Assembly: GCF_014205075.1 (NCBI RefSeq)
Contig: NZ_JACHMU010000001.1
Span: 1,922,001-1,986,000, forward strand
Direction of reading: 5' to 3'
Origin: Microbacterium ginsengiterrae
GTDB lineage: Bacteria > Actinomycetota > Actinomycetes > Actinomycetales > Microbacteriaceae
DNA length: 64,000 nt
The stretch's first letter is position 1; each line of letters begins with the position of its first letter. This document shows, in pieces, positions 1 to 64,000 of this stretch. A model generated the notes under the pieces. That model worked only from the letters and a program-made list of their open reading frames with translations. It was not told where the DNA came from and ran no database searches. The position numbers and the translations under genes are program-made.

Positions 1-945
1 TCGTCTTCGGTCATGAACCGCGGCCCGCCGCGACGCGGACGCAGAGCCGCATCGCGAATCGAATCGAGCCACGCCGCCGTCTCATCGTCGGAGACGATGT
101 GCGTGTGATGCGCGCCGTCGGCGTTGCGCCACGACCGCCAGGACCGCTGAGCGTACGACTGCTCGAACCGCTCCTGCACCCCCTCGGGGTCGAGCGTGTC
201 GCGCACCTGCCTCGCCCGCCGCACCAGATCTTCCACCGACATCTCGCCCGCTTCGCCGACGAGCTGGGCCGCGGCGAGAGACCACACCTCGGTCGTCGAC
301 TCACTCGGAACCTCGTCCTCGCCGCGCACCGGAGGCTGCCCCAGCCCCCGGAAGATCGCATCATGCTGCGCCGTCGTGACCCTGCCCTCGAACAGTGCCC
401 GGCGCAGCGGTTCGTGCCACGGCATCCGCACGTCCGCCGCCCGCCCCGAACCGCCCGACCCCGCACCCGCACCGAACAGCCCGCCCGCATCGCCCGAGTC
501 GCCCGCATCACCCGCGAGACCCCCACCGACAGCATCGCCAGGCTGACCACCGACGCGATCGCCCCCACCGCCCCCAACGAACGCACCACCCGCCGCCGCA
601 TCCGCCCCCTCCGACAGGCTCTCGCCCAACCGCACGGCACGCGCAGCATCCGCCCGCGTTCCACCGACGATCGACTGCACGAGCGCGACCGCGTTCCGCT
701 GCCCGCGCGAGGCGGCCAACCCGGAGTGCCCGTCTTCGCGCCGCGACCGCTCGGCGACCACGCCGGCGCCGACCGTCAGCATCCGCTCTGCGCAGTGCGC
801 GATCTTCGCCGCATCCGCCATGGCATCGACGATCGCTTCGTCGTCGAGCCCGCGCATGACCGTCAGCAGCGCGTCGATCTCGACGTCGCCCATGCGCGAT
901 TCGAGCCCGAGAAGGACTTCGCGTAATTCGCTGAAAATGGCCATA
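1..945 (-). CDS. DUF222 / 13E12-repeat protein (probable HNH endonuclease), 3' end cut by window edge
   Basis: An open frame of 315 codons reads leftwards from an ATG at 945 and leaves the window without a stop, so only the N-terminal part is present. The start MAIFSELREVL and later segments such as WHEPLRRALFEGRVTTAQHD and DPEGVQERFEQSYAQRSWR fit the DUF222 domain, which in actinobacteria usually precedes a C-terminal HNH nuclease. The HNH part would lie to the left of position 1 and cannot be seen. Residues about 113-168 form a Gly/Asp/Ala-rich low-complexity stretch that splits the DUF222 region. These genes are multicopy in Microbacteriaceae and their cellular role is not settled. The family call is fairly safe; nuclease activity is inferred only from family architecture. 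Confidence 0.8.
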
Positions 946-989
946 CTTCATAGTGGCAGGGGCCACTGACATTCGAACAGAAGTGCGAG

Positions 990-1481
990 CTACCGAAGCA
1001 CCTCGACCAGCACCACCCACGACATGACGATCGCGGCGACGACGGCGAGCAGGCATCCCACCGCGGTCAGGACGAGTCCGACAGGGCTCCCGGCGATGAG
1101 CGCGACGCCGGCGGCGAGATATCCGGCGACCGGCAGGAATCCGAGAACGGCTTTCGCGCCGCGCGCACGCTGCTCTGGATCGTTGTCGCGAATGAGAACC
1201 CGCATCGCATGCACCGCGAACATCCCGGCGGCGACCGCGCAGACGAGCAGGATGATGCCGTACCAGGTGAGGTCCAACCGCGGCACGAGACCGAGGGCGG
1301 ATGCGACGAGCGCCAGCACGAGCGCGGCGATGGCTGCGCCCAACCGAGCGGTGAGAGTGCCCGCGCGGATGATCTTGTCGATGTTCACACTCGCCGCGAC
1401 GATGACGAGTCCGGCGAGGGCCGCGCTCGCCCCGGCCATCGCGACGTTGAAGTCGCTCCACTCGCCCAGGGCGCCTGTCAT
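990..1481 (-). CDS. Small integral membrane protein, function unknown
   Basis: 163 residues from an ATG at 1481 (MTGALGEWSDFNVAMAGA). An upstream in-frame extension to 1766 is possible, but it has low-complexity, non-protein-like sequence, so the internal ATG was preferred. About five hydrophobic segments span nearly the whole chain (AALAGLVIVAASV, IAALVLALVASALGL, WYGIILLVCAVAAGMF, VAGYLAAGVALIAG, VLTAVGCLLAVVAAIVM). No catalytic motif is visible. It follows the DUF222 gene's 5' end by about 45 bases on the same strand and may be transcribed alone. I do not recognise a named family beyond an actinobacterial hypothetical membrane protein. Confidence 0.75.
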   Translation of the reverse strand: MTGALGEWSDFNVAMAGASAALAGLVIVAASVNIDKIIRAGTLTARLGAAIAALVLALVASALGLVPRLDLTWYGIILLVCAVAAGMFAVHAMRVLIRDNDPEQRARGAKAVLGFLPVAGYLAAGVALIAGSPVGLVLTAVGCLLAVVAAIVMSWVVLVEVLR

Positions 1482-1541
1482 GCGCTCACGATACTCCTGC
1501 GCGCGAGGCCGGCCACAGAGATCGCAAGACCGCAGATGAGA

Positions 1542-1598
1542 ACGGATGCCGCACGCACCAAGACCCTGAAAGAGACGGATGCCGCACACACCAAGACC
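1542..1598. repeat. Two direct copies of a 24-bp unit, 33-bp period
   Basis: Positions 1542-1565 and 1575-1598 carry the same 24-bp unit (beginning ACGGATGCCGCAC) with one base changed. They are followed by C-rich tracts to about 1620. The copies lie in the non-coding stretch between the small membrane protein and the terminator of the LPATG gene. No function is evident; this is probably simple sequence drift. Confidence 0.6.
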
Positions 1599-1667
1599 CC
1601 CCCGAGACCGAGACCCCCCCCAGACCGCAAGCCCCGAGAAACCACCGAACACCCGAGACCAAACCAA

Positions 1668-1701
1668 AGCGGCCGCAACCCCCGAAGGAGTTGCGGCCGC
1701 T
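1668..1701 (-). terminator. Rho-independent terminator of the LPATG surface-protein gene
   Basis: A perfect 12-bp inverted repeat (AGCGGCCGCAAC / GTTGCGGCCGCT) with a 10-base loop lies 13 bases beyond the stop codon of the minus-strand gene. On that strand the stem is followed by a T-rich run (TTTGGTTTGG). Confidence 0.85.
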
Positions 1702-1713
1702 GAAGTACTTCGG

Positions 1714-2274
1714 TCAGGCTGCGTTCTTGTTGCGACGCACGGTGCTCGCAACAGCGATGCCACCACCGACGAGCAGCAGGGCGCCGCCGCCGACCCAGAG
1801 GGTCAGCAGTGCGTCGCTGTTCGCACCCGTGGCGGGCAGGCTGCCGTCGCCCGAGCCGGCGCCGGCGTCAGAACCGACGCTGACCGTGGCCGAGACGCCG
1901 ACAGGGTTGCTCGGCGACGTGGCGACGACCGTGTAGGTGCCCGACGCGTTCGAGGGCAGCTGGATCTGCGCGGAGACGTTGCCGTCGGCGTCGGCCTCGA
2001 CCGTGCCGAGGTTGTTCGTCTCGACGGCGAACTTGACGAACGCCAGCGAGGCGCCCGACGCGTTCTCGCCGGTGAGCGTGAAGCTGACGGGCTCGAGGCC
2101 GTCGAACGGGCTGGCGGTGGTGAAGAACGTGAACGTTCCGCCCGGTGCAACGGTCGTGCTGGAAACCTCACCCGTGGGCGAAGGCGTGTAGGCAGAAGCT
2201 GCGGTCGGAACGGCGAACATGGCGCCGGCGACGATTGCCGCGATGGCTGCAGCCTTGGTGATAGAGCGCTTCAT
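1714..2274 (-). CDS. Small LPATG-type cell-wall-anchored surface protein
   Basis: 186 residues. An N-terminal signal peptide (MKRSITK, a hydrophobic core, then PTAASA) is followed by a Ser/Thr/Gly-rich ectodomain of about 110 residues with a beta-sandwich feel. A linker and a complete sortase sorting signal follow: LPATG at about 146-150, a hydrophobic segment and the basic tail RRNKNAA. It is therefore predicted to be exported and covalently attached to peptidoglycan or a wall polymer. No sortase gene lies in this window. The gene stands alone with its own terminator; a GGGGGA ribosome-binding site precedes the ATG and lies within a small inverted repeat. The ligand or role is unknown. Confidence 0.88.
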   Translation of the reverse strand: MKRSITKAAAIAAIVAGAMFAVPTAASAYTPSPTGEVSSTTVAPGGTFTFFTTASPFDGLEPVSFTLTGENASGASLAFVKFAVETNNLGTVEADADGNVSAQIQLPSNASGTYTVVATSPSNPVGVSATVSVGSDAGAGSGDGSLPATGANSDALLTLWVGGGALLLVGGGIAVASTVRRNKNAA

Positions 2275-2275
2275 A

Positions 2276-2292
2276 TAGTCCCCCTCGGACTA
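2276..2292 (-). promoter_or_regulatory. Small inverted repeat around the ribosome-binding site of the LPATG gene
   Basis: On the minus strand the bases just before the ATG at 2274 read TAGTCCGAGGGGGACTA, a 6-bp inverted repeat (TAGTCC/GGACTA). It encloses the purine-rich ribosome-binding site and could partly occlude it. The stem is short, so the effect is uncertain. The remaining 2293-2396 upstream is AT-richer and is the likely promoter region. Confidence 0.35.
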
Positions 2293-2396
2293 GTCATTCA
2301 AATTTTTGTGAAGGCCCGCAAGACGCGTACCCGTTTTCCCCCGGTCGTATCGAAACCTTTCGGCGTCGACATCATGCCTCTCGAATCTAGGGAAGT

Positions 2397-4199
2397 TCAT
2401 AGGTTTCCGCAAACGGAGATGCCCTCATTCGCGTTAATTGTTGGTGTCAACCGTGTAACGATCTCCGTGGTCGGCGGAGCGGTCACCGTCACATCGAGGC
2501 TCAACTCGGCGCCTGGTGCCAGCTGTGTGGTCCAGGTGAGCACCTGCCGGCCGTCGTCCATCCCGCCGCCCAGGGGCGCGGATTCCTCGCTGCCCGCAAG
2601 GGTCGCCGAGACGAGCTCGGCCCCGGCGGGCAGGTAGATGTACGAGACGGTCTGCACCTCGCCGGGCGGCACTCCGAAGTTCCCGCCACCGGTGATGTAG
2701 CTCGGGAGGTTCGCCGCATCCGCCGGGGCGTTGTTGCGAAGTGTGACACGCAGCGTGGCCTCGCCGGGGGTGCACCACTCGGCACCGGCATCCGCCTGCA
2801 TGTAGTAGTCCATCTTCGAGCCGGTGCCGTCGTTGAGATACACGCCGAAGTCGGTGGTGCCGGCATCCAGGGGCGCCCGAACACCCTGCAGGGTCGTGCC
2901 GTCGAGGATGGCCTGCTCCTCCGGGACGGCGTTCCAGACCATGAGGCGGTCCTCTTCGCCGGCGCGACTCAGCGCGGCGACGAGCGTGGCGGGGTCGACC
3001 CCTCCGTCGGTCAGCGCATCGAAGACGGATGCCGCGGCGACCGCGAAGAACGCATCCTGCTCGGCGGGGTCCTCGTACCGCAGGTACACCTCGTTGAGCA
3101 GCAGCTGCACGGCGTTGTCGCTCGTGAGCTCATCGCCGGTCGGCAGCGCGATGGGCCCGGTGGCGTCGAGCAGGTACGACAGCGCGACGGGGTCGAGCGA
3201 GAGCACGCCGTCGATCGCGATGCCCGTCTCGCGTTCCCACATCGCCTCGATGATCGGCGCGTCGCGGGTGAAGTCGGGCATGAGCGTGACGTTCTGCACG
3301 TACGACGCCGGCCGCTCGCTGAAGAGGCGGATCTCATCGTCCGTCATCGGCACGACCGGTTCGTCGTAGCGCGTGAAGTCCGACGACGATGCCTGACTTT
3401 CGAGCGAGATCTTGCCGTTCTCGGTGTGCACGAGCACCATGGCGCCGACGATGCCGCCGAGCGAGCGCCACTCGGCGTTGTTCTGGAAGATGAGCAGGTA
3501 GTTGCGCGGCCCGTCAGCCCCGAGCATGGCGGGCATGAGCGTCGTGGCGCGGTTGAGCGCGTCCGCCGCTCCGTACGCCTGCGAGAGCAGCGCCCCGACC
3601 TCGTCGACGGCCTCACGAACCGGGCGGACGAGAGGCCGCTGGTCGATACCGTCGATGACCGAGGCGGCGGCGCCCAGTCCGGCTGCGCCCTCGGATGCCG
3701 CGCCGTCGAGCGCGTCGAACACGGTGAGGTCGATCGCCCCGTTCTGCGGGCGGATGCTGTCGAGTGAGAACGACCCGGCGACAGACGCCAGCGGCGTCAG
3801 CGACTGCGAGGCCACGTCGTCGAGCGCGCTCGCAACAGTGGAGACGGCCGCGAGCTGCGGGCCGATCCAGGGGAGCAGCTCGCCCGCCTTCCAGACGACG
3901 TCGCTCGTCAGCTCGTGCGCGGTGGAGGTGTCGGCGGACACCTCGCGGATGAGTTCGGAGGCGGTCGCAGGGGCGGCGAGAGCGGATGCCGCGTCTGCCG
4001 CCGTCGCTCGCGCATCGTTCAGGTGCTGGTAGGCGAGGAAGCCCCGGATGCCGATCCAGAACGTTCCGAGAACGGCCAGGAGCAGGATGCCGCCGAGGAT
4101 CCACGCGGTGACCCGTCCGGCACGTCGTCGCCGCTGTGCGGACAGGCTCTCAGAACTCACCCTGCCACGATAGCTGGCGTGGCGACCGCGCGCCGTCAC
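2397..4199 (-). CDS. DUF4012 membrane-anchored protein
   Basis: 600 residues from a GTG at 4199, which lies 3 bases after the stop of the rmlC-rmlD fusion; a GTG at Val-15 is an alternative start. A basic N-terminus (AQRRRRAGR) precedes one transmembrane segment (VTAWILGGILLLAVLGTFWIGI), so the rest is expected outside the membrane. The hallmark DUF4012 segment YLLIFQNNAEWRSLGG sits near the middle, and DFTRDAPIIEAMWERETG follows. The family occurs in actinobacterial surface-polysaccharide loci but has no assigned biochemical role. Its position as last gene of the rhamnose operon supports a part in polysaccharide assembly or attachment, which is inference. Confidence 0.85.
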   Translation of the reverse strand: MTARGRHASYRGRVSSESLSAQRRRRAGRVTAWILGGILLLAVLGTFWIGIRGFLAYQHLNDARATAADAASALAAPATASELIREVSADTSTAHELTSDVVWKAGELLPWIGPQLAAVSTVASALDDVASQSLTPLASVAGSFSLDSIRPQNGAIDLTVFDALDGAASEGAAGLGAAASVIDGIDQRPLVRPVREAVDEVGALLSQAYGAADALNRATTLMPAMLGADGPRNYLLIFQNNAEWRSLGGIVGAMVLVHTENGKISLESQASSSDFTRYDEPVVPMTDDEIRLFSERPASYVQNVTLMPDFTRDAPIIEAMWERETGIAIDGVLSLDPVALSYLLDATGPIALPTGDELTSDNAVQLLLNEVYLRYEDPAEQDAFFAVAAASVFDALTDGGVDPATLVAALSRAGEEDRLMVWNAVPEEQAILDGTTLQGVRAPLDAGTTDFGVYLNDGTGSKMDYYMQADAGAEWCTPGEATLRVTLRNNAPADAANLPSYITGGGNFGVPPGEVQTVSYIYLPAGAELVSATLAGSEESAPLGGGMDDGRQVLTWTTQLAPGAELSLDVTVTAPPTTEIVTRLTPTINANEGISVCGNL

Positions 4200-4202
4200 C
4201 GG

Positions 4203-5642
4203 TCACTCTGCTCCTGAGCGTTCGCCGGAACCGGCGAGATACGCAGCCAGCCCTGCGTCGACGTCGCCGGGGACGAAGCCTGTCGCGGTGATCTTGGTGA
4301 GGTCGAGGACGCTGTTGAGGGGTCGCGGTGCCACCGGTGTCGTCGCCCCGGCGAAGTACTCGACCGTCGTGACGTCACTCACACGTGCCGGGTCGTGGCC
4401 GGCGAGGCGGAACACATCGCGGGCGATGTCGGCCCAGGATCGTGCCCTGCCGGAGCTGGTGACGTTGTAGGTGCCGTAGGGGGCGCGGGCCGTGAGGAGG
4501 TGGGTGATGGCGGCGGCGATGTCGTCGGTGAAGGTCAGTCGTCCGATCTGGTCAGAGACGACTTTCGGGTCGATGCCGCGCTCTGCGAGGGAGGCCATGG
4601 TGCGGACGAAGTTGTTCCCCTCGCCGATCACCCAGGAGGTGCGGGTGATGTAGTGGCGTGCGGCGGTGGCGGCGGCGATGTCGCCGGCGGCTTTGGTCTG
4701 GCCGTACACGCCGAGCGGGCTGAATGCGGCGTCTTCGGTGTAGGCGCCGTCGGCGGTGCCGTCGAAGACGTAGTCGCTGGAGATGTGTACGAGGGTGATG
4801 CCGTGCTCGTCTGCGATGCGTGCGAGGGTGGCGACGGATGCGGCGTTGGCCTGCCATGCGGCTGCGCGGCCCTCGGGGGTCTCTGCGGTGTCGACGGCGG
4901 TGTATGCGGCGGCGTTGATGATGGTGCCATAGTCGCGCCACCGGCGGGCGGTGGCGAGGTCGCCCGTGGTGACGTCGAGGTCGGCCCTGGTGGCGTATTC
5001 GATGTGTGCCGCGTCGCCGAGGGTGGCGTGCAGGGCGCGGCCGAGCTGGCCGCCGGCTCCGAGGACGAGGGTCTTGCGCGGGGCCACCGGAGTGACGTCG
5101 GCGAGCCCCGGATGAGCTTTGTCCTTGGCAGAGATCTCCACCTCGGTGAGCGGGATGGGCCAGTCGATCGCGGCGGTCTCGTCGGCGAGGTTGAGGAAGG
5201 CGTATTCGGCGTCGGGGGACCAGTGGTCGTTGGCGAGGTACGTGTACGCGGTGTCGGCCTCGAGGGTCTGGTACGAGTTGCCGACCCCTCGTGGGACGAA
5301 GATCGCCGTGGAGGGGTCGATCTCGGCCGTGAACACGGCACCGAAAGTTGGCCCCTCGCGGAGGTCGACCCAGGCGCCGAAGATACGGCCGGTCGCGACG
5401 GACACCCATTTGTCCCACGGTTCGGCGTGGATGCCGCGGGTGGTGCCGATCGCGTCGTTGAAGGAGATGTTGTTCTGCACCGGCCCGAAGTCGGGGAGCC
5501 CGAGGGCGGTCATCTTCTCGCGCTGCCAGTTCTCCTTGAACCACCCGCGGGAATCGCCGTGGACGGGCAGGTCGAACACCACCAGGCCTGGGATGGGTGT
5601 CGGCGTCGCTGCGAGGGGTTTGCTGAACTCGATCTCGCCCAC
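4203..5642 (-). CDS. rmlCD: Fused dTDP-4-dehydrorhamnose 3,5-epimerase / dTDP-4-dehydrorhamnose reductase (RmlC-RmlD)
   Basis: 479 residues from a GTG at 5642, chosen because it lies 4 bases after the rmlB stop; the in-frame extension beyond it overlaps rmlB and is not protein-like. Residues 1-185 are the cupin epimerase RmlC, with the RGIHAEPWDKW segment at 70-79. Residues about 189-479 are the NADPH-dependent reductase RmlD, an extended SDR with GAGGQLG near 195-201 and the YxxxK pair at Y313/K317 (YGQTK). Together the two domains carry out the last two steps from dTDP-4-keto-6-deoxyglucose to dTDP-L-rhamnose in the cytoplasm. Separate genes are usual in enterobacteria; fusions of this type occur in actinobacteria. 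It is co-transcribed with rmlA and rmlB. Confidence 0.93.
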   Translation of the reverse strand: MGEIEFSKPLAATPTPIPGLVVFDLPVHGDSRGWFKENWQREKMTALGLPDFGPVQNNISFNDAIGTTRGIHAEPWDKWVSVATGRIFGAWVDLREGPTFGAVFTAEIDPSTAIFVPRGVGNSYQTLEADTAYTYLANDHWSPDAEYAFLNLADETAAIDWPIPLTEVEISAKDKAHPGLADVTPVAPRKTLVLGAGGQLGRALHATLGDAAHIEYATRADLDVTTGDLATARRWRDYGTIINAAAYTAVDTAETPEGRAAAWQANAASVATLARIADEHGITLVHISSDYVFDGTADGAYTEDAAFSPLGVYGQTKAAGDIAAATAARHYITRTSWVIGEGNNFVRTMASLAERGIDPKVVSDQIGRLTFTDDIAAAITHLLTARAPYGTYNVTSSGRARSWADIARDVFRLAGHDPARVSDVTTVEYFAGATTPVAPRPLNSVLDLTKITATGFVPGDVDAGLAAYLAGSGERSGAE

Positions 5643-5646
5643 GCGC

Positions 5647-7514
<1,868 letters not shown>

Positions 7515-7580
7515 GAATCTTCCGTTCCCCTATACGGACTATTCGGTGAGCGTAGCGCTATTCGGCGCTGAGCGCGCCCC

Positions 7581-8903
7581 CTACGGTCGACCCATTCCGT
7601 AGTACGTCCAGCCGGCGGCGCGCCAGGCGGCGGCATCCAGGCAGTTGCGGCCGTCGATGACGATGGTTCCGGCGGTGAGCGAGGCGGCGTGCTCGGGTGA
7701 GAGCTGGCGGCGGTATTCGTCCCACTCGGTGACGACGACGACCGCATCGGCTCCGCGGAGGGCCTCGTCACGGTCCTCGACATACGTGAGCTGCGGATGC
7801 TGGCGCCGGGCGTTGTCGAGCGCCTCTGGGTCGGTGACGGTGACGTCGGCGCCCAAGCCGCGCAGGCGTACGGCGACGTCGAGGGCGGGGGAGTCGCGGA
7901 TGTCGTCGCTGTGCGGCTTGAAGGCCGCGCCGAGCACGGTCACCTTCTTGCCTACGACGTCGCCGTCGAAAGCGTTGACGACGAGGTGTACGGCGCGCTC
8001 GCGGCGACGCAGGTTGATCGCATCGATCTCGCGCAAAAACGACACGGACTCACCGCGGCCGAGTTCTTCGGCGCGGGCGGAGAAGGCACGGATGTCTTTG
8101 GGCAGGCAACCGCCGCCGAAGCCGATGCCAGCCCCGAGGAATTTCCGACCGATTCGAGCATCGTGACCGATTGCATCGGCGAGCTGCGTGACATCCGCGC
8201 CGACCGTCTCGGCGATCTCGGCCATGGCGTTGATGAACGAGATCTTCGTGGCGAGGAAGGCATTGGCCGACACCTTGACGAGCTCGGCAGTCGGGAGGTC
8301 CATCACGATGAACGGCGTCTGCTTGGCGACTGCCGTGTGATACACCTCGCGCAGTACCTGCGCCGCAGCGCTCGCCTCGAGGCCGTCCGCCGGCGCGTCC
8401 GCCACGCCGACGACCAGGCGGTCGGGGTCGATCGTGTCCTGCACGGCCCAACCCTCACGAAGAAACTCGGGGTTCCACACGAGGGTCGCGCCGGTGGCCT
8501 CGATGCGCGGGGCGAGTTCGGCAGCTGTCCCGACGGGAACGGTCGACTTGCCGGCAACGATGTCGCCTGGGCTCAGGTGAGGGAGGAGGGCGTCGACCGC
8601 AGCGTTGACATACGTGAGGTCGGCGGCGTACCCGTCCTTCTTCTGTGGAGTTCCGACTCCGATGAAGTGCACCTTGGCGCCCTTGGCCGCAGCCATGTCG
8701 GTCGTGAACCGCAGGTCGCCCGAGGAGATTCCCTCAGTGAGGATCTCGGGGAGACCGGGCTCAAAGAATGGTGCTTCGCCCTTAGACAGCGAAGCGACCT
8801 TGCGCTCGTCGACGTCGATTCCGACGACCTCGTGCCCGATGGATGCCATCGCGGCGGCGTGCACCGCACCGAGGTAACCACAACCGATGACTGAAAGTTT
8901 CAC
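7581..8903 (-). CDS. ugd: UDP-glucose 6-dehydrogenase
   Basis: 440 residues from a GTG at 8903 with an AAGGAG ribosome-binding site 5 bases upstream. The N-terminal Rossmann motif GCGYLG is at 7-12. The central domain contains FLATKISFINAMAEI and the catalytic cysteine Cys266 in GFGGGCLPKD. The C-terminal UDP-binding domain contains GAAFKPHSDDIRDSPA. It oxidises UDP-glucose to UDP-glucuronate with NAD, supplying an acidic sugar (or a precursor of xylose/galacturonate) for surface polysaccharide. It lies between the rhamnose and fucose genes and is divergent from a Nudix-like gene. Confidence 0.93.
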   Translation of the reverse strand: MKLSVIGCGYLGAVHAAAMASIGHEVVGIDVDERKVASLSKGEAPFFEPGLPEILTEGISSGDLRFTTDMAAAKGAKVHFIGVGTPQKKDGYAADLTYVNAAVDALLPHLSPGDIVAGKSTVPVGTAAELAPRIEATGATLVWNPEFLREGWAVQDTIDPDRLVVGVADAPADGLEASAAAQVLREVYHTAVAKQTPFIVMDLPTAELVKVSANAFLATKISFINAMAEIAETVGADVTQLADAIGHDARIGRKFLGAGIGFGGGCLPKDIRAFSARAEELGRGESVSFLREIDAINLRRRERAVHLVVNAFDGDVVGKKVTVLGAAFKPHSDDIRDSPALDVAVRLRGLGADVTVTDPEALDNARRQHPQLTYVEDRDEALRGADAVVVVTEWDEYRRQLSPEHAASLTAGTIVIDGRNCLDAAAWRAAGWTYYGMGRP

Positions 8904-8974
8904 TGCGCTCCTTCTGTTGGACCCATCATGCATATCAGAGTGTTGTTACGACCAAGGTCGTGCAGACTCGATTC

Positions 8975-9469
8975 ATGTCTTTCTTGCCACCTGAGTTGTA
9001 TGCCACTCTCGAGCGTTCCGTCCCGCTTGCCTGCGTTGATTTCGTGCCGGTGCGTGAGTCGCGAGCCGGAAGCGCCGAGGTCGGCCTCATTTTGAGAGAT
9101 TCGCCGTTCGGTCAGGTGTGGTGTCATCTCGGCGGACGCATCCGTCACGGCGAGACCATCGCGCAAGCGATCCAACGGCACGCCCTGGATACTCTCTCTA
9201 TCCGCGTTGACATCCCTGAGGACCCTCAACCTGCGTGGGTGTATCAGTGGTTTCCTCCGGAGGTCGCACCGGTCGTCGATTGGGCGTTCGGTACCGACCC
9301 GCGGAAGCATGCCATTGGGCTATCCTTCGTGACGTCATTGATGGGCGACCCCACGCCGCGCAACGAAGCGCTCGATTTTGAGTTCTTCAGCCTGGACGCT
9401 CTGCCAGAGCCGCTATGGCCGGGATGTGAGGACTTGCTCGGTCGGATGCTTTCCTCATCACTCAGCTGA
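8975..9469 (+). CDS. DUF4916 / Nudix-like hydrolase
   Basis: 164 residues from an ATG at 8975; a GTG at 8960 is an alternative start. The opening (LPPELYATLERSVPLACVDFVPV) and the segment GQVWCHLGGRIRHGETIAQAIQRHA resemble Nudix-fold proteins annotated DUF4916. The Nudix box GX5EX7REUXEEXGU is only partly matched: GGRIRHGE is present, but the REXXEE part reads QRHALDT, so catalysis cannot be assumed. It sits between ugd and the fcl/gmd pair, 2 bases from the convergent end of fcl. Related Nudix enzymes in such loci act on GDP-mannose, and that substrate is only suggested by context. Confidence 0.7.
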   Translation: MSFLPPELYATLERSVPLACVDFVPVRESRAGSAEVGLILRDSPFGQVWCHLGGRIRHGETIAQAIQRHALDTLSIRVDIPEDPQPAWVYQWFPPEVAPVVDWAFGTDPRKHAIGLSFVTSLMGDPTPRNEALDFEFFSLDALPEPLWPGCEDLLGRMLSSSLS

Positions 9470-9471
9470 GG

Positions 9472-10455
9472 TCAGCTGCGAAGGTTCGCGGCGTGATCGC
9501 GGTACCAGGCGACAGTGCGGTTCAGCCCCTCGGCAAGGTCGATCTTCGAAGTCCAACCGGCTTCCGCGAGCTTCGACACGTCGAGAAGCTTCTGCGGGGT
9601 GCCGTCTGGCTTAGAGGTGTCCCATTCGGTCTCGCCCTGATACCCGACGACGTCAGCAATCGTGTCGGCGATCTCACGGATCGTCACGTCGGTGCCAGTA
9701 CCAACATTGACCTGTTCGGGTCCGTCGTAATGCTCCATGAGGTGCAATACCGCGTCTGCCATGTCGTCGGAGTGTAGGAACTCACGGCGAGGGGTTCCGG
9801 TCCCCCAATTCGTCACAGACGTACTGCCCGAGCGAGCTGCCTCGTCATACCGACGGATCAGCGCCGGGAGTACATGCGAGCCCTTCGGCGAGAAGTTGTC
9901 GTTTGGCCCGTACAGGTTCGTGGGCATCGCAGAAATCCACGGAAGCCCGTACTGACGACGGACGGCCTGAACGTTCATGATCCCCGCGATCTTGGCAATC
10001 GCGTACGCGTCGTTAGTGGGCTCGAGGTGACCCGTCAGCAGTGAATCTTCACGGATCGGCTGTTCGGCGAACTTGGGGTAGATGCAGGACGAACCAAGGA
10101 ACGCAACGCGTTCGACGTCGTTGGCGAGTGCTGCGTCGAGGACGTTCGACTGGATGCGCAGGTTGTCGCTCAGGAAATCGACCGGATAAGTGCTGTTCGC
10201 CAGGATCCCTCCAACCTTGGCTGCAGCGAGCACGATGTACTTGGGCTTGATCTCACCCAAGTAGTCGAAGACGTCATCCCGGTTCTTCAGGTCCAGCTGC
10301 GCGGATGTCTTGCCGACGATGTTCGTGAAGCCGGACGACTCGAGCTTGCGAACGATCGCGGACCCGACGAGTCCGCGGTGACCCGCAACGTAGAAGGTGG
10401 CGTCACGGTCGAGCTCCTGGGGCGTGTAATCGACGCCGTCGCTGGCTTTCGTCAC
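9472..10455 (-). CDS. fcl: GDP-L-fucose synthase
   Basis: 327 residues from a GTG at 10455 that overlaps the gmd stop (GTGA), indicating translational coupling. The N-terminal NADPH-binding motif [11 protein letters not shown] is near 23-33, GSSCIYPK follows at 121-128, and the YxxxK pair is Y151/K155 (YAIAK). [14 protein letters not shown] is typical of GDP-fucose synthases. The enzyme epimerises and reduces GDP-4-keto-6-deoxymannose to GDP-L-fucose. Because gmd is adjacent, L-fucose (or colitose-like derivatives) is a predicted component of the polymer made by this locus. Confidence 0.94.
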
Positions 10456-11483
10456 TTCTTGCTCCAGGATTCGAGCGAAACGGTGTCGATCCAATGTCGT
10501 CCCTCGTGCTCGAGGGCGGCAACGTCTGCATCGACCATCAGCTTCGCGAGAGCGAAGCCGTCGACCGTCGGCGTCCAGCCCAGCTTCTCCTGCGCACGCG
10601 AGGAGTCGCCGATAAGGGCGTCCACTTCGGTCGGACGCAGATACCGTTCATCGAACTTGACGAACTCCTGCCAATCCAGACCGACGTGCTCGAACGACGT
10701 GGTCAAGAAGTCCTTGATGGTCATCCCGACCCCGGTCGCCAACACGTAGTCGTCCGGCTGATCGACCTGCAGCATGCGCCACATGCCTTCGACATATTCG
10801 GCGGCATAACCCCAGTCGCGAACCGACTCGAGGTTACCGAGGTACAGGTCCTTCTGAACCCCGGCCTTGATGCGCGCCACGGCGCGAGTAATTTTGCGGG
10901 TGACGAAAGTTTCGCCTCGACGAGGTGACTCGTGGTTGAACAGGATGCCATTCACCGCGAACATGTCGTAAGCCTCACGGTAGTTCTTGGTGATCCAGTA
11001 GCTGTAAAGCTTGGCTGCGGCGTATGGCGACCGCGGATAGAACGGGGTTGTCTCGCTCTGCGGGGGAGGGGTCGCTCCGTAGAGCTCGGATGACGACGCC
11101 TGATAGAAACGCGTGTCGATCCCAGACAGCCGCACGGCTTCAAGGAGTCGGATCGTTCCAGTGCCTGTCGTGTCGGCCGTGTGCTCTGGCTCGTCGAAGG
11201 AAACCCGCACGTGCGATTGCGCCGCGAGGTTGTAGACCTCATCGGGATTGATCTCAGCCATCAGCGTTACGAGGCGCGCACCGTCGCTGAGGTCGCCGTA
11301 GTGCAAAAACAGCTTTGCATTCGGGTCATGAGGGTCGACGTACAGGTGGTCGATACGAGCAGTGTTGAACGTGGATGCGCGGCGGATCAAGCCGTGGACT
11401 TCGTACCCCTTGGCCAGCAACAGTTCAGCGAGATACGAGCCGTCTTGGCCCGTGATGCCGGTAATGAGTGCGCGCTTAGCCAC
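10452..11483 (-). CDS. gmd: GDP-mannose 4,6-dehydratase
   Basis: 343 residues from a GTG at 11483 with AAGGGGAG upstream. The extended SDR fold shows [12 protein letters not shown] at 9-20, YNLAAQSHV at 84-92, the family-specific SSELYG at 131-136 and the catalytic pair Y154/K158 (YAAAK). [16 protein letters not shown] is diagnostic of Gmd. It dehydrates GDP-D-mannose to GDP-4-keto-6-deoxy-D-mannose, the substrate of the downstream fcl product. The pair forms a two-gene operon. Confidence 0.95.
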
Positions 11484-11795
11484 GGAGTCTCCCCTTTTGG
11501 TGGACAGGATTGTCAGACGCGGTATAGACGCCTCGCAGGTCAGCTTAGTAGAGAGTTCAAGATGCTTCGGCGCCAGCGGGCAAGCACCTTCGGCCGGGCG
11601 GAGAACTCGGAAAACGGATGCCTCGGCGTCAGTTCAAGGGACGATCGGAAACACGCAATCCGCAGGTATGCGCGTTCAAGGCTCGCACGCAACGGAGAGG
11701 TCCTCGAGGTGGCTCCTGTGGAGAAAGCGGTGCGGTGCCAGTGGGCTCACCGTCCTCGAAGCAGAGCCTGCTCTACCTACTCGGCCGCTCCTACG
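11484..11795. other. Non-coding stretch upstream of gmd
   Basis: About 310 bases with no convincing gene on either strand; short open frames here have no recognisable sequence. It lies between the 3' end of a GT2 gene and the start of gmd, both on the minus strand, and must hold the gmd-fcl promoter. Base composition is visibly richer in A+T than the rml region. Confidence 0.6.
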
Positions 11796-12731
11796 TCAGT
11801 GGGTTGCTTCTCTTCTCCTCGACAGGATGAAGAATCCGCGTTCGAGGATCGAGCGGGGGATCGCGCCGGCCAAGCCCAGGCTCAGGCTCTGGACTGAGGG
11901 CCATCTCCGTCGACGGAGCGCGAATACCACGCACGCGCGGATACCCGAGAGAGAACGAGCTTGCAGCGCGTACCGCAGCGTTTGGCCAGCGACAAAATCG
12001 ACCGCCGTGGTTGCGGACCAATCTGCACTGACGTCTTGCACCCATTTCAGCGATTCCCGCCATCTTGCGCCCGCGGATATTGATCCCGGGCTTCCAACCG
12101 CGATTCGCGCGACTGAAGCTTCGACCTGGATCACCTTCGCGCCGGCACGTTGGGCGCGTACGAGGAAATCCCAGTCCTGATGTCGAGGGAGGTCCGTCTG
12201 CCATCCGACCTCTTCCGCGAGATCGCGCGGTAGGAGGATTGTGGAGGTGAATATCGATGCGCGCCCAGCAACGGGACCTCGACGGCGAAACAGATAGTCT
12301 TCTACTGGGCCTGATGCATACGCCTGTGCTGGGATCGCGTCGGTCACAGATCCGGAATTTGAAACCTCGACCACCTTGCCAGTGACAAGAACCGGGGGCG
12401 AGTCGACGGGTACCGCGGCCAGTTGAAGCTCGAGCTTCTGAGACTCCCACTGATCGTCGTCGTCGAGGTAAGCGATCCATTCGCCCCTGGCCTTCGCAGT
12501 GCCGAGTTGGCGTGCGTACCCGCCGTTGCGGACGCCGCCTGTGTAGACGACCTGGTCCTGAGGCGTGAGAAGTGGATTGCGCACCGGGGTCGTAGCCGGA
12601 GTCGGCTCTGGCGCGTCAATAACGATGACAATCTCAATGTCTTGACGAGGGAAGGTCTGGCCATTGACCGACTCGATCGCCCGATCCAGCGACGACCGAC
12701 CGGTCGTCGGAATCACGACGCTGACTAGCAC
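11796..12731 (-). CDS. Family 2 glycosyltransferase
   Basis: 311 residues. The N-terminal GT-A nucleotide-binding start MLVSVVIPTTGRSSLDRAIES and the metal/nucleotide DxD-type motif in AYLDDDDQWE mark a GT2 enzyme. RHQDWDFLVRAQRAG resembles the acceptor-side motif after the DxD. There is no clear membrane segment, so it should act at the cytoplasmic face on lipid-linked sugar intermediates. Sugar and linkage cannot be read from sequence. It is divergent from another GT2 across a 424-base gap. Confidence 0.85.
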   Translation of the reverse strand: MLVSVVIPTTGRSSLDRAIESVNGQTFPRQDIEIVIVIDAPEPTPATTPVRNPLLTPQDQVVYTGGVRNGGYARQLGTAKARGEWIAYLDDDDQWESQKLELQLAAVPVDSPPVLVTGKVVEVSNSGSVTDAIPAQAYASGPVEDYLFRRRGPVAGRASIFTSTILLPRDLAEEVGWQTDLPRHQDWDFLVRAQRAGAKVIQVEASVARIAVGSPGSISAGARWRESLKWVQDVSADWSATTAVDFVAGQTLRYALQARSLSGIRACVVFALRRRRWPSVQSLSLGLAGAIPRSILERGFFILSRRREATH

Positions 12732-13155
12732 GGTTCCTCATTTCTAATACGCATTGGCCGTTGTCGACCGGGCTGCGCCAAGAGTACATCGGCTAACGAA
12801 CACATTCCGGCCACGGCCGCGCGTCGGCTGCCGTACTCACAGACGATTGTGCCGGACTCAACCCCGTCATCGGGGCCGACTCTGCAGCGGAACTTGACTA
12901 TGCATCTGACGCGGGTCTCTAGCTGATGATAAAAGGATTCTCAGCACCCGATCGGTCGGACAGCGCGTGCGCCATGAGGCAGAGACATCGAGGACGGTGC
13001 GGATCTAGGCCGCTGGTACGCTGACTGACTGGGTGCCTCCGGCGCTCGCGATGCAAATTCCGAGTGCGCGATTGAGCGTGGATACCACCCACGCTCAATG
13101 TGGCGCATCGATTCATAAAGAACCGCTGAGATCGTCAGACAGTGAAGGCGCCCCA
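12732..13155. promoter_or_regulatory. Divergent promoter region between two glycosyltransferase genes
   Basis: 424 bases without a supported gene separate oppositely oriented GT2 genes. It must carry both promoters. The most notable element is a perfect 11-bp inverted repeat (ATTGAGCGTGG, 7-base loop, CCACGCTCAAT) at 13071-13099, about 57 bases upstream of the plus-strand ATG. It could be an operator or a 5'-leader hairpin. Confidence 0.55.
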
Positions 13156-14010
13156 ATGACCCGGCAGACAATCAGAATCCACGCGATAGCCGCCGTGCGG
13201 AATCGTCGAGACACGACACGGCAGGCGCTGCAGTATCTCGCCGACCGGCGCTGCGGTTCGTCATACTCTCTCTCCGCCACCGTCGTCGACGACGGATCAA
13301 CCGATGGAACCCCAGAGATGTTGCGATCAGAATTTCCATGGATCGAGGTCATCCAGGGCGACGGATCACTTTACTGGGGAGCTGCAATGAGGCGGGCGGA
13401 GGCCGCTGCACTCTCGAAAGACCCGGACTACCTGCTATGGATCAATGATGACGCCCAGTTGTTTGAGTCGGCGATTGATGACCTTCTGCGGGTGATAGAA
13501 GCGGCCAACGGTGATGCGATCGCGGTTGGCGCTTTCCAGTCGACGCACGGTTCTGGCGATACCACGTACTCGGGCGTCGTTCGTAACGACAAATGGGGGT
13601 TCATGCGGTTGCGGCAGGTCGATCCGACTGGAACTGCACTCCCGGTTTCTTCGTTCAACGGAAATCTTGTTCTGTTTCCGGTTGCAGTATATCGGCGACT
13701 CGGGGGAATGAGTGTTCACTATACGCACCATTATGGCGATTTCGACCTCGGGCTACGTGCAACCGAGAGTGGGACACCCGTGTTGTTGGCCCCCAATTAC
13801 GTGGGCCAAACTGATCGCAATACCGTGAAGGGGACGTTTCAAGACTCGAGCCTCCCCCGTCGCCAGCGCATCGCACTACTGTTCGGACCAAAGGGCTACC
13901 CGTTCCGGGAAAAGCTCCAATACTTGAAGTCTCACGGAACCCCGATGTGGCCGGTCCAACTAGTTTCGGTTCACGCCTTATACCTTCTAAAAATTCTAAT
14001 TGGAAAGTGA
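13156..14010 (+). CDS. Family 2 glycosyltransferase (rhamnosyltransferase-like)
   Basis: 284 residues from an ATG at 13156 with GAAGG upstream; a longer in-frame start at 13033 would translate through the inverted repeat and is unlikely. GT-A motifs include AAVRNRRDTTRQAL, the nucleotide-binding VVDDGSTDGTPE and the WINDDAQLF metal-binding segment. HYGDFDLGLRA matches the ED/D acceptor region. The overall layout is like polysaccharide rhamnosyl- or galactosyltransferases, but the donor is not determinable. It heads a run of four plus-strand genes with coupled starts. Codon use is AT-richer than in the rml genes. Confidence 0.87.
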   Translation: MTRQTIRIHAIAAVRNRRDTTRQALQYLADRRCGSSYSLSATVVDDGSTDGTPEMLRSEFPWIEVIQGDGSLYWGAAMRRAEAAALSKDPDYLLWINDDAQLFESAIDDLLRVIEAANGDAIAVGAFQSTHGSGDTTYSGVVRNDKWGFMRLRQVDPTGTALPVSSFNGNLVLFPVAVYRRLGGMSVHYTHHYGDFDLGLRATESGTPVLLAPNYVGQTDRNTVKGTFQDSSLPRRQRIALLFGPKGYPFREKLQYLKSHGTPMWPVQLVSVHALYLLKILIGK

Positions 14011-14014
14011 TGAC

Positions 14015-14635
14015 GTGTTCCAGTTTCGACGATCACTCCACGCTATATTGAGCCGCGTATACACGCCGATATATGTATATGCTTCACGTCTGAGAGGCAT
14101 CAAGGTTGGCTCCGATGCTGCGTTCCGTGGGCTGCCATTTCTCGAACGAGAGCCTGGGTCGATCATTCAGATAGGTTCGCGCGTGCGGTTGGTTTCCACC
14201 GCGGCACTATCCGTCCTTAGCGCTTCTGGGCCTTGTGTCCTCAGAACGAAGAGTCCTGGCGCGGAGTTACGGGTCGGTGACGATGTGGGGATGACAAGTG
14301 CGTCAATCATTTGTCGGAGCAAAATCATCATTGGTTCGCGGGTTCTTTTGGGCGCAGGGGTGATCATCTCCGACAACCCTGCCCACCCTATTGATGCCAT
14401 CCCGCGGCGTTACCTCCAACCACCGCGATCCAGTCCGAGCGACCATATCGTCATCGAGGACGACGTGTTTCTCGGTGCAAGAGTCGTTGTCCTTCCCGGG
14501 GTGACTATCGGCGCCGGATCCGTGATCGGGGCCGGGAGCATCGTTAGCGCGTCGATTCCGGCTGGCGTTGTTGCCGCGGGAGTGCCCGCAAAAACCCTGC
14601 GCTCGCTCCGGAGTGAAACTGAGGGATTGTCGTAA
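14015..14635 (+). CDS. Hexapeptide-repeat acyltransferase (LbH/WbbJ type)
   Basis: 206 residues from a GTG at 14015 preceded by GGAAAG; a TTG at 14000 is possible but overlaps the previous gene. The C-terminal two thirds shows the imperfect hexapeptide periodicity of left-handed beta-helix transferases (GSRVLLGAGVIISDNPAHP, IEDDVFLGARVVVLPGVTIGAGSVIGAGSIV, VVAAGVPAKTLR). These enzymes usually transfer acetyl groups from acetyl-CoA to sugar hydroxyls or amines, so it may O-acetylate the polymer. The next gene starts inside its stop codon (TAATG). Confidence 0.88.
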   Translation: MFQFRRSLHAILSRVYTPIYVYASRLRGIKVGSDAAFRGLPFLEREPGSIIQIGSRVRLVSTAALSVLSASGPCVLRTKSPGAELRVGDDVGMTSASIICRSKIIIGSRVLLGAGVIISDNPAHPIDAIPRRYLQPPRSSPSDHIVIEDDVFLGARVVVLPGVTIGAGSVIGAGSIVSASIPAGVVAAGVPAKTLRSLRSETEGLS

Positions 14636-15804
14636 TGCACATCGTCGTTGCTGGGCCGCTCAACCTGCCTCAGCTCGCAGACTTCCTCAGTCCATCTGAT
14701 GGTGATCGGGCGCTTCAAGAATCAACTGGGAACGGGACAGCTCCAGGGTTGATAGTCCGGGAGTACCTGAAGCGTGGTCACCGAGTTACCGTGGTCACCT
14801 ACAGGCAAGGAGAAGCAGAGGCAGAGTTCACCGGGCCCAACCTCCGAGTCCGACGGATCGATTTTTCGCGTCCTATGTGGCAACGTGCCCTCGGTCGCTG
14901 GTCGGCTGAGATCGGGGAGGTCGAATCAGCGATTCGCGACGCTGGTGCAGATGTAGTCCACAGTCAGTGGCCCTATGAGGCCGCGCTCGCGGCGGCGCGG
15001 TCAGGCGTGCCTCACCTGGCTACGATCCGCGATGCGCCGCTGACTGTCGTGAAGTCGTATCGGTCACCTATGCGGGTCATTCGCGCGACGATTGCTTACG
15101 ATTTTCGACTCAGATCAGGCAAAAGTCGCCTGTCAGTTGTGTCTCCATACCTGAGGGATGCTTGGCGCCACCAAATGTTCGATCGCCGAGAGATCGACAT
15201 AATTCCGAATATCGTTCCGTTGGACATGACGGCTCGTGAATCGCTCGCAACTCGGCCTACGATTCTTGAGGTTTCCGACTCCGGGACGCGCAAGAATGTC
15301 CGGAAGCTCATCCTTGCTTTCCGGCAGGTTCGTTCGGTCATTCCGGACGCGGAGCTTCGATTGGTAGGTCGCGGATTGGATGCGTCCTCGGAGATTGCGG
15401 AGTGGGCCGCGCAGCATGGAGTTGCGAACGGCGTGGTCTTCCGCGGGCCGCTTGAGCGGGATAGGATCCGGGCCGAGTATTCGCGCGCGTGGGTCCATGC
15501 TCACGCCTCCAGAGAAGAGACCTTCGGAAACACGCTCGTTGAAGCTATGGCAGCGGGGACCGCTGTGGTTGGCGGTCGAGACAGCGGGGCCGTGCCGTGG
15601 GTCTTGGATCACGGTGCAGCCGGAGAGCTTGTTGACGTCGAGGACGTTGGGTCATTCGGGGCCGCGCTTGTCGATCTGCTCTCGGATCACGACCGTCGAG
15701 CGGTGCTGGCGGCGGCGGGCCGCGCGTCCGCACGCGCTCGCTTTGGTAGCGACTCGGTTGCTGCGAGTTACGAAGAAGTTCTTGAGGGGCTCGCGCAACG
15801 ATAA
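14635..15804 (+). CDS. Family 4 glycosyltransferase
   Basis: 389 residues, start overlapping the previous stop. A GT-B layout is visible: an N-terminal acceptor domain and a C-terminal donor domain, with GTRKNVRKLILAFRQV, the ASREETFGNTLVEAMAAGTAVV block and GAVPWVLDHGAAGELV. The E-x7-E-type motif (EETFGNTLVE) is the usual GT4 retaining-transferase signature. It acts on the cytoplasmic side with a nucleotide-sugar donor, possibly GDP-fucose, dTDP-rhamnose or another sugar of the locus. Donor choice cannot be resolved. Confidence 0.88.
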   Translation: MHIVVAGPLNLPQLADFLSPSDGDRALQESTGNGTAPGLIVREYLKRGHRVTVVTYRQGEAEAEFTGPNLRVRRIDFSRPMWQRALGRWSAEIGEVESAIRDAGADVVHSQWPYEAALAAARSGVPHLATIRDAPLTVVKSYRSPMRVIRATIAYDFRLRSGKSRLSVVSPYLRDAWRHQMFDRREIDIIPNIVPLDMTARESLATRPTILEVSDSGTRKNVRKLILAFRQVRSVIPDAELRLVGRGLDASSEIAEWAAQHGVANGVVFRGPLERDRIRAEYSRAWVHAHASREETFGNTLVEAMAAGTAVVGGRDSGAVPWVLDHGAAGELVDVEDVGSFGAALVDLLSDHDRRAVLAAAGRASARARFGSDSVAASYEEVLEGLAQR

Positions 15805-15889
15805 ATGCGACCTCGATCGCGGACTGGCTGGAGCCGGACAAGCGGGCGCTGACCAGTTATTTGCAACGGACGAGTGGGGAAGTAAAGGG

Positions 15890-17332
15890 ATGAGTGGACG
15901 CGGGAAAAGTCTTGCTCGCGGATCGGCATGGATGCTCGGTAGCCAGGCGATCACCTTCTTATCTCAATTGGTCTATGTTGCGGTCACATCGCGGCTGATC
16001 TCCGCCGCAGGTTTCGGGGCGTACGCCGTAGCAGCTTCCGTCACGGCGCTTGTTGGCTTGCTCACGAACGGCGGCATCGCCCAAGCAGCCATGCGCGCTG
16101 ATAGATTGTCAGACCGAGATAGTTCTTCGCTGACCTCGATTGCCCTACTCTTGGGCGCCGGTGGTGCGGCGTTCACCGTCGCCACGGCGGAGCTGTGGGG
16201 AACGATTTGGGGTGTTCCCTCGGCAAGCCGGCTGCTCATCGCGAGTGCACCGATTCTGTTGTTGTCACCGATTTCTCTGCTTGCGCAAGGGCTGGTACGC
16301 AGGCTCGGCGGGTTCCGGCTCCTGGCTCTCGTGTCCGCATCCGTGTCAGTCGTGTCTCTGGGGATCTCCGCCGGGCTTGCAGTTGTCATGCGCGATCCGA
16401 TTTCGTTGGTCATCGCGCCGGCTCTGACCATGTTCCTAACTCTGGTGGTATTGCAAGCCCGAACTAAGGCTTTGCGCCGCCCGCGAGCGCTTCAAAGGGC
16501 TGTAATAAGTCATCTCCAATTCACCTGGAGGGTGACAGTGGGTGGAATCCTTTCCTACCTAGGAATGAACCTGCCGAAGTTTTTCATTACGCGTTCCTTC
16601 GGGGCGCCTGAACTGGGGGTGTGGAATAGGGCCGAGAGCGCTGTGCTTTCGCCATTTCAGATGCTTCAGAAGGCGCTCGCACAAACGATCTATCCCGAGT
16701 TGCGCAATGTGACGAGAAGCGAAAACACAGGGAACGCCGCGAAGTTCTCGGATCTTCTGATCGTCGTCTCTTGGGTTACGGTCCTTCCGGCGGCGCTGGT
16801 CGCTGTGTTGGTCCCGCCGCTTCTTCCATTATTCCTGGGACCCGAATGGCAGCCGGCAATTCAGCTCGCTGTCGCGATGGCTATTCTTGCTGGCCTCACG
16901 GCAATGACTTCGATCCTCAGTTCCGCGCTTGAGGTGGCGGGCAAGTTCAAGGTCACATATGCGAGCCAGGTAGTGCAGATCCTCATAGTAACGACGGGAT
17001 GTATCGCCATGCTCATTACTGGCGAAATTCAACTAGTGATCTGGGGGATGATCGCGGCCACCGTTATGAGGCACACTATCAACCTGACGGCCGCTTGCAG
17101 GCTCGGGTATGCCGACGCCAGGGTCCTGTCTCGGGGGTACTGGGGGGTCGCTCTTGGAGCAGTCTGTGTGGCTGCAGTGGTGGCCGGCGGCGTGCTAGTA
17201 GTTGTCCTACACGCGCCAGCTTGGATCGCCATCCTTTACGGCTTCGGAGTTGCGGGTCTCGGCGCAATCGCCTTCCTTGTTCGCGAGAGGCTTCCTCCGA
17301 TCGCGCTTGCCCGGAAGTACGGCTTGATCTAG
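15890..17332 (+). CDS. wzx: Wzx-type polysaccharide flippase (oligosaccharide translocase)
   Basis: 480 residues from an ATG at 15890; the in-frame region upstream of it overlaps the GT4 gene and is not protein-like. The chain has about 12-14 hydrophobic helices from residue 15 to the end. ARGSAWMLGSQAITFLSQLVYVAVTSRLIS is a typical N-terminus of the polysaccharide-transport (PST/MVF) family, and GAPELGVWNRAESAVLSPFQMLQKAL is a typical central region. It should flip undecaprenyl-linked repeat units across the membrane. It ends the plus-strand run that starts at 13156. Confidence 0.9.
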   Translation: MSGRGKSLARGSAWMLGSQAITFLSQLVYVAVTSRLISAAGFGAYAVAASVTALVGLLTNGGIAQAAMRADRLSDRDSSSLTSIALLLGAGGAAFTVATAELWGTIWGVPSASRLLIASAPILLLSPISLLAQGLVRRLGGFRLLALVSASVSVVSLGISAGLAVVMRDPISLVIAPALTMFLTLVVLQARTKALRRPRALQRAVISHLQFTWRVTVGGILSYLGMNLPKFFITRSFGAPELGVWNRAESAVLSPFQMLQKALAQTIYPELRNVTRSENTGNAAKFSDLLIVVSWVTVLPAALVAVLVPPLLPLFLGPEWQPAIQLAVAMAILAGLTAMTSILSSALEVAGKFKVTYASQVVQILIVTTGCIAMLITGEIQLVIWGMIAATVMRHTINLTAACRLGYADARVLSRGYWGVALGAVCVAAVVAGGVLVVVLHAPAWIAILYGFGVAGLGAIAFLVRERLPPIALARKYGLI

Positions 17333-18019
17333 TGGTGGTTGGTTTCGTATTCAAGGCAGCTGACGGCGCTCGCACCCATGATGTGCCGTATATTGATGCC
17401 GCGCCCACGGGCCTCGGGGGCGTCAGTCACGCGGAACCCGAGTTGGACTACGTCGTCCGTTCTCCTGTGCTCCGCGCCACCCGGAGGCCGGTTAGCGAAC
17501 TTCGGGCGCCGATCGTGGCGCGGGGACGCTTTTCGTATTCCACTCGGAGCTATTTCGATACCTTCCGCTCTCTGTCTTCTTGTCCTGAAGGTCACGTGCC
17601 AAGGTGCCCGGCGATGCGCGTGGCGACGTGCACAGCTGCACACCGCATCATTCAGGGCGAGCGCACGACGATCGACACAGGTTCCTCCTCGGCGGTGAGA
17701 TTCCCGGGCGCGGGGGTCGGCGAGAGCCTATGCACCAGCACTCACGCCTTGGACAGGCATCCAACGGGAGAATCGCTCACAAGCGCATTCTCGCGTGAGG
17801 GCCCGTGTGCGCTCGGGTCTTAGCGCATCGAACAAGAACGGGCTTAGGTGCTCAAATGGGAACGGTCCGTAGAAAAACAAGCAGGCGATTGGGGCGCTAC
17901 AAGAGGTCGCTGGCGCAAGCGAGATGCGCGTTCGTGAATAGCGTGCAATCTTTCACCCCCGAGGCCGCAAGCACTTCAGGTCTGTCACACCTGACGAGGC
18001 CACGTGCGCACGGGCATCC
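17333..18019. other. Unexplained 690-base convergent intergenic region
   Basis: It lies between the convergent ends of the flippase gene and the glycosylphosphotransferase gene. Open frames on both strands here give Arg/Ser/His-rich translations without recognisable domains or good ribosome-binding sites. I see no strong terminator hairpin. It may be the remains of a lost gene, but no family was recognised in any frame. Confidence 0.55.
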
Positions 18020-19519
18020 TCAGTGCGCAGACTCCCCGGGAGAAATAACTGCTTTCGCCGTGCGAGCAAGAATGTTGATGTCGCCCAAGACCGACCAGTT
18101 CTCCACGTAGTAGAGGTCTAGGCGTACAGCCTCTTCCCATGTTGTCTCCGATCGACCGCTCACCTGCCACAGGCCTGTGACTCCAGGGCGGGCGAGGAGT
18201 CGTCTTCGGGCGGCATCGGAGTATAGAGCTACCTCGGCCGCAATCTGTGGGCGGGGACCAACCAGGCTCATTGACCCTTGCAGAACGTTAAACAGCTGGG
18301 GCAACTCGTCCAGAGAATACTTTCGGATGAACCTTCCAACTGGCGTTATACGAGGGTCATCTTTCACCTTGAATAACGGTTGCTCGCTGGTCCCCTGGGC
18401 CTCTAGCAGTTGCTTCAGCTTTTTATCGGCCCCGGCGTGCATGGAACGGAACTTGAGCATATTGAAAGGGGCTCCATTGAGGCCGATTCGCTCTTGTTTG
18501 AAAAGTACGGGTCCAGCGCTGGTGGCTTTGACCGCAATCGCAACGGCCGCGAGAACTGGCGATGCCAGTACGATCAATACGAACCCACCAAGGATGTCCA
18601 TCATTCTCTTGGTGAGACGCTGTCCGGAGGTGAATCGTGGGGTCTCAACGTGGATCAGAGGAAGTCCCGCAACCGGACGCGTATGAATTCTCGGCCCCGC
18701 GATGTCCGTGATGCTAGGCGCGAGCACTAGGTGCTGCCTTCCCGCTTGAAGCGCCCACGATATCTGCTTAACTTTGTCCGAGGGCAGATCGTCGGTGCTT
18801 GTGACGGCCACTGTGTCCGCTCCGGTCACGGAGAGGGCCTGTTCGATCGCGTCGACCGAGCCCATTATCGGAATCGATGTTCCCGGGATGGTCCCTCCCA
18901 CCTCGCCAGAAGGTACGCACGCTCCGACGACTCGGTAGCCAGAGTCAGGGGAACGCTGCAACTCTGTGAGGACGCTGATCACGGACGCGTGGGAGCCAAC
19001 CAGGAGAACATTCGCGCAGTACGCTCCGCGACGGCGGTTAGAGATCAGCCACTGCCGCCAGAGCCATCTCACGGTGATGAGAAGTGCTATGCCGACTGGA
19101 AGGCTGATCAGCAAGTATCCGCGGGCGACCTCTGCCCGCGTAAGGAAAGCGATGATGGCGACCGAGCCGAAAACCGCGAAGCTCGCTCTAATAACGCGTG
19201 CGTACTCCGCTGCTCCCGTCCCAATGATGCGGTGGCTGCGGGAGTCGAACAGATGCAGTGCCCACATCCAAACGACTATCAAGAGCGCCGAAAATAGCCA
19301 GTACGAGATATTGGGCAAGCCGAAGAAGTTGTCAGTTGGTACGGACGCGCTCCCCACTCCGAGCCAAGCGATCTGCGTACCGTAGACGACCCAGATGAGC
19401 GCCAGTAGGTCGGTAACTGCCAAACTCCGAGCAAGCCTCCGCCTCCAGTCGAACCAAGGAGAGGCGCGGTGTGCGTAGTTGGGTTTCGAACCCGCGCCCT
19501 TCATGCTTGAACTCGCCAT
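18020..19519 (-). CDS. Polyprenyl glycosylphosphotransferase (initiating sugar transferase)
   Basis: 499 residues from an ATG at 19519 with AAAGAG upstream; a TTG at 19585 is possible. Four to five N-terminal membrane helices lead into a CoA-binding-like domain (NVLLVGSHASVISVLTEL). The C-terminal bacterial sugar-transferase domain follows: KRMMDILGGFVLIVLASP, FKQERIGLNGAPFNMLKFRSM, DDPRITPVGRFIRKYSLDELPQL and SLVGPRPQ. This WbaP/ExoY-type enzyme moves a sugar 1-phosphate onto undecaprenyl phosphate and so starts each repeat unit. It runs with the membrane protein and tyrosine kinase genes upstream on the minus strand. Confidence 0.93.
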   Translation of the reverse strand: MASSSMKGAGSKPNYAHRASPWFDWRRRLARSLAVTDLLALIWVVYGTQIAWLGVGSASVPTDNFFGLPNISYWLFSALLIVVWMWALHLFDSRSHRIIGTGAAEYARVIRASFAVFGSVAIIAFLTRAEVARGYLLISLPVGIALLITVRWLWRQWLISNRRRGAYCANVLLVGSHASVISVLTELQRSPDSGYRVVGACVPSGEVGGTIPGTSIPIMGSVDAIEQALSVTGADTVAVTSTDDLPSDKVKQISWALQAGRQHLVLAPSITDIAGPRIHTRPVAGLPLIHVETPRFTSGQRLTKRMMDILGGFVLIVLASPVLAAVAIAVKATSAGPVLFKQERIGLNGAPFNMLKFRSMHAGADKKLKQLLEAQGTSEQPLFKVKDDPRITPVGRFIRKYSLDELPQLFNVLQGSMSLVGPRPQIAAEVALYSDAARRRLLARPGVTGLWQVSGRSETTWEEAVRLDLYYVENWSVLGDINILARTAKAVISPGESAH

Positions 19520-19640
19520 CGAAACTCTTTGCTGCGATTTTGTCGCGTCGGTTCGATTCGTCGACGTCACCTTAGTCCTTAACAAAGTTCTCGTGCATGT
19601 CCCTCTGTCGGGAGGTTATCAGACTGAGGCAGTGGTGAAA

Positions 19641-20549
19641 TCATCCGTCGTCAAGACCCGCCGTGGCCCACTCGTCGCCGGACCAAACCAGAGCTTGATC
19701 GCTCGTCACCTCGATCGCGATCGGGCCCGTCGGGCTGGCGAGCGTGACGCAGCTCGACGGTGTCTCCGGGATCACGACGCCACGAGAGACACGGGTGATT
19801 GTAATCCCGTCACAAGACCGGGAGCGGTGTGCCACTACGGCATCCTCCCCGACGACGTCGACAGCTAGAGCCTCGCTAGGGAAGATTCGGGCCCAATCGC
19901 CGCCTCTAACTAGCAAATGTGCTGCGTCGCCGCACATGACAGCGGTTAGGTCTTCGTTGGTGCGCATACCGTGGCTTCCCCGGCATGGCGCACTCACTGA
20001 TCCTTGAGGCGACACGAAGATGTCTGGATCTTCGGGGTTAACATACTCGGCGTCGCGCAGAGCGTCGGGATATGACTCCCAGAATTGTCCCTGTGTGAAG
20101 GTGCGCAGCAGCTGCACCTCACAGCTTTCGCCCACTAGGGCGATGATCTCGGCCTCGCCGTCTGCGAAGGGGGCCACCGCGAGGAGCTGCTTGATGGCCA
20201 GATAGTTTGGCGTGACGTCGGCCCACGTAAAACCCCCGTCGATGGACCGCTCCAGCAAAGGCTCCGCGGACCCGCAACGACCCGCGATACCTCGCCAGAG
20301 TACATCCCCGGTTGAGGTTAGGAACCGTTCCGTCGCGCGATCGTATATGGGCGTCTCTGGGGCTGTGGCGCTCGGCGTCGGAGAGGGAGTCGCTGGGGCG
20401 GATGCCGACGGCTTGGTGGTCGGTGCGGGCTTCAGGATCTCCGGTAGCGTGCGCACGTGGTAAAACGCGAGAACCGTCAGAGCAATTGCCGCTATTCCGA
20501 TAGCTGCCACCAGAGAACCGTACAGCCATGTTCGAGGCCTGACTGGCAT
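19641..20549 (-). CDS. Membrane-anchored exported protein of unknown function (sialidase-like repeats possible)
   Basis: 302 residues. One N-terminal transmembrane helix (WLYGSLVAAIGIAAIALTVLAFY) is followed by a Pro/Ser/Thr linker and an extracellular domain of about 230 residues. The segment LLERSIDGGFTWADVTP resembles the Asp-box (SxDxGxTW) of BNR/sialidase-fold beta-propellers. Only one clear Asp-box was seen, so an enzymatic role is not claimed. It lies between the tyrosine kinase and the glycosylphosphotransferase in the same orientation and may help in export, attachment or quality control of the polymer. Confidence 0.7.
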   Translation of the reverse strand: MPVRPRTWLYGSLVAAIGIAAIALTVLAFYHVRTLPEILKPAPTTKPSASAPATPSPTPSATAPETPIYDRATERFLTSTGDVLWRGIAGRCGSAEPLLERSIDGGFTWADVTPNYLAIKQLLAVAPFADGEAEIIALVGESCEVQLLRTFTQGQFWESYPDALRDAEYVNPEDPDIFVSPQGSVSAPCRGSHGMRTNEDLTAVMCGDAAHLLVRGGDWARIFPSEALAVDVVGEDAVVAHRSRSCDGITITRVSRGVVIPETPSSCVTLASPTGPIAIEVTSDQALVWSGDEWATAGLDDG

Positions 20550-20582
20550 CGTTTTTCCACTCGTTGTAGAGGTAGATGCGGC

Positions 20583-22076
20583 TCAGCGGGGGTTGAGCAG
20601 CTCGTCGAAGGTAGCCGACGGGTCGTCGGGTGGCTGGGTCTCACGACCGCGTGATTTAGTCTTGCCGCTCCTAGACTCCGTGCGCTTGGGTTTGACCGTT
20701 TTCTTGGGCTCCGCGTTGTATACGCCGTACCCTCCGTAGCCGTACCCGTACCCGTAGGTGTAGGCGTCTGCGCCCTTCGTCGGCACCATGGTCATGACAA
20801 CGCCGGCCACCTTCGAACCCACGGTCTCGAGTGCTTCGAAGGCGCCGTCGAGCTGATGGGTCGTGGTCTTGCCGACGGCGACGACCATTATGGCTCCTGA
20901 CGTCGCACGCGAGAGGACAGCGGCGTCTGTGACAGGAAGCAGCGGGGGCGCGTCGCACAGTACGACATCGAACTCCTGCCCCAAAGCTTCGAGCAGCTTT
21001 TGCATCCTCTCTGAGCCCAACAGTTCGCTCGGATTCGGCGGGATCTTGCCTGCAGGTAGCACATACAGAGAGCGGCCGCCCCACGGCAACAAAACATCGG
21101 CCACCCGTGCGCGACCAATCAGTACATCGGTGAGTCCGGTGCCGCCTTCGATTCCGAGGTACTCCGCAACCTTCGGCTTTCGCAGATCGGTGTCGAGTAG
21201 GGCAACGCGTTTGCCGCTATCGGCGAGGGCGATCGCAAGGTTGATCGTCGTGGTCGACTTGCCTTCGGTCGGGATGCTCGAGGTGACGACGAAGGTGTGA
21301 CCGCCGTCCATCTCGAGGAACTGTAGGTTGGTGCGCAGCGCACGGAAGGCCTCCGAGCGAGGGTTTTGCGGATCGGCCTGTAGGATGATGGGCCGTTCCT
21401 TCGTCTTAGGGTCGTGCGGGATAGCCCCGATAAGCGGTCGATTGGTGAGTGACTCGATGTCACGCGGCGAACGGACACGATTGTCGAGCACGGTCCGAAG
21501 AATCGCGACGCCGACTCCAAGTGCTAGTCCGATGAGCACGCCGAGCGCGACGTTGAGCGCAACGTTGGGGCTTACCGGTTCGAATGAAGCGAGGGCATCG
21601 CGGACGCGGGTGAGCTTGATCGGTGCCTCCTGCCCAGCCGGCGTATCGATTCGTTCGACGGCTGCGGCGAGGCTGTCTCCTAGAGCATTTGCGATTTCCG
21701 CTGCCTGAACGGGATCGCCATCCTGCACCGTGATCTCGATCAGGGTGCTGTTGAGAGGGCTCGAAGACTTCACTCTCGCAGCCAGCTCGCTAGCAGACGA
21801 GTTTAGGTTCAGCTCCGTGATCACTGGATTCATCACTACGGGTTCCCGCACGAGGCTTACGTAGGTAGTGATGCGCGCCTGGGCAAAGTTCGAACCCTGC
21901 TGCAGTTCAGCGGCGGTTCCGCCCCCCTGTGATTGGACGAAGACGACGGCCTGCGACTCGTACATCGGCGTGCGGGTAAGTGAGTATCCGGCCGCCGCGG
22001 CAAGCCCGATCAGCGTCGTCGCCAGGATCACCAGCCAGTTCTTCCGAAGGGTGCGGATGTAATCGCTGAGCTCCAT
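20583..22076 (-). CDS. Polysaccharide co-polymerase / BY-type tyrosine autokinase (Wzc/CpsCD-like)
   Basis: 497 residues. A Wzz-like N-terminal half has transmembrane helices near 14-32 and 173-193 flanking an extracytoplasmic region. The C-terminal kinase domain has Walker A at 267-275 (SIPTEGKST), Walker A' VALLDTDLRKP near 291-301 and Walker B VVLCDAPP. The tail carries a tyrosine cluster (YTYGYGYGYGGYGVY) suited to autophosphorylation, then a Lys/Arg-rich end. Such kinases set chain length and export of capsule or exopolysaccharide and are reset by a low-molecular-weight tyrosine phosphatase; a candidate phosphatase lies at 41780-42454. First gene of its minus-strand operon. Confidence 0.93.
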   Translation of the reverse strand: MELSDYIRTLRKNWLVILATTLIGLAAAAGYSLTRTPMYESQAVVFVQSQGGGTAAELQQGSNFAQARITTYVSLVREPVVMNPVITELNLNSSASELAARVKSSSPLNSTLIEITVQDGDPVQAAEIANALGDSLAAAVERIDTPAGQEAPIKLTRVRDALASFEPVSPNVALNVALGVLIGLALGVGVAILRTVLDNRVRSPRDIESLTNRPLIGAIPHDPKTKERPIILQADPQNPRSEAFRALRTNLQFLEMDGGHTFVVTSSIPTEGKSTTTINLAIALADSGKRVALLDTDLRKPKVAEYLGIEGGTGLTDVLIGRARVADVLLPWGGRSLYVLPAGKIPPNPSELLGSERMQKLLEALGQEFDVVLCDAPPLLPVTDAAVLSRATSGAIMVVAVGKTTTHQLDGAFEALETVGSKVAGVVMTMVPTKGADAYTYGYGYGYGGYGVYNAEPKKTVKPKRTESRSGKTKSRGRETQPPDDPSATFDELLNPR

Positions 22077-22158
22077 GGTGCCTCTCGTCGGTTCTCGGTG
22101 CGCGGTTCATTGTCGCACAGCTGTTCGGTGCTTTCGTTTCGCCGATACGCTGTTCGGG

Positions 22159-22911
22159 ATGTCCTACTCCGCTGCAGCCTCATCGACCAGAGCCGCTCGT
22201 ATGGGCAGCCGGCGCCGCCCATGGTGGCGCGGCGGCTCGTCCGTCCGTCGCTGGAGCATCGACATGCTCGGCTGGGCGCTCGTGGCGCTGGGGGCCGGAT
22301 TGCTCGGCGGTGCCCTGCTTGGTGGCCTGCTTGGAACAGTGGTGTTGTGGGTGGCCCTCCTCGTCCCGATCGTGCTCGCGTACCGGAGAGGAATCCCACG
22401 CGGGCTGCTGGTCTTCCGGGCCGTCGACTTGATCTACGGGGTCGTGCTCGGGACCATCTTGCGGCTGGCGCAGGGGCTGCTCGCCAACGCCTTCGGTGGA
22501 TCAGGTGCGCTTCCTTCCTATCCGTCACTGGACGGAATGCTTCCCGCTGGCTGGTGGCTGGAAGATCTGCTCGGCGGCGCGATGGTTGCGCCGGTTATCG
22601 AAGAATTCTTCTTTCGCGGGTTCCTCCTTATTGTCATCTTCACCCTTGTCCGACGACTCGCTGGCGCACACCGTGCAGCCATCGGACTGGGAGCCGTCGT
22701 CGGGGTAATTGCGTCGACCGCCGTATTCGTGCTCACGCACGCGCTCACGGCGGCGCAACACACGTCTGACCTGATCGGCCTTACATTGGTTGGCCTTGTC
22801 TGCGGCGCGCTCGTTGTCACGACGGGCCGTATCTTGCCCGCTGTGCTCGTGCACGCGATCTATAACGCAAGTGGCGTCCTGCTTGCGGTCGCGGGAACGC
22901 TTCTGGGATGA
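22159..22911 (+). CDS. CPBP-family intramembrane metalloprotease (CAAX-protease-like)
   Basis: 250 residues from an ATG at 22159 (MSYSAAASS). Multiple membrane helices carry the family motifs: EExxxR at E148-E149/R153 (EEFFFRG), a downstream LTHAL histidine, and HAIYN near the C-terminus. The family includes Rce1-like prenyl-protein proteases and bacteriocin-immunity proteins; the bacterial substrate is unknown. It is divergent from the tyrosine kinase gene and convergent with the O-antigen ligase. A remnant of a related gene sits at 24618-24743. Confidence 0.88.
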   Translation: MSYSAAASSTRAARMGSRRRPWWRGGSSVRRWSIDMLGWALVALGAGLLGGALLGGLLGTVVLWVALLVPIVLAYRRGIPRGLLVFRAVDLIYGVVLGTILRLAQGLLANAFGGSGALPSYPSLDGMLPAGWWLEDLLGGAMVAPVIEEFFFRGFLLIVIFTLVRRLAGAHRAAIGLGAVVGVIASTAVFVLTHALTAAQHTSDLIGLTLVGLVCGALVVTTGRILPAVLVHAIYNASGVLLAVAGTLLG

Positions 22912-22969
22912 CCATCTGGTGGCTGCGACAACACGACCGAGGCTTCGCATCTCCTAGGGGCGGGAGCGA

Positions 22970-24310
22970 CTAGCCCGTGGGGGAGCCGGCCAAGATGTGG
23001 GCCCCGTCGGAAGGTCGACCAGATTGGTCCGGTGAGGTGTGGTCGCGGCCGGCGCTCAGGAAGATAGGTAGGACCAGTAGCGCAGGAACCATCCCGATGT
23101 TGGCGCCCCACATGTGCGGGCTCAAGAATATCTGGGTGGTGTAACTCGCTAGCAATATCACGAGCGTACCGGTGTATAACGGGTGGGAGCGGTGACGGAA
23201 CGCGATCTTTGCGAGGCAGATCGTCAGCGCGAGCATCAGTGCAAGTCCGACGAGGCCACCTTCTGCGAGCGCCTCTAGCAGTTGGTTATGGGCATGGGCG
23301 AGGTTAGCTTGCAGCAGCGGGGAGTCGGATGATTCGCGGAAAGCGACTGGCCCCCATCCGTAGATTGGTCGTTCCGGGAAGTAAGTAAACACGAGGTCCC
23401 AAACTCGGAACCGCCCATTGGTGGCTACATCAGATGTCAACGTGGACGTGTCGTCTTGCAACCATTCTTGACCCAAGATCAGGACGACCGCGGCCACCGG
23501 CGCGACCAGTGTGGCCCGGAGGAGACGCCGACGCCCGTTCATTATGAAGAGAACGAGCAGAAGAATGGCGAGGCTTAGGAATGCGTTCCGCGCTTCGGTG
23601 AGAGCGAGAGTGGCAAGAGCCGAGGCGATATGGATCGCCCTGCGCCTGACCTCGGTTGTCAGGGAGATGACCAGTACAACCAGCGCGACGAACGCCAAGA
23701 AATTGGGATGACCGGCGACGCCGCTGAGTCGGTGAGTAAGTGGTCCAAGAGAAAGTCGCCGAGCGTCCTGATTGGTGGTTCCGAACGCGATGCTCGGGGC
23801 GACCACCGCAAGGGCGAGGCTCACATATACGACCCCTGCCGCGCACCGAAAGACTAGAGCCTGAATCTGTTCGCGTGTCGCGCCGCTCCGCTGCGTGATC
23901 ACCACAAGCGCCGGCAGTATGCCGAGCGACACCGCGGGGTTTAGGTAGGTCAGAATGGAGTACCCGTTCAGGGCAAGGGATACCCAGCCGGTGACGGCAA
24001 TCAGGAGCGTGATCAGCAACAGTCCTTGGCCGGGTGAGCCATCGGGGCGGCGGGCGACGAAGGTCGCTATGCCTATGGCGACGAACACAGCAGCGGTCGC
24101 AAAGCTCAGCGCACTCAGTGTTGCTTCGGAGATACCCAGACGCGTACCCGTCGTAGCGAAGCATCCGAGCGCGACGGCGCCACCGAGCACGACCGAAAGC
24201 ATACGGTATCCGTTAAAGGTCCGTCGGGTTGAGAACGCGATGTAAACAACTAGCCATATCCCGCCCACTGCGGCGAGACCGAGAAACAGGAGCGGGTCGA
24301 TGGAAGGCAT
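22970..24310 (-). CDS. O-antigen ligase / Wzy-type polymerase family membrane protein
   Basis: 446 residues with 10-12 hydrophobic helices. A large extracytoplasmic loop late in the protein contains FPERPIYGWGPVAFRES and LAHAHNQLLEALAEGGLVG. The latter matches the HN-x-LLE-x-x-x-GG pattern typical of the WaaL/Wzy family. It would polymerise lipid-linked repeat units or ligate finished chains at the outer face of the membrane. With Wzx, the glycosylphosphotransferase and the tyrosine kinase it completes a Wzx/Wzy-type pathway. Its ATG overlaps the stop of a small upstream frame by one base. Confidence 0.88.
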   Translation of the reverse strand: MPSIDPLLFLGLAAVGGIWLVVYIAFSTRRTFNGYRMLSVVLGGAVALGCFATTGTRLGISEATLSALSFATAAVFVAIGIATFVARRPDGSPGQGLLLITLLIAVTGWVSLALNGYSILTYLNPAVSLGILPALVVITQRSGATREQIQALVFRCAAGVVYVSLALAVVAPSIAFGTTNQDARRLSLGPLTHRLSGVAGHPNFLAFVALVVLVISLTTEVRRRAIHIASALATLALTEARNAFLSLAILLLVLFIMNGRRRLLRATLVAPVAAVVLILGQEWLQDDTSTLTSDVATNGRFRVWDLVFTYFPERPIYGWGPVAFRESSDSPLLQANLAHAHNQLLEALAEGGLVGLALMLALTICLAKIAFRHRSHPLYTGTLVILLASYTTQIFLSPHMWGANIGMVPALLVLPIFLSAGRDHTSPDQSGRPSDGAHILAGSPTG

Positions 24311-24477
24311 TACGGCAGGTGCGCGGGGGTAGAGGCGGCGGCAGTCACTGGCAGGGTGATGGATGCCGTGCGGCGACGAACGCGCCGGCGCGGCTCGTGT
24401 CGCGCGACCGCCTCAGCTCTTTTCCGCTCGGCCCTGGACCGGGCCTGGCGGTGAATCCGTAGTTCGTCGCGGCTCAT
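24310..24477 (-). CDS. Possible 55-aa basic protein coupled to the O-antigen ligase gene
   Basis: A frame from an ATG at 24477 ends in TAA overlapping the ligase ATG (TAATG). The product starts MSRDELRIHRQARSRAERKRAEAV, is strongly Arg-rich and has no membrane segment. The stop/start overlap favours a real leader-type cistron, but the ribosome-binding site is weak and no family is recognised. It could equally be a chance frame. Confidence 0.35.
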   Translation of the reverse strand: MSRDELRIHRQARSRAERKRAEAVARHEPRRRVRRRTASITLPVTAAASTPAHLP

Positions 24478-24617
24478 GCCACTGAGGCTATCGGATATGC
24501 CCGGACAGGATAGGCCGCACTGTGCCGACCTCGCGTCCGCTGTGTGCGTCAATCACGATGATGACCCGCCGGGACCGCGATCGGTGCGACGAGGTTCAGC
24601 GCACCGATCGGTAGAGC

Positions 24618-24743
24618 GTTCACGGGCTTGTCTGCGGCACACTCGTCGTGACCACAGGCCGTATCTGGCCCGCCGTCCTCGTCCATGTCGTCTACAACGG
24701 CAGTGGCGTTCTGCTCACTGTCGCCGGAACGATGCTCGCCTAA
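24618..24743 (+). pseudogene. Remnant of a second CPBP protease gene (last ~39 codons)
   Basis: Reading from 24624 gives GLVCGTLVVTTGRIWPAVLV followed by HVVYNGSGVLLTVAGTMLA and a stop. This is nearly the same as the C-terminal 39 residues of the intact CPBP gene at 22159-22911 (GLVCGALVVTTGRILPAVLV, then HAIYNASGVLLAVAGTLLG). Homology stops abruptly upstream, where an in-frame stop appears at 24612-24614. No other part of the gene is present. It therefore looks like the tail of a deleted paralogue. Its stop overlaps the convergent esterase stop. Confidence 0.8.
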
Positions 24744-25729
24744 GCCTCGAGCCGAGAAGCGAGCCACCCGGCCTGACGCACCCAGTGCGCGTGCTGACCG
24801 CCCTCGTGCCCGTTGAACGAATAGACCTCGATCTCGGCATCCTGCGACGCGACATGATTGAACGCTGCGAAGACGCTTGACGGCAGCACGATCCCGTCCA
24901 TCAGCGCCACCGAGAACAGTGCGGGCTGGGTCAGGCGTTGCGCGAAGTTCACCCCGTCGAAATAGGAGAGAGTCTGGAACGCTTGCTCGACGCGGTCGCG
25001 ATGGACGGCCAGGTAGCGCTCGATCTCCCGGTACGGGTTGTCGGGAGTCAGCTCGACCGACCGACGGAAGTGGCACAGGAACGGCACGTCGGGCATCGCC
25101 GCGAACACCTCGCCGTGCAGCGCCGCCGCAGCCAGCGTGATGCCGCCGCCCTGGCTCGCACCGGTCACGCTGACCCGAGCGGCGTCGACGAAGGGGAGGG
25201 ATCGCACCGCATCCACCGCCATCACGGCATCCGTGAACAGGCGCCGATAGTAGTACTGCGCGGGATCGAGGATGCCCCGCGTCATGAAGCCCGTCGTCGC
25301 GCCGTCCGAACCATGCGGATCCGGAGTGTCGCCGCCGGAACCCCAGTTCGACCCCTGACCGCGCGTGTCCATGAGGACGTGAACGTAACCGGCGCTCGCC
25401 CACTGCAGGCGTTCGCCGGCGATCCCGCGGCCTCCGCCGTAACCGATGTACTCCACGATCGCTGGGAGCGCGGCGTGGGTGCGCGGACGCGTCACCCACG
25501 CCCGGATCGGCTCGCCTCTGAACCCCGAGAACGTGAGGTCCTCGACGATCAGCTGCGTGATCGGCGTCTCCGCCGGCGCGAGCACCGGGTCGGTCGCCGC
25601 AGCGCGGGACTCCGCGATCGTCGACGCCCAGAAGTCGTCGAAGTCGGCGGGAGCAGCCACGTCGGGGCGGTAGGAGCGGAGGTCTTCCAGGGGCATGTCA
25701 GTCAGCGGCACCCGGTCAAAGTACCGCAT
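24740..25729 (-). CDS. Acetyl-xylan esterase / cephalosporin-C deacetylase family (CE7) acetyl esterase
   Basis: 329 residues from ATG 25729; an ATG three codons upstream is also possible. CE7 hallmarks are the RGQGSNWGS oxyanion region, the nucleophile Ser192 in GASQGGG, and the C-terminal catalytic His in FNGHEGGQ. These cytoplasmic or secreted alpha/beta hydrolases remove O-acetyl groups from short oligosaccharides; no signal peptide is present, so intracellular action is expected. It is divergent from an oligosaccharide importer with LacI-type operators between them. The context suggests deacetylation of imported plant-glycan fragments. Confidence 0.9.
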   Translation of the reverse strand: MRYFDRVPLTDMPLEDLRSYRPDVAAPADFDDFWASTIAESRAAATDPVLAPAETPITQLIVEDLTFSGFRGEPIRAWVTRPRTHAALPAIVEYIGYGGGRGIAGERLQWASAGYVHVLMDTRGQGSNWGSGGDTPDPHGSDGATTGFMTRGILDPAQYYYRRLFTDAVMAVDAVRSLPFVDAARVSVTGASQGGGITLAAAALHGEVFAAMPDVPFLCHFRRSVELTPDNPYREIERYLAVHRDRVEQAFQTLSYFDGVNFAQRLTQPALFSVALMDGIVLPSSVFAAFNHVASQDAEIEVYSFNGHEGGQHAHWVRQAGWLASRLEA

Positions 25730-25740
25730 GTCACGCATGT

Positions 25741-25756
25741 TTCGAAGCGCTTCGCT
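25741..25756. promoter_or_regulatory. LacI-type operator next to the esterase start
   Basis: TTCGAAGCGCTTCGCT contains the perfect 12-bp palindrome CGAAGCGCTTCG at 25743-25754. It lies 3-27 bases upstream of the esterase start codons and matches the core of two other sites at 25797 and 33681. The central CG and flanking GAA/TTC are typical of LacI/GalR-family operators. Confidence 0.65.
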
Positions 25757-25796
25757 TTGGCTGTTGCGCGGAGCGCGTCGAGCGTCTAGTCTTCGA

Positions 25797-25812
25797 GTCG
25801 AAGCGGTTCGAC
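25797..25812. promoter_or_regulatory. LacI-type operator upstream of the importer operon
   Basis: GTCGAAGCGGTTCGAC is a 16-bp imperfect palindrome (outer 6 bp perfect), 42 bases upstream of the permease ATG. It shares the pattern GAArCGsTTCG with the sites at 25741 and 33681. It is probably bound by the regulator encoded at 30297-31271. Confidence 0.65.
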
Positions 25813-25854
25813 AAATCGACGACGATCGAACCGCGTACTACGAGGCGGTTCACG

Positions 25855-26859
25855 ATGACGATCACCACGCCCACCACCGTCACCAGGACGTTGGCCGAGC
25901 AGCTCGACGAGAAGGGCGAACGCTCGCCCCGCGCACGCAAGCGCCAGGAGAAGCGTGCCGGCGGCCGCAAGTCCTTCGGCATGTTCCTGGTCATCGTGCC
26001 GTTCCTCGTGCTGGTGTTCCTGTTCAGCTACTTCCCGCTCTACGGGTGGATCTACTCCCTCTACGACTACAAACCCGCGCTCGGCCTCGAGGGCAGCGAG
26101 TTCGTCGGGCTCCAGTGGTTTCAGTTGCTCGTCAGCTCTCCCACGCAGATGGCGCAGATCGGGCAGGTGCTGCTGAACACGCTGGCGATCAGCTTCCTCG
26201 GCATCCTCACCTCGATCCTCCCGCTCGCCTTCGCGATCTTCCTCAACGAGGTCCGCGCCAAGTGGTTCCGCAACGCCGTGCAGACCCTGACGACGCTGCC
26301 GAACTTCATCTCGTGGGTGCTCGTCTACATGATCGCCTTCTCGTTGTTCTCCAGCTCCGGCCTCGTCAACAACGTGCTGGCGGACTTCGGGCTCATCACC
26401 GCCCCGATCAAGTTCCTCGACACGAGCGAGAACATCTGGCTCGTCATGACGCTGTGGAGCGTGTGGAAGGGCCTCGGCTGGGGCGCGATCATCTACCTCG
26501 CCGCCATCAGTGGCATCGACCCCTCCATGTACGAGTCGGCCAAGATCGACGGCGCCGGGCGCTTCCAGACCATGTGGTACATCACCGTCCCCGCCCTCAT
26601 GCCGACCTACCTCGTCCTCCTGCTGCTGTCGGTGGCGAACCTGCTCAACAACGGCATGGAGCAGTACTTCGTGTTCCAGAACGCCTTCAACATGCAGTGG
26701 ATCCAGGTGCTCGACTTGTACGTCTACAACATCGGCATGACGGGCAACAGCCTGTCGATGGCCACCGCGATCGGAATGCTCAAGAGCATCATCTCGGTCA
26801 TCCTCCTGTTCACCGTCAACGGCATCGCCAAGCGTGTGCGCGGCGAAGCGATCGTCTGA
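25855..26859 (+). CDS. Oligosaccharide ABC importer, permease (LplB/YteP-type)
   Basis: 334 residues with an N-terminal cytoplasmic arm rich in Lys/Arg and six membrane helices. The ABC permease EAA loop reads YESAKIDGAGRFQTMWYITVP. KSFGMFLVIVPFLVLVFLFSYFPLYGW at the start and the overall order match the LplB/YteP group that imports large oligosaccharides. GAGGCGG precedes the ATG. It pairs with the next permease and the lipoprotein. No ATPase is encoded; actinobacterial importers of this type usually share an MsiK-like ATPase encoded elsewhere. Confidence 0.93.
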   Translation: MTITTPTTVTRTLAEQLDEKGERSPRARKRQEKRAGGRKSFGMFLVIVPFLVLVFLFSYFPLYGWIYSLYDYKPALGLEGSEFVGLQWFQLLVSSPTQMAQIGQVLLNTLAISFLGILTSILPLAFAIFLNEVRAKWFRNAVQTLTTLPNFISWVLVYMIAFSLFSSSGLVNNVLADFGLITAPIKFLDTSENIWLVMTLWSVWKGLGWGAIIYLAAISGIDPSMYESAKIDGAGRFQTMWYITVPALMPTYLVLLLLSVANLLNNGMEQYFVFQNAFNMQWIQVLDLYVYNIGMTGNSLSMATAIGMLKSIISVILLFTVNGIAKRVRGEAIV

Positions 26860-26872
26860 GAGAGGCCGGACA

Positions 26873-27832
26873 ATGACCGCGCTCGACACCGCGCTGAAAA
26901 CGCGCCCCACGCGCCCATCCGCCCACCGCACGCCCGAACGGCGCTCCGGCGGCGACATGCTCTTCGCGATCGTGAACTACACGGTCTTCGGACTGCTCGT
27001 CGTGATCTGCGCCTACCCCTTCTACTACCTGATCATCAACTCGGTCAGCGCCAACGACCTCTCCGCGCTCGGCGAGGTGCGCCTGCTGCCGAGCGGATTC
27101 CACCTCGAGAACTACCAGCAGGTGTTCGCACTGAACGGGTTGTCCATGGCCGCCGTCGTCAGCGTCGCCCGCACCGTCATCGGCACGGTCGCGACGGTGC
27201 TCGCATCCGCCTTCCTCGGGTTCATGTTCACCCAGAGCAAGATGTGGGCCCGCCAGTTCTGGTACCGCTTCGTCATCGTCACGATGTACTTCAGCGCCGG
27301 CCTCATCCCGATCTTCATCATCATGAAGAACCTCGGCCTCACCAACAACTTCTGGGTCTACGTGCTGCCGTTCATCGTGCAGCCGTTCTTCATCATCCTC
27401 GTGAAGACCTACGTCGAATCGATGCCGGAGTCTCTGCAGGAGGCCGCCGAACTCGACGGTGCCAACATCGTGCAGATCTTCTTCAAGGTGTACCTGCCGA
27501 ACATGACGCCGATCCTCGCGACCGTCGCGATCTTCGCCGCCGTCGCACAGTGGAACAGCTTCCAGGACACCCTGATCTACATCACCGACCAGAGCCTGTA
27601 CACGCTGCAGTACCTGCTCTACATGTTCATCAACCAGGCATCGAGCCTCGCGCAGGCCGCGCAGAACGCCGGCGGCGACCTCAGCGCGATCGCCGGAGCG
27701 GCCACATCGCAGACGCCCACATCCATCCGCATGACGGTGTCGGTGATCGTCGTGCTGCCCATCATCTTCATCTACCCCCTGTTCCAGCGCTTCTTCGTGA
27801 AGGGCATCATGCTGGGCGCCGTCAAGGGCTGA
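26873..27832 (+). CDS. Oligosaccharide ABC importer, permease (LplC/YtcP-type)
   Basis: 319 residues from an ATG at 26873 with GAGAGG upstream, 13 bases after the first permease. There are six helices, and the EAA loop reads LQEAAELDGANIVQIFFKVYLP. LINSVSAND and LPSGFHLENYQQVF early in the protein are typical of LplC/YtcP. It forms the membrane channel with the preceding gene product. Confidence 0.93.
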   Translation: MTALDTALKTRPTRPSAHRTPERRSGGDMLFAIVNYTVFGLLVVICAYPFYYLIINSVSANDLSALGEVRLLPSGFHLENYQQVFALNGLSMAAVVSVARTVIGTVATVLASAFLGFMFTQSKMWARQFWYRFVIVTMYFSAGLIPIFIIMKNLGLTNNFWVYVLPFIVQPFFIILVKTYVESMPESLQEAAELDGANIVQIFFKVYLPNMTPILATVAIFAAVAQWNSFQDTLIYITDQSLYTLQYLLYMFINQASSLAQAAQNAGGDLSAIAGAATSQTPTSIRMTVSVIVVLPIIFIYPLFQRFFVKGIMLGAVKG

Positions 27833-27863
27833 CGCGTCTTCGCACCATCAGAAAGGAAAAGCA

Positions 27864-29618
27864 ATGAAGCTGAAGCGGAAAGCGGCGGCGGGGATCGCCG
27901 CACTTCTCGCGATCGGTCTGCTCACGTCCTGCACCGGAGGAAACTCCGACAAGGCCGTGGAGCAGGTCGACTCGTTCCCGAGCCAGTGGGACGAGGAGAT
28001 CACGATCGACGTCTTCGACGGCCTCGCCAACTACATGGGCGTGCAGGAGGGCTGGTTCGGGAAGATCGTGAAGGACAAGTTCAACATGAAGTTGAACGTC
28101 ATCGCCCCGAACGTCGCCGGCGGTGGCGACACCCTCTACAACACGCGCGTCTCGGCGGGTGACCTCGGCGACCTCATCATCGTCAACAAGGGCGAGCAGC
28201 TCGACGAGCTCATCCAGGGCGGACTCGTCGCCGACGCCACCCCCTACCTCCCCGCCATGGAGCACGTCGACCGCTTCGACATGGCCCTCGAGAAGCTCAA
28301 CGAGAACGTCGACGGCGTCTACGCCTTCCCGACCTCGGTCTCCAGCATCCCGCCGACCGAACCCTCCGAGGGCATCGACCCGACCTTCGGGCCGTTCCTC
28401 CGCTGGGACCTCTACGCCGAACTCGGCTACCCCGAGATCGGCACGCTCGAAGACCTGCTGCCGATCCTGCAGGACATGCAGGAGCTCGAGCCGACCGCCC
28501 CGAACGGACAGAAGGTGTACGCCCTGTCGCTGTTCAAGGACTGGGACGGCAACTTCATGAACAACGCCAAGCAGCCGATCACCTACTACGGCTATGACGA
28601 AGTGCAGTTCGCGCTCGCCATGGCCGACGGCTCCGACTACCAGGGCATCCTCGACGACGACGGCATGTACGAGCGGGTGCTCCGCTTCTTCAACAAGGCC
28701 AACGAGATGGGCCTGGTCGACCCGGAGTCGACGACGCAGAACTACGACACCCTGTGGTCGAAGATGCAGAACGGGCAGGTGCTGTTCACCTGGTGGCCGT
28801 GGCTCGGACAGTCCGCCTACAACACCGACGAGAACATGGCCGCCGGCAAGGGCTTCATGATCGCCCCGATGCAGGACCAGAAGATCTTCTCCTACGGTGC
28901 CGAGGCCTACGGCGGCAAGCCGATCCTCGCGATCGGCAAGAACGCCGACGACCCCGAGCGGGTCGCCGCGTTCATCGACTGGCTGTACTCGGCCGAGGGC
29001 TCGCTGACCAACAGCAGCCAGACCATGGGCGCCGCAGGCCCCCAGGGCCTCACGTGGGACATGAACGACGCCGGCGAGCCCGAGCTCACCGACTTCGGCA
29101 AGGAGGTCTTCCTCGGCGGTGACGCTGCGGTCCCCGCCGAATGGGGCGGCGGCAACTACCTCGACGGCGTCTCCGCGCTGAACGTCAGCGTCGTGCTGCC
29201 GATCGACATCGACCCCGACACCGGCTACCCGTACAACTACAAGCTCTGGGACTCGTACCAGGAGTTCACGGCCAACCTCCTCACCGAGGACTGGGCAGCC
29301 CACATGGGCGGTGCCGCCACCACGATGGACTACCTCGTCGAGAACGACCAGGTCCTCGTCGCCCCCGGTGCGAGCTTCACCGTCCCGACGGACAGCTCCG
29401 AGATCGAGACGCTGCGCAACCAGGTGAAGGCCGTCATCGTGCAGTCGTCGTGGCAGGCGGTCTTCGCCGAGAACGAGGCGCAGTTCGACAAGATCTGGAC
29501 GGACCTGCAGGAGACCGCGTCGGGCCTCGGATACGACAAGGTGCTCGAGGTCGACCTTGCAACCGCGAAGGAGCAGGACAAGCAGCGCAAGGCCGTGGTG
29601 GAGGAATTCGCCGAATAA
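27864..29618 (+). CDS. Oligosaccharide-binding lipoprotein of the ABC importer
   Basis: 584 residues. A lipoprotein signal (MKLKRK, hydrophobic core, LLTSC with Cys23 as lipidation site) anchors it outside the membrane. The large family-1 extracellular solute-binding domain (LplA/YtcQ type, longer than the usual 420-450 residues) contains DGLANYMGVQEGWFGKIVKDKFNM and aromatic-rich stretches such as FTWWPWLGQSAYN, suited to stacking on sugars. AAAGGAAAAG precedes the ATG. Its size fits oligosaccharides rather than monosaccharides. A strong terminator follows. Confidence 0.93.
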   Translation: MKLKRKAAAGIAALLAIGLLTSCTGGNSDKAVEQVDSFPSQWDEEITIDVFDGLANYMGVQEGWFGKIVKDKFNMKLNVIAPNVAGGGDTLYNTRVSAGDLGDLIIVNKGEQLDELIQGGLVADATPYLPAMEHVDRFDMALEKLNENVDGVYAFPTSVSSIPPTEPSEGIDPTFGPFLRWDLYAELGYPEIGTLEDLLPILQDMQELEPTAPNGQKVYALSLFKDWDGNFMNNAKQPITYYGYDEVQFALAMADGSDYQGILDDDGMYERVLRFFNKANEMGLVDPESTTQNYDTLWSKMQNGQVLFTWWPWLGQSAYNTDENMAAGKGFMIAPMQDQKIFSYGAEAYGGKPILAIGKNADDPERVAAFIDWLYSAEGSLTNSSQTMGAAGPQGLTWDMNDAGEPELTDFGKEVFLGGDAAVPAEWGGGNYLDGVSALNVSVVLPIDIDPDTGYPYNYKLWDSYQEFTANLLTEDWAAHMGGAATTMDYLVENDQVLVAPGASFTVPTDSSEIETLRNQVKAVIVQSSWQAVFAENEAQFDKIWTDLQETASGLGYDKVLEVDLATAKEQDKQRKAVVEEFAE

Positions 29619-29631
29619 CGGATGCTGTGCA

Positions 29632-29664
29632 GAAGGCCCGGGGCGCGACGCGCTCCGGGCCTTC
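29632..29664 (+). terminator. Rho-independent terminator after the importer operon
   Basis: A 15-bp stem with one G-T pair (GAAGGCCCGGGGCGC / GCGCTCCGGGCCTTC) and a GAC loop, 13 bases after the lipoprotein stop, is followed by CTTATATATA. It also separates this operon from the convergent YesL gene. Confidence 0.9.
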
Positions 29665-29678
29665 CTTATATATAGGGG

Positions 29679-30296
29679 TCAGGCGCCGGGGGTGTGGCGG
29701 GCGAAGATGCTCCGGAACAGGAACGCCGTGCCGTACGCGCCGACGGAGAAGCCGACCGTGGCGAGGATGACGCCGAACATGGGGAACAGGATCGTCACGC
29801 ACACGAGAGTGGCCGGAACGAGAAGAAGCCCCATCGTGCGGATCGGCTCTGCCGTCGGGAGAAGCAGCGCGTTCTTCAGCGTCGCCCGCACGGGGTTGTC
29901 GTACACCGCCGTCAGCGCCATGGCGTAGAGGAACGCGGCGAAGACGTGCACGGCCGCGAGGATCGACACGACCATCGCGATGCCGCCGACGATCGTGGGG
30001 GAGCCCGACCAGAACAGTGCGCTGAACGCGAGCACGATCACGGCGGGCAGCAGCACGAGCCCGAGCAGCGACGCCTTCTTGGCGTTGCGCCCGAACGCCG
30101 GCATGAAGTCCTTCAGCGGACGCCCGCTCTCATCGTCCGAATAGCGGATCGTCACCTCGTACAGCGCCGCCGTCGCCGCAGGGATCGTCACGATCGGCAG
30201 ACACAGCGCGAGATAGAGGAGATTGAGCGCGACGAAGCCGAGGAAGCCGGTCACGCCCTGCGCCGTACGCCCCTCCGGGTCGATGCCGATGCGCAC
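29679..30296 (-). CDS. YesL/DUF624-family membrane protein
   Basis: 205 residues from a GTG at 30296 directly after the LacI stop (TGAGTG). Five hydrophobic helices are visible, and the opening GVTGFLGFVALNLLYLALCLPIVTIPAATAALY is the DUF624 signature. YesL-like proteins accompany LplABC-type oligosaccharide importers and plant-glycan enzymes in many Gram-positive loci, but their function is not established. It is the last gene of the GH95-LacI-YesL operon. Confidence 0.85.
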   Translation of the reverse strand: MRIGIDPEGRTAQGVTGFLGFVALNLLYLALCLPIVTIPAATAALYEVTIRYSDDESGRPLKDFMPAFGRNAKKASLLGLVLLPAVIVLAFSALFWSGSPTIVGGIAMVVSILAAVHVFAAFLYAMALTAVYDNPVRATLKNALLLPTAEPIRTMGLLLVPATLVCVTILFPMFGVILATVGFSVGAYGTAFLFRSIFARHTPGA

Positions 30297-31271
30297 TCAG
30301 ACCGCCGAAGCCCCGGAGAAGCGCGGCTGCAGCAGCCGGACCCGCTCGGTCGTCTCGCCCTCGAGCGCACCGAGGATCGCCCGCGCGGCCGCCGCGCCGA
30401 TCTCGGTCGCCGGCACCTCGATCGTGTCGACGAGGCCCGCGACGCCATGAACGAGCTGCAGCGGGCTCAGCGCGATGACGTCGCGCTTCGTCGCGTCGTT
30501 GCGCACGTGCGCGGCGACGTGGGGGAGCGCGGCCTCGTTGTGGAACAGGATGCCGGTGATCGCCGCATCCTCGTCGAGCACGGCATCCACGGCATCCACC
30601 GCATCCGCGGAACTCGGGCAGGCATGCACGGAGCCGGTGATCCCCAGCTCCTCGCACGCCGCGAGGAACCCGCGGTTCAACCGCACCGCATACGAGGTGT
30701 GTCGCTCGAGGACCTCGGCCGGCGCCCCGAACAGCGCGACCCTCGTGTGGCCGAGAGCAGCGAGGCGCTCGGCGGCCAATCGCCCCGCGGCCTCGAAGTC
30801 GAAGTCGACGCAGATGAGATCGCCGGCCCCCGACGGCAGCCCGATGAGCACCGTCGGCGTCGAGAGCTCCCGCAGCGTCGCGATACGGGGGTCCTCCGAC
30901 TCGATGTCCATGACCATGAGCGCATCGACGCGCGACCCCCGCGCGGCGTTCACCAGGCCGTCGGCATCGTCACTGGTCAGCAGCAGGATGTCGTAGTGGT
31001 TGTCCCGCGCCTCCTTCACGACGCCCGCGACGATCTCCATGATGACGTGCACGTCGACCCCGGCGCGGAGCGGCGCCTGCAGCCCGATCACGTTCGTCGA
31101 CCGCGACGCGAGCGAACGCGCACTGGCATGTGGGCTGTACTCGAGCTTCGCGATCGCGGACTCGACCCGCTCCCTGGTGTCCTGCGAGATGGTGCGCTTG
31201 CCGCTCATCACATAGGACACCGTCGAGATCGAGACGCCGGCTGCTGCTGCCACATCGGCGATCGTCACCAT
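30297..31271 (-). CDS. LacI-family transcriptional regulator of the glycan locus
   Basis: 324 residues. The N-terminal LacI helix-turn-helix and hinge are clear (TIADVAAAAGVSISTVSYVMSGKRTISQDTRERVESAI, then YSPHASARSLAS). The rest is the periplasmic-binding-protein-like effector domain ending in PATEIGAAAARAIL. It overlaps the 3' end of the GH95 gene by 7 bases and adjoins the YesL gene, so it is autoregulated if its operon carries the operator at 33681. It probably represses importer and hydrolase operons until a sugar from the substrate binds. Confidence 0.92.
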   Translation of the reverse strand: MVTIADVAAAAGVSISTVSYVMSGKRTISQDTRERVESAIAKLEYSPHASARSLASRSTNVIGLQAPLRAGVDVHVIMEIVAGVVKEARDNHYDILLLTSDDADGLVNAARGSRVDALMVMDIESEDPRIATLRELSTPTVLIGLPSGAGDLICVDFDFEAAGRLAAERLAALGHTRVALFGAPAEVLERHTSYAVRLNRGFLAACEELGITGSVHACPSSADAVDAVDAVLDEDAAITGILFHNEAALPHVAAHVRNDATKRDVIALSPLQLVHGVAGLVDTIEVPATEIGAAAARAILGALEGETTERVRLLQPRFSGASAV

Positions 31272-33658
31272 GAGTGCTCCTTCATCGCACGGGGACGTGC
31301 GTCTTCCGTCATTGTCTCAATCGTCGTGGCCCTGTTCGGCACCAGCTCGACGATTCGTTCGTCCAGTCCCGCGCCGCGCAGCCGCACCGACTGCGCGCGT
31401 GTGCTGTACAGCGTCACCTGCGCCACCCGCCCCGCCGACCACGTCACGTCGACGGTCACTCCGCCGCGTGCCCGGATGCCGCGCACCGCGCCCTCCGGCC
31501 AGGCGGCCGGAAGCGCGGGAAGCAGCTCGATCACCTCGCCGTGCGACTGCACGAGCGCCTCGGCGACCGCCGCCGTGAACCCGAGGTTGCCGTCGATCTG
31601 GAACGGCGGATGCGCGCTGAACAGGTTGCGGTACACCCCGCCCCGGTGCGCGGAACCATCGCCCTCGCCGGTCTGGTCGGCGCTGCGCAGCAGCATCCGC
31701 AGCTGGGCGTGCACGCGCTCGCCGTCCCGCAGACGCGCCCACATCAACGCCCGCCAGGCCAGCGCCCAACCGGTCGACTCCGGGCCACGGCCGAGGATCG
31801 ACTCACCCGCGGCGACGGCGAGGTCGGGGGTGGCATCCGGGGTGATGAGTCCGAGCGGGAACAGGCCGACGAGGTGCGACAGATGCCGGTGGTCGGGCTC
31901 TGCGTCCTCGACGTCCGCGCTCCATTCGGCGATGCGTCCTCGGCCGTCGACAGCGACCGGGGGTAGGAGAGCGGTGAGGTCGGCGAGCGCGGTCACCCAG
32001 GGCTCGTCGAGGCCGAGCACGCGAGCGCCCTCGTTGTAGGCCGCCGACAGCTCACGCAGCAGTTCGGCATCCATCGTCGCCATGAGCCCGATCGCCCGCG
32101 GGGTGCCCTCGGCATCGAGCCAGCGGTGCTCGGGCGAGGTCGACGGACTCGTCCACGCGCGCTCGCCGTCGCTCTGGATCCAGTCGAGCGCGAAGCGCGC
32201 CGTGCGCACGAGCACCGGCCACGCGGTATCCCGTAACCATTCCCGGTCGCCACTGAACAGCCAGTGCTCCCACAGGTGCAAGCTCAGCCAGACACCGCCC
32301 ATCGGCCACGTCGACCAACTCGGTTCGCCGACGACCGCCCCCGAGAACCCCCAGGGGTCGGTGTTGTGGTGCAGCACCCAGCCGTCGGTGCCGTACAGCT
32401 CCCGCGCGGCCACGGCGCCCGGCCCCGACGACACGCGATCCACGAACTCGAGCAGTGGCTCGTGACACTCGGCGAGATTCGTCGTCTCCGCCGGCCAGTA
32501 CGCCATCTCGAGGTTGATGTTCGTCGTGTACCCGCTCGACCACGGGCCGGGCAGCTCGGCGTTCCAGATGCCCTGCAGATTCGCCGGCAGCCCGCCGGGC
32601 CGCGACGCCGACATCAGCAGGTAACGGCCGTAGTGGAACGACAGCGCCACCAGGCCAGGGTCGTCGTCGTGCTGCGCGCGGAGGATGCGCTCATCCGTGT
32701 CGAGCGCCGCGACCTCGGCGGCGACGGGCAGGTCGAGGGCGCAACGGTCGTAGAGCTCCCGGTGCGCGGTGATGTGCGCGGTACGCAGCGCCCCGGCATC
32801 CGCGCCGTCGGCGTGCACGGCACCCGACGGCATGGCGACGGCGGCAGCCGACGAGACGGCATCCCCGTCGTGATCGGCGGTGGCGGTGCCGATCGTGATC
32901 AGGTGCTCGCGGCGGGCTGCGGTGCGCAGCGTGCCGTCTGCGACCTCGGCGGCGGAGCCCGCGGCGACCACGACCGCGCCCCGTCGCCCGTGATCGACGT
33001 CGTACCGGATGTCGGCCGGCGGCTCGGCATGCCCTGGCGGGACGTCGACGGGCAGATGCCAGTGGGTGACGAGGGCGAGCGGTGCGTCGGCGACGTGCGC
33101 GCTGTCGAGGACGGGGAAGGGGCCGGTGACGCGGACCTCGAGCCGCACCGGCTTGTCGGCCAGTACCCGATGGACGATCGCCCCGGTGACGGCATCCGCC
33201 CACGTCTCATGACGCACCGTCCCGACGCCCTGCACGATGTACGCGTGCGCGGCGACGCCCGTGCGCAGGTCGAGCGACCGTTCCAGAAGCGACGCGCTCG
33301 CCTCGTCGTGGTCGAGGAGGGCGACGTCGAGCGTGCCGAACGGCAGGAAGGCCTGTACCCACGGCGTCTGCTGCTGCCGCACCAGCCGATCGGCGAGATC
33401 GAGGTCGCCGGCGGTGATGGCGGACCGCACGGCGGCGAGGGCTTCGGCCCCTGCGGTCGCGTCCGATCGCGGCTCGTCGGGGGCGGGCCCCGACCACGCC
33501 GTGCCCTCGTTCAGATGCAGACGCTCACCCGCGGGGCGCCCCTCGCACATCGCGGCGCGGTGCCCGTTTCCGACGGGAAGGGCGTCCGTCCAGACGGTCG
33601 ACGGACGTCGGTATCGCAGGACGTGCAGGGCATCATCGCCCCGCGTGGACATCGGCAT
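31265..33658 (-). CDS. GH95 alpha-L-fucosidase (or related alpha-L-galactosidase)
   Basis: 797 residues, full length for GH95. The N-terminal beta domain has the family opening WTDALPVGNGHRAAM. The catalytic (alpha/alpha)6 barrel contains LPANLQGIWN, TTNINLEMAYWPAETTN with the asparagine pair that activates water, TSPSTSPEH with the general-acid Glu, and PPFQIDGNLGFTAAVAEAL with the catalytic Asp. No signal peptide is visible, so it acts on imported oligosaccharides. GH95 enzymes hydrolyse alpha-1,2-fucosyl-galactose, as found at the ends of xyloglucan side chains and on host glycans; some GH95 members act on L-galactosides. It is divergent from the GH42-GH31-GH3 operon. Confidence 0.92.
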   Translation of the reverse strand: MPMSTRGDDALHVLRYRRPSTVWTDALPVGNGHRAAMCEGRPAGERLHLNEGTAWSGPAPDEPRSDATAGAEALAAVRSAITAGDLDLADRLVRQQQTPWVQAFLPFGTLDVALLDHDEASASLLERSLDLRTGVAAHAYIVQGVGTVRHETWADAVTGAIVHRVLADKPVRLEVRVTGPFPVLDSAHVADAPLALVTHWHLPVDVPPGHAEPPADIRYDVDHGRRGAVVVAAGSAAEVADGTLRTAARREHLITIGTATADHDGDAVSSAAAVAMPSGAVHADGADAGALRTAHITAHRELYDRCALDLPVAAEVAALDTDERILRAQHDDDPGLVALSFHYGRYLLMSASRPGGLPANLQGIWNAELPGPWSSGYTTNINLEMAYWPAETTNLAECHEPLLEFVDRVSSGPGAVAARELYGTDGWVLHHNTDPWGFSGAVVGEPSWSTWPMGGVWLSLHLWEHWLFSGDREWLRDTAWPVLVRTARFALDWIQSDGERAWTSPSTSPEHRWLDAEGTPRAIGLMATMDAELLRELSAAYNEGARVLGLDEPWVTALADLTALLPPVAVDGRGRIAEWSADVEDAEPDHRHLSHLVGLFPLGLITPDATPDLAVAAGESILGRGPESTGWALAWRALMWARLRDGERVHAQLRMLLRSADQTGEGDGSAHRGGVYRNLFSAHPPFQIDGNLGFTAAVAEALVQSHGEVIELLPALPAAWPEGAVRGIRARGGVTVDVTWSAGRVAQVTLYSTRAQSVRLRGAGLDERIVELVPNRATTIETMTEDARPRAMKEHSW

Positions 33659-33664
33659 GTGGTT

Positions 33665-33670
33665 AGTATA
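33665..33670 (-). promoter_or_regulatory. Predicted -10 element of the GH95 operon
   Basis: On the minus strand TATACT lies 6 bases before the GH95 ATG at 33658. Transcription would then start about at the ATG and give a leaderless mRNA. This is consistent with the absence of a purine-rich ribosome-binding site before that ATG. Confidence 0.5.
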
Positions 33671-33680
33671 TGTTCTCGTT

Positions 33681-33696
33681 GTTGAAACGCTTCGAC
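33681..33696. promoter_or_regulatory. LacI-type operator between the GH95 and GH42 operons
   Basis: GTTGAAACGCTTCGAC is an imperfect 16-bp palindrome (6 of 8 pairs) with the same core as the sites at 25741 and 25797. It sits where the -35 region of the GH95 promoter is expected, and 22 bases upstream of the GH42 ATG, so a bound repressor could block both directions. Confidence 0.65.
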
Positions 33697-33718
33697 AATT
33701 CGACGGAGAACTCTGAAA

Positions 33719-35749
33719 ATGTCATCGACGACCACGGCGCGAGCCGCCTTCGACGCGCTCATCAGCGAGCGCGGGCTGGCCTTCGGTGGTGACTACAACC
33801 CCGAGCAGTGGCCGCGCGAGACCTGGCTCGAGGACGTGCGGCTCATGCGCGAGGCCGGGGTGAACTTCGTCACCGTCGGCGTGTTCAGCTGGGCGATGAT
33901 CGAACCCCGCCCCGGCGCCAGGGAGTGGGGCTGGCTCGACGAGATCCTCGAACTCCTCCACGACAACGGCATCGCCGTCGACCTCGCCACGCCCGTCGCC
34001 TCGCCGCCGCCATGGCTGGGCCTCCAGCATCCAGAGGTGCTGCCCGTCGACGCCGACGGCGTGCGGCTGATCGCCGGATCCCGCAACCAGTTCTCCCCGG
34101 CATCCCGCGTCTACCGTGAGCATGCACTCGCCATCACCCGTGACCTCGCCGCGCGCTACGCCGGCCACCCGGCCGTCCGGATGTGGCACGTCGGCAACGA
34201 ATACGGGCAGATCGACCACGGCGACGAGGCCGCCCGCGAGTTCCGCCACTGGCTGCGCGAGCGCCACGGCGACATCGACACGCTCAACGCCGCCTGGAAC
34301 ACCGCGTTCTGGTCGCAGCGGTACGACTCGTTCGACGAGATCCTGCCGCCGCGCCGCATGCCGTACCTCGTCAACCCCGCGCAGTCGCTCGACTTCCGCC
34401 GGTACAGCTCCGACCAGCTGCGCGCCTGCTACCGCGAGCTGCGCGATGCGATCCGCGCCGCGGGAGCGCAGCAGCCCATCACGACGAACTTCATGGGCTT
34501 CTTCGCACACGTCGACTACCACTCGTGGGCGGGCGACGTCGACGTCATCTCCGACGACCAGTACCCCGACCCCGCCGATCCGCACGCGCCCAGCGACATC
34601 GCCCTCGTGCAGGACCTCATGCGCTCACTCGGCCGAGGACGCAGCTGGATGCTCATGGAGCAGTCCATCAGCGCGGTCTCGTGGCGCGAGCACAACCTGC
34701 CGAAGTCGCCGCGGCGCGCGCGACGCGACTCGCTGCAGGCCGTCGCGCGAGGAGCAGACGCGATCTGCTTCTTCCAGTGGCGCCAGGCGCGCTCGGGCGC
34801 CGAGCGCTTCCACTCGTCGATGCTCCCGCACGCCGGTGCCGACAGCGACGTGTTCCGCGGTGCCTGCCGCCAGGGGGCCGACCTCCGCCGCCTCGCCGCC
34901 GTCGCGGGCAGCACCGTGCGCACCGACGTCGCGATGCTGTTCGACTGGTCGAGCTGGTGGGCGGGGGAGGAGCCGGCCCGCCCCACGCACCGGCTGTCGA
35001 CCATGGAGCAGATGAACCGCTGGTACCGGTCGCTGTGGCGCCGCGGCATCCCCGTCGACGTCCTGCACCCCGACGCCGACCTCGACGGCTACCGGGTCAT
35101 CCTCGTGCCGCACGCGTACATCCTCAGCGATGCGGCCGCCGCCGCGCTCGCCGCGGCCGTCGAACGAGGAGCACAGGTCGTCGTCGGCCCATTCAGCGGT
35201 GTCGCCGATGACAACGCGGGCATCCTGCAGGGACGATCGCCCGTGCAGCTGCGCACCCTCATCGGCGCCAGCGGCGAGGAGTGGTCCGGCATCCTCCCCG
35301 GCTCCCTTCGCCTGGCGGGCGACCTCGCAGCGGCCGACGACCCGCAACCGACGGCGAGCATCCTCGCCGAGCGCCTGCGCGTCGAAGGCGGAGAGGTCAT
35401 CGCGACCCACGACGGCGGCGAACTCGACGGCATCCCCGCCATCGTCCGGAGCACCGGCACGTGGTACCTCGGCACCGTCGTATCGGACGGCACGCTCGAT
35501 GCCGTCCTCGCCGGCGCCCTGGCCGCCGCGCACGTCACCGGCCCCATCCCCGGAGTCGAGGTCCTCCCCGACGGCCTCGAAGCCGTCCGGCGCGGCGACG
35601 TGCTGTTCCTCCTGAACCACACGCACCACCCCATCGATGTGCCGGTGAGACCGGGTCTGATCGACCTGCTCACCGGAGAAGAGACCGAAGACGTCGTCGG
35701 CATCGCGCCGGGTGATGTCCGAGCACTGAGCGAAAGGCACGACAGGTGA
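33719..35749 (+). CDS. GH42 beta-galactosidase
   Basis: 676 residues, typical family length. The TIM barrel contains FGGDYNPEQWP at 22-32, the general acid Glu161 in WHVGNEYG and the nucleophile Glu314 in MLMEQS. A trimerisation domain (VAMLFDWSSWWA and following) and a small C-terminal beta domain follow. No signal peptide, so the enzyme is cytoplasmic. It should release terminal beta-galactose after the fucose has been removed. First gene of a three-gene operon; its stop overlaps the GTG start of the GH31 gene (GTGA). Confidence 0.94.
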   Translation: MSSTTTARAAFDALISERGLAFGGDYNPEQWPRETWLEDVRLMREAGVNFVTVGVFSWAMIEPRPGAREWGWLDEILELLHDNGIAVDLATPVASPPPWLGLQHPEVLPVDADGVRLIAGSRNQFSPASRVYREHALAITRDLAARYAGHPAVRMWHVGNEYGQIDHGDEAAREFRHWLRERHGDIDTLNAAWNTAFWSQRYDSFDEILPPRRMPYLVNPAQSLDFRRYSSDQLRACYRELRDAIRAAGAQQPITTNFMGFFAHVDYHSWAGDVDVISDDQYPDPADPHAPSDIALVQDLMRSLGRGRSWMLMEQSISAVSWREHNLPKSPRRARRDSLQAVARGADAICFFQWRQARSGAERFHSSMLPHAGADSDVFRGACRQGADLRRLAAVAGSTVRTDVAMLFDWSSWWAGEEPARPTHRLSTMEQMNRWYRSLWRRGIPVDVLHPDADLDGYRVILVPHAYILSDAAAAALAAAVERGAQVVVGPFSGVADDNAGILQGRSPVQLRTLIGASGEEWSGILPGSLRLAGDLAAADDPQPTASILAERLRVEGGEVIATHDGGELDGIPAIVRSTGTWYLGTVVSDGTLDAVLAGALAAAHVTGPIPGVEVLPDGLEAVRRGDVLFLLNHTHHPIDVPVRPGLIDLLTGEETEDVVGIAPGDVRALSERHDR

Positions 35750-38046
35750 AGTTCACCGATGGCTACTGGCTGACCCGACCGGGGCTCACCCCGCTGTTCG
35801 CGGTCGAGGTCGACGACATCCGCATCGACGAGACGGCGGGGACCCTCACCGTCTACGCTCCGACGACCCACATCCGCCACCGCGGCGACACGCTGAACCG
35901 CCCCATGATCACGGTGACCTACTCGTCGCCGGCACCGGGCGTCGTCAAGGTGCGCGTGCAGCGGCACGCCGGCGCCGTGCACCGCGGACCGGACTTCGCG
36001 ATCACCGCCGAGGACGGCTTCACCCCGTCGGTCTCCGTCAGCGACACCGAGGGCGTGCTGCGCACCGGTGACCTCACCGTCCGCGTGGCCCGCGGCGACG
36101 GCTGGAACGTCACCTTCGAAGAGGACGGCCGGGTGCTCACCCGCTCCGAGCCCCGATCGATCGCCCACTACACCGAGACGGCGTCGCGCGACCACGCCGC
36201 CCCGCGCACCTGGGTGCACCAGCAGCTCGCCCTCGCCCCCGGCGAGCGGGTCTACGGATTCGGCGAGCGCTTCGGCGCCTTCGCGAAGAACGGTCAGGTC
36301 ATCGAGAGCTGGAACGCCGACGGCGGCACATCCAGCGAACAGGCTTACAAGTCCGTGCCGTTCTACCTCTCGGCCCGCGGCTACGGCGTGCTCGTCGACG
36401 ACCCGGGGGCGGTGTCCTTCGAGGTCGGCAGCGAGGTCAACTCCCGCGTGCAGTTCTCGGTCGAGGGCGAGACGCTCGACTACTACCTCATCGGCGGCGG
36501 CACGCCCAAGGCCGTGCTCAGCCGGTACACGGCACTCACCGGCCGCCCGGCACGCGTGCCGGCATGGTCGTTCGGCCTGTGGCTCACCACCTCGTTCACC
36601 GCCGAGTACGACGAGGCGACCGTCAACGAGTTCATCGACGGGTTCGAGGAGCGGGGCCTCCCGCTGAGCGTCTTCCACTTCGACTGCTTCTGGATGCGCG
36701 AGTACCAGTGGACCGACTTCGAATGGGACCCGCGGACCTTCCCCGACCCCGAGGGGCAGCTCGCGCGGCTGCACGAGCGCGGCCTCAAGGTCTCGGCCTG
36801 GATCAACCCGTACATCGCCCAGCGCTCTGCACTGTTCGCCGAAGCCGCAGCCAACGGCTACCTGCTCCGCCGCACCGACGGCAGCATCTGGCAGTGGGAC
36901 CTGTGGCAGGCGGGCATGGGCATCGTCGACTTCACGAACCCCGACGCCGCCGCCTGGTACGTCGGCCACCTCGAGCGCCTCATGCAGCAGGGCGTCGACA
37001 CGTTCAAGACCGACTTCGGCGAGCGGATCCCGCACGAGGGTGTGGAGTGGTTCGACGGCTCCGACCCCGCCCGCATGCACAACTACTACCCGCAGCTCTA
37101 CAACGAGGTCGTCTTCCGCGCCCTCGAGAAGCAGCGCGGAACCGGAGAGGCCGTGCTGTTCGCCCGCTCGGCGACCGCCGGTGGACAGCAGTTCCCCGTG
37201 CACTGGGGCGGCGACTCCGACTCGACGTTCTCGTCGATGGCCGAGTCCCTGCGCGGCGGCCTGTCGCTGGCGATGAGCGGCTTCGGATACTGGAGCCACG
37301 ACATCGGCGGATTTGAGGGGATGCCGGATGCCGGACTCTTCAAGCGCTGGCTCGCCTTCGGCCTGCTCTCCTCGCACTCTCGGCTGCACGGCTCCAGCAG
37401 CTTCCGGGTGCCGTGGATCTTCGACGACGAGGCCGTCGAGGTCACCCGCGCCTTCACGAACCTGAAGATGCGGCTCATGCCGTACCTCGCACAGGTCGCC
37501 GAAGAGGCCCATGCCGACGGTATCCCGATGATGCGTGCCATGGTGCTCGAGTTCCCCGAGGACCGCTCCGGTCACGACGCCGACACGCAGTACATGCTCG
37601 GCGACTCCCTCCTCGTCGCGCCGGTGTTCACCGCCGAGGGCGATGTGTCGTACTACCTGCCCGAGGGGGAGTGGACCTCGCTGCTGGACGGCTCGGTCGC
37701 TCAGGGCAGCCGCTGGGTCGACGAGACGCACGACTACCTCTCCGTCCCGCTGCGCGTGCGCCCCGGCACCGTGCTCCCGTGGGGTGCGGACGATGCGCGC
37801 CCCGACTACGAGTGGGCCGACGGCGTGACGCTCCGCTGCTTCGCGCTCCCCGACGGGTACGACGAGGTGACGGTGGTCCCAGGGCTCTCCGGCGGCTCGA
37901 CGTCGTTCCGTGTCCGGCGCGCCGGTGACACCGTGACGGCGTCGAGCACGGATGCCACGGCATCCTGGTCTGTGCAGGTCGGCGACGCCGTCGCATCCGC
38001 CGACGGAGCGGGCGAGATCTCGATCACGCTGGAGGGCACCCGATGA
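35746..38046 (+). CDS. yicI: GH31 alpha-xylosidase (YicI-type)
   Basis: 766 residues from a GTG coupled to the GH42 stop. Order: N-terminal beta-sandwich (1-270), TIM barrel (270-600), C-terminal beta domains. The nucleophile is Asp423 in FKTDFGERIP and the acid/base is Asp490 in GGDSDST. FDCFWM near 313-317 is characteristic of the YicI xylosidase subgroup rather than alpha-glucosidases. No signal peptide. It would remove alpha-1,6-xylose from the non-reducing end of xyloglucan oligosaccharides. Its stop overlaps the GH3 start (ATGA). Confidence 0.93.
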   Translation: MKFTDGYWLTRPGLTPLFAVEVDDIRIDETAGTLTVYAPTTHIRHRGDTLNRPMITVTYSSPAPGVVKVRVQRHAGAVHRGPDFAITAEDGFTPSVSVSDTEGVLRTGDLTVRVARGDGWNVTFEEDGRVLTRSEPRSIAHYTETASRDHAAPRTWVHQQLALAPGERVYGFGERFGAFAKNGQVIESWNADGGTSSEQAYKSVPFYLSARGYGVLVDDPGAVSFEVGSEVNSRVQFSVEGETLDYYLIGGGTPKAVLSRYTALTGRPARVPAWSFGLWLTTSFTAEYDEATVNEFIDGFEERGLPLSVFHFDCFWMREYQWTDFEWDPRTFPDPEGQLARLHERGLKVSAWINPYIAQRSALFAEAAANGYLLRRTDGSIWQWDLWQAGMGIVDFTNPDAAAWYVGHLERLMQQGVDTFKTDFGERIPHEGVEWFDGSDPARMHNYYPQLYNEVVFRALEKQRGTGEAVLFARSATAGGQQFPVHWGGDSDSTFSSMAESLRGGLSLAMSGFGYWSHDIGGFEGMPDAGLFKRWLAFGLLSSHSRLHGSSSFRVPWIFDDEAVEVTRAFTNLKMRLMPYLAQVAEEAHADGIPMMRAMVLEFPEDRSGHDADTQYMLGDSLLVAPVFTAEGDVSYYLPEGEWTSLLDGSVAQGSRWVDETHDYLSVPLRVRPGTVLPWGADDARPDYEWADGVTLRCFALPDGYDEVTVVPGLSGGSTSFRVRRAGDTVTASSTDATASWSVQVGDAVASADGAGEISITLEGTR

Positions 38047-40532
38047 ACTTCCGACGCACCGACCTGTCCGTGCGCGAGCGCGCCGCGGACCTTCTCACGC
38101 AACTGACGCCGGACGAGCGGCTCGCCATGCTGCACCAGGCGATGCCGGCGATCGAGCGGTTGGGGGTCGCGGAGTCCCGCACCGGCGCCGAAGCGCTGCA
38201 CGGTGTCGCCTGGCTCGGCACCGCCACGGTGTTCCCGCAGCCGGTCGGCATGGCGGCGACCTGGGATCCCGAGCTCGTCGAGGCGATCGGCGAGGTGGCG
38301 GCGACCGAGCTGCGAGCCAAGCGCGCCGAGAACCCGCTCGTGAGCCTCAATGCCTGGGCGCCGGTGGTCAACACCCTGCGCCACCCGCAGTGGGGCCGCA
38401 ACGAGGAGGGCTACTCCGAGGACCCGCACCTCACCGGTCAGCTCGGATGCGCGTACGCCCAGGGCCTCCGCGGACGGCACGAGCGGGTGTGGAAGACGGT
38501 ACCGGCGCTCAAGCACTTCCTCGCCTACAGCAACGAGACGGACCGGTCGGCGACCTCGAGCGAGATGTCGCTCCGCACGCTCCACGAGGAGGAGCTCCCC
38601 GCGTTCCGCCCGGCGATCGAGCAGCAGACCGCCGGGTCCATGATGCTCGCCTACAACCGGGTCAACGGCACCCCCGCGCACACCCAGCCGGAACTCGTCG
38701 CCGAGGCCCGCAGCTGGACCGACGGGTCGCTCGCGATCGTGTCGGATGCCGGTGCGCCGACGTTCATGGTCACGATCCAGGGCGCGCAGCCCGACGGCGT
38801 GCACGCCGCGGCCGCCCTCGTCCGCAGCGGCATGGACTCCTTCACCGACAACGACGCCGACGCCGGCCCCACGATCGCCCACCTCACCGCCGCGCTCGAG
38901 CAGGGGCTGCTCAGCCGCGAGGACATCGATCGGGCGGCGGCACGCATCCTCGAGATGCGCATCCGCACCGGCGAGTTCGACGCCGACGACCCTCACGCGG
39001 GGATCGGCGCCGACGCCATCGATGCGCCGGACGCACGCGCCCTCGCCCGTGAAGCGGCAGGACGATCGGTCGTCGTGCTCCGCAACGATGCCGGACTCCT
39101 CCCGCTCGCCGAGCCGCAGCGCATCGCCGTGGTCGGTCCGCTCGCGGACGCCGTGCTCACCGACTGGTACTCCGGCACGCCGCCGTACGCGGTCGGCATC
39201 GCCTCCGGCCTGCGGGCGCGATACCCCGACGCTGCGGTGACGGTGGAGACCGGCGCCGACACGATCAGGCTCCGGGCGGCGGACGGGCACGATGTCGTCG
39301 CCTCGGCCGACGGCGCAGAGGTCGCGGCGATCGGCGCAGCGTCATCGGGGGAGGAGGCGCTGTTCGACGTCACCGACTGGGGTGACGGTCTGCTCACCCT
39401 CCGATCGCACGCCAGCGGCCGACTGCTCACCGGTGGCGCGTGGCCGATGAAGGCCGACGCCGAGCGGGTCGGCGGCTGGGTCGTGCAGGAGAGCTTCTGC
39501 AGGCACGAGCACGCCGACGGCACCTGGTCGCTGCTGCACCTCGGCTCCGGACGCTGGGTGCGCGTCTCGCGCGACGTCGGCCTCCTTCTCGCCGAGGGCG
39601 TCACCCTCGACGACGCGGCGCGCTTCGACGTCGAGACCGTGCGCTCGGGGAGCGACGCGGTGGCGGCGGCCGCGGCATCCGCCGACGTCGTCGTCGTCGC
39701 GGTCGGCAACGATCCGCACCTCGCAGGGCGCGAGACCGCCGACCGGCCGCACCTCTTCCTTCCCGAGGCGTTCGTCGGCATCTGGCGCACGGCGCAGCAG
39801 GCGAACACGAACACTCTGCTGACAATCGTGTCCAGTTACCCGTATGTGCTTGGCGAGGCGGATGCCGCGGCGTCGGTCGTCTGGTCGAGCCACGGCGGAC
39901 AGGAACTCGGCAACGGCATCGCGGACGTCCTCAGTGGAGACCGCGAACCCACGGGGCGCCTCGCGCAGTCCTGGCCCGCTGACCCCGCGCAGGCCGGCGA
40001 CCTGTTCGACTACGACACGCTGCGCCAGCAGGCGACCTACCGTCACCAGCCGGACCCCTACGCGTTCGCGTTCGGACACGGCCTGACCTACTCGTCGGTG
40101 GCGTACGCGTCGATCACCGCGACCGCGGCCGTCTCTGCGCCGGAACCCACCCACCGGCACGCCGCCCTCGGAGAGCCGGGTGACGTGCAGGTTGCCGTCA
40201 CCGTCGCCAACGACGGCGACCGCCCGGCCGAGGAACTCGTGCAGGTGTACGCCCTCGCGCCGTCGACGCTGCCCCTTCCCGCTCCGCGCCGACTGCTCGT
40301 CGCCTACCGGCGGGTGCGGCTCGAACCCGGCGAGCGCCGAGACGTCGCCCTGTCGTTCGACGTGGCGCGGCTCGCGGTCTGGGACGACGCGCTCCGGGTG
40401 GACGAGGCGCCACAGGACTGGCTGCACGAGGGAGCGTTGCGCGTCCAGCCGGGGACCTATGTGCTCGCGGCCGGCCCGAGCGCGGACGAGTTGCCGGTCT
40501 CGGCGGAGCTGACGGTGCACGCGGCATCCTGA
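38043..40532 (+). CDS. GH3 beta-glucosidase/xylosidase with an inserted beta-trefoil-like domain
   Basis: 829 residues, start coupled to the GH31 stop. The N-terminal barrel has KHFLAYSNE near 157-165 and the nucleophile Asp235 in IVSDAG. The alpha/beta sandwich resumes with HGGQELGNGIADVLSGDREPTGRLAQSWP near 618-645, and a FnIII-like domain ends the protein. Between the two catalytic domains, residues about 405-535, sits an extra module (FDVTDWGDGLLTLRSHASGRLLT, WSLLHLGSGRWVRVS) that looks like a fascin/ricin-type beta-trefoil. No signal peptide. It probably trims backbone glucose once xylose is removed; the exact sugar is uncertain. Confidence 0.9.
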   Translation: MNFRRTDLSVRERAADLLTQLTPDERLAMLHQAMPAIERLGVAESRTGAEALHGVAWLGTATVFPQPVGMAATWDPELVEAIGEVAATELRAKRAENPLVSLNAWAPVVNTLRHPQWGRNEEGYSEDPHLTGQLGCAYAQGLRGRHERVWKTVPALKHFLAYSNETDRSATSSEMSLRTLHEEELPAFRPAIEQQTAGSMMLAYNRVNGTPAHTQPELVAEARSWTDGSLAIVSDAGAPTFMVTIQGAQPDGVHAAAALVRSGMDSFTDNDADAGPTIAHLTAALEQGLLSREDIDRAAARILEMRIRTGEFDADDPHAGIGADAIDAPDARALAREAAGRSVVVLRNDAGLLPLAEPQRIAVVGPLADAVLTDWYSGTPPYAVGIASGLRARYPDAAVTVETGADTIRLRAADGHDVVASADGAEVAAIGAASSGEEALFDVTDWGDGLLTLRSHASGRLLTGGAWPMKADAERVGGWVVQESFCRHEHADGTWSLLHLGSGRWVRVSRDVGLLLAEGVTLDDAARFDVETVRSGSDAVAAAAASADVVVVAVGNDPHLAGRETADRPHLFLPEAFVGIWRTAQQANTNTLLTIVSSYPYVLGEADAAASVVWSSHGGQELGNGIADVLSGDREPTGRLAQSWPADPAQAGDLFDYDTLRQQATYRHQPDPYAFAFGHGLTYSSVAYASITATAAVSAPEPTHRHAALGEPGDVQVAVTVANDGDRPAEELVQVYALAPSTLPLPAPRRLLVAYRRVRLEPGERRDVALSFDVARLAVWDDALRVDEAPQDWLHEGALRVQPGTYVLAAGPSADELPVSAELTVHAAS

Positions 40533-40551
40533 CCCGGGGTTCCGCCCCCGT

Positions 40552-40597
40552 CACCCGCGGCGGAACGAGGGGGATCGCCCCCGTACCGCCGCGGGTG
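40552..40597. terminator. Strong bidirectional terminator between the GH3 and FUSC genes
   Basis: A perfect 12-bp stem (CACCCGCGGCGG / CCGCCGCGGGTG) encloses a second stem (GGGGG-ATCG-CCCCC). It starts 20 bases after the GH3 stop and serves the convergent gene ends. There is no clear T-run on either side. Confidence 0.75.
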
Positions 40598-40680
40598 CGC
40601 ACGCCATACGATGCGAGTGCTGGGCGCTCGATCCCGGCGCACCCCTCAGCAATGGGGTCGGGCGTCTCTGCTGTCCGCCG

Positions 40681-41709
40681 TCAGCGGGAGTCCGCGACGG
40701 CGCCCGTGCTCCGCGCGGCCCGCCGGCTGAGGTACCGGTGCCCCGCCCACATCACGGCGACCGCCGCCGCCGCGCCGATGAGCGTGTAGAGGGTGCGCTC
40801 GCCGACGGAGAACAGCAGGTCGCGCGTGCTCCCCGAGGTCTGCAGGACGACGGCGGGCGTGAGGAGCATCGCGAAGACCCAGTAGGGCAGCTTGAGGTTG
40901 GCGTACGCGGCGCCGATGGTGAGGACGAACGCGATCACGGTGATCACCGTGGGGAACCCGTGCAGCAGCCCGACGATGATCACGGCGATGAGTGCGCCGG
41001 CCAGTGTGCCGCCCACCCGCTCCAGCACCCGCCGTGTGGAGTCGGCGTAGTACGGCTGGACGACGACGAAGAACGTGAGGATGATCCACCAGGATGCCGG
41101 GTCAAGCCACTGCATGCAGATGAACGCCGTGATGCCGATGAGGATGCCGAGAGCGGCGGCGAAGTGCCGCGCGGTGTGGCCGGCAACCGCGCGCGGCGGC
41201 TTCACCCCCACGGTGCGGACGACGAACGCCCCAACCAGTGACGTCCACAGTCCGCCGCCGGCGACGTACGCCATCGCCGTGAGACCGGAGACGATCGAGG
41301 CGTCAGCGGCGACGGTGCCGCTCGGCAGCGTGACGAAGAGGTTCCCGATCAGCGCGTACGCCACCAGCGGACCGGCGAAAGCGGCCATGAGGTGCCACCC
41401 CCTCGCTGCCGCGAGTCCCGTTCCGACGGCGACCGCCGCCATGAAGATCGCACCGAGGAGGGGGATGTCGCGCAACAGGAGAGCGATGCCCATCAGCGAC
41501 GGGGTGAGGACGGATGCGGCGAGGGCGAGGCGCCGGTGGGTGAACAGGCCCATGAGGGCGGGGAGCATCCCCAGGTACCAGAGGCTGCCGTTGGCATGCA
41601 GAGGAGAGGCGCTCAGCGCGATCATCGGAGCGACGACGAGCAGCGCCATGACGACGAGCAGCGGCACCCCGGTCCTGCGGGCGGCGGGGGAGGGCGACTC
41701 GGCTGTCAT
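40681..41709 (-). CDS. FUSC-family membrane protein (putative aromatic acid exporter)
   Basis: 342 residues from an ATG at 41709; the longer frame upstream is not protein-like. About ten hydrophobic helices are arranged as two similar halves. WWIILTFFVVVQPYYADSTRRVLERVGGTLAGAL is the FUSC signature, found in fusaric-acid resistance and aromatic carboxylate efflux proteins. Substrate unknown. It ends against the terminator at 40552-40597 and is 70 bases from the phosphatase gene on the same strand. Confidence 0.85.
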   Translation of the reverse strand: MTAESPSPAARRTGVPLLVVMALLVVAPMIALSASPLHANGSLWYLGMLPALMGLFTHRRLALAASVLTPSLMGIALLLRDIPLLGAIFMAAVAVGTGLAAARGWHLMAAFAGPLVAYALIGNLFVTLPSGTVAADASIVSGLTAMAYVAGGGLWTSLVGAFVVRTVGVKPPRAVAGHTARHFAAALGILIGITAFICMQWLDPASWWIILTFFVVVQPYYADSTRRVLERVGGTLAGALIAVIIVGLLHGFPTVITVIAFVLTIGAAYANLKLPYWVFAMLLTPAVVLQTSGSTRDLLFSVGERTLYTLIGAAAAVAVMWAGHRYLSRRAARSTGAVADSR

Positions 41710-41779
41710 AGCCCCACGGTAGAACGGCGCCGTCCGTTCCGGCTCGCACCGCGCCGGATGCGAAACCGCCGGCCCGTGG

Positions 41780-42454
41780 TCACGCCAGGGTCGCGCGCAG
41801 CACCCGTGCGACCTCGCGGACAGCGGGCACGAGCTGCGCCGCCGACTCCTCGTACGTCTCGCGTGAGCGCCGGTACGGGTCGATGACATCGTCGTCCTGC
41901 GGCGGTACCGGAGGCACCGCGCCACGCTGCTGCGTGACGAGTGCAGTGACGGCGGCCAGGCGAGCACGCGGCGCGGTGCCGGCGGCGTCCGCTGCGGCCG
42001 CGATCGCACCATCGCTCAGGTCACCGGAGAGCCGTGCGAACTCGCGGATCGTGAACGTCTGCCGCAGCAGCCGAGGAGCGAGCTCGACCGCGCCGGTGCG
42101 GTGCTCGCGGGCCATGGTGAGCACGAGGTCGGCATCCTCGGCGATCGGCTCGAGAAGCCAGCGGGCGCGATGCGCCGCGACGACGTCCTCCGATGCGCCG
42201 TACTGCACGGCGAGGTCCTGCGCGTCGGCCGTCATGGGCTTGTCGATGAGCGCCCTGGTACCCGCACTGTGCACGCGCACCGGCGTGCCCTCCAACTCGG
42301 CCCGCAGCAGCGCCTCGGCCATGGGGGAGCGGCAGATGTTCCCCGTGCACACCGTGAGGATCCTCACCGGTTCGTCGCCCGCGCGCGCCCGCAATGCCTC
42401 TGCCCGCTCGCGCAGTTCGCGTCGGGTCATACCGGAGGGCAGGGAGGAGCTCAT
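41780..42454 (-). CDS. Low-molecular-weight protein tyrosine phosphatase
   Basis: 224 residues from an ATG at 42454. The P-loop CTGNICRS (Cys36, Arg42) and the general-acid Asp in DPYRRS near the C-terminus define an LMW-PTP. It is longer than the usual 150-160 residues because of an N-terminal extension and an extra helical segment. In polysaccharide systems such enzymes dephosphorylate Wzc-type kinases, and the kinase at 20583-22076 is a plausible partner. It is divergent from the lipoprotein/GT2 run. Confidence 0.9.
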   Translation of the reverse strand: MSSSLPSGMTRRELRERAEALRARAGDEPVRILTVCTGNICRSPMAEALLRAELEGTPVRVHSAGTRALIDKPMTADAQDLAVQYGASEDVVAAHRARWLLEPIAEDADLVLTMAREHRTGAVELAPRLLRQTFTIREFARLSGDLSDGAIAAAADAAGTAPRARLAAVTALVTQQRGAVPPVPPQDDDVIDPYRRSRETYEESAAQLVPAVREVARVLRATLA

Positions 42455-42548
42455 GTCTCCACAATAAGAGGCCGGAAGCCCCGAGCAGTCCACCGGATCC
42501 GCTCCCATAAGATGGCACTGAGTCGCCCCGCGGCTCCGAGAGGGGATC

Positions 42549-43157
42549 ATGCGTACGACACTCGTTCGGCGTGCCATCGCGGCCACCGCGGCGGTCGCCG
42601 CATCCATCGCCATCGTCGGCTGCGGCCCCGCTCCCTGGAGTGACGGACCCGAGGCGTCGAAGTCGCCGTCGCCCACTGTCGCGCCGCCCGCTCCCAACGA
42701 CCTCTCCGGGGGTGCGACAGAGCGCGAGCTCACCGCAGGAGCCGTCACCGCCCAGGTCGACTACTGGTCGACGCTCTCGATGGATCGGTGGACGGCGGAT
42801 GCCGTCAAGCCGGTGAGCATCTCGCTGGTCACCACCGTCACCCCTGACGACGGGCAGAAGGTATACCTGCAGAAGGCGTCGATGCTCGCCGTCCCCGCGA
42901 ACGCGACGGAGACCTTCGCTCCGCTCGAGGCGCAGGTCGATGCCGCCAGCGTCGCCCCCGGCTACCTCGTGCTCTCGCCGTACAGCTATTCGCAGACCTT
43001 CAACGTCGGGCCGGTCGACCCCGCGGCGACGCACGTGACGATCCAGTTCACCTACGACTTCCTCGTGCAGACGACGCCGACCTCCAGCGAATACGCAAAG
43101 CAGACGGCGACGGACACTCTCACCGTCGCGATCGCGCAGCCCGCCGACGCGGAGTGA
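42549..43157 (+). CDS. Lipoprotein, function unknown (paralogue of the next lipoprotein)
   Basis: 202 residues with GAGAGGGG upstream of the ATG. The signal peptide ends in a lipobox-like IVGC (Cys25). A Pro/Ser linker is followed by one beta-rich domain (ITAQVDYWSTLSM-like segment, VSISLVTTVTPDDGQKVYLQKA). The C-terminal part (THVTIQFTYDFLVQ ... DTLTVAIAQPADAE) aligns with that of the next gene (YGITLQFAINVAVE ... QTLPIAIHAPTE), so the two are paralogues. They directly precede a processive GT2 gene, hinting at a role in export or anchoring of its product. Confidence 0.82.
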   Translation: MRTTLVRRAIAATAAVAASIAIVGCGPAPWSDGPEASKSPSPTVAPPAPNDLSGGATERELTAGAVTAQVDYWSTLSMDRWTADAVKPVSISLVTTVTPDDGQKVYLQKASMLAVPANATETFAPLEAQVDAASVAPGYLVLSPYSYSQTFNVGPVDPAATHVTIQFTYDFLVQTTPTSSEYAKQTATDTLTVAIAQPADAE

Positions 43158-43165
43158 TCGACGGC

Positions 43166-43198
43166 AGCGCAAGATCAGCGCAAGATCAGCGCAAGCCC
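43166..43198 (+). repeat. Three tandem 11-bp units between the lipoprotein genes
   Basis: AGCGCAAGATC is repeated exactly at 43166 and 43177, and a third unit at 43188 matches in its first 8 bases. An 11-bp direct-repeat period is what PhoB/OmpR-type regulators bind, and such a regulator is encoded at 45773-46714. The tract begins 8 bases after the first lipoprotein stop and about 83 bases before the next ATG. Confidence 0.6.
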
Positions 43199-43280
43199 AC
43201 GGCATAACGCCGAAAACCGCGAGAATGCGCGGGTAACGTGACCGGTGCTCATCATCCCGCATCTTCAGAAGCCGGTCCTC

Positions 43281-43994
43281 ATGACTCCCCGACGCCTCCC
43301 CGGTGCTCTGCGCGCCTCCATCGCCATCGCGACCGTCGCCGCGGTGCTCGCCACCACCGGCTGCGCCCAGGTCGTCGACGCGTTCAACGGCATGCAGCGC
43401 ACCCAGGACGTCACTCCCGTCGTCCCCGCGCAGACCACGGATGAGGCAGAGGAGGGCCCGGAGTTCGACTCGCAGTTCACCCGCGACGGATCCGTCTCGC
43501 TCTCCACCGACGTCGCCGACGACCTCGAGGTGCGGCTGGACGTCTGGGCGTACGAGCCCAAGCGCACCATGGAGTGGACCCCCGCCGGCGAGAAGACCTT
43601 CGGCTTCGCCGTCAACGTCTACGACCACCGCGTCGACGAGAAGGCCGTGCTCACCGAGAAACGCCGGGTCTACATCTCGCAGATCGCCATCACGTCGCAG
43701 ACCTCGCAGACCTCGATGCAGACCTCGAGCCCGTTCCAGTACACCGCCGACCCGCGCACGCTCGTCCCCACCGACACGCTCCGTTCCGACCGCGGTCTGC
43801 TGCTGAACAGCTACCAGGGTGGCCTGCTCGTCCCGCAGACCACGATCCACCAGGTTCCGGACGACACCTACGGCATCACGCTGCAGTTCGCGATCAACGT
43901 GGCCGTCGAGCGCAACGCCGACGACGACGCGTCCTTCGAGCAGCAGACGGTGTACCAGACGCTGCCGATCGCGATCCACGCACCCACCGAGTGA
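43281..43994 (+). CDS. Lipoprotein, function unknown (paralogue of the previous lipoprotein)
   Basis: 237 residues from an ATG at 43281; a longer start at 43245 is possible. The signal peptide ends with a lipobox-like ATTGC. The mature part has an acidic linker and a beta-rich domain (SVSLSTDVADDLEVRLDVWAYEPKR, KTFGFAVNVYDHRVDEKAVL, ISQIAITSQTSQTSMQTSSPF). It shares layout and C-terminal sequence with the upstream lipoprotein. No catalytic residues are evident. It is 118 bases upstream of the GT2 synthase in the same direction. Confidence 0.82.
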   Translation: MTPRRLPGALRASIAIATVAAVLATTGCAQVVDAFNGMQRTQDVTPVVPAQTTDEAEEGPEFDSQFTRDGSVSLSTDVADDLEVRLDVWAYEPKRTMEWTPAGEKTFGFAVNVYDHRVDEKAVLTEKRRVYISQIAITSQTSQTSMQTSSPFQYTADPRTLVPTDTLRSDRGLLLNSYQGGLLVPQTTIHQVPDDTYGITLQFAINVAVERNADDDASFEQQTVYQTLPIAIHAPTE

Positions 43995-44112
43995 TCCTTT
44001 CGCCGATCTTGCGGCACACTGCAGGTTCTCCTGCGCTCGCCTCGAAGTGGGTCGGCGAGGATCGAGGTGTCGGAGCGCACACCGAGCGCACCGCCTCAGG
44101 ACAAGGACACGC

Positions 44113-45588
44113 ATGACCACGCCATCCACCGGCAGGTACGAGATCGCCGTTCCGCACGCCGACTTCGGCGTCTCGCGCACGGAGATCGAACACGTCCCCG
44201 GTTTCGCCGATGACTTCGCCGCGGTGCTGGAGAGCACCTCCGGGCACCGCTCCACCATCGGCTGCGTCATTCCGGCGTACAACGAGGAGGCGTCGATCGC
44301 CGGCGTCATCCGCTCCCTGCTGGCGCAGACGCGTGTGCCCGATGTCATCCACATCGTCGTCAACAACACCACCGACGGCACCGTACGCGTGGCATCCGAG
44401 TTCGCCGGCCCGCACGAGATCGTCACCGAGCTCGGCGAGCAGTTCACCGAGGTGTTCGTCCACGACATCGGCAAGAACCCCGACAAGAAGGTCGGCGCGC
44501 TCAACTACGGCTACTCGCTCGTCGAGGGCTACGACTACCTGCTCGGCGTCGACGGCGACACCATCGGCGACCCCCGCGCGGTGGAGATGCTCGAGACCGA
44601 GGCGATCTCCGACTCCCGCATCGGCGGCATCAGCGCGATCTACTCGATCGACACCGCCCCCATCAAGGGCACGATCGCGAAGTTCCTCATCGCTGGTCAG
44701 CGCACGCAATTCGCCGCCTTCAACCTGCAGAACCTGCTCCGCGGACGCAACATGGCCGTCCTCGGCGGACAGTTCTCGATCTTCTCCACCAACGCCCTGC
44801 GCGACGTGATGAAGGCCAACCACCAGCGCACCCCCTGGGTGAAGGACAGCGAGGTCGAGGACTCCCTCCTGTCGCTGCAGATCAAGAGCGCCGGGTACCT
44901 GACGAAGATCAGCCCCTACGCGCGGGCCGACGTCGGCGGCATGACCACGCTGCGCGCCTACGACGCCCAGCAGGTCAAGTGGACGTACGGCGCCATCGAG
45001 CTCATGTGGCCGGGCCAACGCGGCGACACGAAGGGGCAGCCGTTCCACCCGAACCTGCGACTGCGCTGGTTCGAGAACTTGAGCATGCTCACCAACCTCT
45101 TCGTTCGCATCGCCTTCATCACGCTGCTGGCCGGATCCCTCTCGATCAACGCGTTCGTCTTCTCGCCGTGGTGGCTCGTGCCGTCGGCCGCTGCCGTCCT
45201 GCTGAACCTCCGCATCGCGATGTCCATGCAGGACCGTCAACGCAGCGACATCCTCTTCGCGGCGCTCGTCGTCCCGGCCGAGGTGTTCATGTGGATCAGG
45301 CTCAGCCACTTCCTCCGCTCCTGGTTCCGGTTCCTCTCGCGCAAGAAGGTCGACAACTGGGCCATGCAGGCCAAGGCCGAAAGTGGCAGCGGCGGCGGGC
45401 ACTGGATGCCGCTGATCCTCCTCGTCATCGTCATCGTCGCCCTCGGCGTCGCCTGGGCGCTGCTTCCGCCGATCACCCAGTCCGCGATCCTCTGGATCGG
45501 CTGGCCGGTCGTCGGCGTGGTCACCGTGGTGCAGACCGTGCTCATGCTCTTCAAGCTGCTGCGCCGGCACCAGGGATTCAAGGTCTGA
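44113..45588 (+). CDS. Processive family 2 glycosyltransferase (polysaccharide synthase)
   Basis: 491 residues from an ATG at 44113 with AGGACAAGGA upstream. The GT-A domain has CVIPAYNEE at 51-59, the substrate segment KVGALNYG at 126-133, the metal-binding DGD at 147-149, the catalytic ED at 249-250 and QQVKW at 286-290, a variant of the QxxRW motif of processive synthases. Four membrane helices follow: two after the catalytic domain and two at the C-terminus. This layout matches hyaluronan, cellulose and poly-GlcNAc synthases, but the sugar cannot be named. A cytoplasmic N-terminal arm of about 45 residues is extra. Confidence 0.87.
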   Translation: MTTPSTGRYEIAVPHADFGVSRTEIEHVPGFADDFAAVLESTSGHRSTIGCVIPAYNEEASIAGVIRSLLAQTRVPDVIHIVVNNTTDGTVRVASEFAGPHEIVTELGEQFTEVFVHDIGKNPDKKVGALNYGYSLVEGYDYLLGVDGDTIGDPRAVEMLETEAISDSRIGGISAIYSIDTAPIKGTIAKFLIAGQRTQFAAFNLQNLLRGRNMAVLGGQFSIFSTNALRDVMKANHQRTPWVKDSEVEDSLLSLQIKSAGYLTKISPYARADVGGMTTLRAYDAQQVKWTYGAIELMWPGQRGDTKGQPFHPNLRLRWFENLSMLTNLFVRIAFITLLAGSLSINAFVFSPWWLVPSAAAVLLNLRIAMSMQDRQRSDILFAALVVPAEVFMWIRLSHFLRSWFRFLSRKKVDNWAMQAKAESGSGGGHWMPLILLVIVIVALGVAWALLPPITQSAILWIGWPVVGVVTVVQTVLMLFKLLRRHQGFKV

Positions 45589-45622
45589 CAACAACTTCAC
45601 AGAACGGCTGGGGACGCCAGAG

Positions 45623-45671
45623 TCGCCCCGCTCGCCCGACGCCAGGGGACGACGGAAGACGAGCGGGGCGA
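45623..45671 (+). terminator. Terminator after the GT2 synthase gene
   Basis: A perfect 12-bp stem (TCGCCCCGCTCG / CGAGCGGGGCGA) with a 25-base loop, 35 bases beyond the GT2 stop, is followed by TCGTTATAG. The loop is long for an intrinsic terminator. Confidence 0.6.
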
Positions 45672-45686
45672 TCGTTATAGATGCGT

Positions 45687-45751
45687 GAAACATCACGCGC
45701 AGCGCGAGACATCACGTACGGCGTGGTGTCTCACCGAACGCATGGTGTCTC
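45687..45751. repeat. Cluster of four GAGACATCACG-like half-sites in mirror arrangement
   Basis: GAAACATCACG (45687-45697) and GAGACATCACG (45706-45716) point right. CGTGGTGTCTC (45722-45732) and CATGGTGTCTC (45741-45751) point left. The two direct copies on each side have the same 19-base period. It lies between the convergent GT2 and response-regulator genes, where no promoter is expected. Confidence 0.7.
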
Positions 45752-45772
45752 ATCCGCGTCCGCGTGGAGGGA

Positions 45773-46714
45773 TCAGGCGGTGAGTTCGGACGTCAGGCGG
45801 TAGCCGACTCCGCGAACCGTCTCGATGTACCGCGGCTGTGCCGCCGAATCACCGAGCTTGCGACGCAGGTTCGTCATGTGCGCCTCGATCGCGCGCTTGT
45901 CGGCCTCGCCGACGAAGTAGCTCGTCACGTACGACTCGCCGCGCAGCACCAGGGTGAGATCGGCCTTGCTGCGCACGCGGCGCTTGGACTCCATCAGCGC
46001 GGAGAGCAGATCGAACTCGGTGCGGGTGAGGTCCACCTCGTGATCGCCGAGCAGGACGATGCGCGTCTCGGGGTTCAGCCGCAGGTCGCGGTGGGTGAGC
46101 CAGGTGCCGTCCGTGCGCTGGGCGACGACGCCGCCCTCCGGGGGGAGGACGACCTGGGTCGGCATGATCACGTCCGACGTCATGCGCGACGCGCTGTCGG
46201 ACGGTGGAGTCGACGGCGAGACGACGAAGGTCTGGTTATCAGCCGGCGCAGGGGCGGATGGCGTCACTGTCGCCGCACCGGGGAAGGACGGGCCGGACTG
46301 CTCCTGCCGGCGCACAGGGGCCGCCGCCGCAGCAGTGCGCGGGCGCCGCAGCAGCGCGTCGATGCGGGCGCGCAGCTCGCGGGGGCGGAACGGCTTGTTC
46401 AGGTACTCGTCAGCGCCGGCGCTGAGACCGAGCACGACGTCGGCTTCCTCGTCCAGCGCGGTGAGCATGATGATGTACGTATCGCTCTGCGCGCGGATGC
46501 GGCGTGCGGCCTCGAACCCGTCAATTCCGGGCATGTTCACATCGAGCGTCGTGATCAGTGGCTGATACTGCAGGACCGCGCGGACGCCGTCGATGCCGTT
46601 GCCCACGGAGACCGTCGAGAACCCTGCGGATTCGAGCACCCCGGCGAGGAGGTGGCGCACATCAGGATCGTCTTCGACGATGACCGCAGTCTTCAGCGGT
46701 TGAGCATCGTGCAT
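45773..46714 (-). CDS. OmpR/PhoB-family response regulator with a long linker
   Basis: 313 residues from an ATG at 46714; a longer in-frame start at 46792 lacks protein-like sequence. The receiver domain (1-125) has the acidic pair at D15-D16, the phosphoryl-accepting Asp58 (TTLDVNMPG) and Lys107 (YLNKPF). A Pro/Ala/Ser linker of about 75 residues is unusual for the family. The C-terminal winged helix (about 215-313) ends with RRKLGDSAAQPRYIETVRGVGYRL. The likely partner kinase is at 48969-50642, three genes upstream on the same strand. Confidence 0.92.
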   Translation of the reverse strand: MHDAQPLKTAVIVEDDPDVRHLLAGVLESAGFSTVSVGNGIDGVRAVLQYQPLITTLDVNMPGIDGFEAARRIRAQSDTYIIMLTALDEEADVVLGLSAGADEYLNKPFRPRELRARIDALLRRPRTAAAAAPVRRQEQSGPSFPGAATVTPSAPAPADNQTFVVSPSTPPSDSASRMTSDVIMPTQVVLPPEGGVVAQRTDGTWLTHRDLRLNPETRIVLLGDHEVDLTRTEFDLLSALMESKRRVRSKADLTLVLRGESYVTSYFVGEADKRAIEAHMTNLRRKLGDSAAQPRYIETVRGVGYRLTSELTA

Positions 46715-46810
46715 TCGCGACGGTTTCTTTCCCTGCGTGTTCGGCGAGAGGCATGATCCCGCACAGCCGATCGTATGGTGGGCCTGACGCAATCACAAGA
46801 GTGCGCATAC

Positions 46811-46857
46811 ATAGACTTTTGGCCAGCACGCACGGCGCGTACTAGACGAAAGTCTAT
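46811..46857. promoter_or_regulatory. Inverted repeat upstream of the response-regulator gene
   Basis: ATAGACTTT at 46811-46819 and AAAGTCTAT at 46849-46857 form a perfect 9-bp inverted repeat around 29 bases. It begins immediately beyond the GH6 stop and lies about 100 bases upstream of the regulator ATG. It could be an operator or part of the terminator of the GH6 gene; the long spacing favours a protein-binding pair. Confidence 0.4.
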
Positions 46858-46859
46858 AG

Positions 46860-47864
46860 TCACTCCCTGAGGCCGTCTGTCAGGTTGACGGCGGCTTCCG
46901 GCCACCAGACGCCGGCCGCTGGCCCGCCGTGGCACGGCCCGTCGCTCTCGCCGGGCGGCTTGATCCACAGGTTGGTGTCGACGACGTCGTCGCCGTAGGT
47001 TCCGCCGGGGTCGCCGACGCGTTGACCTGGTGGGTTGCACCACTCCTCGCCGGCGTTCGCCCTGCCGTTGCGGGACGTGTCGATGACCGCGTGGAGCCCG
47101 CCGAGGCGCTCCGAGACGGCATGGGCGTAGTCGAATTCGTCGGCCGTCGACCGGTAGTTGGAGACGTTCGTCGCGAACCCCCGGATGCTGTCGTCCACAC
47201 TCACAGCGGAGATGAGCGATGCCATCTCCGCCGGGGAGAGCCATCCGCTGTGGCCGCCGTCGAGGTAGATCCACGTCCCCGGCCCCTCCAGCGCGTGCAC
47301 GGCCTCGCGCAGCTGGACGACGCGTTCGTCGAGGTTGCCGCATTCGCCGGCGAGGGCCAGGCTGTCTGGCTCGAGGATGACGACCTTGTCCATGTCGGGT
47401 GCGGTCTTCAGCGCTCCGCCGATCTCCGAGAGCCAGCTGCGGTACGCGTCGGGGGAGAGGCCGCCGGCGGAGTGATTGCCGCAGTCCCGCTCCGGCAGGC
47501 CGTACACGACGATGGACAGGACCGCGTCCTGACTGCGGGCCTGCGCGAGGAGGTCGGACACGGTGCCCCCTGCCGTACCGGGCGGGTTCTGCTCTGGCGT
47601 GAGCCAGTACGCCGTCGGCTGTGCGGCGAGGAACCGGGTGGCCTCCTCCGAGGCGGCATCCACTCGTCCGCCGTCCAGCGCCTGCTGCGCCTTGGACTGC
47701 GCGGGAGCGAGCAGCGTCGTCCCGATCCCCGGGGGCTGAGCGGTCACGGTGTGGAACCAGCGCTGTGCGGCCGAGACGGCGAAGACGACTCCGACGATGA
47801 CCGCGACGGCAGCGACGCCGAGGAGGACGACCCAGACCCGTCGACGCCTATTCCGCCTCGTCAC
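46860..47864 (-). CDS. Membrane-anchored GH6 glycoside hydrolase (cellulase-like)
   Basis: 334 residues from a GTG at 47864 with GGAG 8 bases upstream; an ATG at 47897 is also possible. An RRNRRRR basic start and a single transmembrane helix (VWVVLLGVAAVAVIVGVVFAV) place the enzyme outside the membrane. GH6 motifs follow in order: VVYGLPERDC with the catalytic Asp127, VILEPDSLA, IYLDGGHSGWLS, NVSNY, IDTSRNG, EWCNPPGQ and NLWIKPPGESDG. The family cleaves beta-1,4-glucan by inversion. Next to a processive GT2 gene it may edit a nascent beta-glucan rather than degrade food, as with GH6 genes in Streptomyces cellulose-like loci. It overlaps the upstream membrane-protein gene. Confidence 0.93.
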   Translation of the reverse strand: MTRRNRRRRVWVVLLGVAAVAVIVGVVFAVSAAQRWFHTVTAQPPGIGTTLLAPAQSKAQQALDGGRVDAASEEATRFLAAQPTAYWLTPEQNPPGTAGGTVSDLLAQARSQDAVLSIVVYGLPERDCGNHSAGGLSPDAYRSWLSEIGGALKTAPDMDKVVILEPDSLALAGECGNLDERVVQLREAVHALEGPGTWIYLDGGHSGWLSPAEMASLISAVSVDDSIRGFATNVSNYRSTADEFDYAHAVSERLGGLHAVIDTSRNGRANAGEEWCNPPGQRVGDPGGTYGDDVVDTNLWIKPPGESDGPCHGGPAAGVWWPEAAVNLTDGLRE

Positions 47865-48972
47865 GGACGCGCTCCCACCGGTCGCCGCCGCGGTCATGGG
47901 CTCGCTCCGCTGCCTCCGAAGCGCTCGCGGCCAGAACGTCGAAGTCGTAGCCGACAGCGGTCACGGGGGCCCAGCCGATGCTCGCCGACACGCGGATGGG
48001 GAACGCATCGCTGCTCCCCGGGGCGGAGATCCGCTCGAGCAGTTCCGTGGCCAGCTCCCGCACGCTGCCCTGTGCGCGCGGCACGAGGACGAGGAAGCAG
48101 TCCGGCCTGATCCGTTCGATGTCGACATCCGCGGGAAGCACACTGTCGAGGTCGCGGGCGAACTTGTGCGTGACGGTGTTGTAGGCCGCGGTGCTGGAGG
48201 CGAGGCGGATGTCGTCCGGGTCGTCGAGGCGGATGTCGAGCAGCGACCAGGACTGATCGCCCTGCGCCCGCGCCCGGTCGAGGCGTCCACGTGCCGTCTC
48301 CTCGAAGGAACGGCGCGACGCCCGAGGGGCATCCTCGCCGGTATAGGTGAGAAGAAGCGTGGTGACGAGCGCGCAGATGACATAGACAGTCATCCCGATG
48401 AGGTTGAGGGATCGGAGGAACTCCAGGCTGTCCGGTTCCGGAACGACGCCGCGCATCGCGAAGAAGCCGTTGACCACGGTGACGACGGCGAGCACGATGA
48501 ACCCCGCCGATACGGCCAGGAGGGGCAGGGCCTCGTCGCGCTGACGCGGTCCCAATTGCACGAGGTCGATGGAGATCAGCACAGCGAACACCCCGGCAGT
48601 GCAGAACACGACGCGGAATGCGACGTCGTACCCGCCGAGGTACGTCGTCGCGAGCAACGTCGTCGGCGCGACGACCGCCCACGCGATCGAGATCCAGGCG
48701 TATCCCCTCGCGAGACCGCGGTAGGAGCGGAGTCCCGACCACAGCAGTGGCATGGGAGCGATGGTGAGAGCCGAACCGAGAGCGCGCATCTGAACGGGGG
48801 CGACGAAGTCCTGCGCCAGCCACACGTACGCGCCGACCATGGCGATGCTGAAGGCGGCTGACCAGTAGAGCGTCGCTCGCGAGGGGCGAGGGAGGAACCC
48901 GAGCCCGATGAAGATGATGGTCGCCGCTGTCGAGACGGCGATGACCGGCATGATCAGGGTGGTGGTGATCAT
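47848..48972 (-). CDS. Membrane protein with a degenerate GGDEF-like domain
   Basis: 374 residues. About six membrane helices occupy residues 1-215 and a cytoplasmic domain follows. The region IRPDCFLVLVPRA aligns with the GGDEFxxLLP strand of diguanylate cyclases but lacks the GGDEF signature, and VSASIGWAPVTAVGYDFDVLAASASEAAERAHDRGGDRW matches the family's C-terminal block. Cyclase activity is therefore unlikely; a c-di-GMP-independent or regulatory role is possible. Its ATG overlaps the histidine-kinase stop (ATGA), and its 3' end overlaps the GH6 gene, so the three are co-expressed. Confidence 0.78.
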   Translation of the reverse strand: MITTTLIMPVIAVSTAATIIFIGLGFLPRPSRATLYWSAAFSIAMVGAYVWLAQDFVAPVQMRALGSALTIAPMPLLWSGLRSYRGLARGYAWISIAWAVVAPTTLLATTYLGGYDVAFRVVFCTAGVFAVLISIDLVQLGPRQRDEALPLLAVSAGFIVLAVVTVVNGFFAMRGVVPEPDSLEFLRSLNLIGMTVYVICALVTTLLLTYTGEDAPRASRRSFEETARGRLDRARAQGDQSWSLLDIRLDDPDDIRLASSTAAYNTVTHKFARDLDSVLPADVDIERIRPDCFLVLVPRAQGSVRELATELLERISAPGSSDAFPIRVSASIGWAPVTAVGYDFDVLAASASEAAERAHDRGGDRWERVRDEAE

Positions 48973-50642
48973 GCGCGCTCTCCTTCGAACGGGACGTGCT
49001 CTTCTGATGGGTTTCGCTGCAGCGCGGGGAGGATGACAGTGAGCTCGGTGCCCTGACCGGGCTCGCTCACCACCTCCATCCGACCACCTTGAGCGATGAC
49101 GATGTTGTGAGAGATGTGCAGCCCCAGTCCTGTGCCGGGAATTCCGCTGTCACGGGCGGCCTGGGTGCGGAACTCCCGCTCGAAGATCCGGGGGAGGTCC
49201 TCCGCAGCGATCCCGATCCCCGTGTCGGAGATGCGCAGGCCGACCTCGTGATCGGTCGGGCGCAGGCCCTGTACCGAGACGCGGCCACCGCGCTGGGCGT
49301 ACTTGATGGCGTTGCCCACGAGGTTGTCGACGACCTGACGGAGACGGAACGCGTCACCGCACACGCACAGCGGTTCATCGAGACGCACGTCCACGGTCAC
49401 TCCGGCGGTGTCGGCCGCGGGCGAGAACGCCTCTACCGACGCGCGTGCGACGTCCGCGAGATCGAACTCGACTCCTGCCTCCTCACGCTTGCCCGGTGTG
49501 GCGAGGGCTTGATCGATCAGTGTCTGCATGCGTGTGCCCGCATGCTCGACGACGTCCAACTGGTCCCGCACGGAGGGGAGGAGGTCATCGCGTTCGAGGA
49601 GCAGGTCGATGTGGCCGAGGATCGCGGTGAGGGGGTTGCGCAGCTCGTGCGAGATGCTGCGGCGGGTGGCCTCCTGGCCGGCCTGCGGATCGATCGACGC
49701 GGTGACGTCCTCGACGATGAGCAGGAGCCCGTCGTCGGTCACTGTGCCGTGATCGATCTGCTTCGTCGACGTCTTGATCGCCCGCCACTGTCCGTCGATG
49801 CCGAACAGCCAGACGATCTCGTCGGCGAACAGCTCCCCGCGTGACGCGCGGGCGATCGAGGTCTCATTGTTCGGCACCGGCTCGCCGCGACGCGTGCGGT
49901 ACTCGACGGCTCGGGTGGGATGAGAGTGCGCACCGAGCTCGATGTCGAAGATCGCGTGGAATGCCCTGTTGGACACCTCGAGCACGCCACCGGCGCCCAC
50001 ACGGGCGATTCCGATGTCGAGCGAATCCAGCAACCGCCGCGTCCTGGCCTTCTGCTCGTTGACTCGCTGCAACGCGTGCGCGAGACGGTCGGACTGCCCG
50101 CGCAGCAGGCGACGCGATGAGCGGTTCCGCTCGGCGCCGACCGACGTGCTGACGCCGACGAAGCTCAGAGTGATCAGCAGGATCACCATGTTGATCGTCG
50201 TCTCGACGGTGAGTCCGAGAAGGAAGAGGTTGGTGATCCGCAGGATCGCGATCAGCGACATCAGGCCGACCAGTATGCCCACGGAGTAATAGGAGGCCAC
50301 CCAGGCGACGGGGAACACCCACAGGAACGTCGCGGCGGCCGTGTCGCCGAGTGCGATGAGTGCGATCGCGAGAGTGTCCAGTAATGGCAGGACGAACACG
50401 CCGCCGTTGCCGAACCGATGCCACGGGACTGCCAGGGCGATGATCGTGAGCGCGAGGATGGCGAAGACGCCGACGCTGAAGCGCCAGTCCCCGAACCGCG
50501 CAGGGGTCAGGAGGGCGACGCCGAGGCCGATCGCAAGGACCGTGATCCCGATCATGAGCTGCCACTGCCAGATCGAACGGGAGCGGCTGTCGCCGAAGTA
50601 CCGGAGCGCGGGCGACGACGTCGCTCGCGGCTTCTTCAGCAT
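48969..50642 (-). CDS. Membrane-bound PAS-domain sensor histidine kinase
   Basis: 557 residues from an ATG at 50642; the longer frame upstream is an antisense of the VanZ gene. Six membrane helices (about 27-165) are followed by a short coiled region, a PAS-like domain (about 205-315), the phosphoacceptor His332 in SISHELRNPLTAILGHI and an HATPase domain with DNLVGNAIKYAQRGG and GIPGTGLGLHISHN. With the OmpR-type regulator at 45773 it forms a probable two-component pair, separated by the GGDEF-like and GH6 genes. The input signal is unknown. Confidence 0.92.
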   Translation of the reverse strand: MLKKPRATSSPALRYFGDSRSRSIWQWQLMIGITVLAIGLGVALLTPARFGDWRFSVGVFAILALTIIALAVPWHRFGNGGVFVLPLLDTLAIALIALGDTAAATFLWVFPVAWVASYYSVGILVGLMSLIAILRITNLFLLGLTVETTINMVILLITLSFVGVSTSVGAERNRSSRRLLRGQSDRLAHALQRVNEQKARTRRLLDSLDIGIARVGAGGVLEVSNRAFHAIFDIELGAHSHPTRAVEYRTRRGEPVPNNETSIARASRGELFADEIVWLFGIDGQWRAIKTSTKQIDHGTVTDDGLLLIVEDVTASIDPQAGQEATRRSISHELRNPLTAILGHIDLLLERDDLLPSVRDQLDVVEHAGTRMQTLIDQALATPGKREEAGVEFDLADVARASVEAFSPAADTAGVTVDVRLDEPLCVCGDAFRLRQVVDNLVGNAIKYAQRGGRVSVQGLRPTDHEVGLRISDTGIGIAAEDLPRIFEREFRTQAARDSGIPGTGLGLHISHNIVIAQGGRMEVVSEPGQGTELTVILPALQRNPSEEHVPFEGERA

Positions 50643-50698
50643 GTATCCGATTCTATCCGCGCGTCGCCAGCGTTCGAGACGGTCGACGTGCCGGCGGC

Positions 50699-51139
50699 TC
50701 AGGCCACCGGCACGGGGCTGCGCCGCCGAGGGGCGAGCATCCGCACCACGCAGCATCCGACGATCATTCCGAGCGTGTTGGCGACCACATCCGACAGGGT
50801 CGTGACGCGGCCGGGGATCATCGTCTGCACGAGTTCGATCGCCGCGCTCGCCGAGAATCCGAGGAGGATGACCCACCAGGCGTTCGTCCGCGGCCAGCCG
50901 GCGGCCACGAGGAGGCCGAACGGGATGAACAGAGCGATGTTGGCGCCGAACTCGAACACGGTGTACGTCGCCGACAGCGAGATGTCCAGGCGCTCGGAGA
51001 CGAAGCGCGCGAGGCGGAAGACGATGCCGGTCACCCGGGATGCGGCGGCGGCGGGCAACCACACGATCAGTGCCAGTGCGATCCCGTAGGGAACCAGGAG
51101 CGTGCGCGCCGCGATCGCGAAGGCGGACGGGCGGGGCAT
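50699..51139 (-). CDS. VanZ-like membrane protein
   Basis: 146 residues with four hydrophobic helices. Family features include the TVFEFGANIALFIPFGLLVAAG segment and SAAIELVQTMIPGRVTTLSDVVANTLGMIVG. VanZ proteins are linked to teicoplanin resistance in enterococci, but most homologues have no known role. It lies 57 bases upstream of the histidine-kinase gene on the same strand and may share its transcript. Confidence 0.85.
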   Translation of the reverse strand: MPRPSAFAIAARTLLVPYGIALALIVWLPAAAASRVTGIVFRLARFVSERLDISLSATYTVFEFGANIALFIPFGLLVAAGWPRTNAWWVILLGFSASAAIELVQTMIPGRVTTLSDVVANTLGMIVGCCVVRMLAPRRRSPVPVA

Positions 51140-51248
51140 GCCCTCGAGTGTACGGGGGCAGTGTGGCGCGCCGGACGCGTCAGGTCAATCCCCTCTTTCG
51201 CCGCGCGCACGGGGCATAGCGTCGAAGCACTGAACGAGAGGAGAGTCG

Positions 51249-51401
51249 ATGAGCGATCCGCAGAACACGCAGGGGACCCCCGGCGCCGACGAGGAGGCCG
51301 ACACGGCATCCGGTGGCACCCCGGACAACCCCGATGAACTTCTCGAGGAGGAGACGACCGACGACGAGGGTCGCCCGCTCGAGAACCCCTCCGGGGGTTG
51401 A
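51249..51401 (+). CDS. Small acidic protein (50 aa), function unknown
   Basis: MSDPQNTQGTPGADEEADTA begins a 50-residue frame that ends ...ENPSGG. An excellent GAGAGGAGAG ribosome-binding site lies 4 bases before the ATG. The product is strongly acidic, Gly/Pro/Thr-rich, without hydrophobic segments, so it is probably disordered and cytoplasmic. It stands alone, divergent from the VanZ gene. I recognise no family; the strong ribosome-binding site and clean codon pattern support a real gene. Confidence 0.7.
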   Translation: MSDPQNTQGTPGADEEADTASGGTPDNPDELLEEETTDDEGRPLENPSGG

Positions 51402-51453
51402 GCCGCTGTCGCGGAGCCGCTGCGCGACCCCGTGACAGACAGCACATGACTAC

Positions 51454-51496
51454 GAAGGACCCTCGCATCCGCTCGACGGCGGTGCGGGGGTCCTTC
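51454..51496 (+). terminator. Hairpin between the small acidic gene and the NarL-type regulator
   Basis: GAAGGACCCTCGCATCCGC and GCGGTGCGGGGGTCCTTC pair over about 16-17 bp around TCGACG. It lies 53 bases after the acidic-protein stop and ends one base before the first ATG of the regulator. There is no T-run. It probably ends the upstream transcript. Confidence 0.55.
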
Positions 51497-51497
51497 C

Positions 51498-52193
51498 ATG
51501 TGTACGATCGCGAGTGTGGGGGAAGCACAAAGTCGGATACGCGTGGCGATCGTCGAGGATCAGCCGCTGTTCCGTTCCCTCGTCGAGGCGCTGGTCCGCG
51601 GTTCCGACGACTGCACGGTCGTGGTCTCCTGCGGAAGCGTGCAGGAGGCGCGACAGCAACTGCTCGCCGAGTCGCCTGATGTCGTCATCATGGACATCGG
51701 TCTTCCCGACGGCAACGGGTTCGGCCTTGCCCGTTCGATGCGCACGCAGCTGCCGGATCTCGGCGTCCTGCTCCTCTCCGCGCATGACGTCATGGATCTC
51801 CTGCTGGAGCTGCCGGCGAAGGAGCGCACGGGGTGGAGCTACCTCTCCAAGAACTCCGCGGCCTCCGCTGAGCTGCTCCTCGGTGTCGTGCGGATCACCG
51901 CCAACGGCGGCAGTGTGCTCGACCCGGATCTGCTGCGTGAGCTCTCGCCGAGGGCGGGCTCGCCGCTAGCGAAGCTGACGCCACGGCAGTTCGATGCTCT
52001 TCGGCTCCTCGCGGCCGGCCGTTCGAACAGCGCCATCGCTCGCGAGATGGACATCACCCCGCACTCGGTGGACAACCTGCTCAACACCGTCTACGGCATC
52101 CTCGGGGTGCGCGGCGACACGGACGCGAACAGCCGGGTCTCCGCGGCTCTCATGATGATCCGACACGGGGCCCCGACGGGGGAGATGACGTGA
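51498..52193 (+). CDS. NarL/LuxR-family response regulator
   Basis: 231 residues from the ATG at 51498. That start has no ribosome-binding site and abuts a hairpin, so the GTG at 51516 or a later start is possible. The receiver domain has RVAIVEDQPLFR and the phosphoryl-accepting Asp66 (VVIMDIGLPDG). The C-terminal LuxR helix-turn-helix is LTPRQFDALRLLAAGRSNSAIAREMDITPHSVDNLLNTVYGILGV. Its stop overlaps the start of the partner kinase (GTGA). Target genes are unknown; the adjacent surface-protein region is a candidate. Confidence 0.92.
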   Translation: MCTIASVGEAQSRIRVAIVEDQPLFRSLVEALVRGSDDCTVVVSCGSVQEARQQLLAESPDVVIMDIGLPDGNGFGLARSMRTQLPDLGVLLLSAHDVMDLLLELPAKERTGWSYLSKNSAASAELLLGVVRITANGGSVLDPDLLRELSPRAGSPLAKLTPRQFDALRLLAAGRSNSAIAREMDITPHSVDNLLNTVYGILGVRGDTDANSRVSAALMMIRHGAPTGEMT

Positions 52194-53386
52194 CGGACTC
52201 GAGGACCGTCTCCGCGCAGGACGCCGCCGACGACATGCGCCGGCTGCTGTTCACCGCCGGCGTGGTTCTCAGCGTCTTCAGCATCGGCGCCGCCGCGCAG
52301 TCCGCGTTCGTCTATCACGTGCCCCTCGGCTTCGATCCCGCCCTCGACGGGTTGCCGTCCATGGCGCTTCGAACAGTCGTGAACCTCGCCGCGGGCGCGG
52401 CGGCGCTCGGATCGTGCATCTGGGCGCGTCTTCCCCGACTGCCGCTCTCGCGGCAACTGCTCGTCATCGTCACTGTCGCCGTGGTGGTGGCCGTCCTCCG
52501 GCACGGTCTGCAGATCGTCACGGGGGTGTACCTGCGTCCGACGCCACAGGTGTCCGCCATCGAACTGGTGTCGACAGTCGTCGTGGTTTTCCTCTCCCTC
52601 GTCCTCGGGCTGATGATCATGCGGTCGCAGGCGAACCTCCGTGCGCAGGAGCGCGCTGCCGTGGAGCAGCGCCTCCGGGCTGCATCCGCGCTCGCCGCAC
52701 TCGCGGAGGAGGAGCTGCGGGTCCGGCGATCCGTCGCCGAGAACCTGCACGGCGGGCTGCAGGGGCGGATGGTGATGGTGGGGGTCCAGCTCGATCGTGT
52801 CATCGAGCGCTGGCGTGCCGGTGAGGTGGACGAGTCCGACCGTCACGCGCTGGAGCACGTGCGCGGAGAACTCGAGACGCTGCGTGAGCGCGAGGTCCGT
52901 CAGGCCAGCCATCTGCTCTACCCGGCCGGCGTCGACACCGGCCTCGCCTATGCGCTGACCCAGCTGGTACGCCGCATCCCGCCGCAGATCGAGGTCGAGA
53001 TGCACATCGATGACGCCTTCGACGAGGAACTCGACGGGAACACGCCGAGCGATGGCATCGTCATCTGGCGGGTCGCCCTGCTGCGTGCGGCGGAAGAGGC
53101 GATCAGCAACGCACTGCTGCACGGTGCCGCGAGTCGCATCGGTGTGCGACTTCTCGTCACTGAGGGCGATGACCCCCGCGTGATTCTCATCGTCGACGAC
53201 GACGGGACGGGCATATCGGCGGAAAGCGGCAGGCACCGCGGACTGGCGCTGTCCGATGAGCGGCTCCGGCGCCTCGGTGGCAACCAGCGGCTGAGCCCTT
53301 CGCCGTGGGGCGGCGTCCGGCTCACCGCCGAACTGCCCGTCCACGCGCAAGAGCCGCTGCGCTCCGCGCCAGGAGGAAACTCCTGA
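52190..53386 (+). CDS. NarL-system sensor histidine kinase (HisKA_3 type)
   Basis: 398 residues from a GTG coupled to the regulator stop. Four hydrophobic segments lie within residues 20-145, then a coiled stretch. The phosphoacceptor is His187 in AENLHGGLQGRMVMVGVQL, the HisKA_3 dimerisation box of NarX/DegS-like kinases. The HATPase part contains RAAEEAISNALLHGAAS and IVDDDGTGIS. It should phosphorylate the regulator encoded just upstream. No extracellular sensor domain of size is visible, so it may sense the membrane state or a partner protein. Confidence 0.9.
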   Translation: MTDSRTVSAQDAADDMRRLLFTAGVVLSVFSIGAAAQSAFVYHVPLGFDPALDGLPSMALRTVVNLAAGAAALGSCIWARLPRLPLSRQLLVIVTVAVVVAVLRHGLQIVTGVYLRPTPQVSAIELVSTVVVVFLSLVLGLMIMRSQANLRAQERAAVEQRLRAASALAALAEEELRVRRSVAENLHGGLQGRMVMVGVQLDRVIERWRAGEVDESDRHALEHVRGELETLREREVRQASHLLYPAGVDTGLAYALTQLVRRIPPQIEVEMHIDDAFDEELDGNTPSDGIVIWRVALLRAAEEAISNALLHGAASRIGVRLLVTEGDDPRVILIVDDDGTGISAESGRHRGLALSDERLRRLGGNQRLSPSPWGGVRLTAELPVHAQEPLRSAPGGNS

Positions 53387-53516
53387 CGATCACGGCTCGC
53401 ACGGGCGTCACCTCCTGATCGTGTGTCGGGCGGCTCCGCGCAACGAGACGAGACTTGAAGAGGCTGCGCGCGGCCGGCGGTTCCTGATGCCCGATCACTG
53501 AACCGCCCTCTTCGTC

Positions 53517-53937
53517 GTGTCTGCGCCAGGGGTTATCTCGCCGCGCCCGCGGCGGACCAGCTCCGTGCCGCCGGGTGGCGTCGAACTCACCCCGCCGCCG
53601 GTCTCGACCGAGCATCCGGTCGGCATGCCCGGCTTCACCTTCGCGAAGACCGCCGACCCGGCGTCTGGTTCGAAGATCGCCGCGGGCAGCGTCGTGACCT
53701 ACACGCTCTGCATCGGCTGCGGGGGAGACGCTGCGGAGCGTCGCGGTCGCCACGGCCATGCCGCCAGGGGGCGACACCATCACGCCCGCAGAGAGCGTGA
53801 CCGAGCACCCCGTACTGACCCCGCTCGCGATCACCGGACTGCAGGCGACGCCCTGGGCGCTCGGGCTCATCGCCCTGCTGCTCGGGTTCGGAGGCGTCAT
53901 GTTCGCCTTCTGGCGACGCGAGCGCGAGGCTGCCTGA
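53517..53937 (+). pseudogene. Decayed C-terminal part of a DUF11-type anchored surface protein
   Basis: The frame from 53517 reads PPGGVELTPPPVSTEHPVGM and then FTFAKTADPASGSKIAAGSVVTYTL, a DUF11-like repeat start. Near 53720 the reading shifts frame and continues GETLRSVAVATAMPPGGDTI, then SVTEHPVLTPLAITGLQATP, a membrane helix and RREREAA with a stop at 53937. LAITG is an LAxTG sorting motif. PPGG...TEHPV occurs in both halves, as expected for successive repeats, so an internal deletion or frameshift is likely. A strong terminator follows. Confidence 0.7.
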
Positions 53938-53956
53938 CCCGCAGCCGACACAGACA

Positions 53957-54003
53957 GCTCGACCCCGGCGCATCCCCCTCGCGCCGGGGTCGAGCCTTTT
54001 TTG
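53957..54003 (+). terminator. Strong Rho-independent terminator after the decayed surface-protein gene
   Basis: A perfect 15-bp stem (GCTCGACCCCGGCGC / GCGCCGGGGTCGAGC) with a 9-base loop is followed by a T-run. Confidence 0.93.
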
Positions 54004-54134
54004 GGTTGGGGGAGTCGGGGTGTCGGGGTGGTGCGACCGGACTTTCCGACGCTCGCGTTCTCGTACGGTGACGAGCAGCAGTCCTGATGGACTTCAGGCC
54101 GTGCGTAGGTGGTCGCTGCGACCGCACCCGCGAA

Positions 54135-56054
54135 TCAGTAGTTCGCGCAGCGGCCTTCGCGATCCAAGACGCCGTCGACGGCGCAGCTCACACCGACCGA
54201 TGAGCGCGCAAGCTCGAGGTTTATGTTGGCGGTCGTCCCAAGCACATTGAGTACGCCGACGCTCAATGCCGCAACGTCATACTGACCGTCGGGGATCGAG
54301 CCGTCCTCCCAGTCCGGATATGTCAGTGCAGGGTCGGGATCCGGGTGGCGACCCGCGCCGGGGTCGTTCTGAACGTTCGCGCGAAGCGAGACGAGACCGT
54401 TCACACCGAGGAAGCCGACGAGAACCGTCTCAAGTGCCTCGATCGCCGGGATGAGCGCGGCCCGAGCGGTCCCGATCAAGGTCGACACGAGGTTCGGGAC
54501 GAGGCCCGTATTCTCATCCAGAATCACCAGCCGCAAGGTGTCACCGACGAGTTCCCCGACGCCGCCGACGAGGCTTGAGACGACGCCCTCGATAAGGCAA
54601 CTGAGCAGGTTGAGCGGGCATCCGACGATGATGTCGACCTTCGGAACGACCACAGCATCGCCGTGCAACAGCTCATCCAGCGTTCCGTCGACCTTGACCG
54701 AAACCCCGGCGAGCTTGATGAGCGCGCGAAGTTCGAGAGAGATCGATGCGTGGACGTCTGCTTCCAAGATGGCATCCGTGAGGCTCGAGGAGATCGTCGC
54801 AACCCAGTCATCGATCGCGTTAGTGAGTGCCGTGATCAACGCTGACGTGACCTGAGCGTTGACCACGAGTTCGGTATTGGGGGCGAGGCCGTTGAGTCCC
54901 GAGCCGGGAGCGCCATCGAAGCGATCCCCGCTATACGCCTCTCCGAGCAAGGCGCCAAGATCCACCCTTATGCTTCCGGCTTGCAAGTCGATCGCGACAA
55001 TGCCGGCTTGATCTTCGATCGTTGCGTGGAGCAATGGTTCCACGACCGAAATCAGGTCCACTGTTATGGAGATGTCGTCGAGCCCTACATTCCCGAGCCC
55101 GAGTCCGCCGAGCACCCCGCCGAGCAGGTCGCCGAGTCCGCCTGTGATGCCGGTGAGCACCCCTCCCTGCCCGGCAATGGTGTTGAGCTGACTCTGCAGA
55201 TTGGACACTGCTGGCATCAAGATGTCGCGGAGATCCTTCGCCAATTCACCCACAAGCAGGGGTGCATCGACAGCGGCGGCCAGCCCTGCGATCGCGTACT
55301 CGCGGTCGAGGGAGGAATCGACGTCATTCGACCATGCGGCATCACAAGCGTCCAGGGTGGCGCGGCTTGCGACGGCACCGATCTCGAGGTCCAGGTCGGC
55401 GATGCTCGCCACGAGACCCGAGACAGCCTCTCCGGTCAGGCTCTCGACGAGGGTCGATAATTCAAGGGTGCCCAGGGTGGGGAGGTTCCCGTTGTCGTCG
55501 TTGTCAGTCTGTACGACGCCAGAATCGTTGACCACGCCGCTCGCGCCCTGTGAGACACCGGAGCCGTCGGCGAGCGCGTACTGGTTCACCGCGCCGACTT
55601 CGGTCGCCAGAGGGAGCGAGAGCAAGTCGTCGAGGCTACCACCCGTCAGGGGCAGATTGATCGCACTGAGGAGCCCAACGTCGATCGGATTCGTGTATGA
55701 GTCGCCAGCTTGGTTCGCCGTCGCCGTCGCGGGCCGGGGGTGAGCTTGGTCGCCATCGTGGGTGACCGTCATCGGGCTGACACCTGCGACCTGATCGAGG
55801 TCGAGGGGCAGGAGGCCTCCGCTGAGCAACTGCCCTGAGCCGCGCGTCTTGAAGATGCCGTCGTCGGCGCAGGAGAGCGTTCCGATGGCGGCGTGATCCC
55901 ACTCCTCATCGTTCCACGACGCCTCCGTCGCCACGACAGGGGTGAGGTTCGTCACGACCAGCGCCGCAGCGACGCTGAGGATCGAGAACGTCGAGGCGCG
56001 TCGAGCGAGTCGCCGACTCGCCGCTTTCGCGCGGAAGGTCGCCCTGGTCCTCAC
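54135..56054 (-). CDS. Secreted choice-of-anchor G family protein with a WNDEEW-type signal
   Basis: 639 residues from a GTG at 56054 overlapping the upstream stop (GTGA), with GGGAGG before it. After a basic start (RRLARRAS) and a hydrophobic stretch comes ATEASWNDEEWDHA, the Trp-Asn-Asp pattern of SipW-dependent signals. The large ectodomain has AINLPLTGGSLDDLLSLP, AVNQYALADGSGVSQGASGVV and RVDLGALLGE, found again in the protein at 58758-60923, which marks the choice-of-anchor G group. Unlike that paralogue it has no C-terminal sorting motif or membrane helix, so it should be released or held non-covalently. Last gene of the sipW operon. Confidence 0.85.
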   Translation of the reverse strand: MRTRATFRAKAASRRLARRASTFSILSVAAALVVTNLTPVVATEASWNDEEWDHAAIGTLSCADDGIFKTRGSGQLLSGGLLPLDLDQVAGVSPMTVTHDGDQAHPRPATATANQAGDSYTNPIDVGLLSAINLPLTGGSLDDLLSLPLATEVGAVNQYALADGSGVSQGASGVVNDSGVVQTDNDDNGNLPTLGTLELSTLVESLTGEAVSGLVASIADLDLEIGAVASRATLDACDAAWSNDVDSSLDREYAIAGLAAAVDAPLLVGELAKDLRDILMPAVSNLQSQLNTIAGQGGVLTGITGGLGDLLGGVLGGLGLGNVGLDDISITVDLISVVEPLLHATIEDQAGIVAIDLQAGSIRVDLGALLGEAYSGDRFDGAPGSGLNGLAPNTELVVNAQVTSALITALTNAIDDWVATISSSLTDAILEADVHASISLELRALIKLAGVSVKVDGTLDELLHGDAVVVPKVDIIVGCPLNLLSCLIEGVVSSLVGGVGELVGDTLRLVILDENTGLVPNLVSTLIGTARAALIPAIEALETVLVGFLGVNGLVSLRANVQNDPGAGRHPDPDPALTYPDWEDGSIPDGQYDVAALSVGVLNVLGTTANINLELARSSVGVSCAVDGVLDREGRCANY

Positions 56055-56812
56055 GGCTGCCTCCCCGACGTCGGGGTGCGTCGCGCGGAGTGCACACGGG
56101 ACAGCACCATTCCGAGGCCGATCGTGCCGGCGGCGATCAGCGCCAGCGAGATCGGCATCAGCCCACCCGTCTTCGCCAGGTTTTCGGGTTCCTGGGTGAC
56201 AGGCTTCTGCGGGGAGCCCCCGCCCGCAGAGTAGAGGCCGACGCCGATCTCGCCGCGCAGTCCTTGAAGTGTCTTGTCGTCCGCACCGCCCGAGGGGACC
56301 GCGAGGGTCACGACGAATGAACGAGTGCGGTCGCGGAGGATGTCCGGCAGCGCCCACACGTCCTCTGCCGTATCGAGGTGCGGCTCGGAGCTGATCCCCG
56401 CAAGGGGCTGCTCCGCGATGATGGGCGTGAATTCGCCGCCATCACAACTCGGCTGCACCCGCGGGTCATCGCCGACGAGTGTCCCTTCACACCCGTCGAC
56501 CTGGATGGTCAGCGGATAGTGCGGGTGAGCGATCAACGAACCGGCGCCGTAGACCCGCAGGGCGAGAGAGCCGCGCTCCGCGCCCAGCAGGTTCGCCTCG
56601 ATCGACCAGTGCCGCCGGTCGCCCGGGCTCATGTCGAAGAACTCCGTCGGCTGCGGCTCGGCCGTCACCACGAGGTCACCGGCGACGGCATCCGACGCTT
56701 CCGTCATCGCCGCGAACGACTGGACGGACACGGATGCCAACCCGAGGGAGAGCATGGCAGCGGTGATCACCGCGCCGAGGGCGCGGCGTCGGTTCCAGCC
56801 GTCGCGTGCCAT
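56051..56812 (-). CDS. LAKTG-anchored exported protein of the sipW operon
   Basis: 253 residues from an ATG overlapping the sipW stop by one base (TGATG). A signal peptide (GAVITAAMLSLGLASVSVQSFA) is followed by a beta-rich domain of about 170 residues containing VDGCEGTL and RVQPSCDGG, whose cysteines could pair. The C-terminus has LAKTG (an LAxTG motif of class E-like sortases), a membrane helix and the tail ARRTPTSGRQP. It is expected to be attached to the cell wall. Placed between the signal peptidase and the unanchored surface protein, it could be the wall anchor for a secreted assembly; this is inference. Confidence 0.85.
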   Translation of the reverse strand: MARDGWNRRRALGAVITAAMLSLGLASVSVQSFAAMTEASDAVAGDLVVTAEPQPTEFFDMSPGDRRHWSIEANLLGAERGSLALRVYGAGSLIAHPHYPLTIQVDGCEGTLVGDDPRVQPSCDGGEFTPIIAEQPLAGISSEPHLDTAEDVWALPDILRDRTRSFVVTLAVPSGGADDKTLQGLRGEIGVGLYSAGGGSPQKPVTQEPENLAKTGGLMPISLALIAAGTIGLGMVLSRVHSARRTPTSGRQP

Positions 56813-57387
56813 CACGCACTCCTCTCTGTCCTGCCGTGGCGAAGCGCCAGTTCTTCTTCGATCTCTTCCACGGGTGCGGGCCAGAAGGCCCACACCACCA
56901 GCAGCCCGATCACCAGCACCAGTCCGCCGAGGAACAGCGGGGCGGTGACCACCGCCAGCACCGGTCCGGCGAACGGAATCGGGAACTGCACCCGCAACAC
57001 CTTCTCGACCGTGTACGGGAACAGATCGTCTGTGGCGTTGGCATCACCGCGGAGTACGAGTTCGCGCTTCTGCGGGTCGCCGGGCACTGAGTCGATTCCC
57101 ACAATGCGGTGCGTCACCCACGGCGAGGAGTCGTCCAGCTTGGCCGAAACGACATCGCCGATCTCGAGCTCCGCGGCATCCGCCGGCATCGACAGTGCGC
57201 CCGAACCCTGCGGCATGCCAGGGCTCATGGACCCGGTCTTCAGCACGATGATGGTCGCGCCGGTGACCTGGGCGTACACGGTCCATCCCACCGTCGCGAG
57301 CCCGAGGAGGGCAGCGACGACCAGGACGATGTCCTTGGCCAGGCCAGGGCGTCGTCCCTTTCGCGCGTGACGCGGTTGAGCGGTCAT
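56812..57387 (-). CDS. sipW: Signal peptidase I, SipW type
   Basis: 191 residues. Membrane helix at about 19-40, then the nucleophile Ser53 in LKTGSMSPGMPQGS and the region WVTHRIVGI with a His in place of the usual bacterial Lys base. This Ser/His pattern is typical of the archaeal/ER-type SipW group. VLRGDANATDD is the family's third box, and a second helix lies near the C-terminus. SipW in Bacillus cleaves the fibre proteins TasA and TapA. Here the flanking genes encode proteins with WNDxEW-type signals, the likely substrates. Confidence 0.92.
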   Translation of the reverse strand: MTAQPRHARKGRRPGLAKDIVLVVAALLGLATVGWTVYAQVTGATIIVLKTGSMSPGMPQGSGALSMPADAAELEIGDVVSAKLDDSSPWVTHRIVGIDSVPGDPQKRELVLRGDANATDDLFPYTVEKVLRVQFPIPFAGPVLAVVTAPLFLGGLVLVIGLLVVWAFWPAPVEEIEEELALRHGRTERSA

Positions 57388-57402
57388 GGTGACGGGCTCA
57401 CC

Positions 57403-57440
57403 GTTTCAGCGGGTGCTGCGAGGCAGCATCCCGCTGAAAC
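57403..57440 (-). terminator. Hairpin between the secreted-protein gene and sipW
   Basis: GTTTCAGCGGGTGCTGC and GCAGCATCCCGCTGAAAC pair over 17 bp with one bulge and a short loop, between the stop at 57447 and the sipW start. There is no T-run on the minus strand. It could act as a partial terminator or 3'-end stabiliser, giving more of the first product than of the downstream enzymes. Confidence 0.6.
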
Positions 57441-57446
57441 GAGGAA

Positions 57447-58163
57447 TCAGTTTCCGGTGACCGAGCTGGCGGCGAAGCGCCACGCCGGGAAGACTGTGCG
57501 TCCCTGGAGATTCTGGTTGGCGGGGTCGTTCGGCAGGGTGATCGCGAAGCAGTAGTACTGCACGTCTTGTCCATCAGCCTGCAACGTCTGCGAGACGAAG
57601 CCGGAAGTGCCGTCGAGAACATCATCGAGACCCGCTCCATCGACGATCGGCGAGCCAGCGGAAGCAAACCCAGTCGCGGAGCAGTTCTCGGCAGTCGCTG
57701 CGGTCGTCGTGACGCGGACCGAGTATGTCAGCGCGTCCCACAGGGCGTCACCCGCATCGACCACGACGTGGGTCGCATCCTCGAAAGGTACTGCCGGCTG
57801 AAGTGTCAAGGTGCCGCCGATTGAATCGCTATCGGTCTTCAGCGCGACCGGCGCGTAGATAGTGTCGCCGGGCGTGAGTCCTGCGGGGTCAACGTTGAAG
57901 GTTAGTGCGTCCCCCGGTTCCGTTTCGTAGTCAGCGAAGTCGGCGGTGGTAGGTGCGCTGGTGCCTTCCCAGGCGTTCTGCACCACATTGAACTGGCTGG
58001 TGCCCACGCCGCTCTCGCCATCAGGGCCGGCGCCACCGAAGACCCATTCGTTGTCGTTCCACGCGGCGAGCGTGACGAGGCCGGCGACGCCGACCGCGGT
58101 TCCGCCGGCGATGATGGCCAGCGCCTTGCGGCGCCTGCGGGCAGAGACTGCATGTACTGACAT
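57447..58163 (-). CDS. SipW-dependent secreted protein (TasA/CalY-like candidate)
   Basis: 238 residues. ARRRRKALAIIAGGTAVGVAGLVTLAAWNDNEWVFGG is the alternate signal type cleaved by SipW: basic start, hydrophobic core and Trp-Asn-Asp just after the expected cut. The mature part is beta-rich (FNVDPAGLTPGDTIYAPVALKTDSDSIGGTLTLQP resembles the TasA/camelysin fold start). Two cysteines (ENCSATG, VQYYCFAI) may form a disulfide. It heads the operon with sipW, the LAKTG protein and the anchor G protein. A matrix-fibre role is suggested only by analogy. Confidence 0.83.
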   Translation of the reverse strand: MSVHAVSARRRRKALAIIAGGTAVGVAGLVTLAAWNDNEWVFGGAGPDGESGVGTSQFNVVQNAWEGTSAPTTADFADYETEPGDALTFNVDPAGLTPGDTIYAPVALKTDSDSIGGTLTLQPAVPFEDATHVVVDAGDALWDALTYSVRVTTTAATAENCSATGFASAGSPIVDGAGLDDVLDGTSGFVSQTLQADGQDVQYYCFAITLPNDPANQNLQGRTVFPAWRFAASSVTGN

Positions 58164-58757
58164 TGGAAACCCCTCTCCATTCCGTCCGCCGACGTGTTCG
58201 CCGCGGAATCCGTGAAGGATGCCGAGAAGTCCCGCTCGCCCCCACGAGATGCCTCATGTATACCGCGTTTCCAGAGAATTCATAGATTCGGAACCGTGCG
58301 GGATGAGGAGGTGTCTCCTCATCCCGCACGATCAGGATCAAAACCGTTGTCTCGCCGTGATCTGTCGCCGACGCGAGCCGCACAGATGCAGGGAGCAAGC
58401 ACGGTTGCAGGGGCATCTGTCGGTGTGTTGTCCTGCATGCGTGCTTCGGCCCTGCATCCGTGCGGTGCGCGACTCGGCAGTCCCCCTCCTCGCGCGATCC
58501 CTGTCGTGGCGCGGGAGAGCGGGTGCTGCTCGGACTGACCCGCGGGTGATTCGAGGGTGTCGAACGCGGGTGATGGGCGGAAGTTGTAGTAGGCGCAGAC
58601 CTCTGAGTAATGTCACGCGTGGGGAACGCACAGTGCGGTGCGAACGGTCTCACGGCGATGATGCCACGAGCGGAACTGCTGACGACCACGCATCGACCCG
58701 ACACGACACGTGCTTCGCCATCACCGCTGTTCTCGCCTGCCTTTCGGAGGAATGACC
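58164..58757. promoter_or_regulatory. Long divergent intergenic region with a perfect 16-bp hairpin
   Basis: About 590 bases without a supported gene separate the sipW operon from the second anchor G gene. At 58295-58330 CGTGCGGGATGAGGAG and CTCCTCATCCCGCACG form a perfect 16-bp stem with a GTGT loop. No T-run follows on either strand, so it is more likely an RNA element or operator than a terminator. An ACAGATGC/GCATCTGT inverted pair (58382-58420) and a direct repeat CCTGCATsCGTGC (58432 and 58451) also occur. Confidence 0.6.
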
Positions 58758-60923
58758 ATGGCCGTACCCTTTTCGCGCAGACCGCCGGGCCGAAGCGCCC
58801 GCGGCGTCACCGTCGGAGCATCCGCACTCGGTGTGAGCGCACTCATGATCTTCGGATCGATCGTCCCGGCTGCGGCCGACGCGGACGAACTGTCCGAGGC
58901 CGATTCCCGGTTCGTCACGGTGAGCGGCGTCGATCTGAGCGCCCCCGAGTTCGCGAACACGTATTCCGCTGCTCCGGGTGGGCCCGCGACGGCGACCTCG
59001 ATCTTCGACTCGTCCGTGTTCGACGCCCTGGGCGACCGGGTCGCGCTGCTGCAGGGCGGCCACGGGCGCGTGCCGCTCGTCCACGACGGATCCGCCGGGC
59101 TCCTCGCCGTGAACCAGAACGACATCGTCGGCTTCTCGACGAGCCCGAACCTCATCACCTCGATCGCAGCGAACGGCGCAGTCGATCCGACGACCGGCGA
59201 CTTCACCGACAGCTCGAGCGGGGGATCGGTCGTCAACCTCGACGCCGCCTTCGACGCACTCCGCGTCGAGCCGCTGACCCGCCACGTCCTCAGCCAGATC
59301 GACCTCCAGGTCGGCACGGTCGCGAGCCGTGCGGTCGCCGATGCCTACAGCGGTGCGAGCGGCGACTACCGCCTCGACGGACTGCGCCTGCAGCTGACGA
59401 GCCCACTGCTGACGGAACTGCCGAGTCTGATCGACGGCACCCTGAACGCGGCGACGTTCGTCATTCGCGAGGCCCTCGCCGCGGCGCTCCCCGGGGGCCA
59501 GCTCTCGCTGCCGGCGGGGACGATCCCCGACGTGCCGGTCGGAGTCGGCACACTCGTGGTCGACGGCGCGACGCTCACGGTGAACGCACCGGACTTTGAC
59601 GACGTCGTGAGCGAGGTCATGGCCGACGGAGTGGTGGTCGTCAGCGATGACGGCGTCGCCACCGTCGACCTGAACACGGGAGAGATCTCCATCGACCTCG
59701 CGCCGCTGTTCGGCGGCAGCGTCGACGGTCTCCCCGCGAACACCGACGTCTTCACCACCGACAACATGGGAGCGATCTCGAACGCTGTCGCCAACGCGCT
59801 CAGCAAGACGACGCCCCTCTTCGCCGGCGGTGTCGTCAGCGCCCTCCACGCCACGCCCCTGGGCATGAGCCTCGACGCCAGCTTCGTCATGGCACCGAAC
59901 TCCGTCACGCCGAACCTCAACGACCTCACCGTCGCCACCGGAACGCTCAGCGGCTCGGGCAGCCTCGACGACTTCGCGAACGGCGACAGCGTCTTCACGT
60001 CATCGTTCGTGCAGGCGCCGGGCCTTCCGGCCTGCGCGCGTGCGCTTGTGCTCGGATTCTGCCCGGCACCGACCGCGACCGTCGTCGGCGGCGCGATCCT
60101 CGCGATCAACGCCGGCGTGCCCACCCTCGCTCCGGAAGCCATCGCTGCGCTCGCCGGCCCCCTCCTGGCCGGACTGGAGGAGGCGGAGGATGCCGTCATC
60201 GCCCAGCTCGACACCGCCATCGCCGGCGTCTACCAGCGCATCACGAAGGCCTTCAAGGGTCTGATGCCCGCGCTCGCCCGCGTCGTGATCAACGAGCAGT
60301 CGACGGGTGACCTCGGTGGCGACTCCCTCTCCGCGCGTGCAGCCGGCGACTCCTTCTCGGTGCAGGCACTCGGCGTGACGATGATGCCGACCTTCAGCGG
60401 CTCGAGCCAGGCGCACATCGGCCTGGCGATCTCCACGGTGCGCGCGGTAGCGGACCCCGCAGTGGACATCGTCGAGCCCGAGACGAAGGCCGGCGGCACG
60501 GTGACGATCGAGGGCACCGGATGGAACCCCGCCGGCGGCCCGGTCGTGCTCGTGTTCACCGACGCAGACGGTGATCCTGTGGGCGAGCCCGTCGAAGCGG
60601 AGGTCGCCCCGGACGGGACGATCATCGTGACCTGGGAGGTCCCGGAGGGCACCGCGGACGGCGAGCTGACGCTGACGGCGACCCAGGGCGACCTGAGCCG
60701 CACCGACGTGGTGACCGTCGACAACCCGGTGATCCCGCCGACGCCGGAGCCCACGCCGACGCCGGACCCGGAGCCGACCCCGGACCCGCAGCCGACCAAC
60801 CCCGCTGACAACACGGGTGGCCTTGCGACCACGGGCACCGAGCTGCCGCTGCTGCTCGGCGGGGCGGTCCTCGCGCTTCTCATCGGAGGCACGTTCCTCG
60901 CGAGCCGGACGCGCCGCAGCTAG
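58758..60923 (+). CDS. Choice-of-anchor G family protein with LATTG sorting signal
   Basis: 721 residues from the ATG at 58758, 7 bases after GGAGG (the ATG at 58752 is too close to it). A conventional signal peptide ends PAAADA. The large ectodomain shares motifs with the protein at 54135-56054 (TGEISIDLAPLFGG, GLPANTDV, ALADGS-like segments). It is followed by an Ig-like module (GGTVTIEGTGWNPAGGPVVLVF), a Pro/Thr/Glu spacer (TPEPTPTPDPEPTPDP), LATTG, a helix and RTRRS. It should be wall-anchored and extend from the surface. Function unknown; adhesion or matrix binding is plausible. Confidence 0.9.
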   Translation: MAVPFSRRPPGRSARGVTVGASALGVSALMIFGSIVPAAADADELSEADSRFVTVSGVDLSAPEFANTYSAAPGGPATATSIFDSSVFDALGDRVALLQGGHGRVPLVHDGSAGLLAVNQNDIVGFSTSPNLITSIAANGAVDPTTGDFTDSSSGGSVVNLDAAFDALRVEPLTRHVLSQIDLQVGTVASRAVADAYSGASGDYRLDGLRLQLTSPLLTELPSLIDGTLNAATFVIREALAAALPGGQLSLPAGTIPDVPVGVGTLVVDGATLTVNAPDFDDVVSEVMADGVVVVSDDGVATVDLNTGEISIDLAPLFGGSVDGLPANTDVFTTDNMGAISNAVANALSKTTPLFAGGVVSALHATPLGMSLDASFVMAPNSVTPNLNDLTVATGTLSGSGSLDDFANGDSVFTSSFVQAPGLPACARALVLGFCPAPTATVVGGAILAINAGVPTLAPEAIAALAGPLLAGLEEAEDAVIAQLDTAIAGVYQRITKAFKGLMPALARVVINEQSTGDLGGDSLSARAAGDSFSVQALGVTMMPTFSGSSQAHIGLAISTVRAVADPAVDIVEPETKAGGTVTIEGTGWNPAGGPVVLVFTDADGDPVGEPVEAEVAPDGTIIVTWEVPEGTADGELTLTATQGDLSRTDVVTVDNPVIPPTPEPTPTPDPEPTPDPQPTNPADNTGGLATTGTELPLLLGGAVLALLIGGTFLASRTRRS

Positions 60924-60942
60924 TTCGACAGCTGCAGTGCCC

Positions 60943-60979
60943 AGTGGGGATCACCGACCGACCGTCGGTGGTCCCCACT
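60943..60979. terminator. Bidirectional terminator hairpin between convergent genes
   Basis: AGTGGGGATCACCGAC and GTCGGTGGTCCCCACT pair over 16 bp with one mismatch and a 5-base loop, between the anchor G gene stop and the end of the phosphatase gene. Confidence 0.8.
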
Positions 60980-60983
60980 TCCG

Positions 60984-61925
60984 TCAGATCCCGGCTCCGC
61001 CCCAGGTCATCGACTCGGTGTAGCGGAGCAGGACGCCCTCGCGCAGCGCCCACGGCGAGACCTCGATCTCGTCGATGTCGAGCATCTTCATCGCGGTGTG
61101 CAGGCACACGGCCGCCGCGACGATCTGGAACGTCCGGTCGGGCGTGATCCCGGGTAGCTCCTGACGAGCGGATGCCGGGATCCTGGCCAGCCGCGGAATC
61201 CACGACTTCAACGACGACCGCGACATGACCGTGCGGTCGAACCCGAGCCCGGAGACCTCACGGCCGGCGAGGTTCGCCAGCGACCGGATCGCCTTCGACG
61301 ATCCCACCAGGTGGTCGGGCGCAGGCAAGGCGTTCAGACGGTCGGCGACGGGCGCGAGCACCTCTCTGGCGTGCACCCGCAGCCGCTCGACGGCATCCTC
61401 ACCCGGCGGGTCCTCCGGCAGGAACTGCACCGTCATGCGTCCGGCGCCGAGGGGAACGGATGCCGCCACCTCCGGCAGCTCGTCGCCACCCGCGGCGAAC
61501 TCGAACGAGCCGCCTCCGATGTCGAGGAGCAGGATGCGACCGGCATCCCACCCGAACCACCGACGCACCGCGAGGAAGGTGAGCTCGGCCTCCTCCTCAC
61601 CGGTGAGGACCTGCAGGGGCGAGCCGAGCGCGCGCTCTATGCGCGCCATGACCTCTTCGCCGTTGAGCGCCTCGCGCACCGCGCTCGTCGCGGTCGCGAG
61701 CAGGGTGTCGACCCGCTCGTCCTCGGCGATGCGGCGGGCACGGGCGACGGCATCCACGAGGGCCTGCACTCCCTCTTCGCTGATCGCGCCTTCCGGGGTG
61801 AGGAACCGCATGAGGCGCACGACGCTGCGGTCACTGGTCGTGGCGTGCGGTCTGCCGCCGGGGCGGGCATCGGCGGCGAGCAGGTGGACGGTGTTCGACC
61901 CGATGTCGAGGATTCCCAAGCGCAC
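60984..61925 (-). CDS. Ppx/GppA-family exopolyphosphatase / guanosine pentaphosphatase
   Basis: 313 residues. The actin-like ATPase fold shows [14 protein letters not shown] at 5-18, [11 protein letters not shown], the phosphate-binding [12 protein letters not shown] and the late [11 protein letters not shown]. Family members hydrolyse polyphosphate or pppGpp; actinobacteria often have two copies with different preferences, and which one this is cannot be told. The length is that of the short form without the C-terminal HD-like domain. It is divergent from coaA. Confidence 0.92.
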
Positions 61926-61997
61926 GGGATGAGACTACTCGCGGCGACCGCGCGAAGGCGCGGACCGGTGGGGCGGACGCGCGGATACGATGGTGCC

Positions 61998-62942
61998 GTG
62001 ACCACCGCCGACCAGACCACGCCGCTGTCGCCGTACCGTGAGATCGGACGCGCGGAATGGGCGCGACTGGCCGCAGGGCTCGACCAGCCCCTCAGCGAGA
62101 CGGAGGTCGTCGAGCTGCGCGGCATCGGCGACCGCCTCGACCTCACCGAGGTGCGTGAGGTGTACCTGCCGCTGAGCCGGCTGCTGAGTCTGTACGCCAC
62201 CGCCACCAAGCAGCTCGGCGCGGCGACGAGCACCTTCCTCGAAGAGGAGGACGTCACCACGCCGTTCGTCGTCGGCGTCGCCGGATCCGTCGCGGTCGGC
62301 AAGTCCACGATCGCTCGTCTGCTGCGCGAGCTGATGAGCCGGTGGCCGGGGACGCCCCGTGTCGAACTGGTGACAACGGACGGCTTCCTCTACCCGAACG
62401 CCGAGCTCGAGCGCCGCGGCCTCATGGACCGCAAGGGCTTCCCCGAGTCGTACGACCGGCGGGCACTGCTGGAGTTCCTCACCGAAGTGAAGTCCGGCGC
62501 GGAGGAGGTGCGCGCACCGTTCTATTCGCACATGCGGTACGACATCGTCCCCGACGCCACGGTCGTCGTTCGCCGCCCCGACGTCGTGATCGTCGAGGGG
62601 CTCAACGTGCTGCAGCCGCCGCCGGCGCCCAACGACGTCGCCGTGAGCGACCTGTTCGACTTCTCCCTGTACGTCGACGCCGACCCCGACCACATCGAGA
62701 AGTGGTACATCGACCGCTTCCTCGCCCTGCGGCAGGGCGCGTTCGCCAATCCGTCGTCCTACTTCAACGTGTTCGCGCAGCTCACCGACGACGAGGCCCG
62801 TACGACCGCACGCGGATACTGGCGCGACATCAACATGCCCAACCTCCTCGAGAACGTCATGCCGACCAGGCACAGGGCGACCCTCGTGCTCAACAAGGGC
62901 ATCGACCACAACGTCGAGAGCGTGCTGCTGCGCAAGCTTTGA
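61998..62942 (+). CDS. coaA: Pantothenate kinase, type I
   Basis: 314 residues from a GTG at 61998; the longer frame upstream is antisense of the phosphatase gene. The P-loop [12 protein letters not shown] is at 93-104, followed by [30 protein letters not shown] and [21 protein letters not shown], all diagnostic of CoaA. It phosphorylates pantothenate in the first step of coenzyme A synthesis and is usually inhibited by CoA. Next to glmS, as in many actinobacteria. Confidence 0.95.
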
Positions 62943-62990
62943 CAAGCGCCGGAGCAATGCGCGCAGCGCGTTGATGCGGCGGCTTGTCAA
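62939..62990 (+). terminator. Hairpin over the coaA stop codon
   Basis: TTGACAAGCGCCG at the coaA stop and CGGCGGCTTGTCAA at 62977-62990 pair over about 13 bp with one bulge. The loop is long and no T-run follows, so this is a weak terminator candidate. Confidence 0.4.
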
Positions 62991-63018
62991 GGTTGAGCGA
63001 GCGAAGCGAGTCGAAACC
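62991..63018. repeat. Probable dispersed intergenic repeat
   Basis: The stretch containing TTGAGCGAGCGAAGCGAG and then TCGAAACC lies between coaA and glmS. Sequences of this kind recur between genes in Microbacteriaceae genomes (recalled, not searched). Only one copy was noticed in this window. Confidence 0.4.
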
Positions 63019-63082
63019 TCTGATCCGCGGCATCCAATTTCGTTCGGGATCCTCGCAAAAATCCGCGCTTATCCTTGACCGC

Positions 63083-64000
63083 ATGTGTGGAATCGTCGGA
63101 TACGTGGGCCCGCGCCCCAGCCAGGACATCCTTATCGCTGGGCTCGCCCGCCTCGAGTACCGCGGGTATGACTCCGCGGGCATCGCTGTCATCGACGGCG
63201 AAGGACACCTCGGCATGCGCAAGAAGGCCGGGAAGCTCAACGCGCTGCGCGACTCGCTCGCGGACGCGCCGCTCGGCGACGGCACGACCGGCATCGGTCA
63301 CACCCGCTGGGCGACGCACGGCGGGCCGACCGACGTCAACGCGCACCCGCACCTCGCAGACGGTGGCAAGCTCGCCGTCATCCACAACGGCATCATCGAG
63401 AACTTCGCCGCCCTCCGCGAAGAGCTCCTCGCCGACGGTGTGGAGTTCCTCAGCGAGACGGACACCGAGGTCGCCGCGGCCCTGCTCGGCCGCGAGTACG
63501 CCACGAGCGGCAACCTCCAGGACGCGTTCCAGCGCGTCGTGAACCGGCTGGAGGGGGCGTTCACGCTCCTCGCCATGCATCAGGACCACCCCGGTCTCGT
63601 CGTCGGCGCGCGCCGCAACTCGCCGCTGGTGATCGGCCTCGGCGAGGGGGAGAACTTCCTCGGATCCGACGTCGCCGCCTTCGTGGAGCACACGCGCAAG
63701 GCGCTCGCGATCGGACAGGACCAGATCGTCTCGATCACCCCGTCCGACGTCACCGTCACCGACTTCGAGGGCAACCCCGTCCAGGCGGAGCCGTTCGAGG
63801 TCTCCTGGGACGCCGCCGCCGCCGAGAAGGGCGGCTGGTCGTCGTTCATGGCCAAGGAGGTCGCCGAGCAGCCGGAGGCCGTCGCGAACACCATCCGCGG
63901 CCGCGTGCGCGACGGTGCCGTCGTCATCCCCGAACTCGACGGCCTCGATGAGCTCTTCATCGGCATCAACCGTGTGATCATCACCGCCTGCGGCACGGCG
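63083..64000 (+). CDS. glmS: Glutamine-fructose-6-phosphate aminotransferase, 3' end cut by window edge
   Basis: 306 codons from an ATG at 63083 to the window edge. MCGIVGYVG exposes the catalytic Cys2 after Met removal. The class II glutaminase domain (about 2-230) includes YRGYDSAGIAV, GHTRWATHGGP, NAHPH and HNGIIENF. The sequence then runs through WSSFMAKEVAEQPEAV into the first SIS domain, ending at VIITACGTA. It makes glucosamine 6-phosphate, the entry to UDP-GlcNAc for peptidoglycan and other glycans. About half of the protein lies outside the window. Confidence 0.96.
   Translation, partial: MCGIVGYVGPRPSQDILIAGLARLEYRGYDSAGIAVIDGEGHLGMRKKAGKLNALRDSLADAPLGDGTTGIGHTRWATHGGPTDVNAHPHLADGGKLAVIHNGIIENFAALREELLADGVEFLSETDTEVAAALLGREYATSGNLQDAFQRVVNRLEGAFTLLAMHQDHPGLVVGARRNSPLVIGLGEGENFLGSDVAAFVEHTRKALAIGQDQIVSITPSDVTVTDFEGNPVQAEPFEVSWDAAAAEKGGWSSFMAKEVAEQPEAVANTIRGRVRDGAVVIPELDGLDELFIGINRVIITACGTA

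Follow-up and report, generated by a model that had tools for sequence, protein, structure and literature searches.

The locus described here is best read as an import-first system for the utilisation of xyloglucan oligosaccharides (XyGOs) in a Microbacterium, a reading to which we give a probability of about 0.78. Here, xyloglucan would be cut outside the cell by other organisms, a cluster-G lipoprotein would capture whole oligosaccharides, and a pair of permeases would import them with an ATPase encoded elsewhere. Within the cytoplasm, GH95 would release terminal alpha-1,2-linked L-fucose (or L-galactose), with GH42 acting on the beta-galactose and GH31 on the alpha-1,6-xylose, while GH3 would shorten the backbone and CE7 would take off acetyl groups. 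A LacI-type regulator on a palindrome in both divergent promoters would keep the locus silent in the absence of an inducer, which is probably an oligosaccharide intermediate. The substrate, the order of the cuts, the repression, the inducer, the ATPase used and the scavenging are the parts of this reading that we infer. A xyloglucan oligosaccharide target had already been proposed in the first-pass annotation and is well supported by the GH31 equivalog, the best, though weak, profile match of the substrate-binding protein (SBP), the nesting of enzymes across related loci, the operator and the precedent of R. cellulolyticum.

Ten open reading frames are present in the window, that is, the whole stretch of 64,000 nucleotides that was analysed, and encode CE7, the permease pair, the SBP, YesL, LacI, GH95, GH42, GH31 and GH3 (Table 1); the gene list of the first-pass annotation is borne out, with families assigned by Pfam and NCBIfam. 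A chance occurrence of this gene set is ruled out by the recurrence of the same cluster in other genomes and genera. The GH42, GH31 and GH3 genes follow one another with 4-base overlaps, and GH95, lacI and yesL are oriented oppositely to them, with an overlap of 7 bases between GH95 and lacI. For permease 2, an ATG at 26873 is a more likely start than the listed GTG. YesL scores 73.8 bits against NF052431 (NCBIfam), under the cut-off of 160. Two terminator-like hairpins were found in the region versus 2.6 expected in shuffled sequences, and it is the stem length that is noteworthy. None of the five enzymes has a hydrophobic export-type start, as the maximal mean hydropathy (12 residues, within the first 50) is 0.32-1.03, whereas the lipoprotein reaches 2.55 and the GH6 of the window 3.18; the enzymes are accordingly predicted to lack export signals, as had been proposed.

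Table 1. Features of the locus, with positions counted in the window
Feature	Position	Strand	Evidence or remark
CE7 carbohydrate acetylesterase, predicted cytoplasmic	24740..25738	-	Pfam AXE1 343.9 bits
Weaker second operator-like palindrome TCGAAGCGCTTCGC	25742..25755	.	CE7/permease intergenic region; 1 mismatch to TYGAARCGSTTCGA
Predicted LacI-type operator GTCGAAGCGGTTCGACAAATCGACG, transporter side	25797..25821	+	25-mer genome scan; conserved in homologous loci
CUT1 ABC permease 1	25855..26859	+	PF00528 (BPD_transp_1) 68.6 bits
CUT1 ABC permease 2	26834..27832	+	PF00528 (BPD_transp_1) 40.4 bits
Lipoprotein SBP, 584 aa, cluster-G fold	27864..29618	+	Predicted fold
Terminator-like hairpin, 15 pairs	29632..29664	.	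Between the SBP and yesL genes, which converge
YesL/DUF624 (MusI-like) small membrane protein	29679..30296	-	PF04854 46.7 bits
LacI-family regulator	30297..31271	-	PF00356 65.5 bits
GH95 alpha-L-fucosidase/galactosidase family enzyme, predicted cytoplasmic	31265..33658	-	PF22124 490.9 bits
Predicted LacI-type operator GTTGAAACGCTTCGACAATTCGACG, enzyme side	33681..33705	+	Inside 60-bp divergent GH95/GH42 promoter
GH42 beta-galactosidase family enzyme, predicted cytoplasmic	33719..35749	+	PF02449 468.1 bits
GH31 YicI-type alpha-xylosidase, predicted cytoplasmic	35746..38046	+	Pfam 301.9 bits; NCBIfam PRK10658
GH3 glycosidase, predicted cytoplasmic, atypical -1 subsite	38043..40532	+	Pfam N 117.9, C 139.5 bits
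Beta-rich insertion in GH3_C domain, residues about 405-535	39255..39647	+	Strands in predicted model

GH31 belongs to the alpha-xylosidase equivalog PRK10658 (NCBIfam, 1181.5 bits versus a cut-off of 606), matches the YicI structure 1we5 at E 5.4e-275, and keeps both catalytic Asp residues (D423 and D490) in the alignment. The expected catalytic residues of GH42 (E161 and E314) are likewise present, and its best PDB matches are the beta-galactosidases 9ta3 and 4ucf. In CE7 the Ser-Asp-His triad is formed by S195, D281 and H311, the best PDB match is the Thermotoga acetyl xylan esterase 1vlq (E 1.2e-102), and an orthologue (76%) is located at the same place in the homologous locus L103. The roles of catalytic residues given here and below were taken from alignments with PDB matches and are in part general knowledge. 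That the bond cut by CE7 would be an acetyl group on galactose, as first suggested, is unsupported; the xyloglucan acetylesterase described from Xanthomonas is the founding member of another family, CE20 (PMC8245568).

The GH95 catalytic domain carries the family residues N380, N382, E578 and D689 (Pfam and alignment), and judged by its sequence the enzyme could release either L-fucose or L-galactose. It is unlikely that GH95 is an alpha-L-galactosidase, not a fucosidase, serving side chains capped with L-galactose, a sugar that is rare on xyloglucan in nature. Thr378 lies at the position proposed for binding O6 of L-galactose (T370 of BACOVA_03438; PMC10063614) and 4ufc is among the PDB matches, yet XacAfc95 has the same Thr and is described as fucose-specific, with the T395H substitution without effect (PMC8245568). 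Since both activities occur in the family, where the Thr/His position is not decisive (PMC8245568, PMC10063614), the original preference for fucose is unsupported as stated.

GH3 retains the expected catalytic residues D235 and E564 in the alignment, and its atypical -1 subsite includes Glu50, Gly48 and Ala236. The position of Glu50 is occupied by Glu in 29 of 30 GH3 rows of the alignment, the remaining row being masked. Among the enzymes compared in one study, this position of subsite -1, on strand c, holds Asp in beta-glucosidases and Glu in beta-xylosidases; some GH3 enzymes with Glu are nonetheless reported there to have beta-1,4-glucosidase activity (PMC6987092), so that a glucosidase function is possible for this GH3. 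Gly48 aligns with a Trp of XlnD, the counterpart of Trp87 in TrXyl3A, and in two fungal xylosidases this Trp packs on C5, a comparison that covers fungal enzymes only. The enzyme had been taken for a plain beta-glucosidase, which the xylosidase-type Glu50 does not favour, though Gly48 replaces the Trp; because the pocket fits neither textbook class, GH3 is worth assaying. The insertion comprises twelve strands in the predicted model and is probably a beta-trefoil; Pfam matches to fascin (PF06268) or ricin-type (PF14200) domains are found in some relatives. Another order of action on the same substrate can be envisaged, in which GH3 accepts alpha-xylosylated glucose at -1 and frees isoprimeverose, which is then split by GH31. 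This sequence, the reverse of the gene order, is unlikely: the IPases 21ji and 5yot match GH3 at 150.8 and 139.5 bits versus 188.4 bits for 5z9s, described IPases are inactive on a galactosylated non-reducing end (PMC6325624), and the GH3 of R. cellulolyticum is reported to require prior GH31 action (PMC4780118). A clade of GH3 enzymes with Gly48, Glu50 and Ala236 was found near YicI-type GH31 genes in several actinobacterial genera. There is a small chance that this clade has an undescribed specificity, either for 6-O-xylosylated backbone glucose, from which isoprimeverose would be freed, or for XyGOs in some other way, in a host that is a pure scavenger of fucosylated XyGOs and uses GH3 before the alpha-xylosidase.

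The importer consists of two permeases and one SBP, with the ATPase elsewhere. The 584-aa SBP matches no Pfam or NCBIfam family at E 0.001, and both its size (about 60 kDa) and its predicted fold agree with cluster-G sugar-binding proteins such as AlgQ2 and FusA. Among PDB profiles it matches the xyloglucan SBP 9PMY best, though weakly (E 8.6e-4 for the whole sequence, i-Evalue 0.17 for the best stretch), and 9PMY is absent among the top 50 Foldseek/VIA matches shown for the SBP. The 9PMY protein binds XXXG with a Kd of 14 nM (PMC12710961). At another place in the genome, one UgpC/MsmK-type ATPase exceeds the cut-off with 473.5 bits, and it would be the one that powers the importer.

The LacI regulator is present in all 12 homologous loci and has five other matches in the genome, which are 32-38% identical. 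At up to three mismatches, the predicted 25-bp palindromic operator occurs at exactly two sites in 3.04 Mb, both in the divergent promoters of the locus, and the reversed 25-mer has 0 sites in the same scan. Across the 12 loci, all 27 sites of the 14-mer (up to one mismatch) fall in promoter regions, which make up 7,382 of 248,992 bases (3%), and each of the 23 promoter regions holds at least one operator-like site; 20 kb of the window entered this survey and supplied 3 of the 27 sites, the motif having been derived from the window. A predicted palindromic operator in each promoter is what a LacI-repressed regulon would be expected to have, and the operator aids regulon calling in other genomes. 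The short motif by itself is not exclusive to this LacI: 44 of 59 genomes of the genus contain perfect 14-mers, frequently next to other LacI genes, and the reversed 14-mer matched 22 times in this genome set.

The 12 homologous loci are the window and those loci that have an SBP homologue (at least 100 bits) and GH31; one survey took in 82 loci, and 19 loci were analysed in detail. GH31 is found in 12, GH42 in 10, GH95 in 8 and CE7 in 2; L003 begins inside permease 2, such that CE7 is not visible there, and L108 and L110 were left out, as they have the SBP and GH31 is absent from a stretch ending at the contig end. At least two distinct GH95 lineages have joined the same core. The nesting of GH95 within GH42 has a chance probability of about 0.09 even if the loci are treated as independent, and they are related. 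It is not clean beyond the 12 loci: CE7 and GH42 occur in L048 and L058 with no GH95, in L108 CE7 is in view and neither GH95 nor GH42 is, and in L010 a 46% GH95 match is found with no GH42. In the stretches fetched for the other GH31 loci among L003-L082 this SBP has no homologue, and several of these loci combine GH42, GH3 or CE7 differently. In other loci GH3 is found on the opposite side or strand and GH95 at a different position, so that gene order, earlier equated with order of action, is not shown to reflect it. Loci in which GH31 occurs with differing sets of GH42, GH95 and CE7 form a natural series that provides a ready test of which side chain belongs to which enzyme.

This distribution also bears on the substrate. 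Another fucosylated galactoside, for example the glycans of arabinogalactan-proteins or free sugars resembling fucosyl-lactose, is a very improbable substrate, as an alpha-xylosidase is present in all 12 loci and GH95 and GH42 are dispensable; the weight of this argument rests on the loci without GH95 and GH42, because GH31 in view was a selection criterion. GH31, GH95, GH42, CE7 and a xylosidase-type GH3 would also suit the bonds in side chains of cereal arabinoxylan (alpha-Xyl-1,3-alpha-L-Gal-1,2-beta-Xyl-Ara, beta-Gal, acetyl), and in L004 a GH127 beta-L-arabinofuranosidase adjoins GH3, although GH127 would also suit those xyloglucans that bear arabinosylated side chains. B. ovatus is known to have a GH95 alpha-L-galactosidase (PMC8245568, PMC10063614). 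Arabinoxylan in place of xyloglucan is nevertheless improbable, for GH31 is a YicI equivalog, no arabinofuranosidase, glucuronidase or feruloyl esterase family appears among the scanned window proteins in or beside the locus, no GH67 occurs in the genome, and L004 and L013, which have GH31 and GH3 without GH95 or GH42 in view, fit arabinoxylan chains poorly.

Xyloglucan oligosaccharides, the favoured substrate, would have to be released from the polymer. The first-pass annotation rightly noted no endo-xyloglucanase nearby, and the genome search that it suggested (GH74, GH5_4, GH12) extends this: searches found no GH5, GH9, GH12 or GH74-type gene in the genome, a result that covers these four families, for which the controls matched, those for GH44 having been silent. 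The host is therefore probably a scavenger of fragments cut by others. If so, xyloglucan breakdown would be a division of labour, wherein one organism cuts and another imports.

Among known systems, the experimental precedent is R. cellulolyticum, in which imported XyGOs are degraded by cytosolic GH42, GH31 and GH3 enzymes (PMC4780118). The likeness lies in clustered GH42, GH31 and GH3 genes whose products lack typical signal sequences (in the Microbacterium, as predicted from hydropathy), in two permeases with one SBP, and in import before debranching (PMC4780118, PMC8576529). R. cellulolyticum has a two-component/AraC-type regulator and cellulosomal xyloglucanases of its own, and in the published descriptions cited no fucosidase is named for its own cluster; the legend of Figure 12 refers to comparable clusters in more distant organisms, alpha-fucosidase genes among them (PMC4780118, PMC8576529). 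The Microbacterium locus differs by LacI, GH95, CE7, YesL and the GH3 insertion, and by a genome with no match for the four endo-glucanase families. Anaerocellum bescii Athe_2052-2057 shares a cluster-G SBP, two permeases, no adjacent ATPase and a GH31 in the locus; the Microbacterium SBP finds its best PDB profile match in that of A. bescii, yet the latter has 551 aa and is remote in sequence, GH42 (Athe_1927) lies elsewhere, a putative fucosidase (Athe_2072) is not far away, and the genome has the GH74 enzyme CelF (PMC12710961). The Xanthomonas XyGUL likewise joins GH95, GH31, a beta-galactosidase and an esterase in one cascade, but Xanthomonas and Bacteroides XyGULs are described with TonB-dependent import, GH35 in place of GH42 and a CE20 esterase, and the Xanthomonas locus includes a GH74 (PMC8245568). 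The SusC/SusD pair that marks XyGULs of the Bacteroidetes type is not among the ten locus proteins. YicI of E. coli falls in the same NCBIfam equivalog as the locus GH31, with the catalytic Asp residues kept, and it is not known to be located with GH95, GH42 or GH3. The import-first strategy is thus already known, and the present locus extends it to a LacI-type system in Microbacterium and neighbouring Actinobacteria.

All ten genes that the first-pass annotation had placed in the locus, those for CE7, a permease pair, a 584-aa lipoprotein binding protein (SBP), YesL, LacI, GH95, GH42, GH31 and GH3, were found as open frames, all but the SBP with Pfam or NCBIfam matches, in the window, which covers positions 1,922,001 to 1,986,000 of a complete chromosome of 3,037,642 bases. 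The named proteins most closely related to those of the window belong to Microbacterium. Strand and spacing suggest that CE7 is accompanied by three transcription units; 116 bases separate CE7 from the divergent permeases, and 60 bases separate the divergent GH95 and GH42 genes. The observation behind the proposed xyloglucan breakdown locus is confirmed, and in its main lines this reading is very probably correct; its further claim, a cascade of one enzyme per bond running in gene order, is not established.

Coordinates and layout of the features discussed
Feature	Position	Strand	Remarks
Unit 1		+	permease-permease-SBP
Unit 2		-	GH95-lacI-yesL; tail to tail with unit 1 at a 15-pair hairpin
Unit 3		+	GH42-GH31-GH3; 4-base overlap at each junction
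GH3 gene	window 38043-40532		insertion at residues about 405-535
GH6 cellulase-family gene	window 46860-47897	-	PF01341, 189.8 bits; N-terminal hydrophobic stretch
GGDEF gene	window 47848-48972		adjoins GH6
Histidine kinase gene	window 48969-51062		near GH6
GH1 gene	G000:C1:2060303-2061739 (L125:7304-8740)	-	PF00232, 515.6 bits; window's own chromosome, outside the window
GH127 gene	L004:14860-16833	+	directly 3' of GH3
2174-aa protein	L104:353-6877	+	genome G215
Tandem SBP genes	L107:8306-12119		two copies
Exopolysaccharide-type cluster	window 2397-24310
Epimerase	window 9472-10494		in the cluster
GDP-mannose 4,6-dehydratase	window 10452-11483		in the cluster
Long open frame	window 42021-44504		overlaps the next
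Long open frame	window 43894-45696
Long open frame	window 54135-56357

Among the enzymes GH31 is the firmest assignment, with 1181.5 bits to the NCBIfam YicI alpha-xylosidase equivalog and with D423 and D490 present. GH42 has E161 and E314, and the closest PDB match of CE7 is a Thermotoga acetyl xylan esterase. GH95 retains the catalytic residues of its family and carries Thr378 at the place of AfcA His419; its sugar is likely, but unproven, to be fucose, because the fucose-specific Xanthomonas XacAfc95 bears the same Thr (T395H being without effect there, according to the accessible part of PMC8245568).

The enzyme content is nested across twelve loci chosen for possessing both the SBP and GH31 (the window, L003, L004, L013, L015, L016, L103-L107 and L109). 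GH31 is thus present in all twelve by selection, GH42 in ten (absent in L004 and L013), YesL in ten (absent in L015 and L016), GH95 in eight (absent in L004, L013, L016 and L104) and CE7 in two, the window and L103; within this set GH95 always occurs with GH42, and CE7 with GH95. This is the order expected were each enzyme to remove the cap over the next enzyme's target, and it is supportive, not decisive, because the GH95/GH42 nesting has a chance probability of 0.09 even when computed for independent loci. Outside the set, CE7 and GH42 were seen in L048 and L058 and GH95 was not, L108 (which ends at a contig end) has CE7 with neither GH95 nor GH42 within view, and L010 has a 46% GH95 match without GH42. 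In the GH95 tree a long branch (1.61 changes per column, support 100/100) sets the proteins of L105-L107 apart, as a clade of their own, from those of the window, L003, L103, L009 and L015, and the L105-L107 genes lie upstream of the permeases, not beside lacI; at least two GH95 lineages have thus joined one common core. L109 has an incomplete GH95 copy of unsure placement. SBP matches at E 0.001 occur in 17 of the 299 genomes of the family and exceed 600 bits in eight, including the window's own, and the system is therefore sporadic in the family. In L004, a locus without GH95 and GH42, a gene of the GH127 beta-L-arabinofuranosidase family would suit arabinosylated side chains. A related locus (L104) is adjoined by a gene whose product combines a GDSL domain with one of rhamnogalacturonan lyase family 11, and the SBP gene is duplicated in L107.

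The beta-glucosidase originally proposed for GH3 is the weakest link of the scheme. Position 50 is Glu and not Asp, and in the excerpted text of PMC6987092 this position is Glu in beta-xylosidases and Asp in glucosidases, but two of the Glu enzymes are termed bifunctional xylosidase/beta-1,4-glucosidases, so GH3 may still have glucosidase activity. A Trp two residues before the Glu packs on C5 in TrXyl3A and PcBxl3 (PMC8913315, in part); here Gly48 takes its place and Ala236 directly follows the nucleophile. Among 30 GH3 sequences from the fetched loci, taking in Streptomyces, Cellulomonas, Kribbella and Saccharothrix, Gly48 and Glu50 recur in 29 (L027 being masked there) and the Ala in all 30. 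The best NCBIfam model is a xylosidase, at 346.7 bits far below its cut-off of 1250, and structural matches do not tell glucosidase, xylosidase and isoprimeverose-producing enzyme apart. The predicted structure (pLDDT 85.8) has twelve strands, residues 406-534, inserted in the C domain; this beta-rich insertion is probably a beta-trefoil, and some relatives bear fascin or ricin-type Pfam domains. Gene context, with GH3 in 10/12 loci (outside view in L015 and L016; the L103 stretch covers its first 41 residues only), favours action on the backbone of xyloglucan oligosaccharides (XyGOs), which would yield either glucose, once GH31 has acted, or isoprimeverose, ahead of GH31.

Both divergent promoters of the locus share GTYGAARCGSTTCGACAAWTCGACG, which at up to 3 mismatches has exactly two sites genome-wide, both in these promoters, the reversed control giving none. 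Its core, GAANCGNTTC, occurs at zero mismatches at least once in 20/20 promoter regions of the window and 11 other loci. When TYGAARCGNTTCGA was sought on either strand at up to 1 mismatch in the 12 homologous loci (20 kb of the window taken in), all 27 sites fell inside promoter regions, which make up 7,382 of 248,992 bases, and 23/23 regions held a site; three sites are the window's own, the source of the motif, and the remaining 24 are independent of its choice. The binomial value for this placement, 10^-41, overstates the case because the loci are related by descent. The same type of site stands at transporter-side and enzyme-side promoters, including those of loci without GH95 and GH42, and the regulator acting there is most likely the LacI of the locus, found in 12/12 loci. 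The palindromes TCGAAGCGCTTCGA and TCGAAACGATTCGA recur across Microbacterium genomes (L126-L154), the former often adjoining other LacI genes; they are a family of related putative LacI operators.

A perfect 14-mer also lies at G000:C1:2061784, about 76 kb beyond the window end and 45 bases upstream of the start of a GH1 gene. This GH1 is a lead, a candidate remote regulon member which, if a beta-glucosidase, could split the last cellobiose, the remainder of the R. cellulolyticum XyGO cascade in the accessible parts of PMC4780118 and PMC8576529. Control shared with the locus, likewise a lead, would fit the placement of the other 13 of 14 distinct perfect sites, from seven genomes, in this locus type, and the merely 32-38% identity of this genome's next LacI paralogues; yet the six relatives among the seven have no perfect site outside the locus, GH1 is absent from 29/29 loci compared in Microbacterium genomes, and similar palindromes adjoin other LacI genes within the genus. 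The reversed control gave 22 matches across 59 genus genomes, a rate at which a stray site should turn up once in every few genomes.

Genome searches for polymer-cutting enzymes returned no GH5 (controls positive 6/14), no GH12 (2/14), no GH9 (2/14) and no match to the Sortilin-Vps10 model (4/14), which we take as a stand-in for GH74. The GH44 search picked up none of its control genomes and carries no weight either way. GH6 enzymes are cellulases, and the window holds one gene of this family, with no operator-like site upstream at up to 2 mismatches. Elsewhere in the window, the exopolysaccharide-type cluster encodes a UDP-sugar dehydrogenase, a dTDP-rhamnose fusion, glycosyltransferases, a flippase, a Wzz/kinase, a sugar transferase and a Wzy-like protein. 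Its GDP-mannose 4,6-dehydratase adjoins an epimerase that possibly forms GDP-L-fucose, and the cell may also produce a fucosylated polymer. The three long open frames had no Pfam match at E 0.1.

The locus is an import-first system of a kind already described in R. cellulolyticum, from which it is set apart by its LacI-type operator system, its local GH95 and CE7, and its odd GH3.
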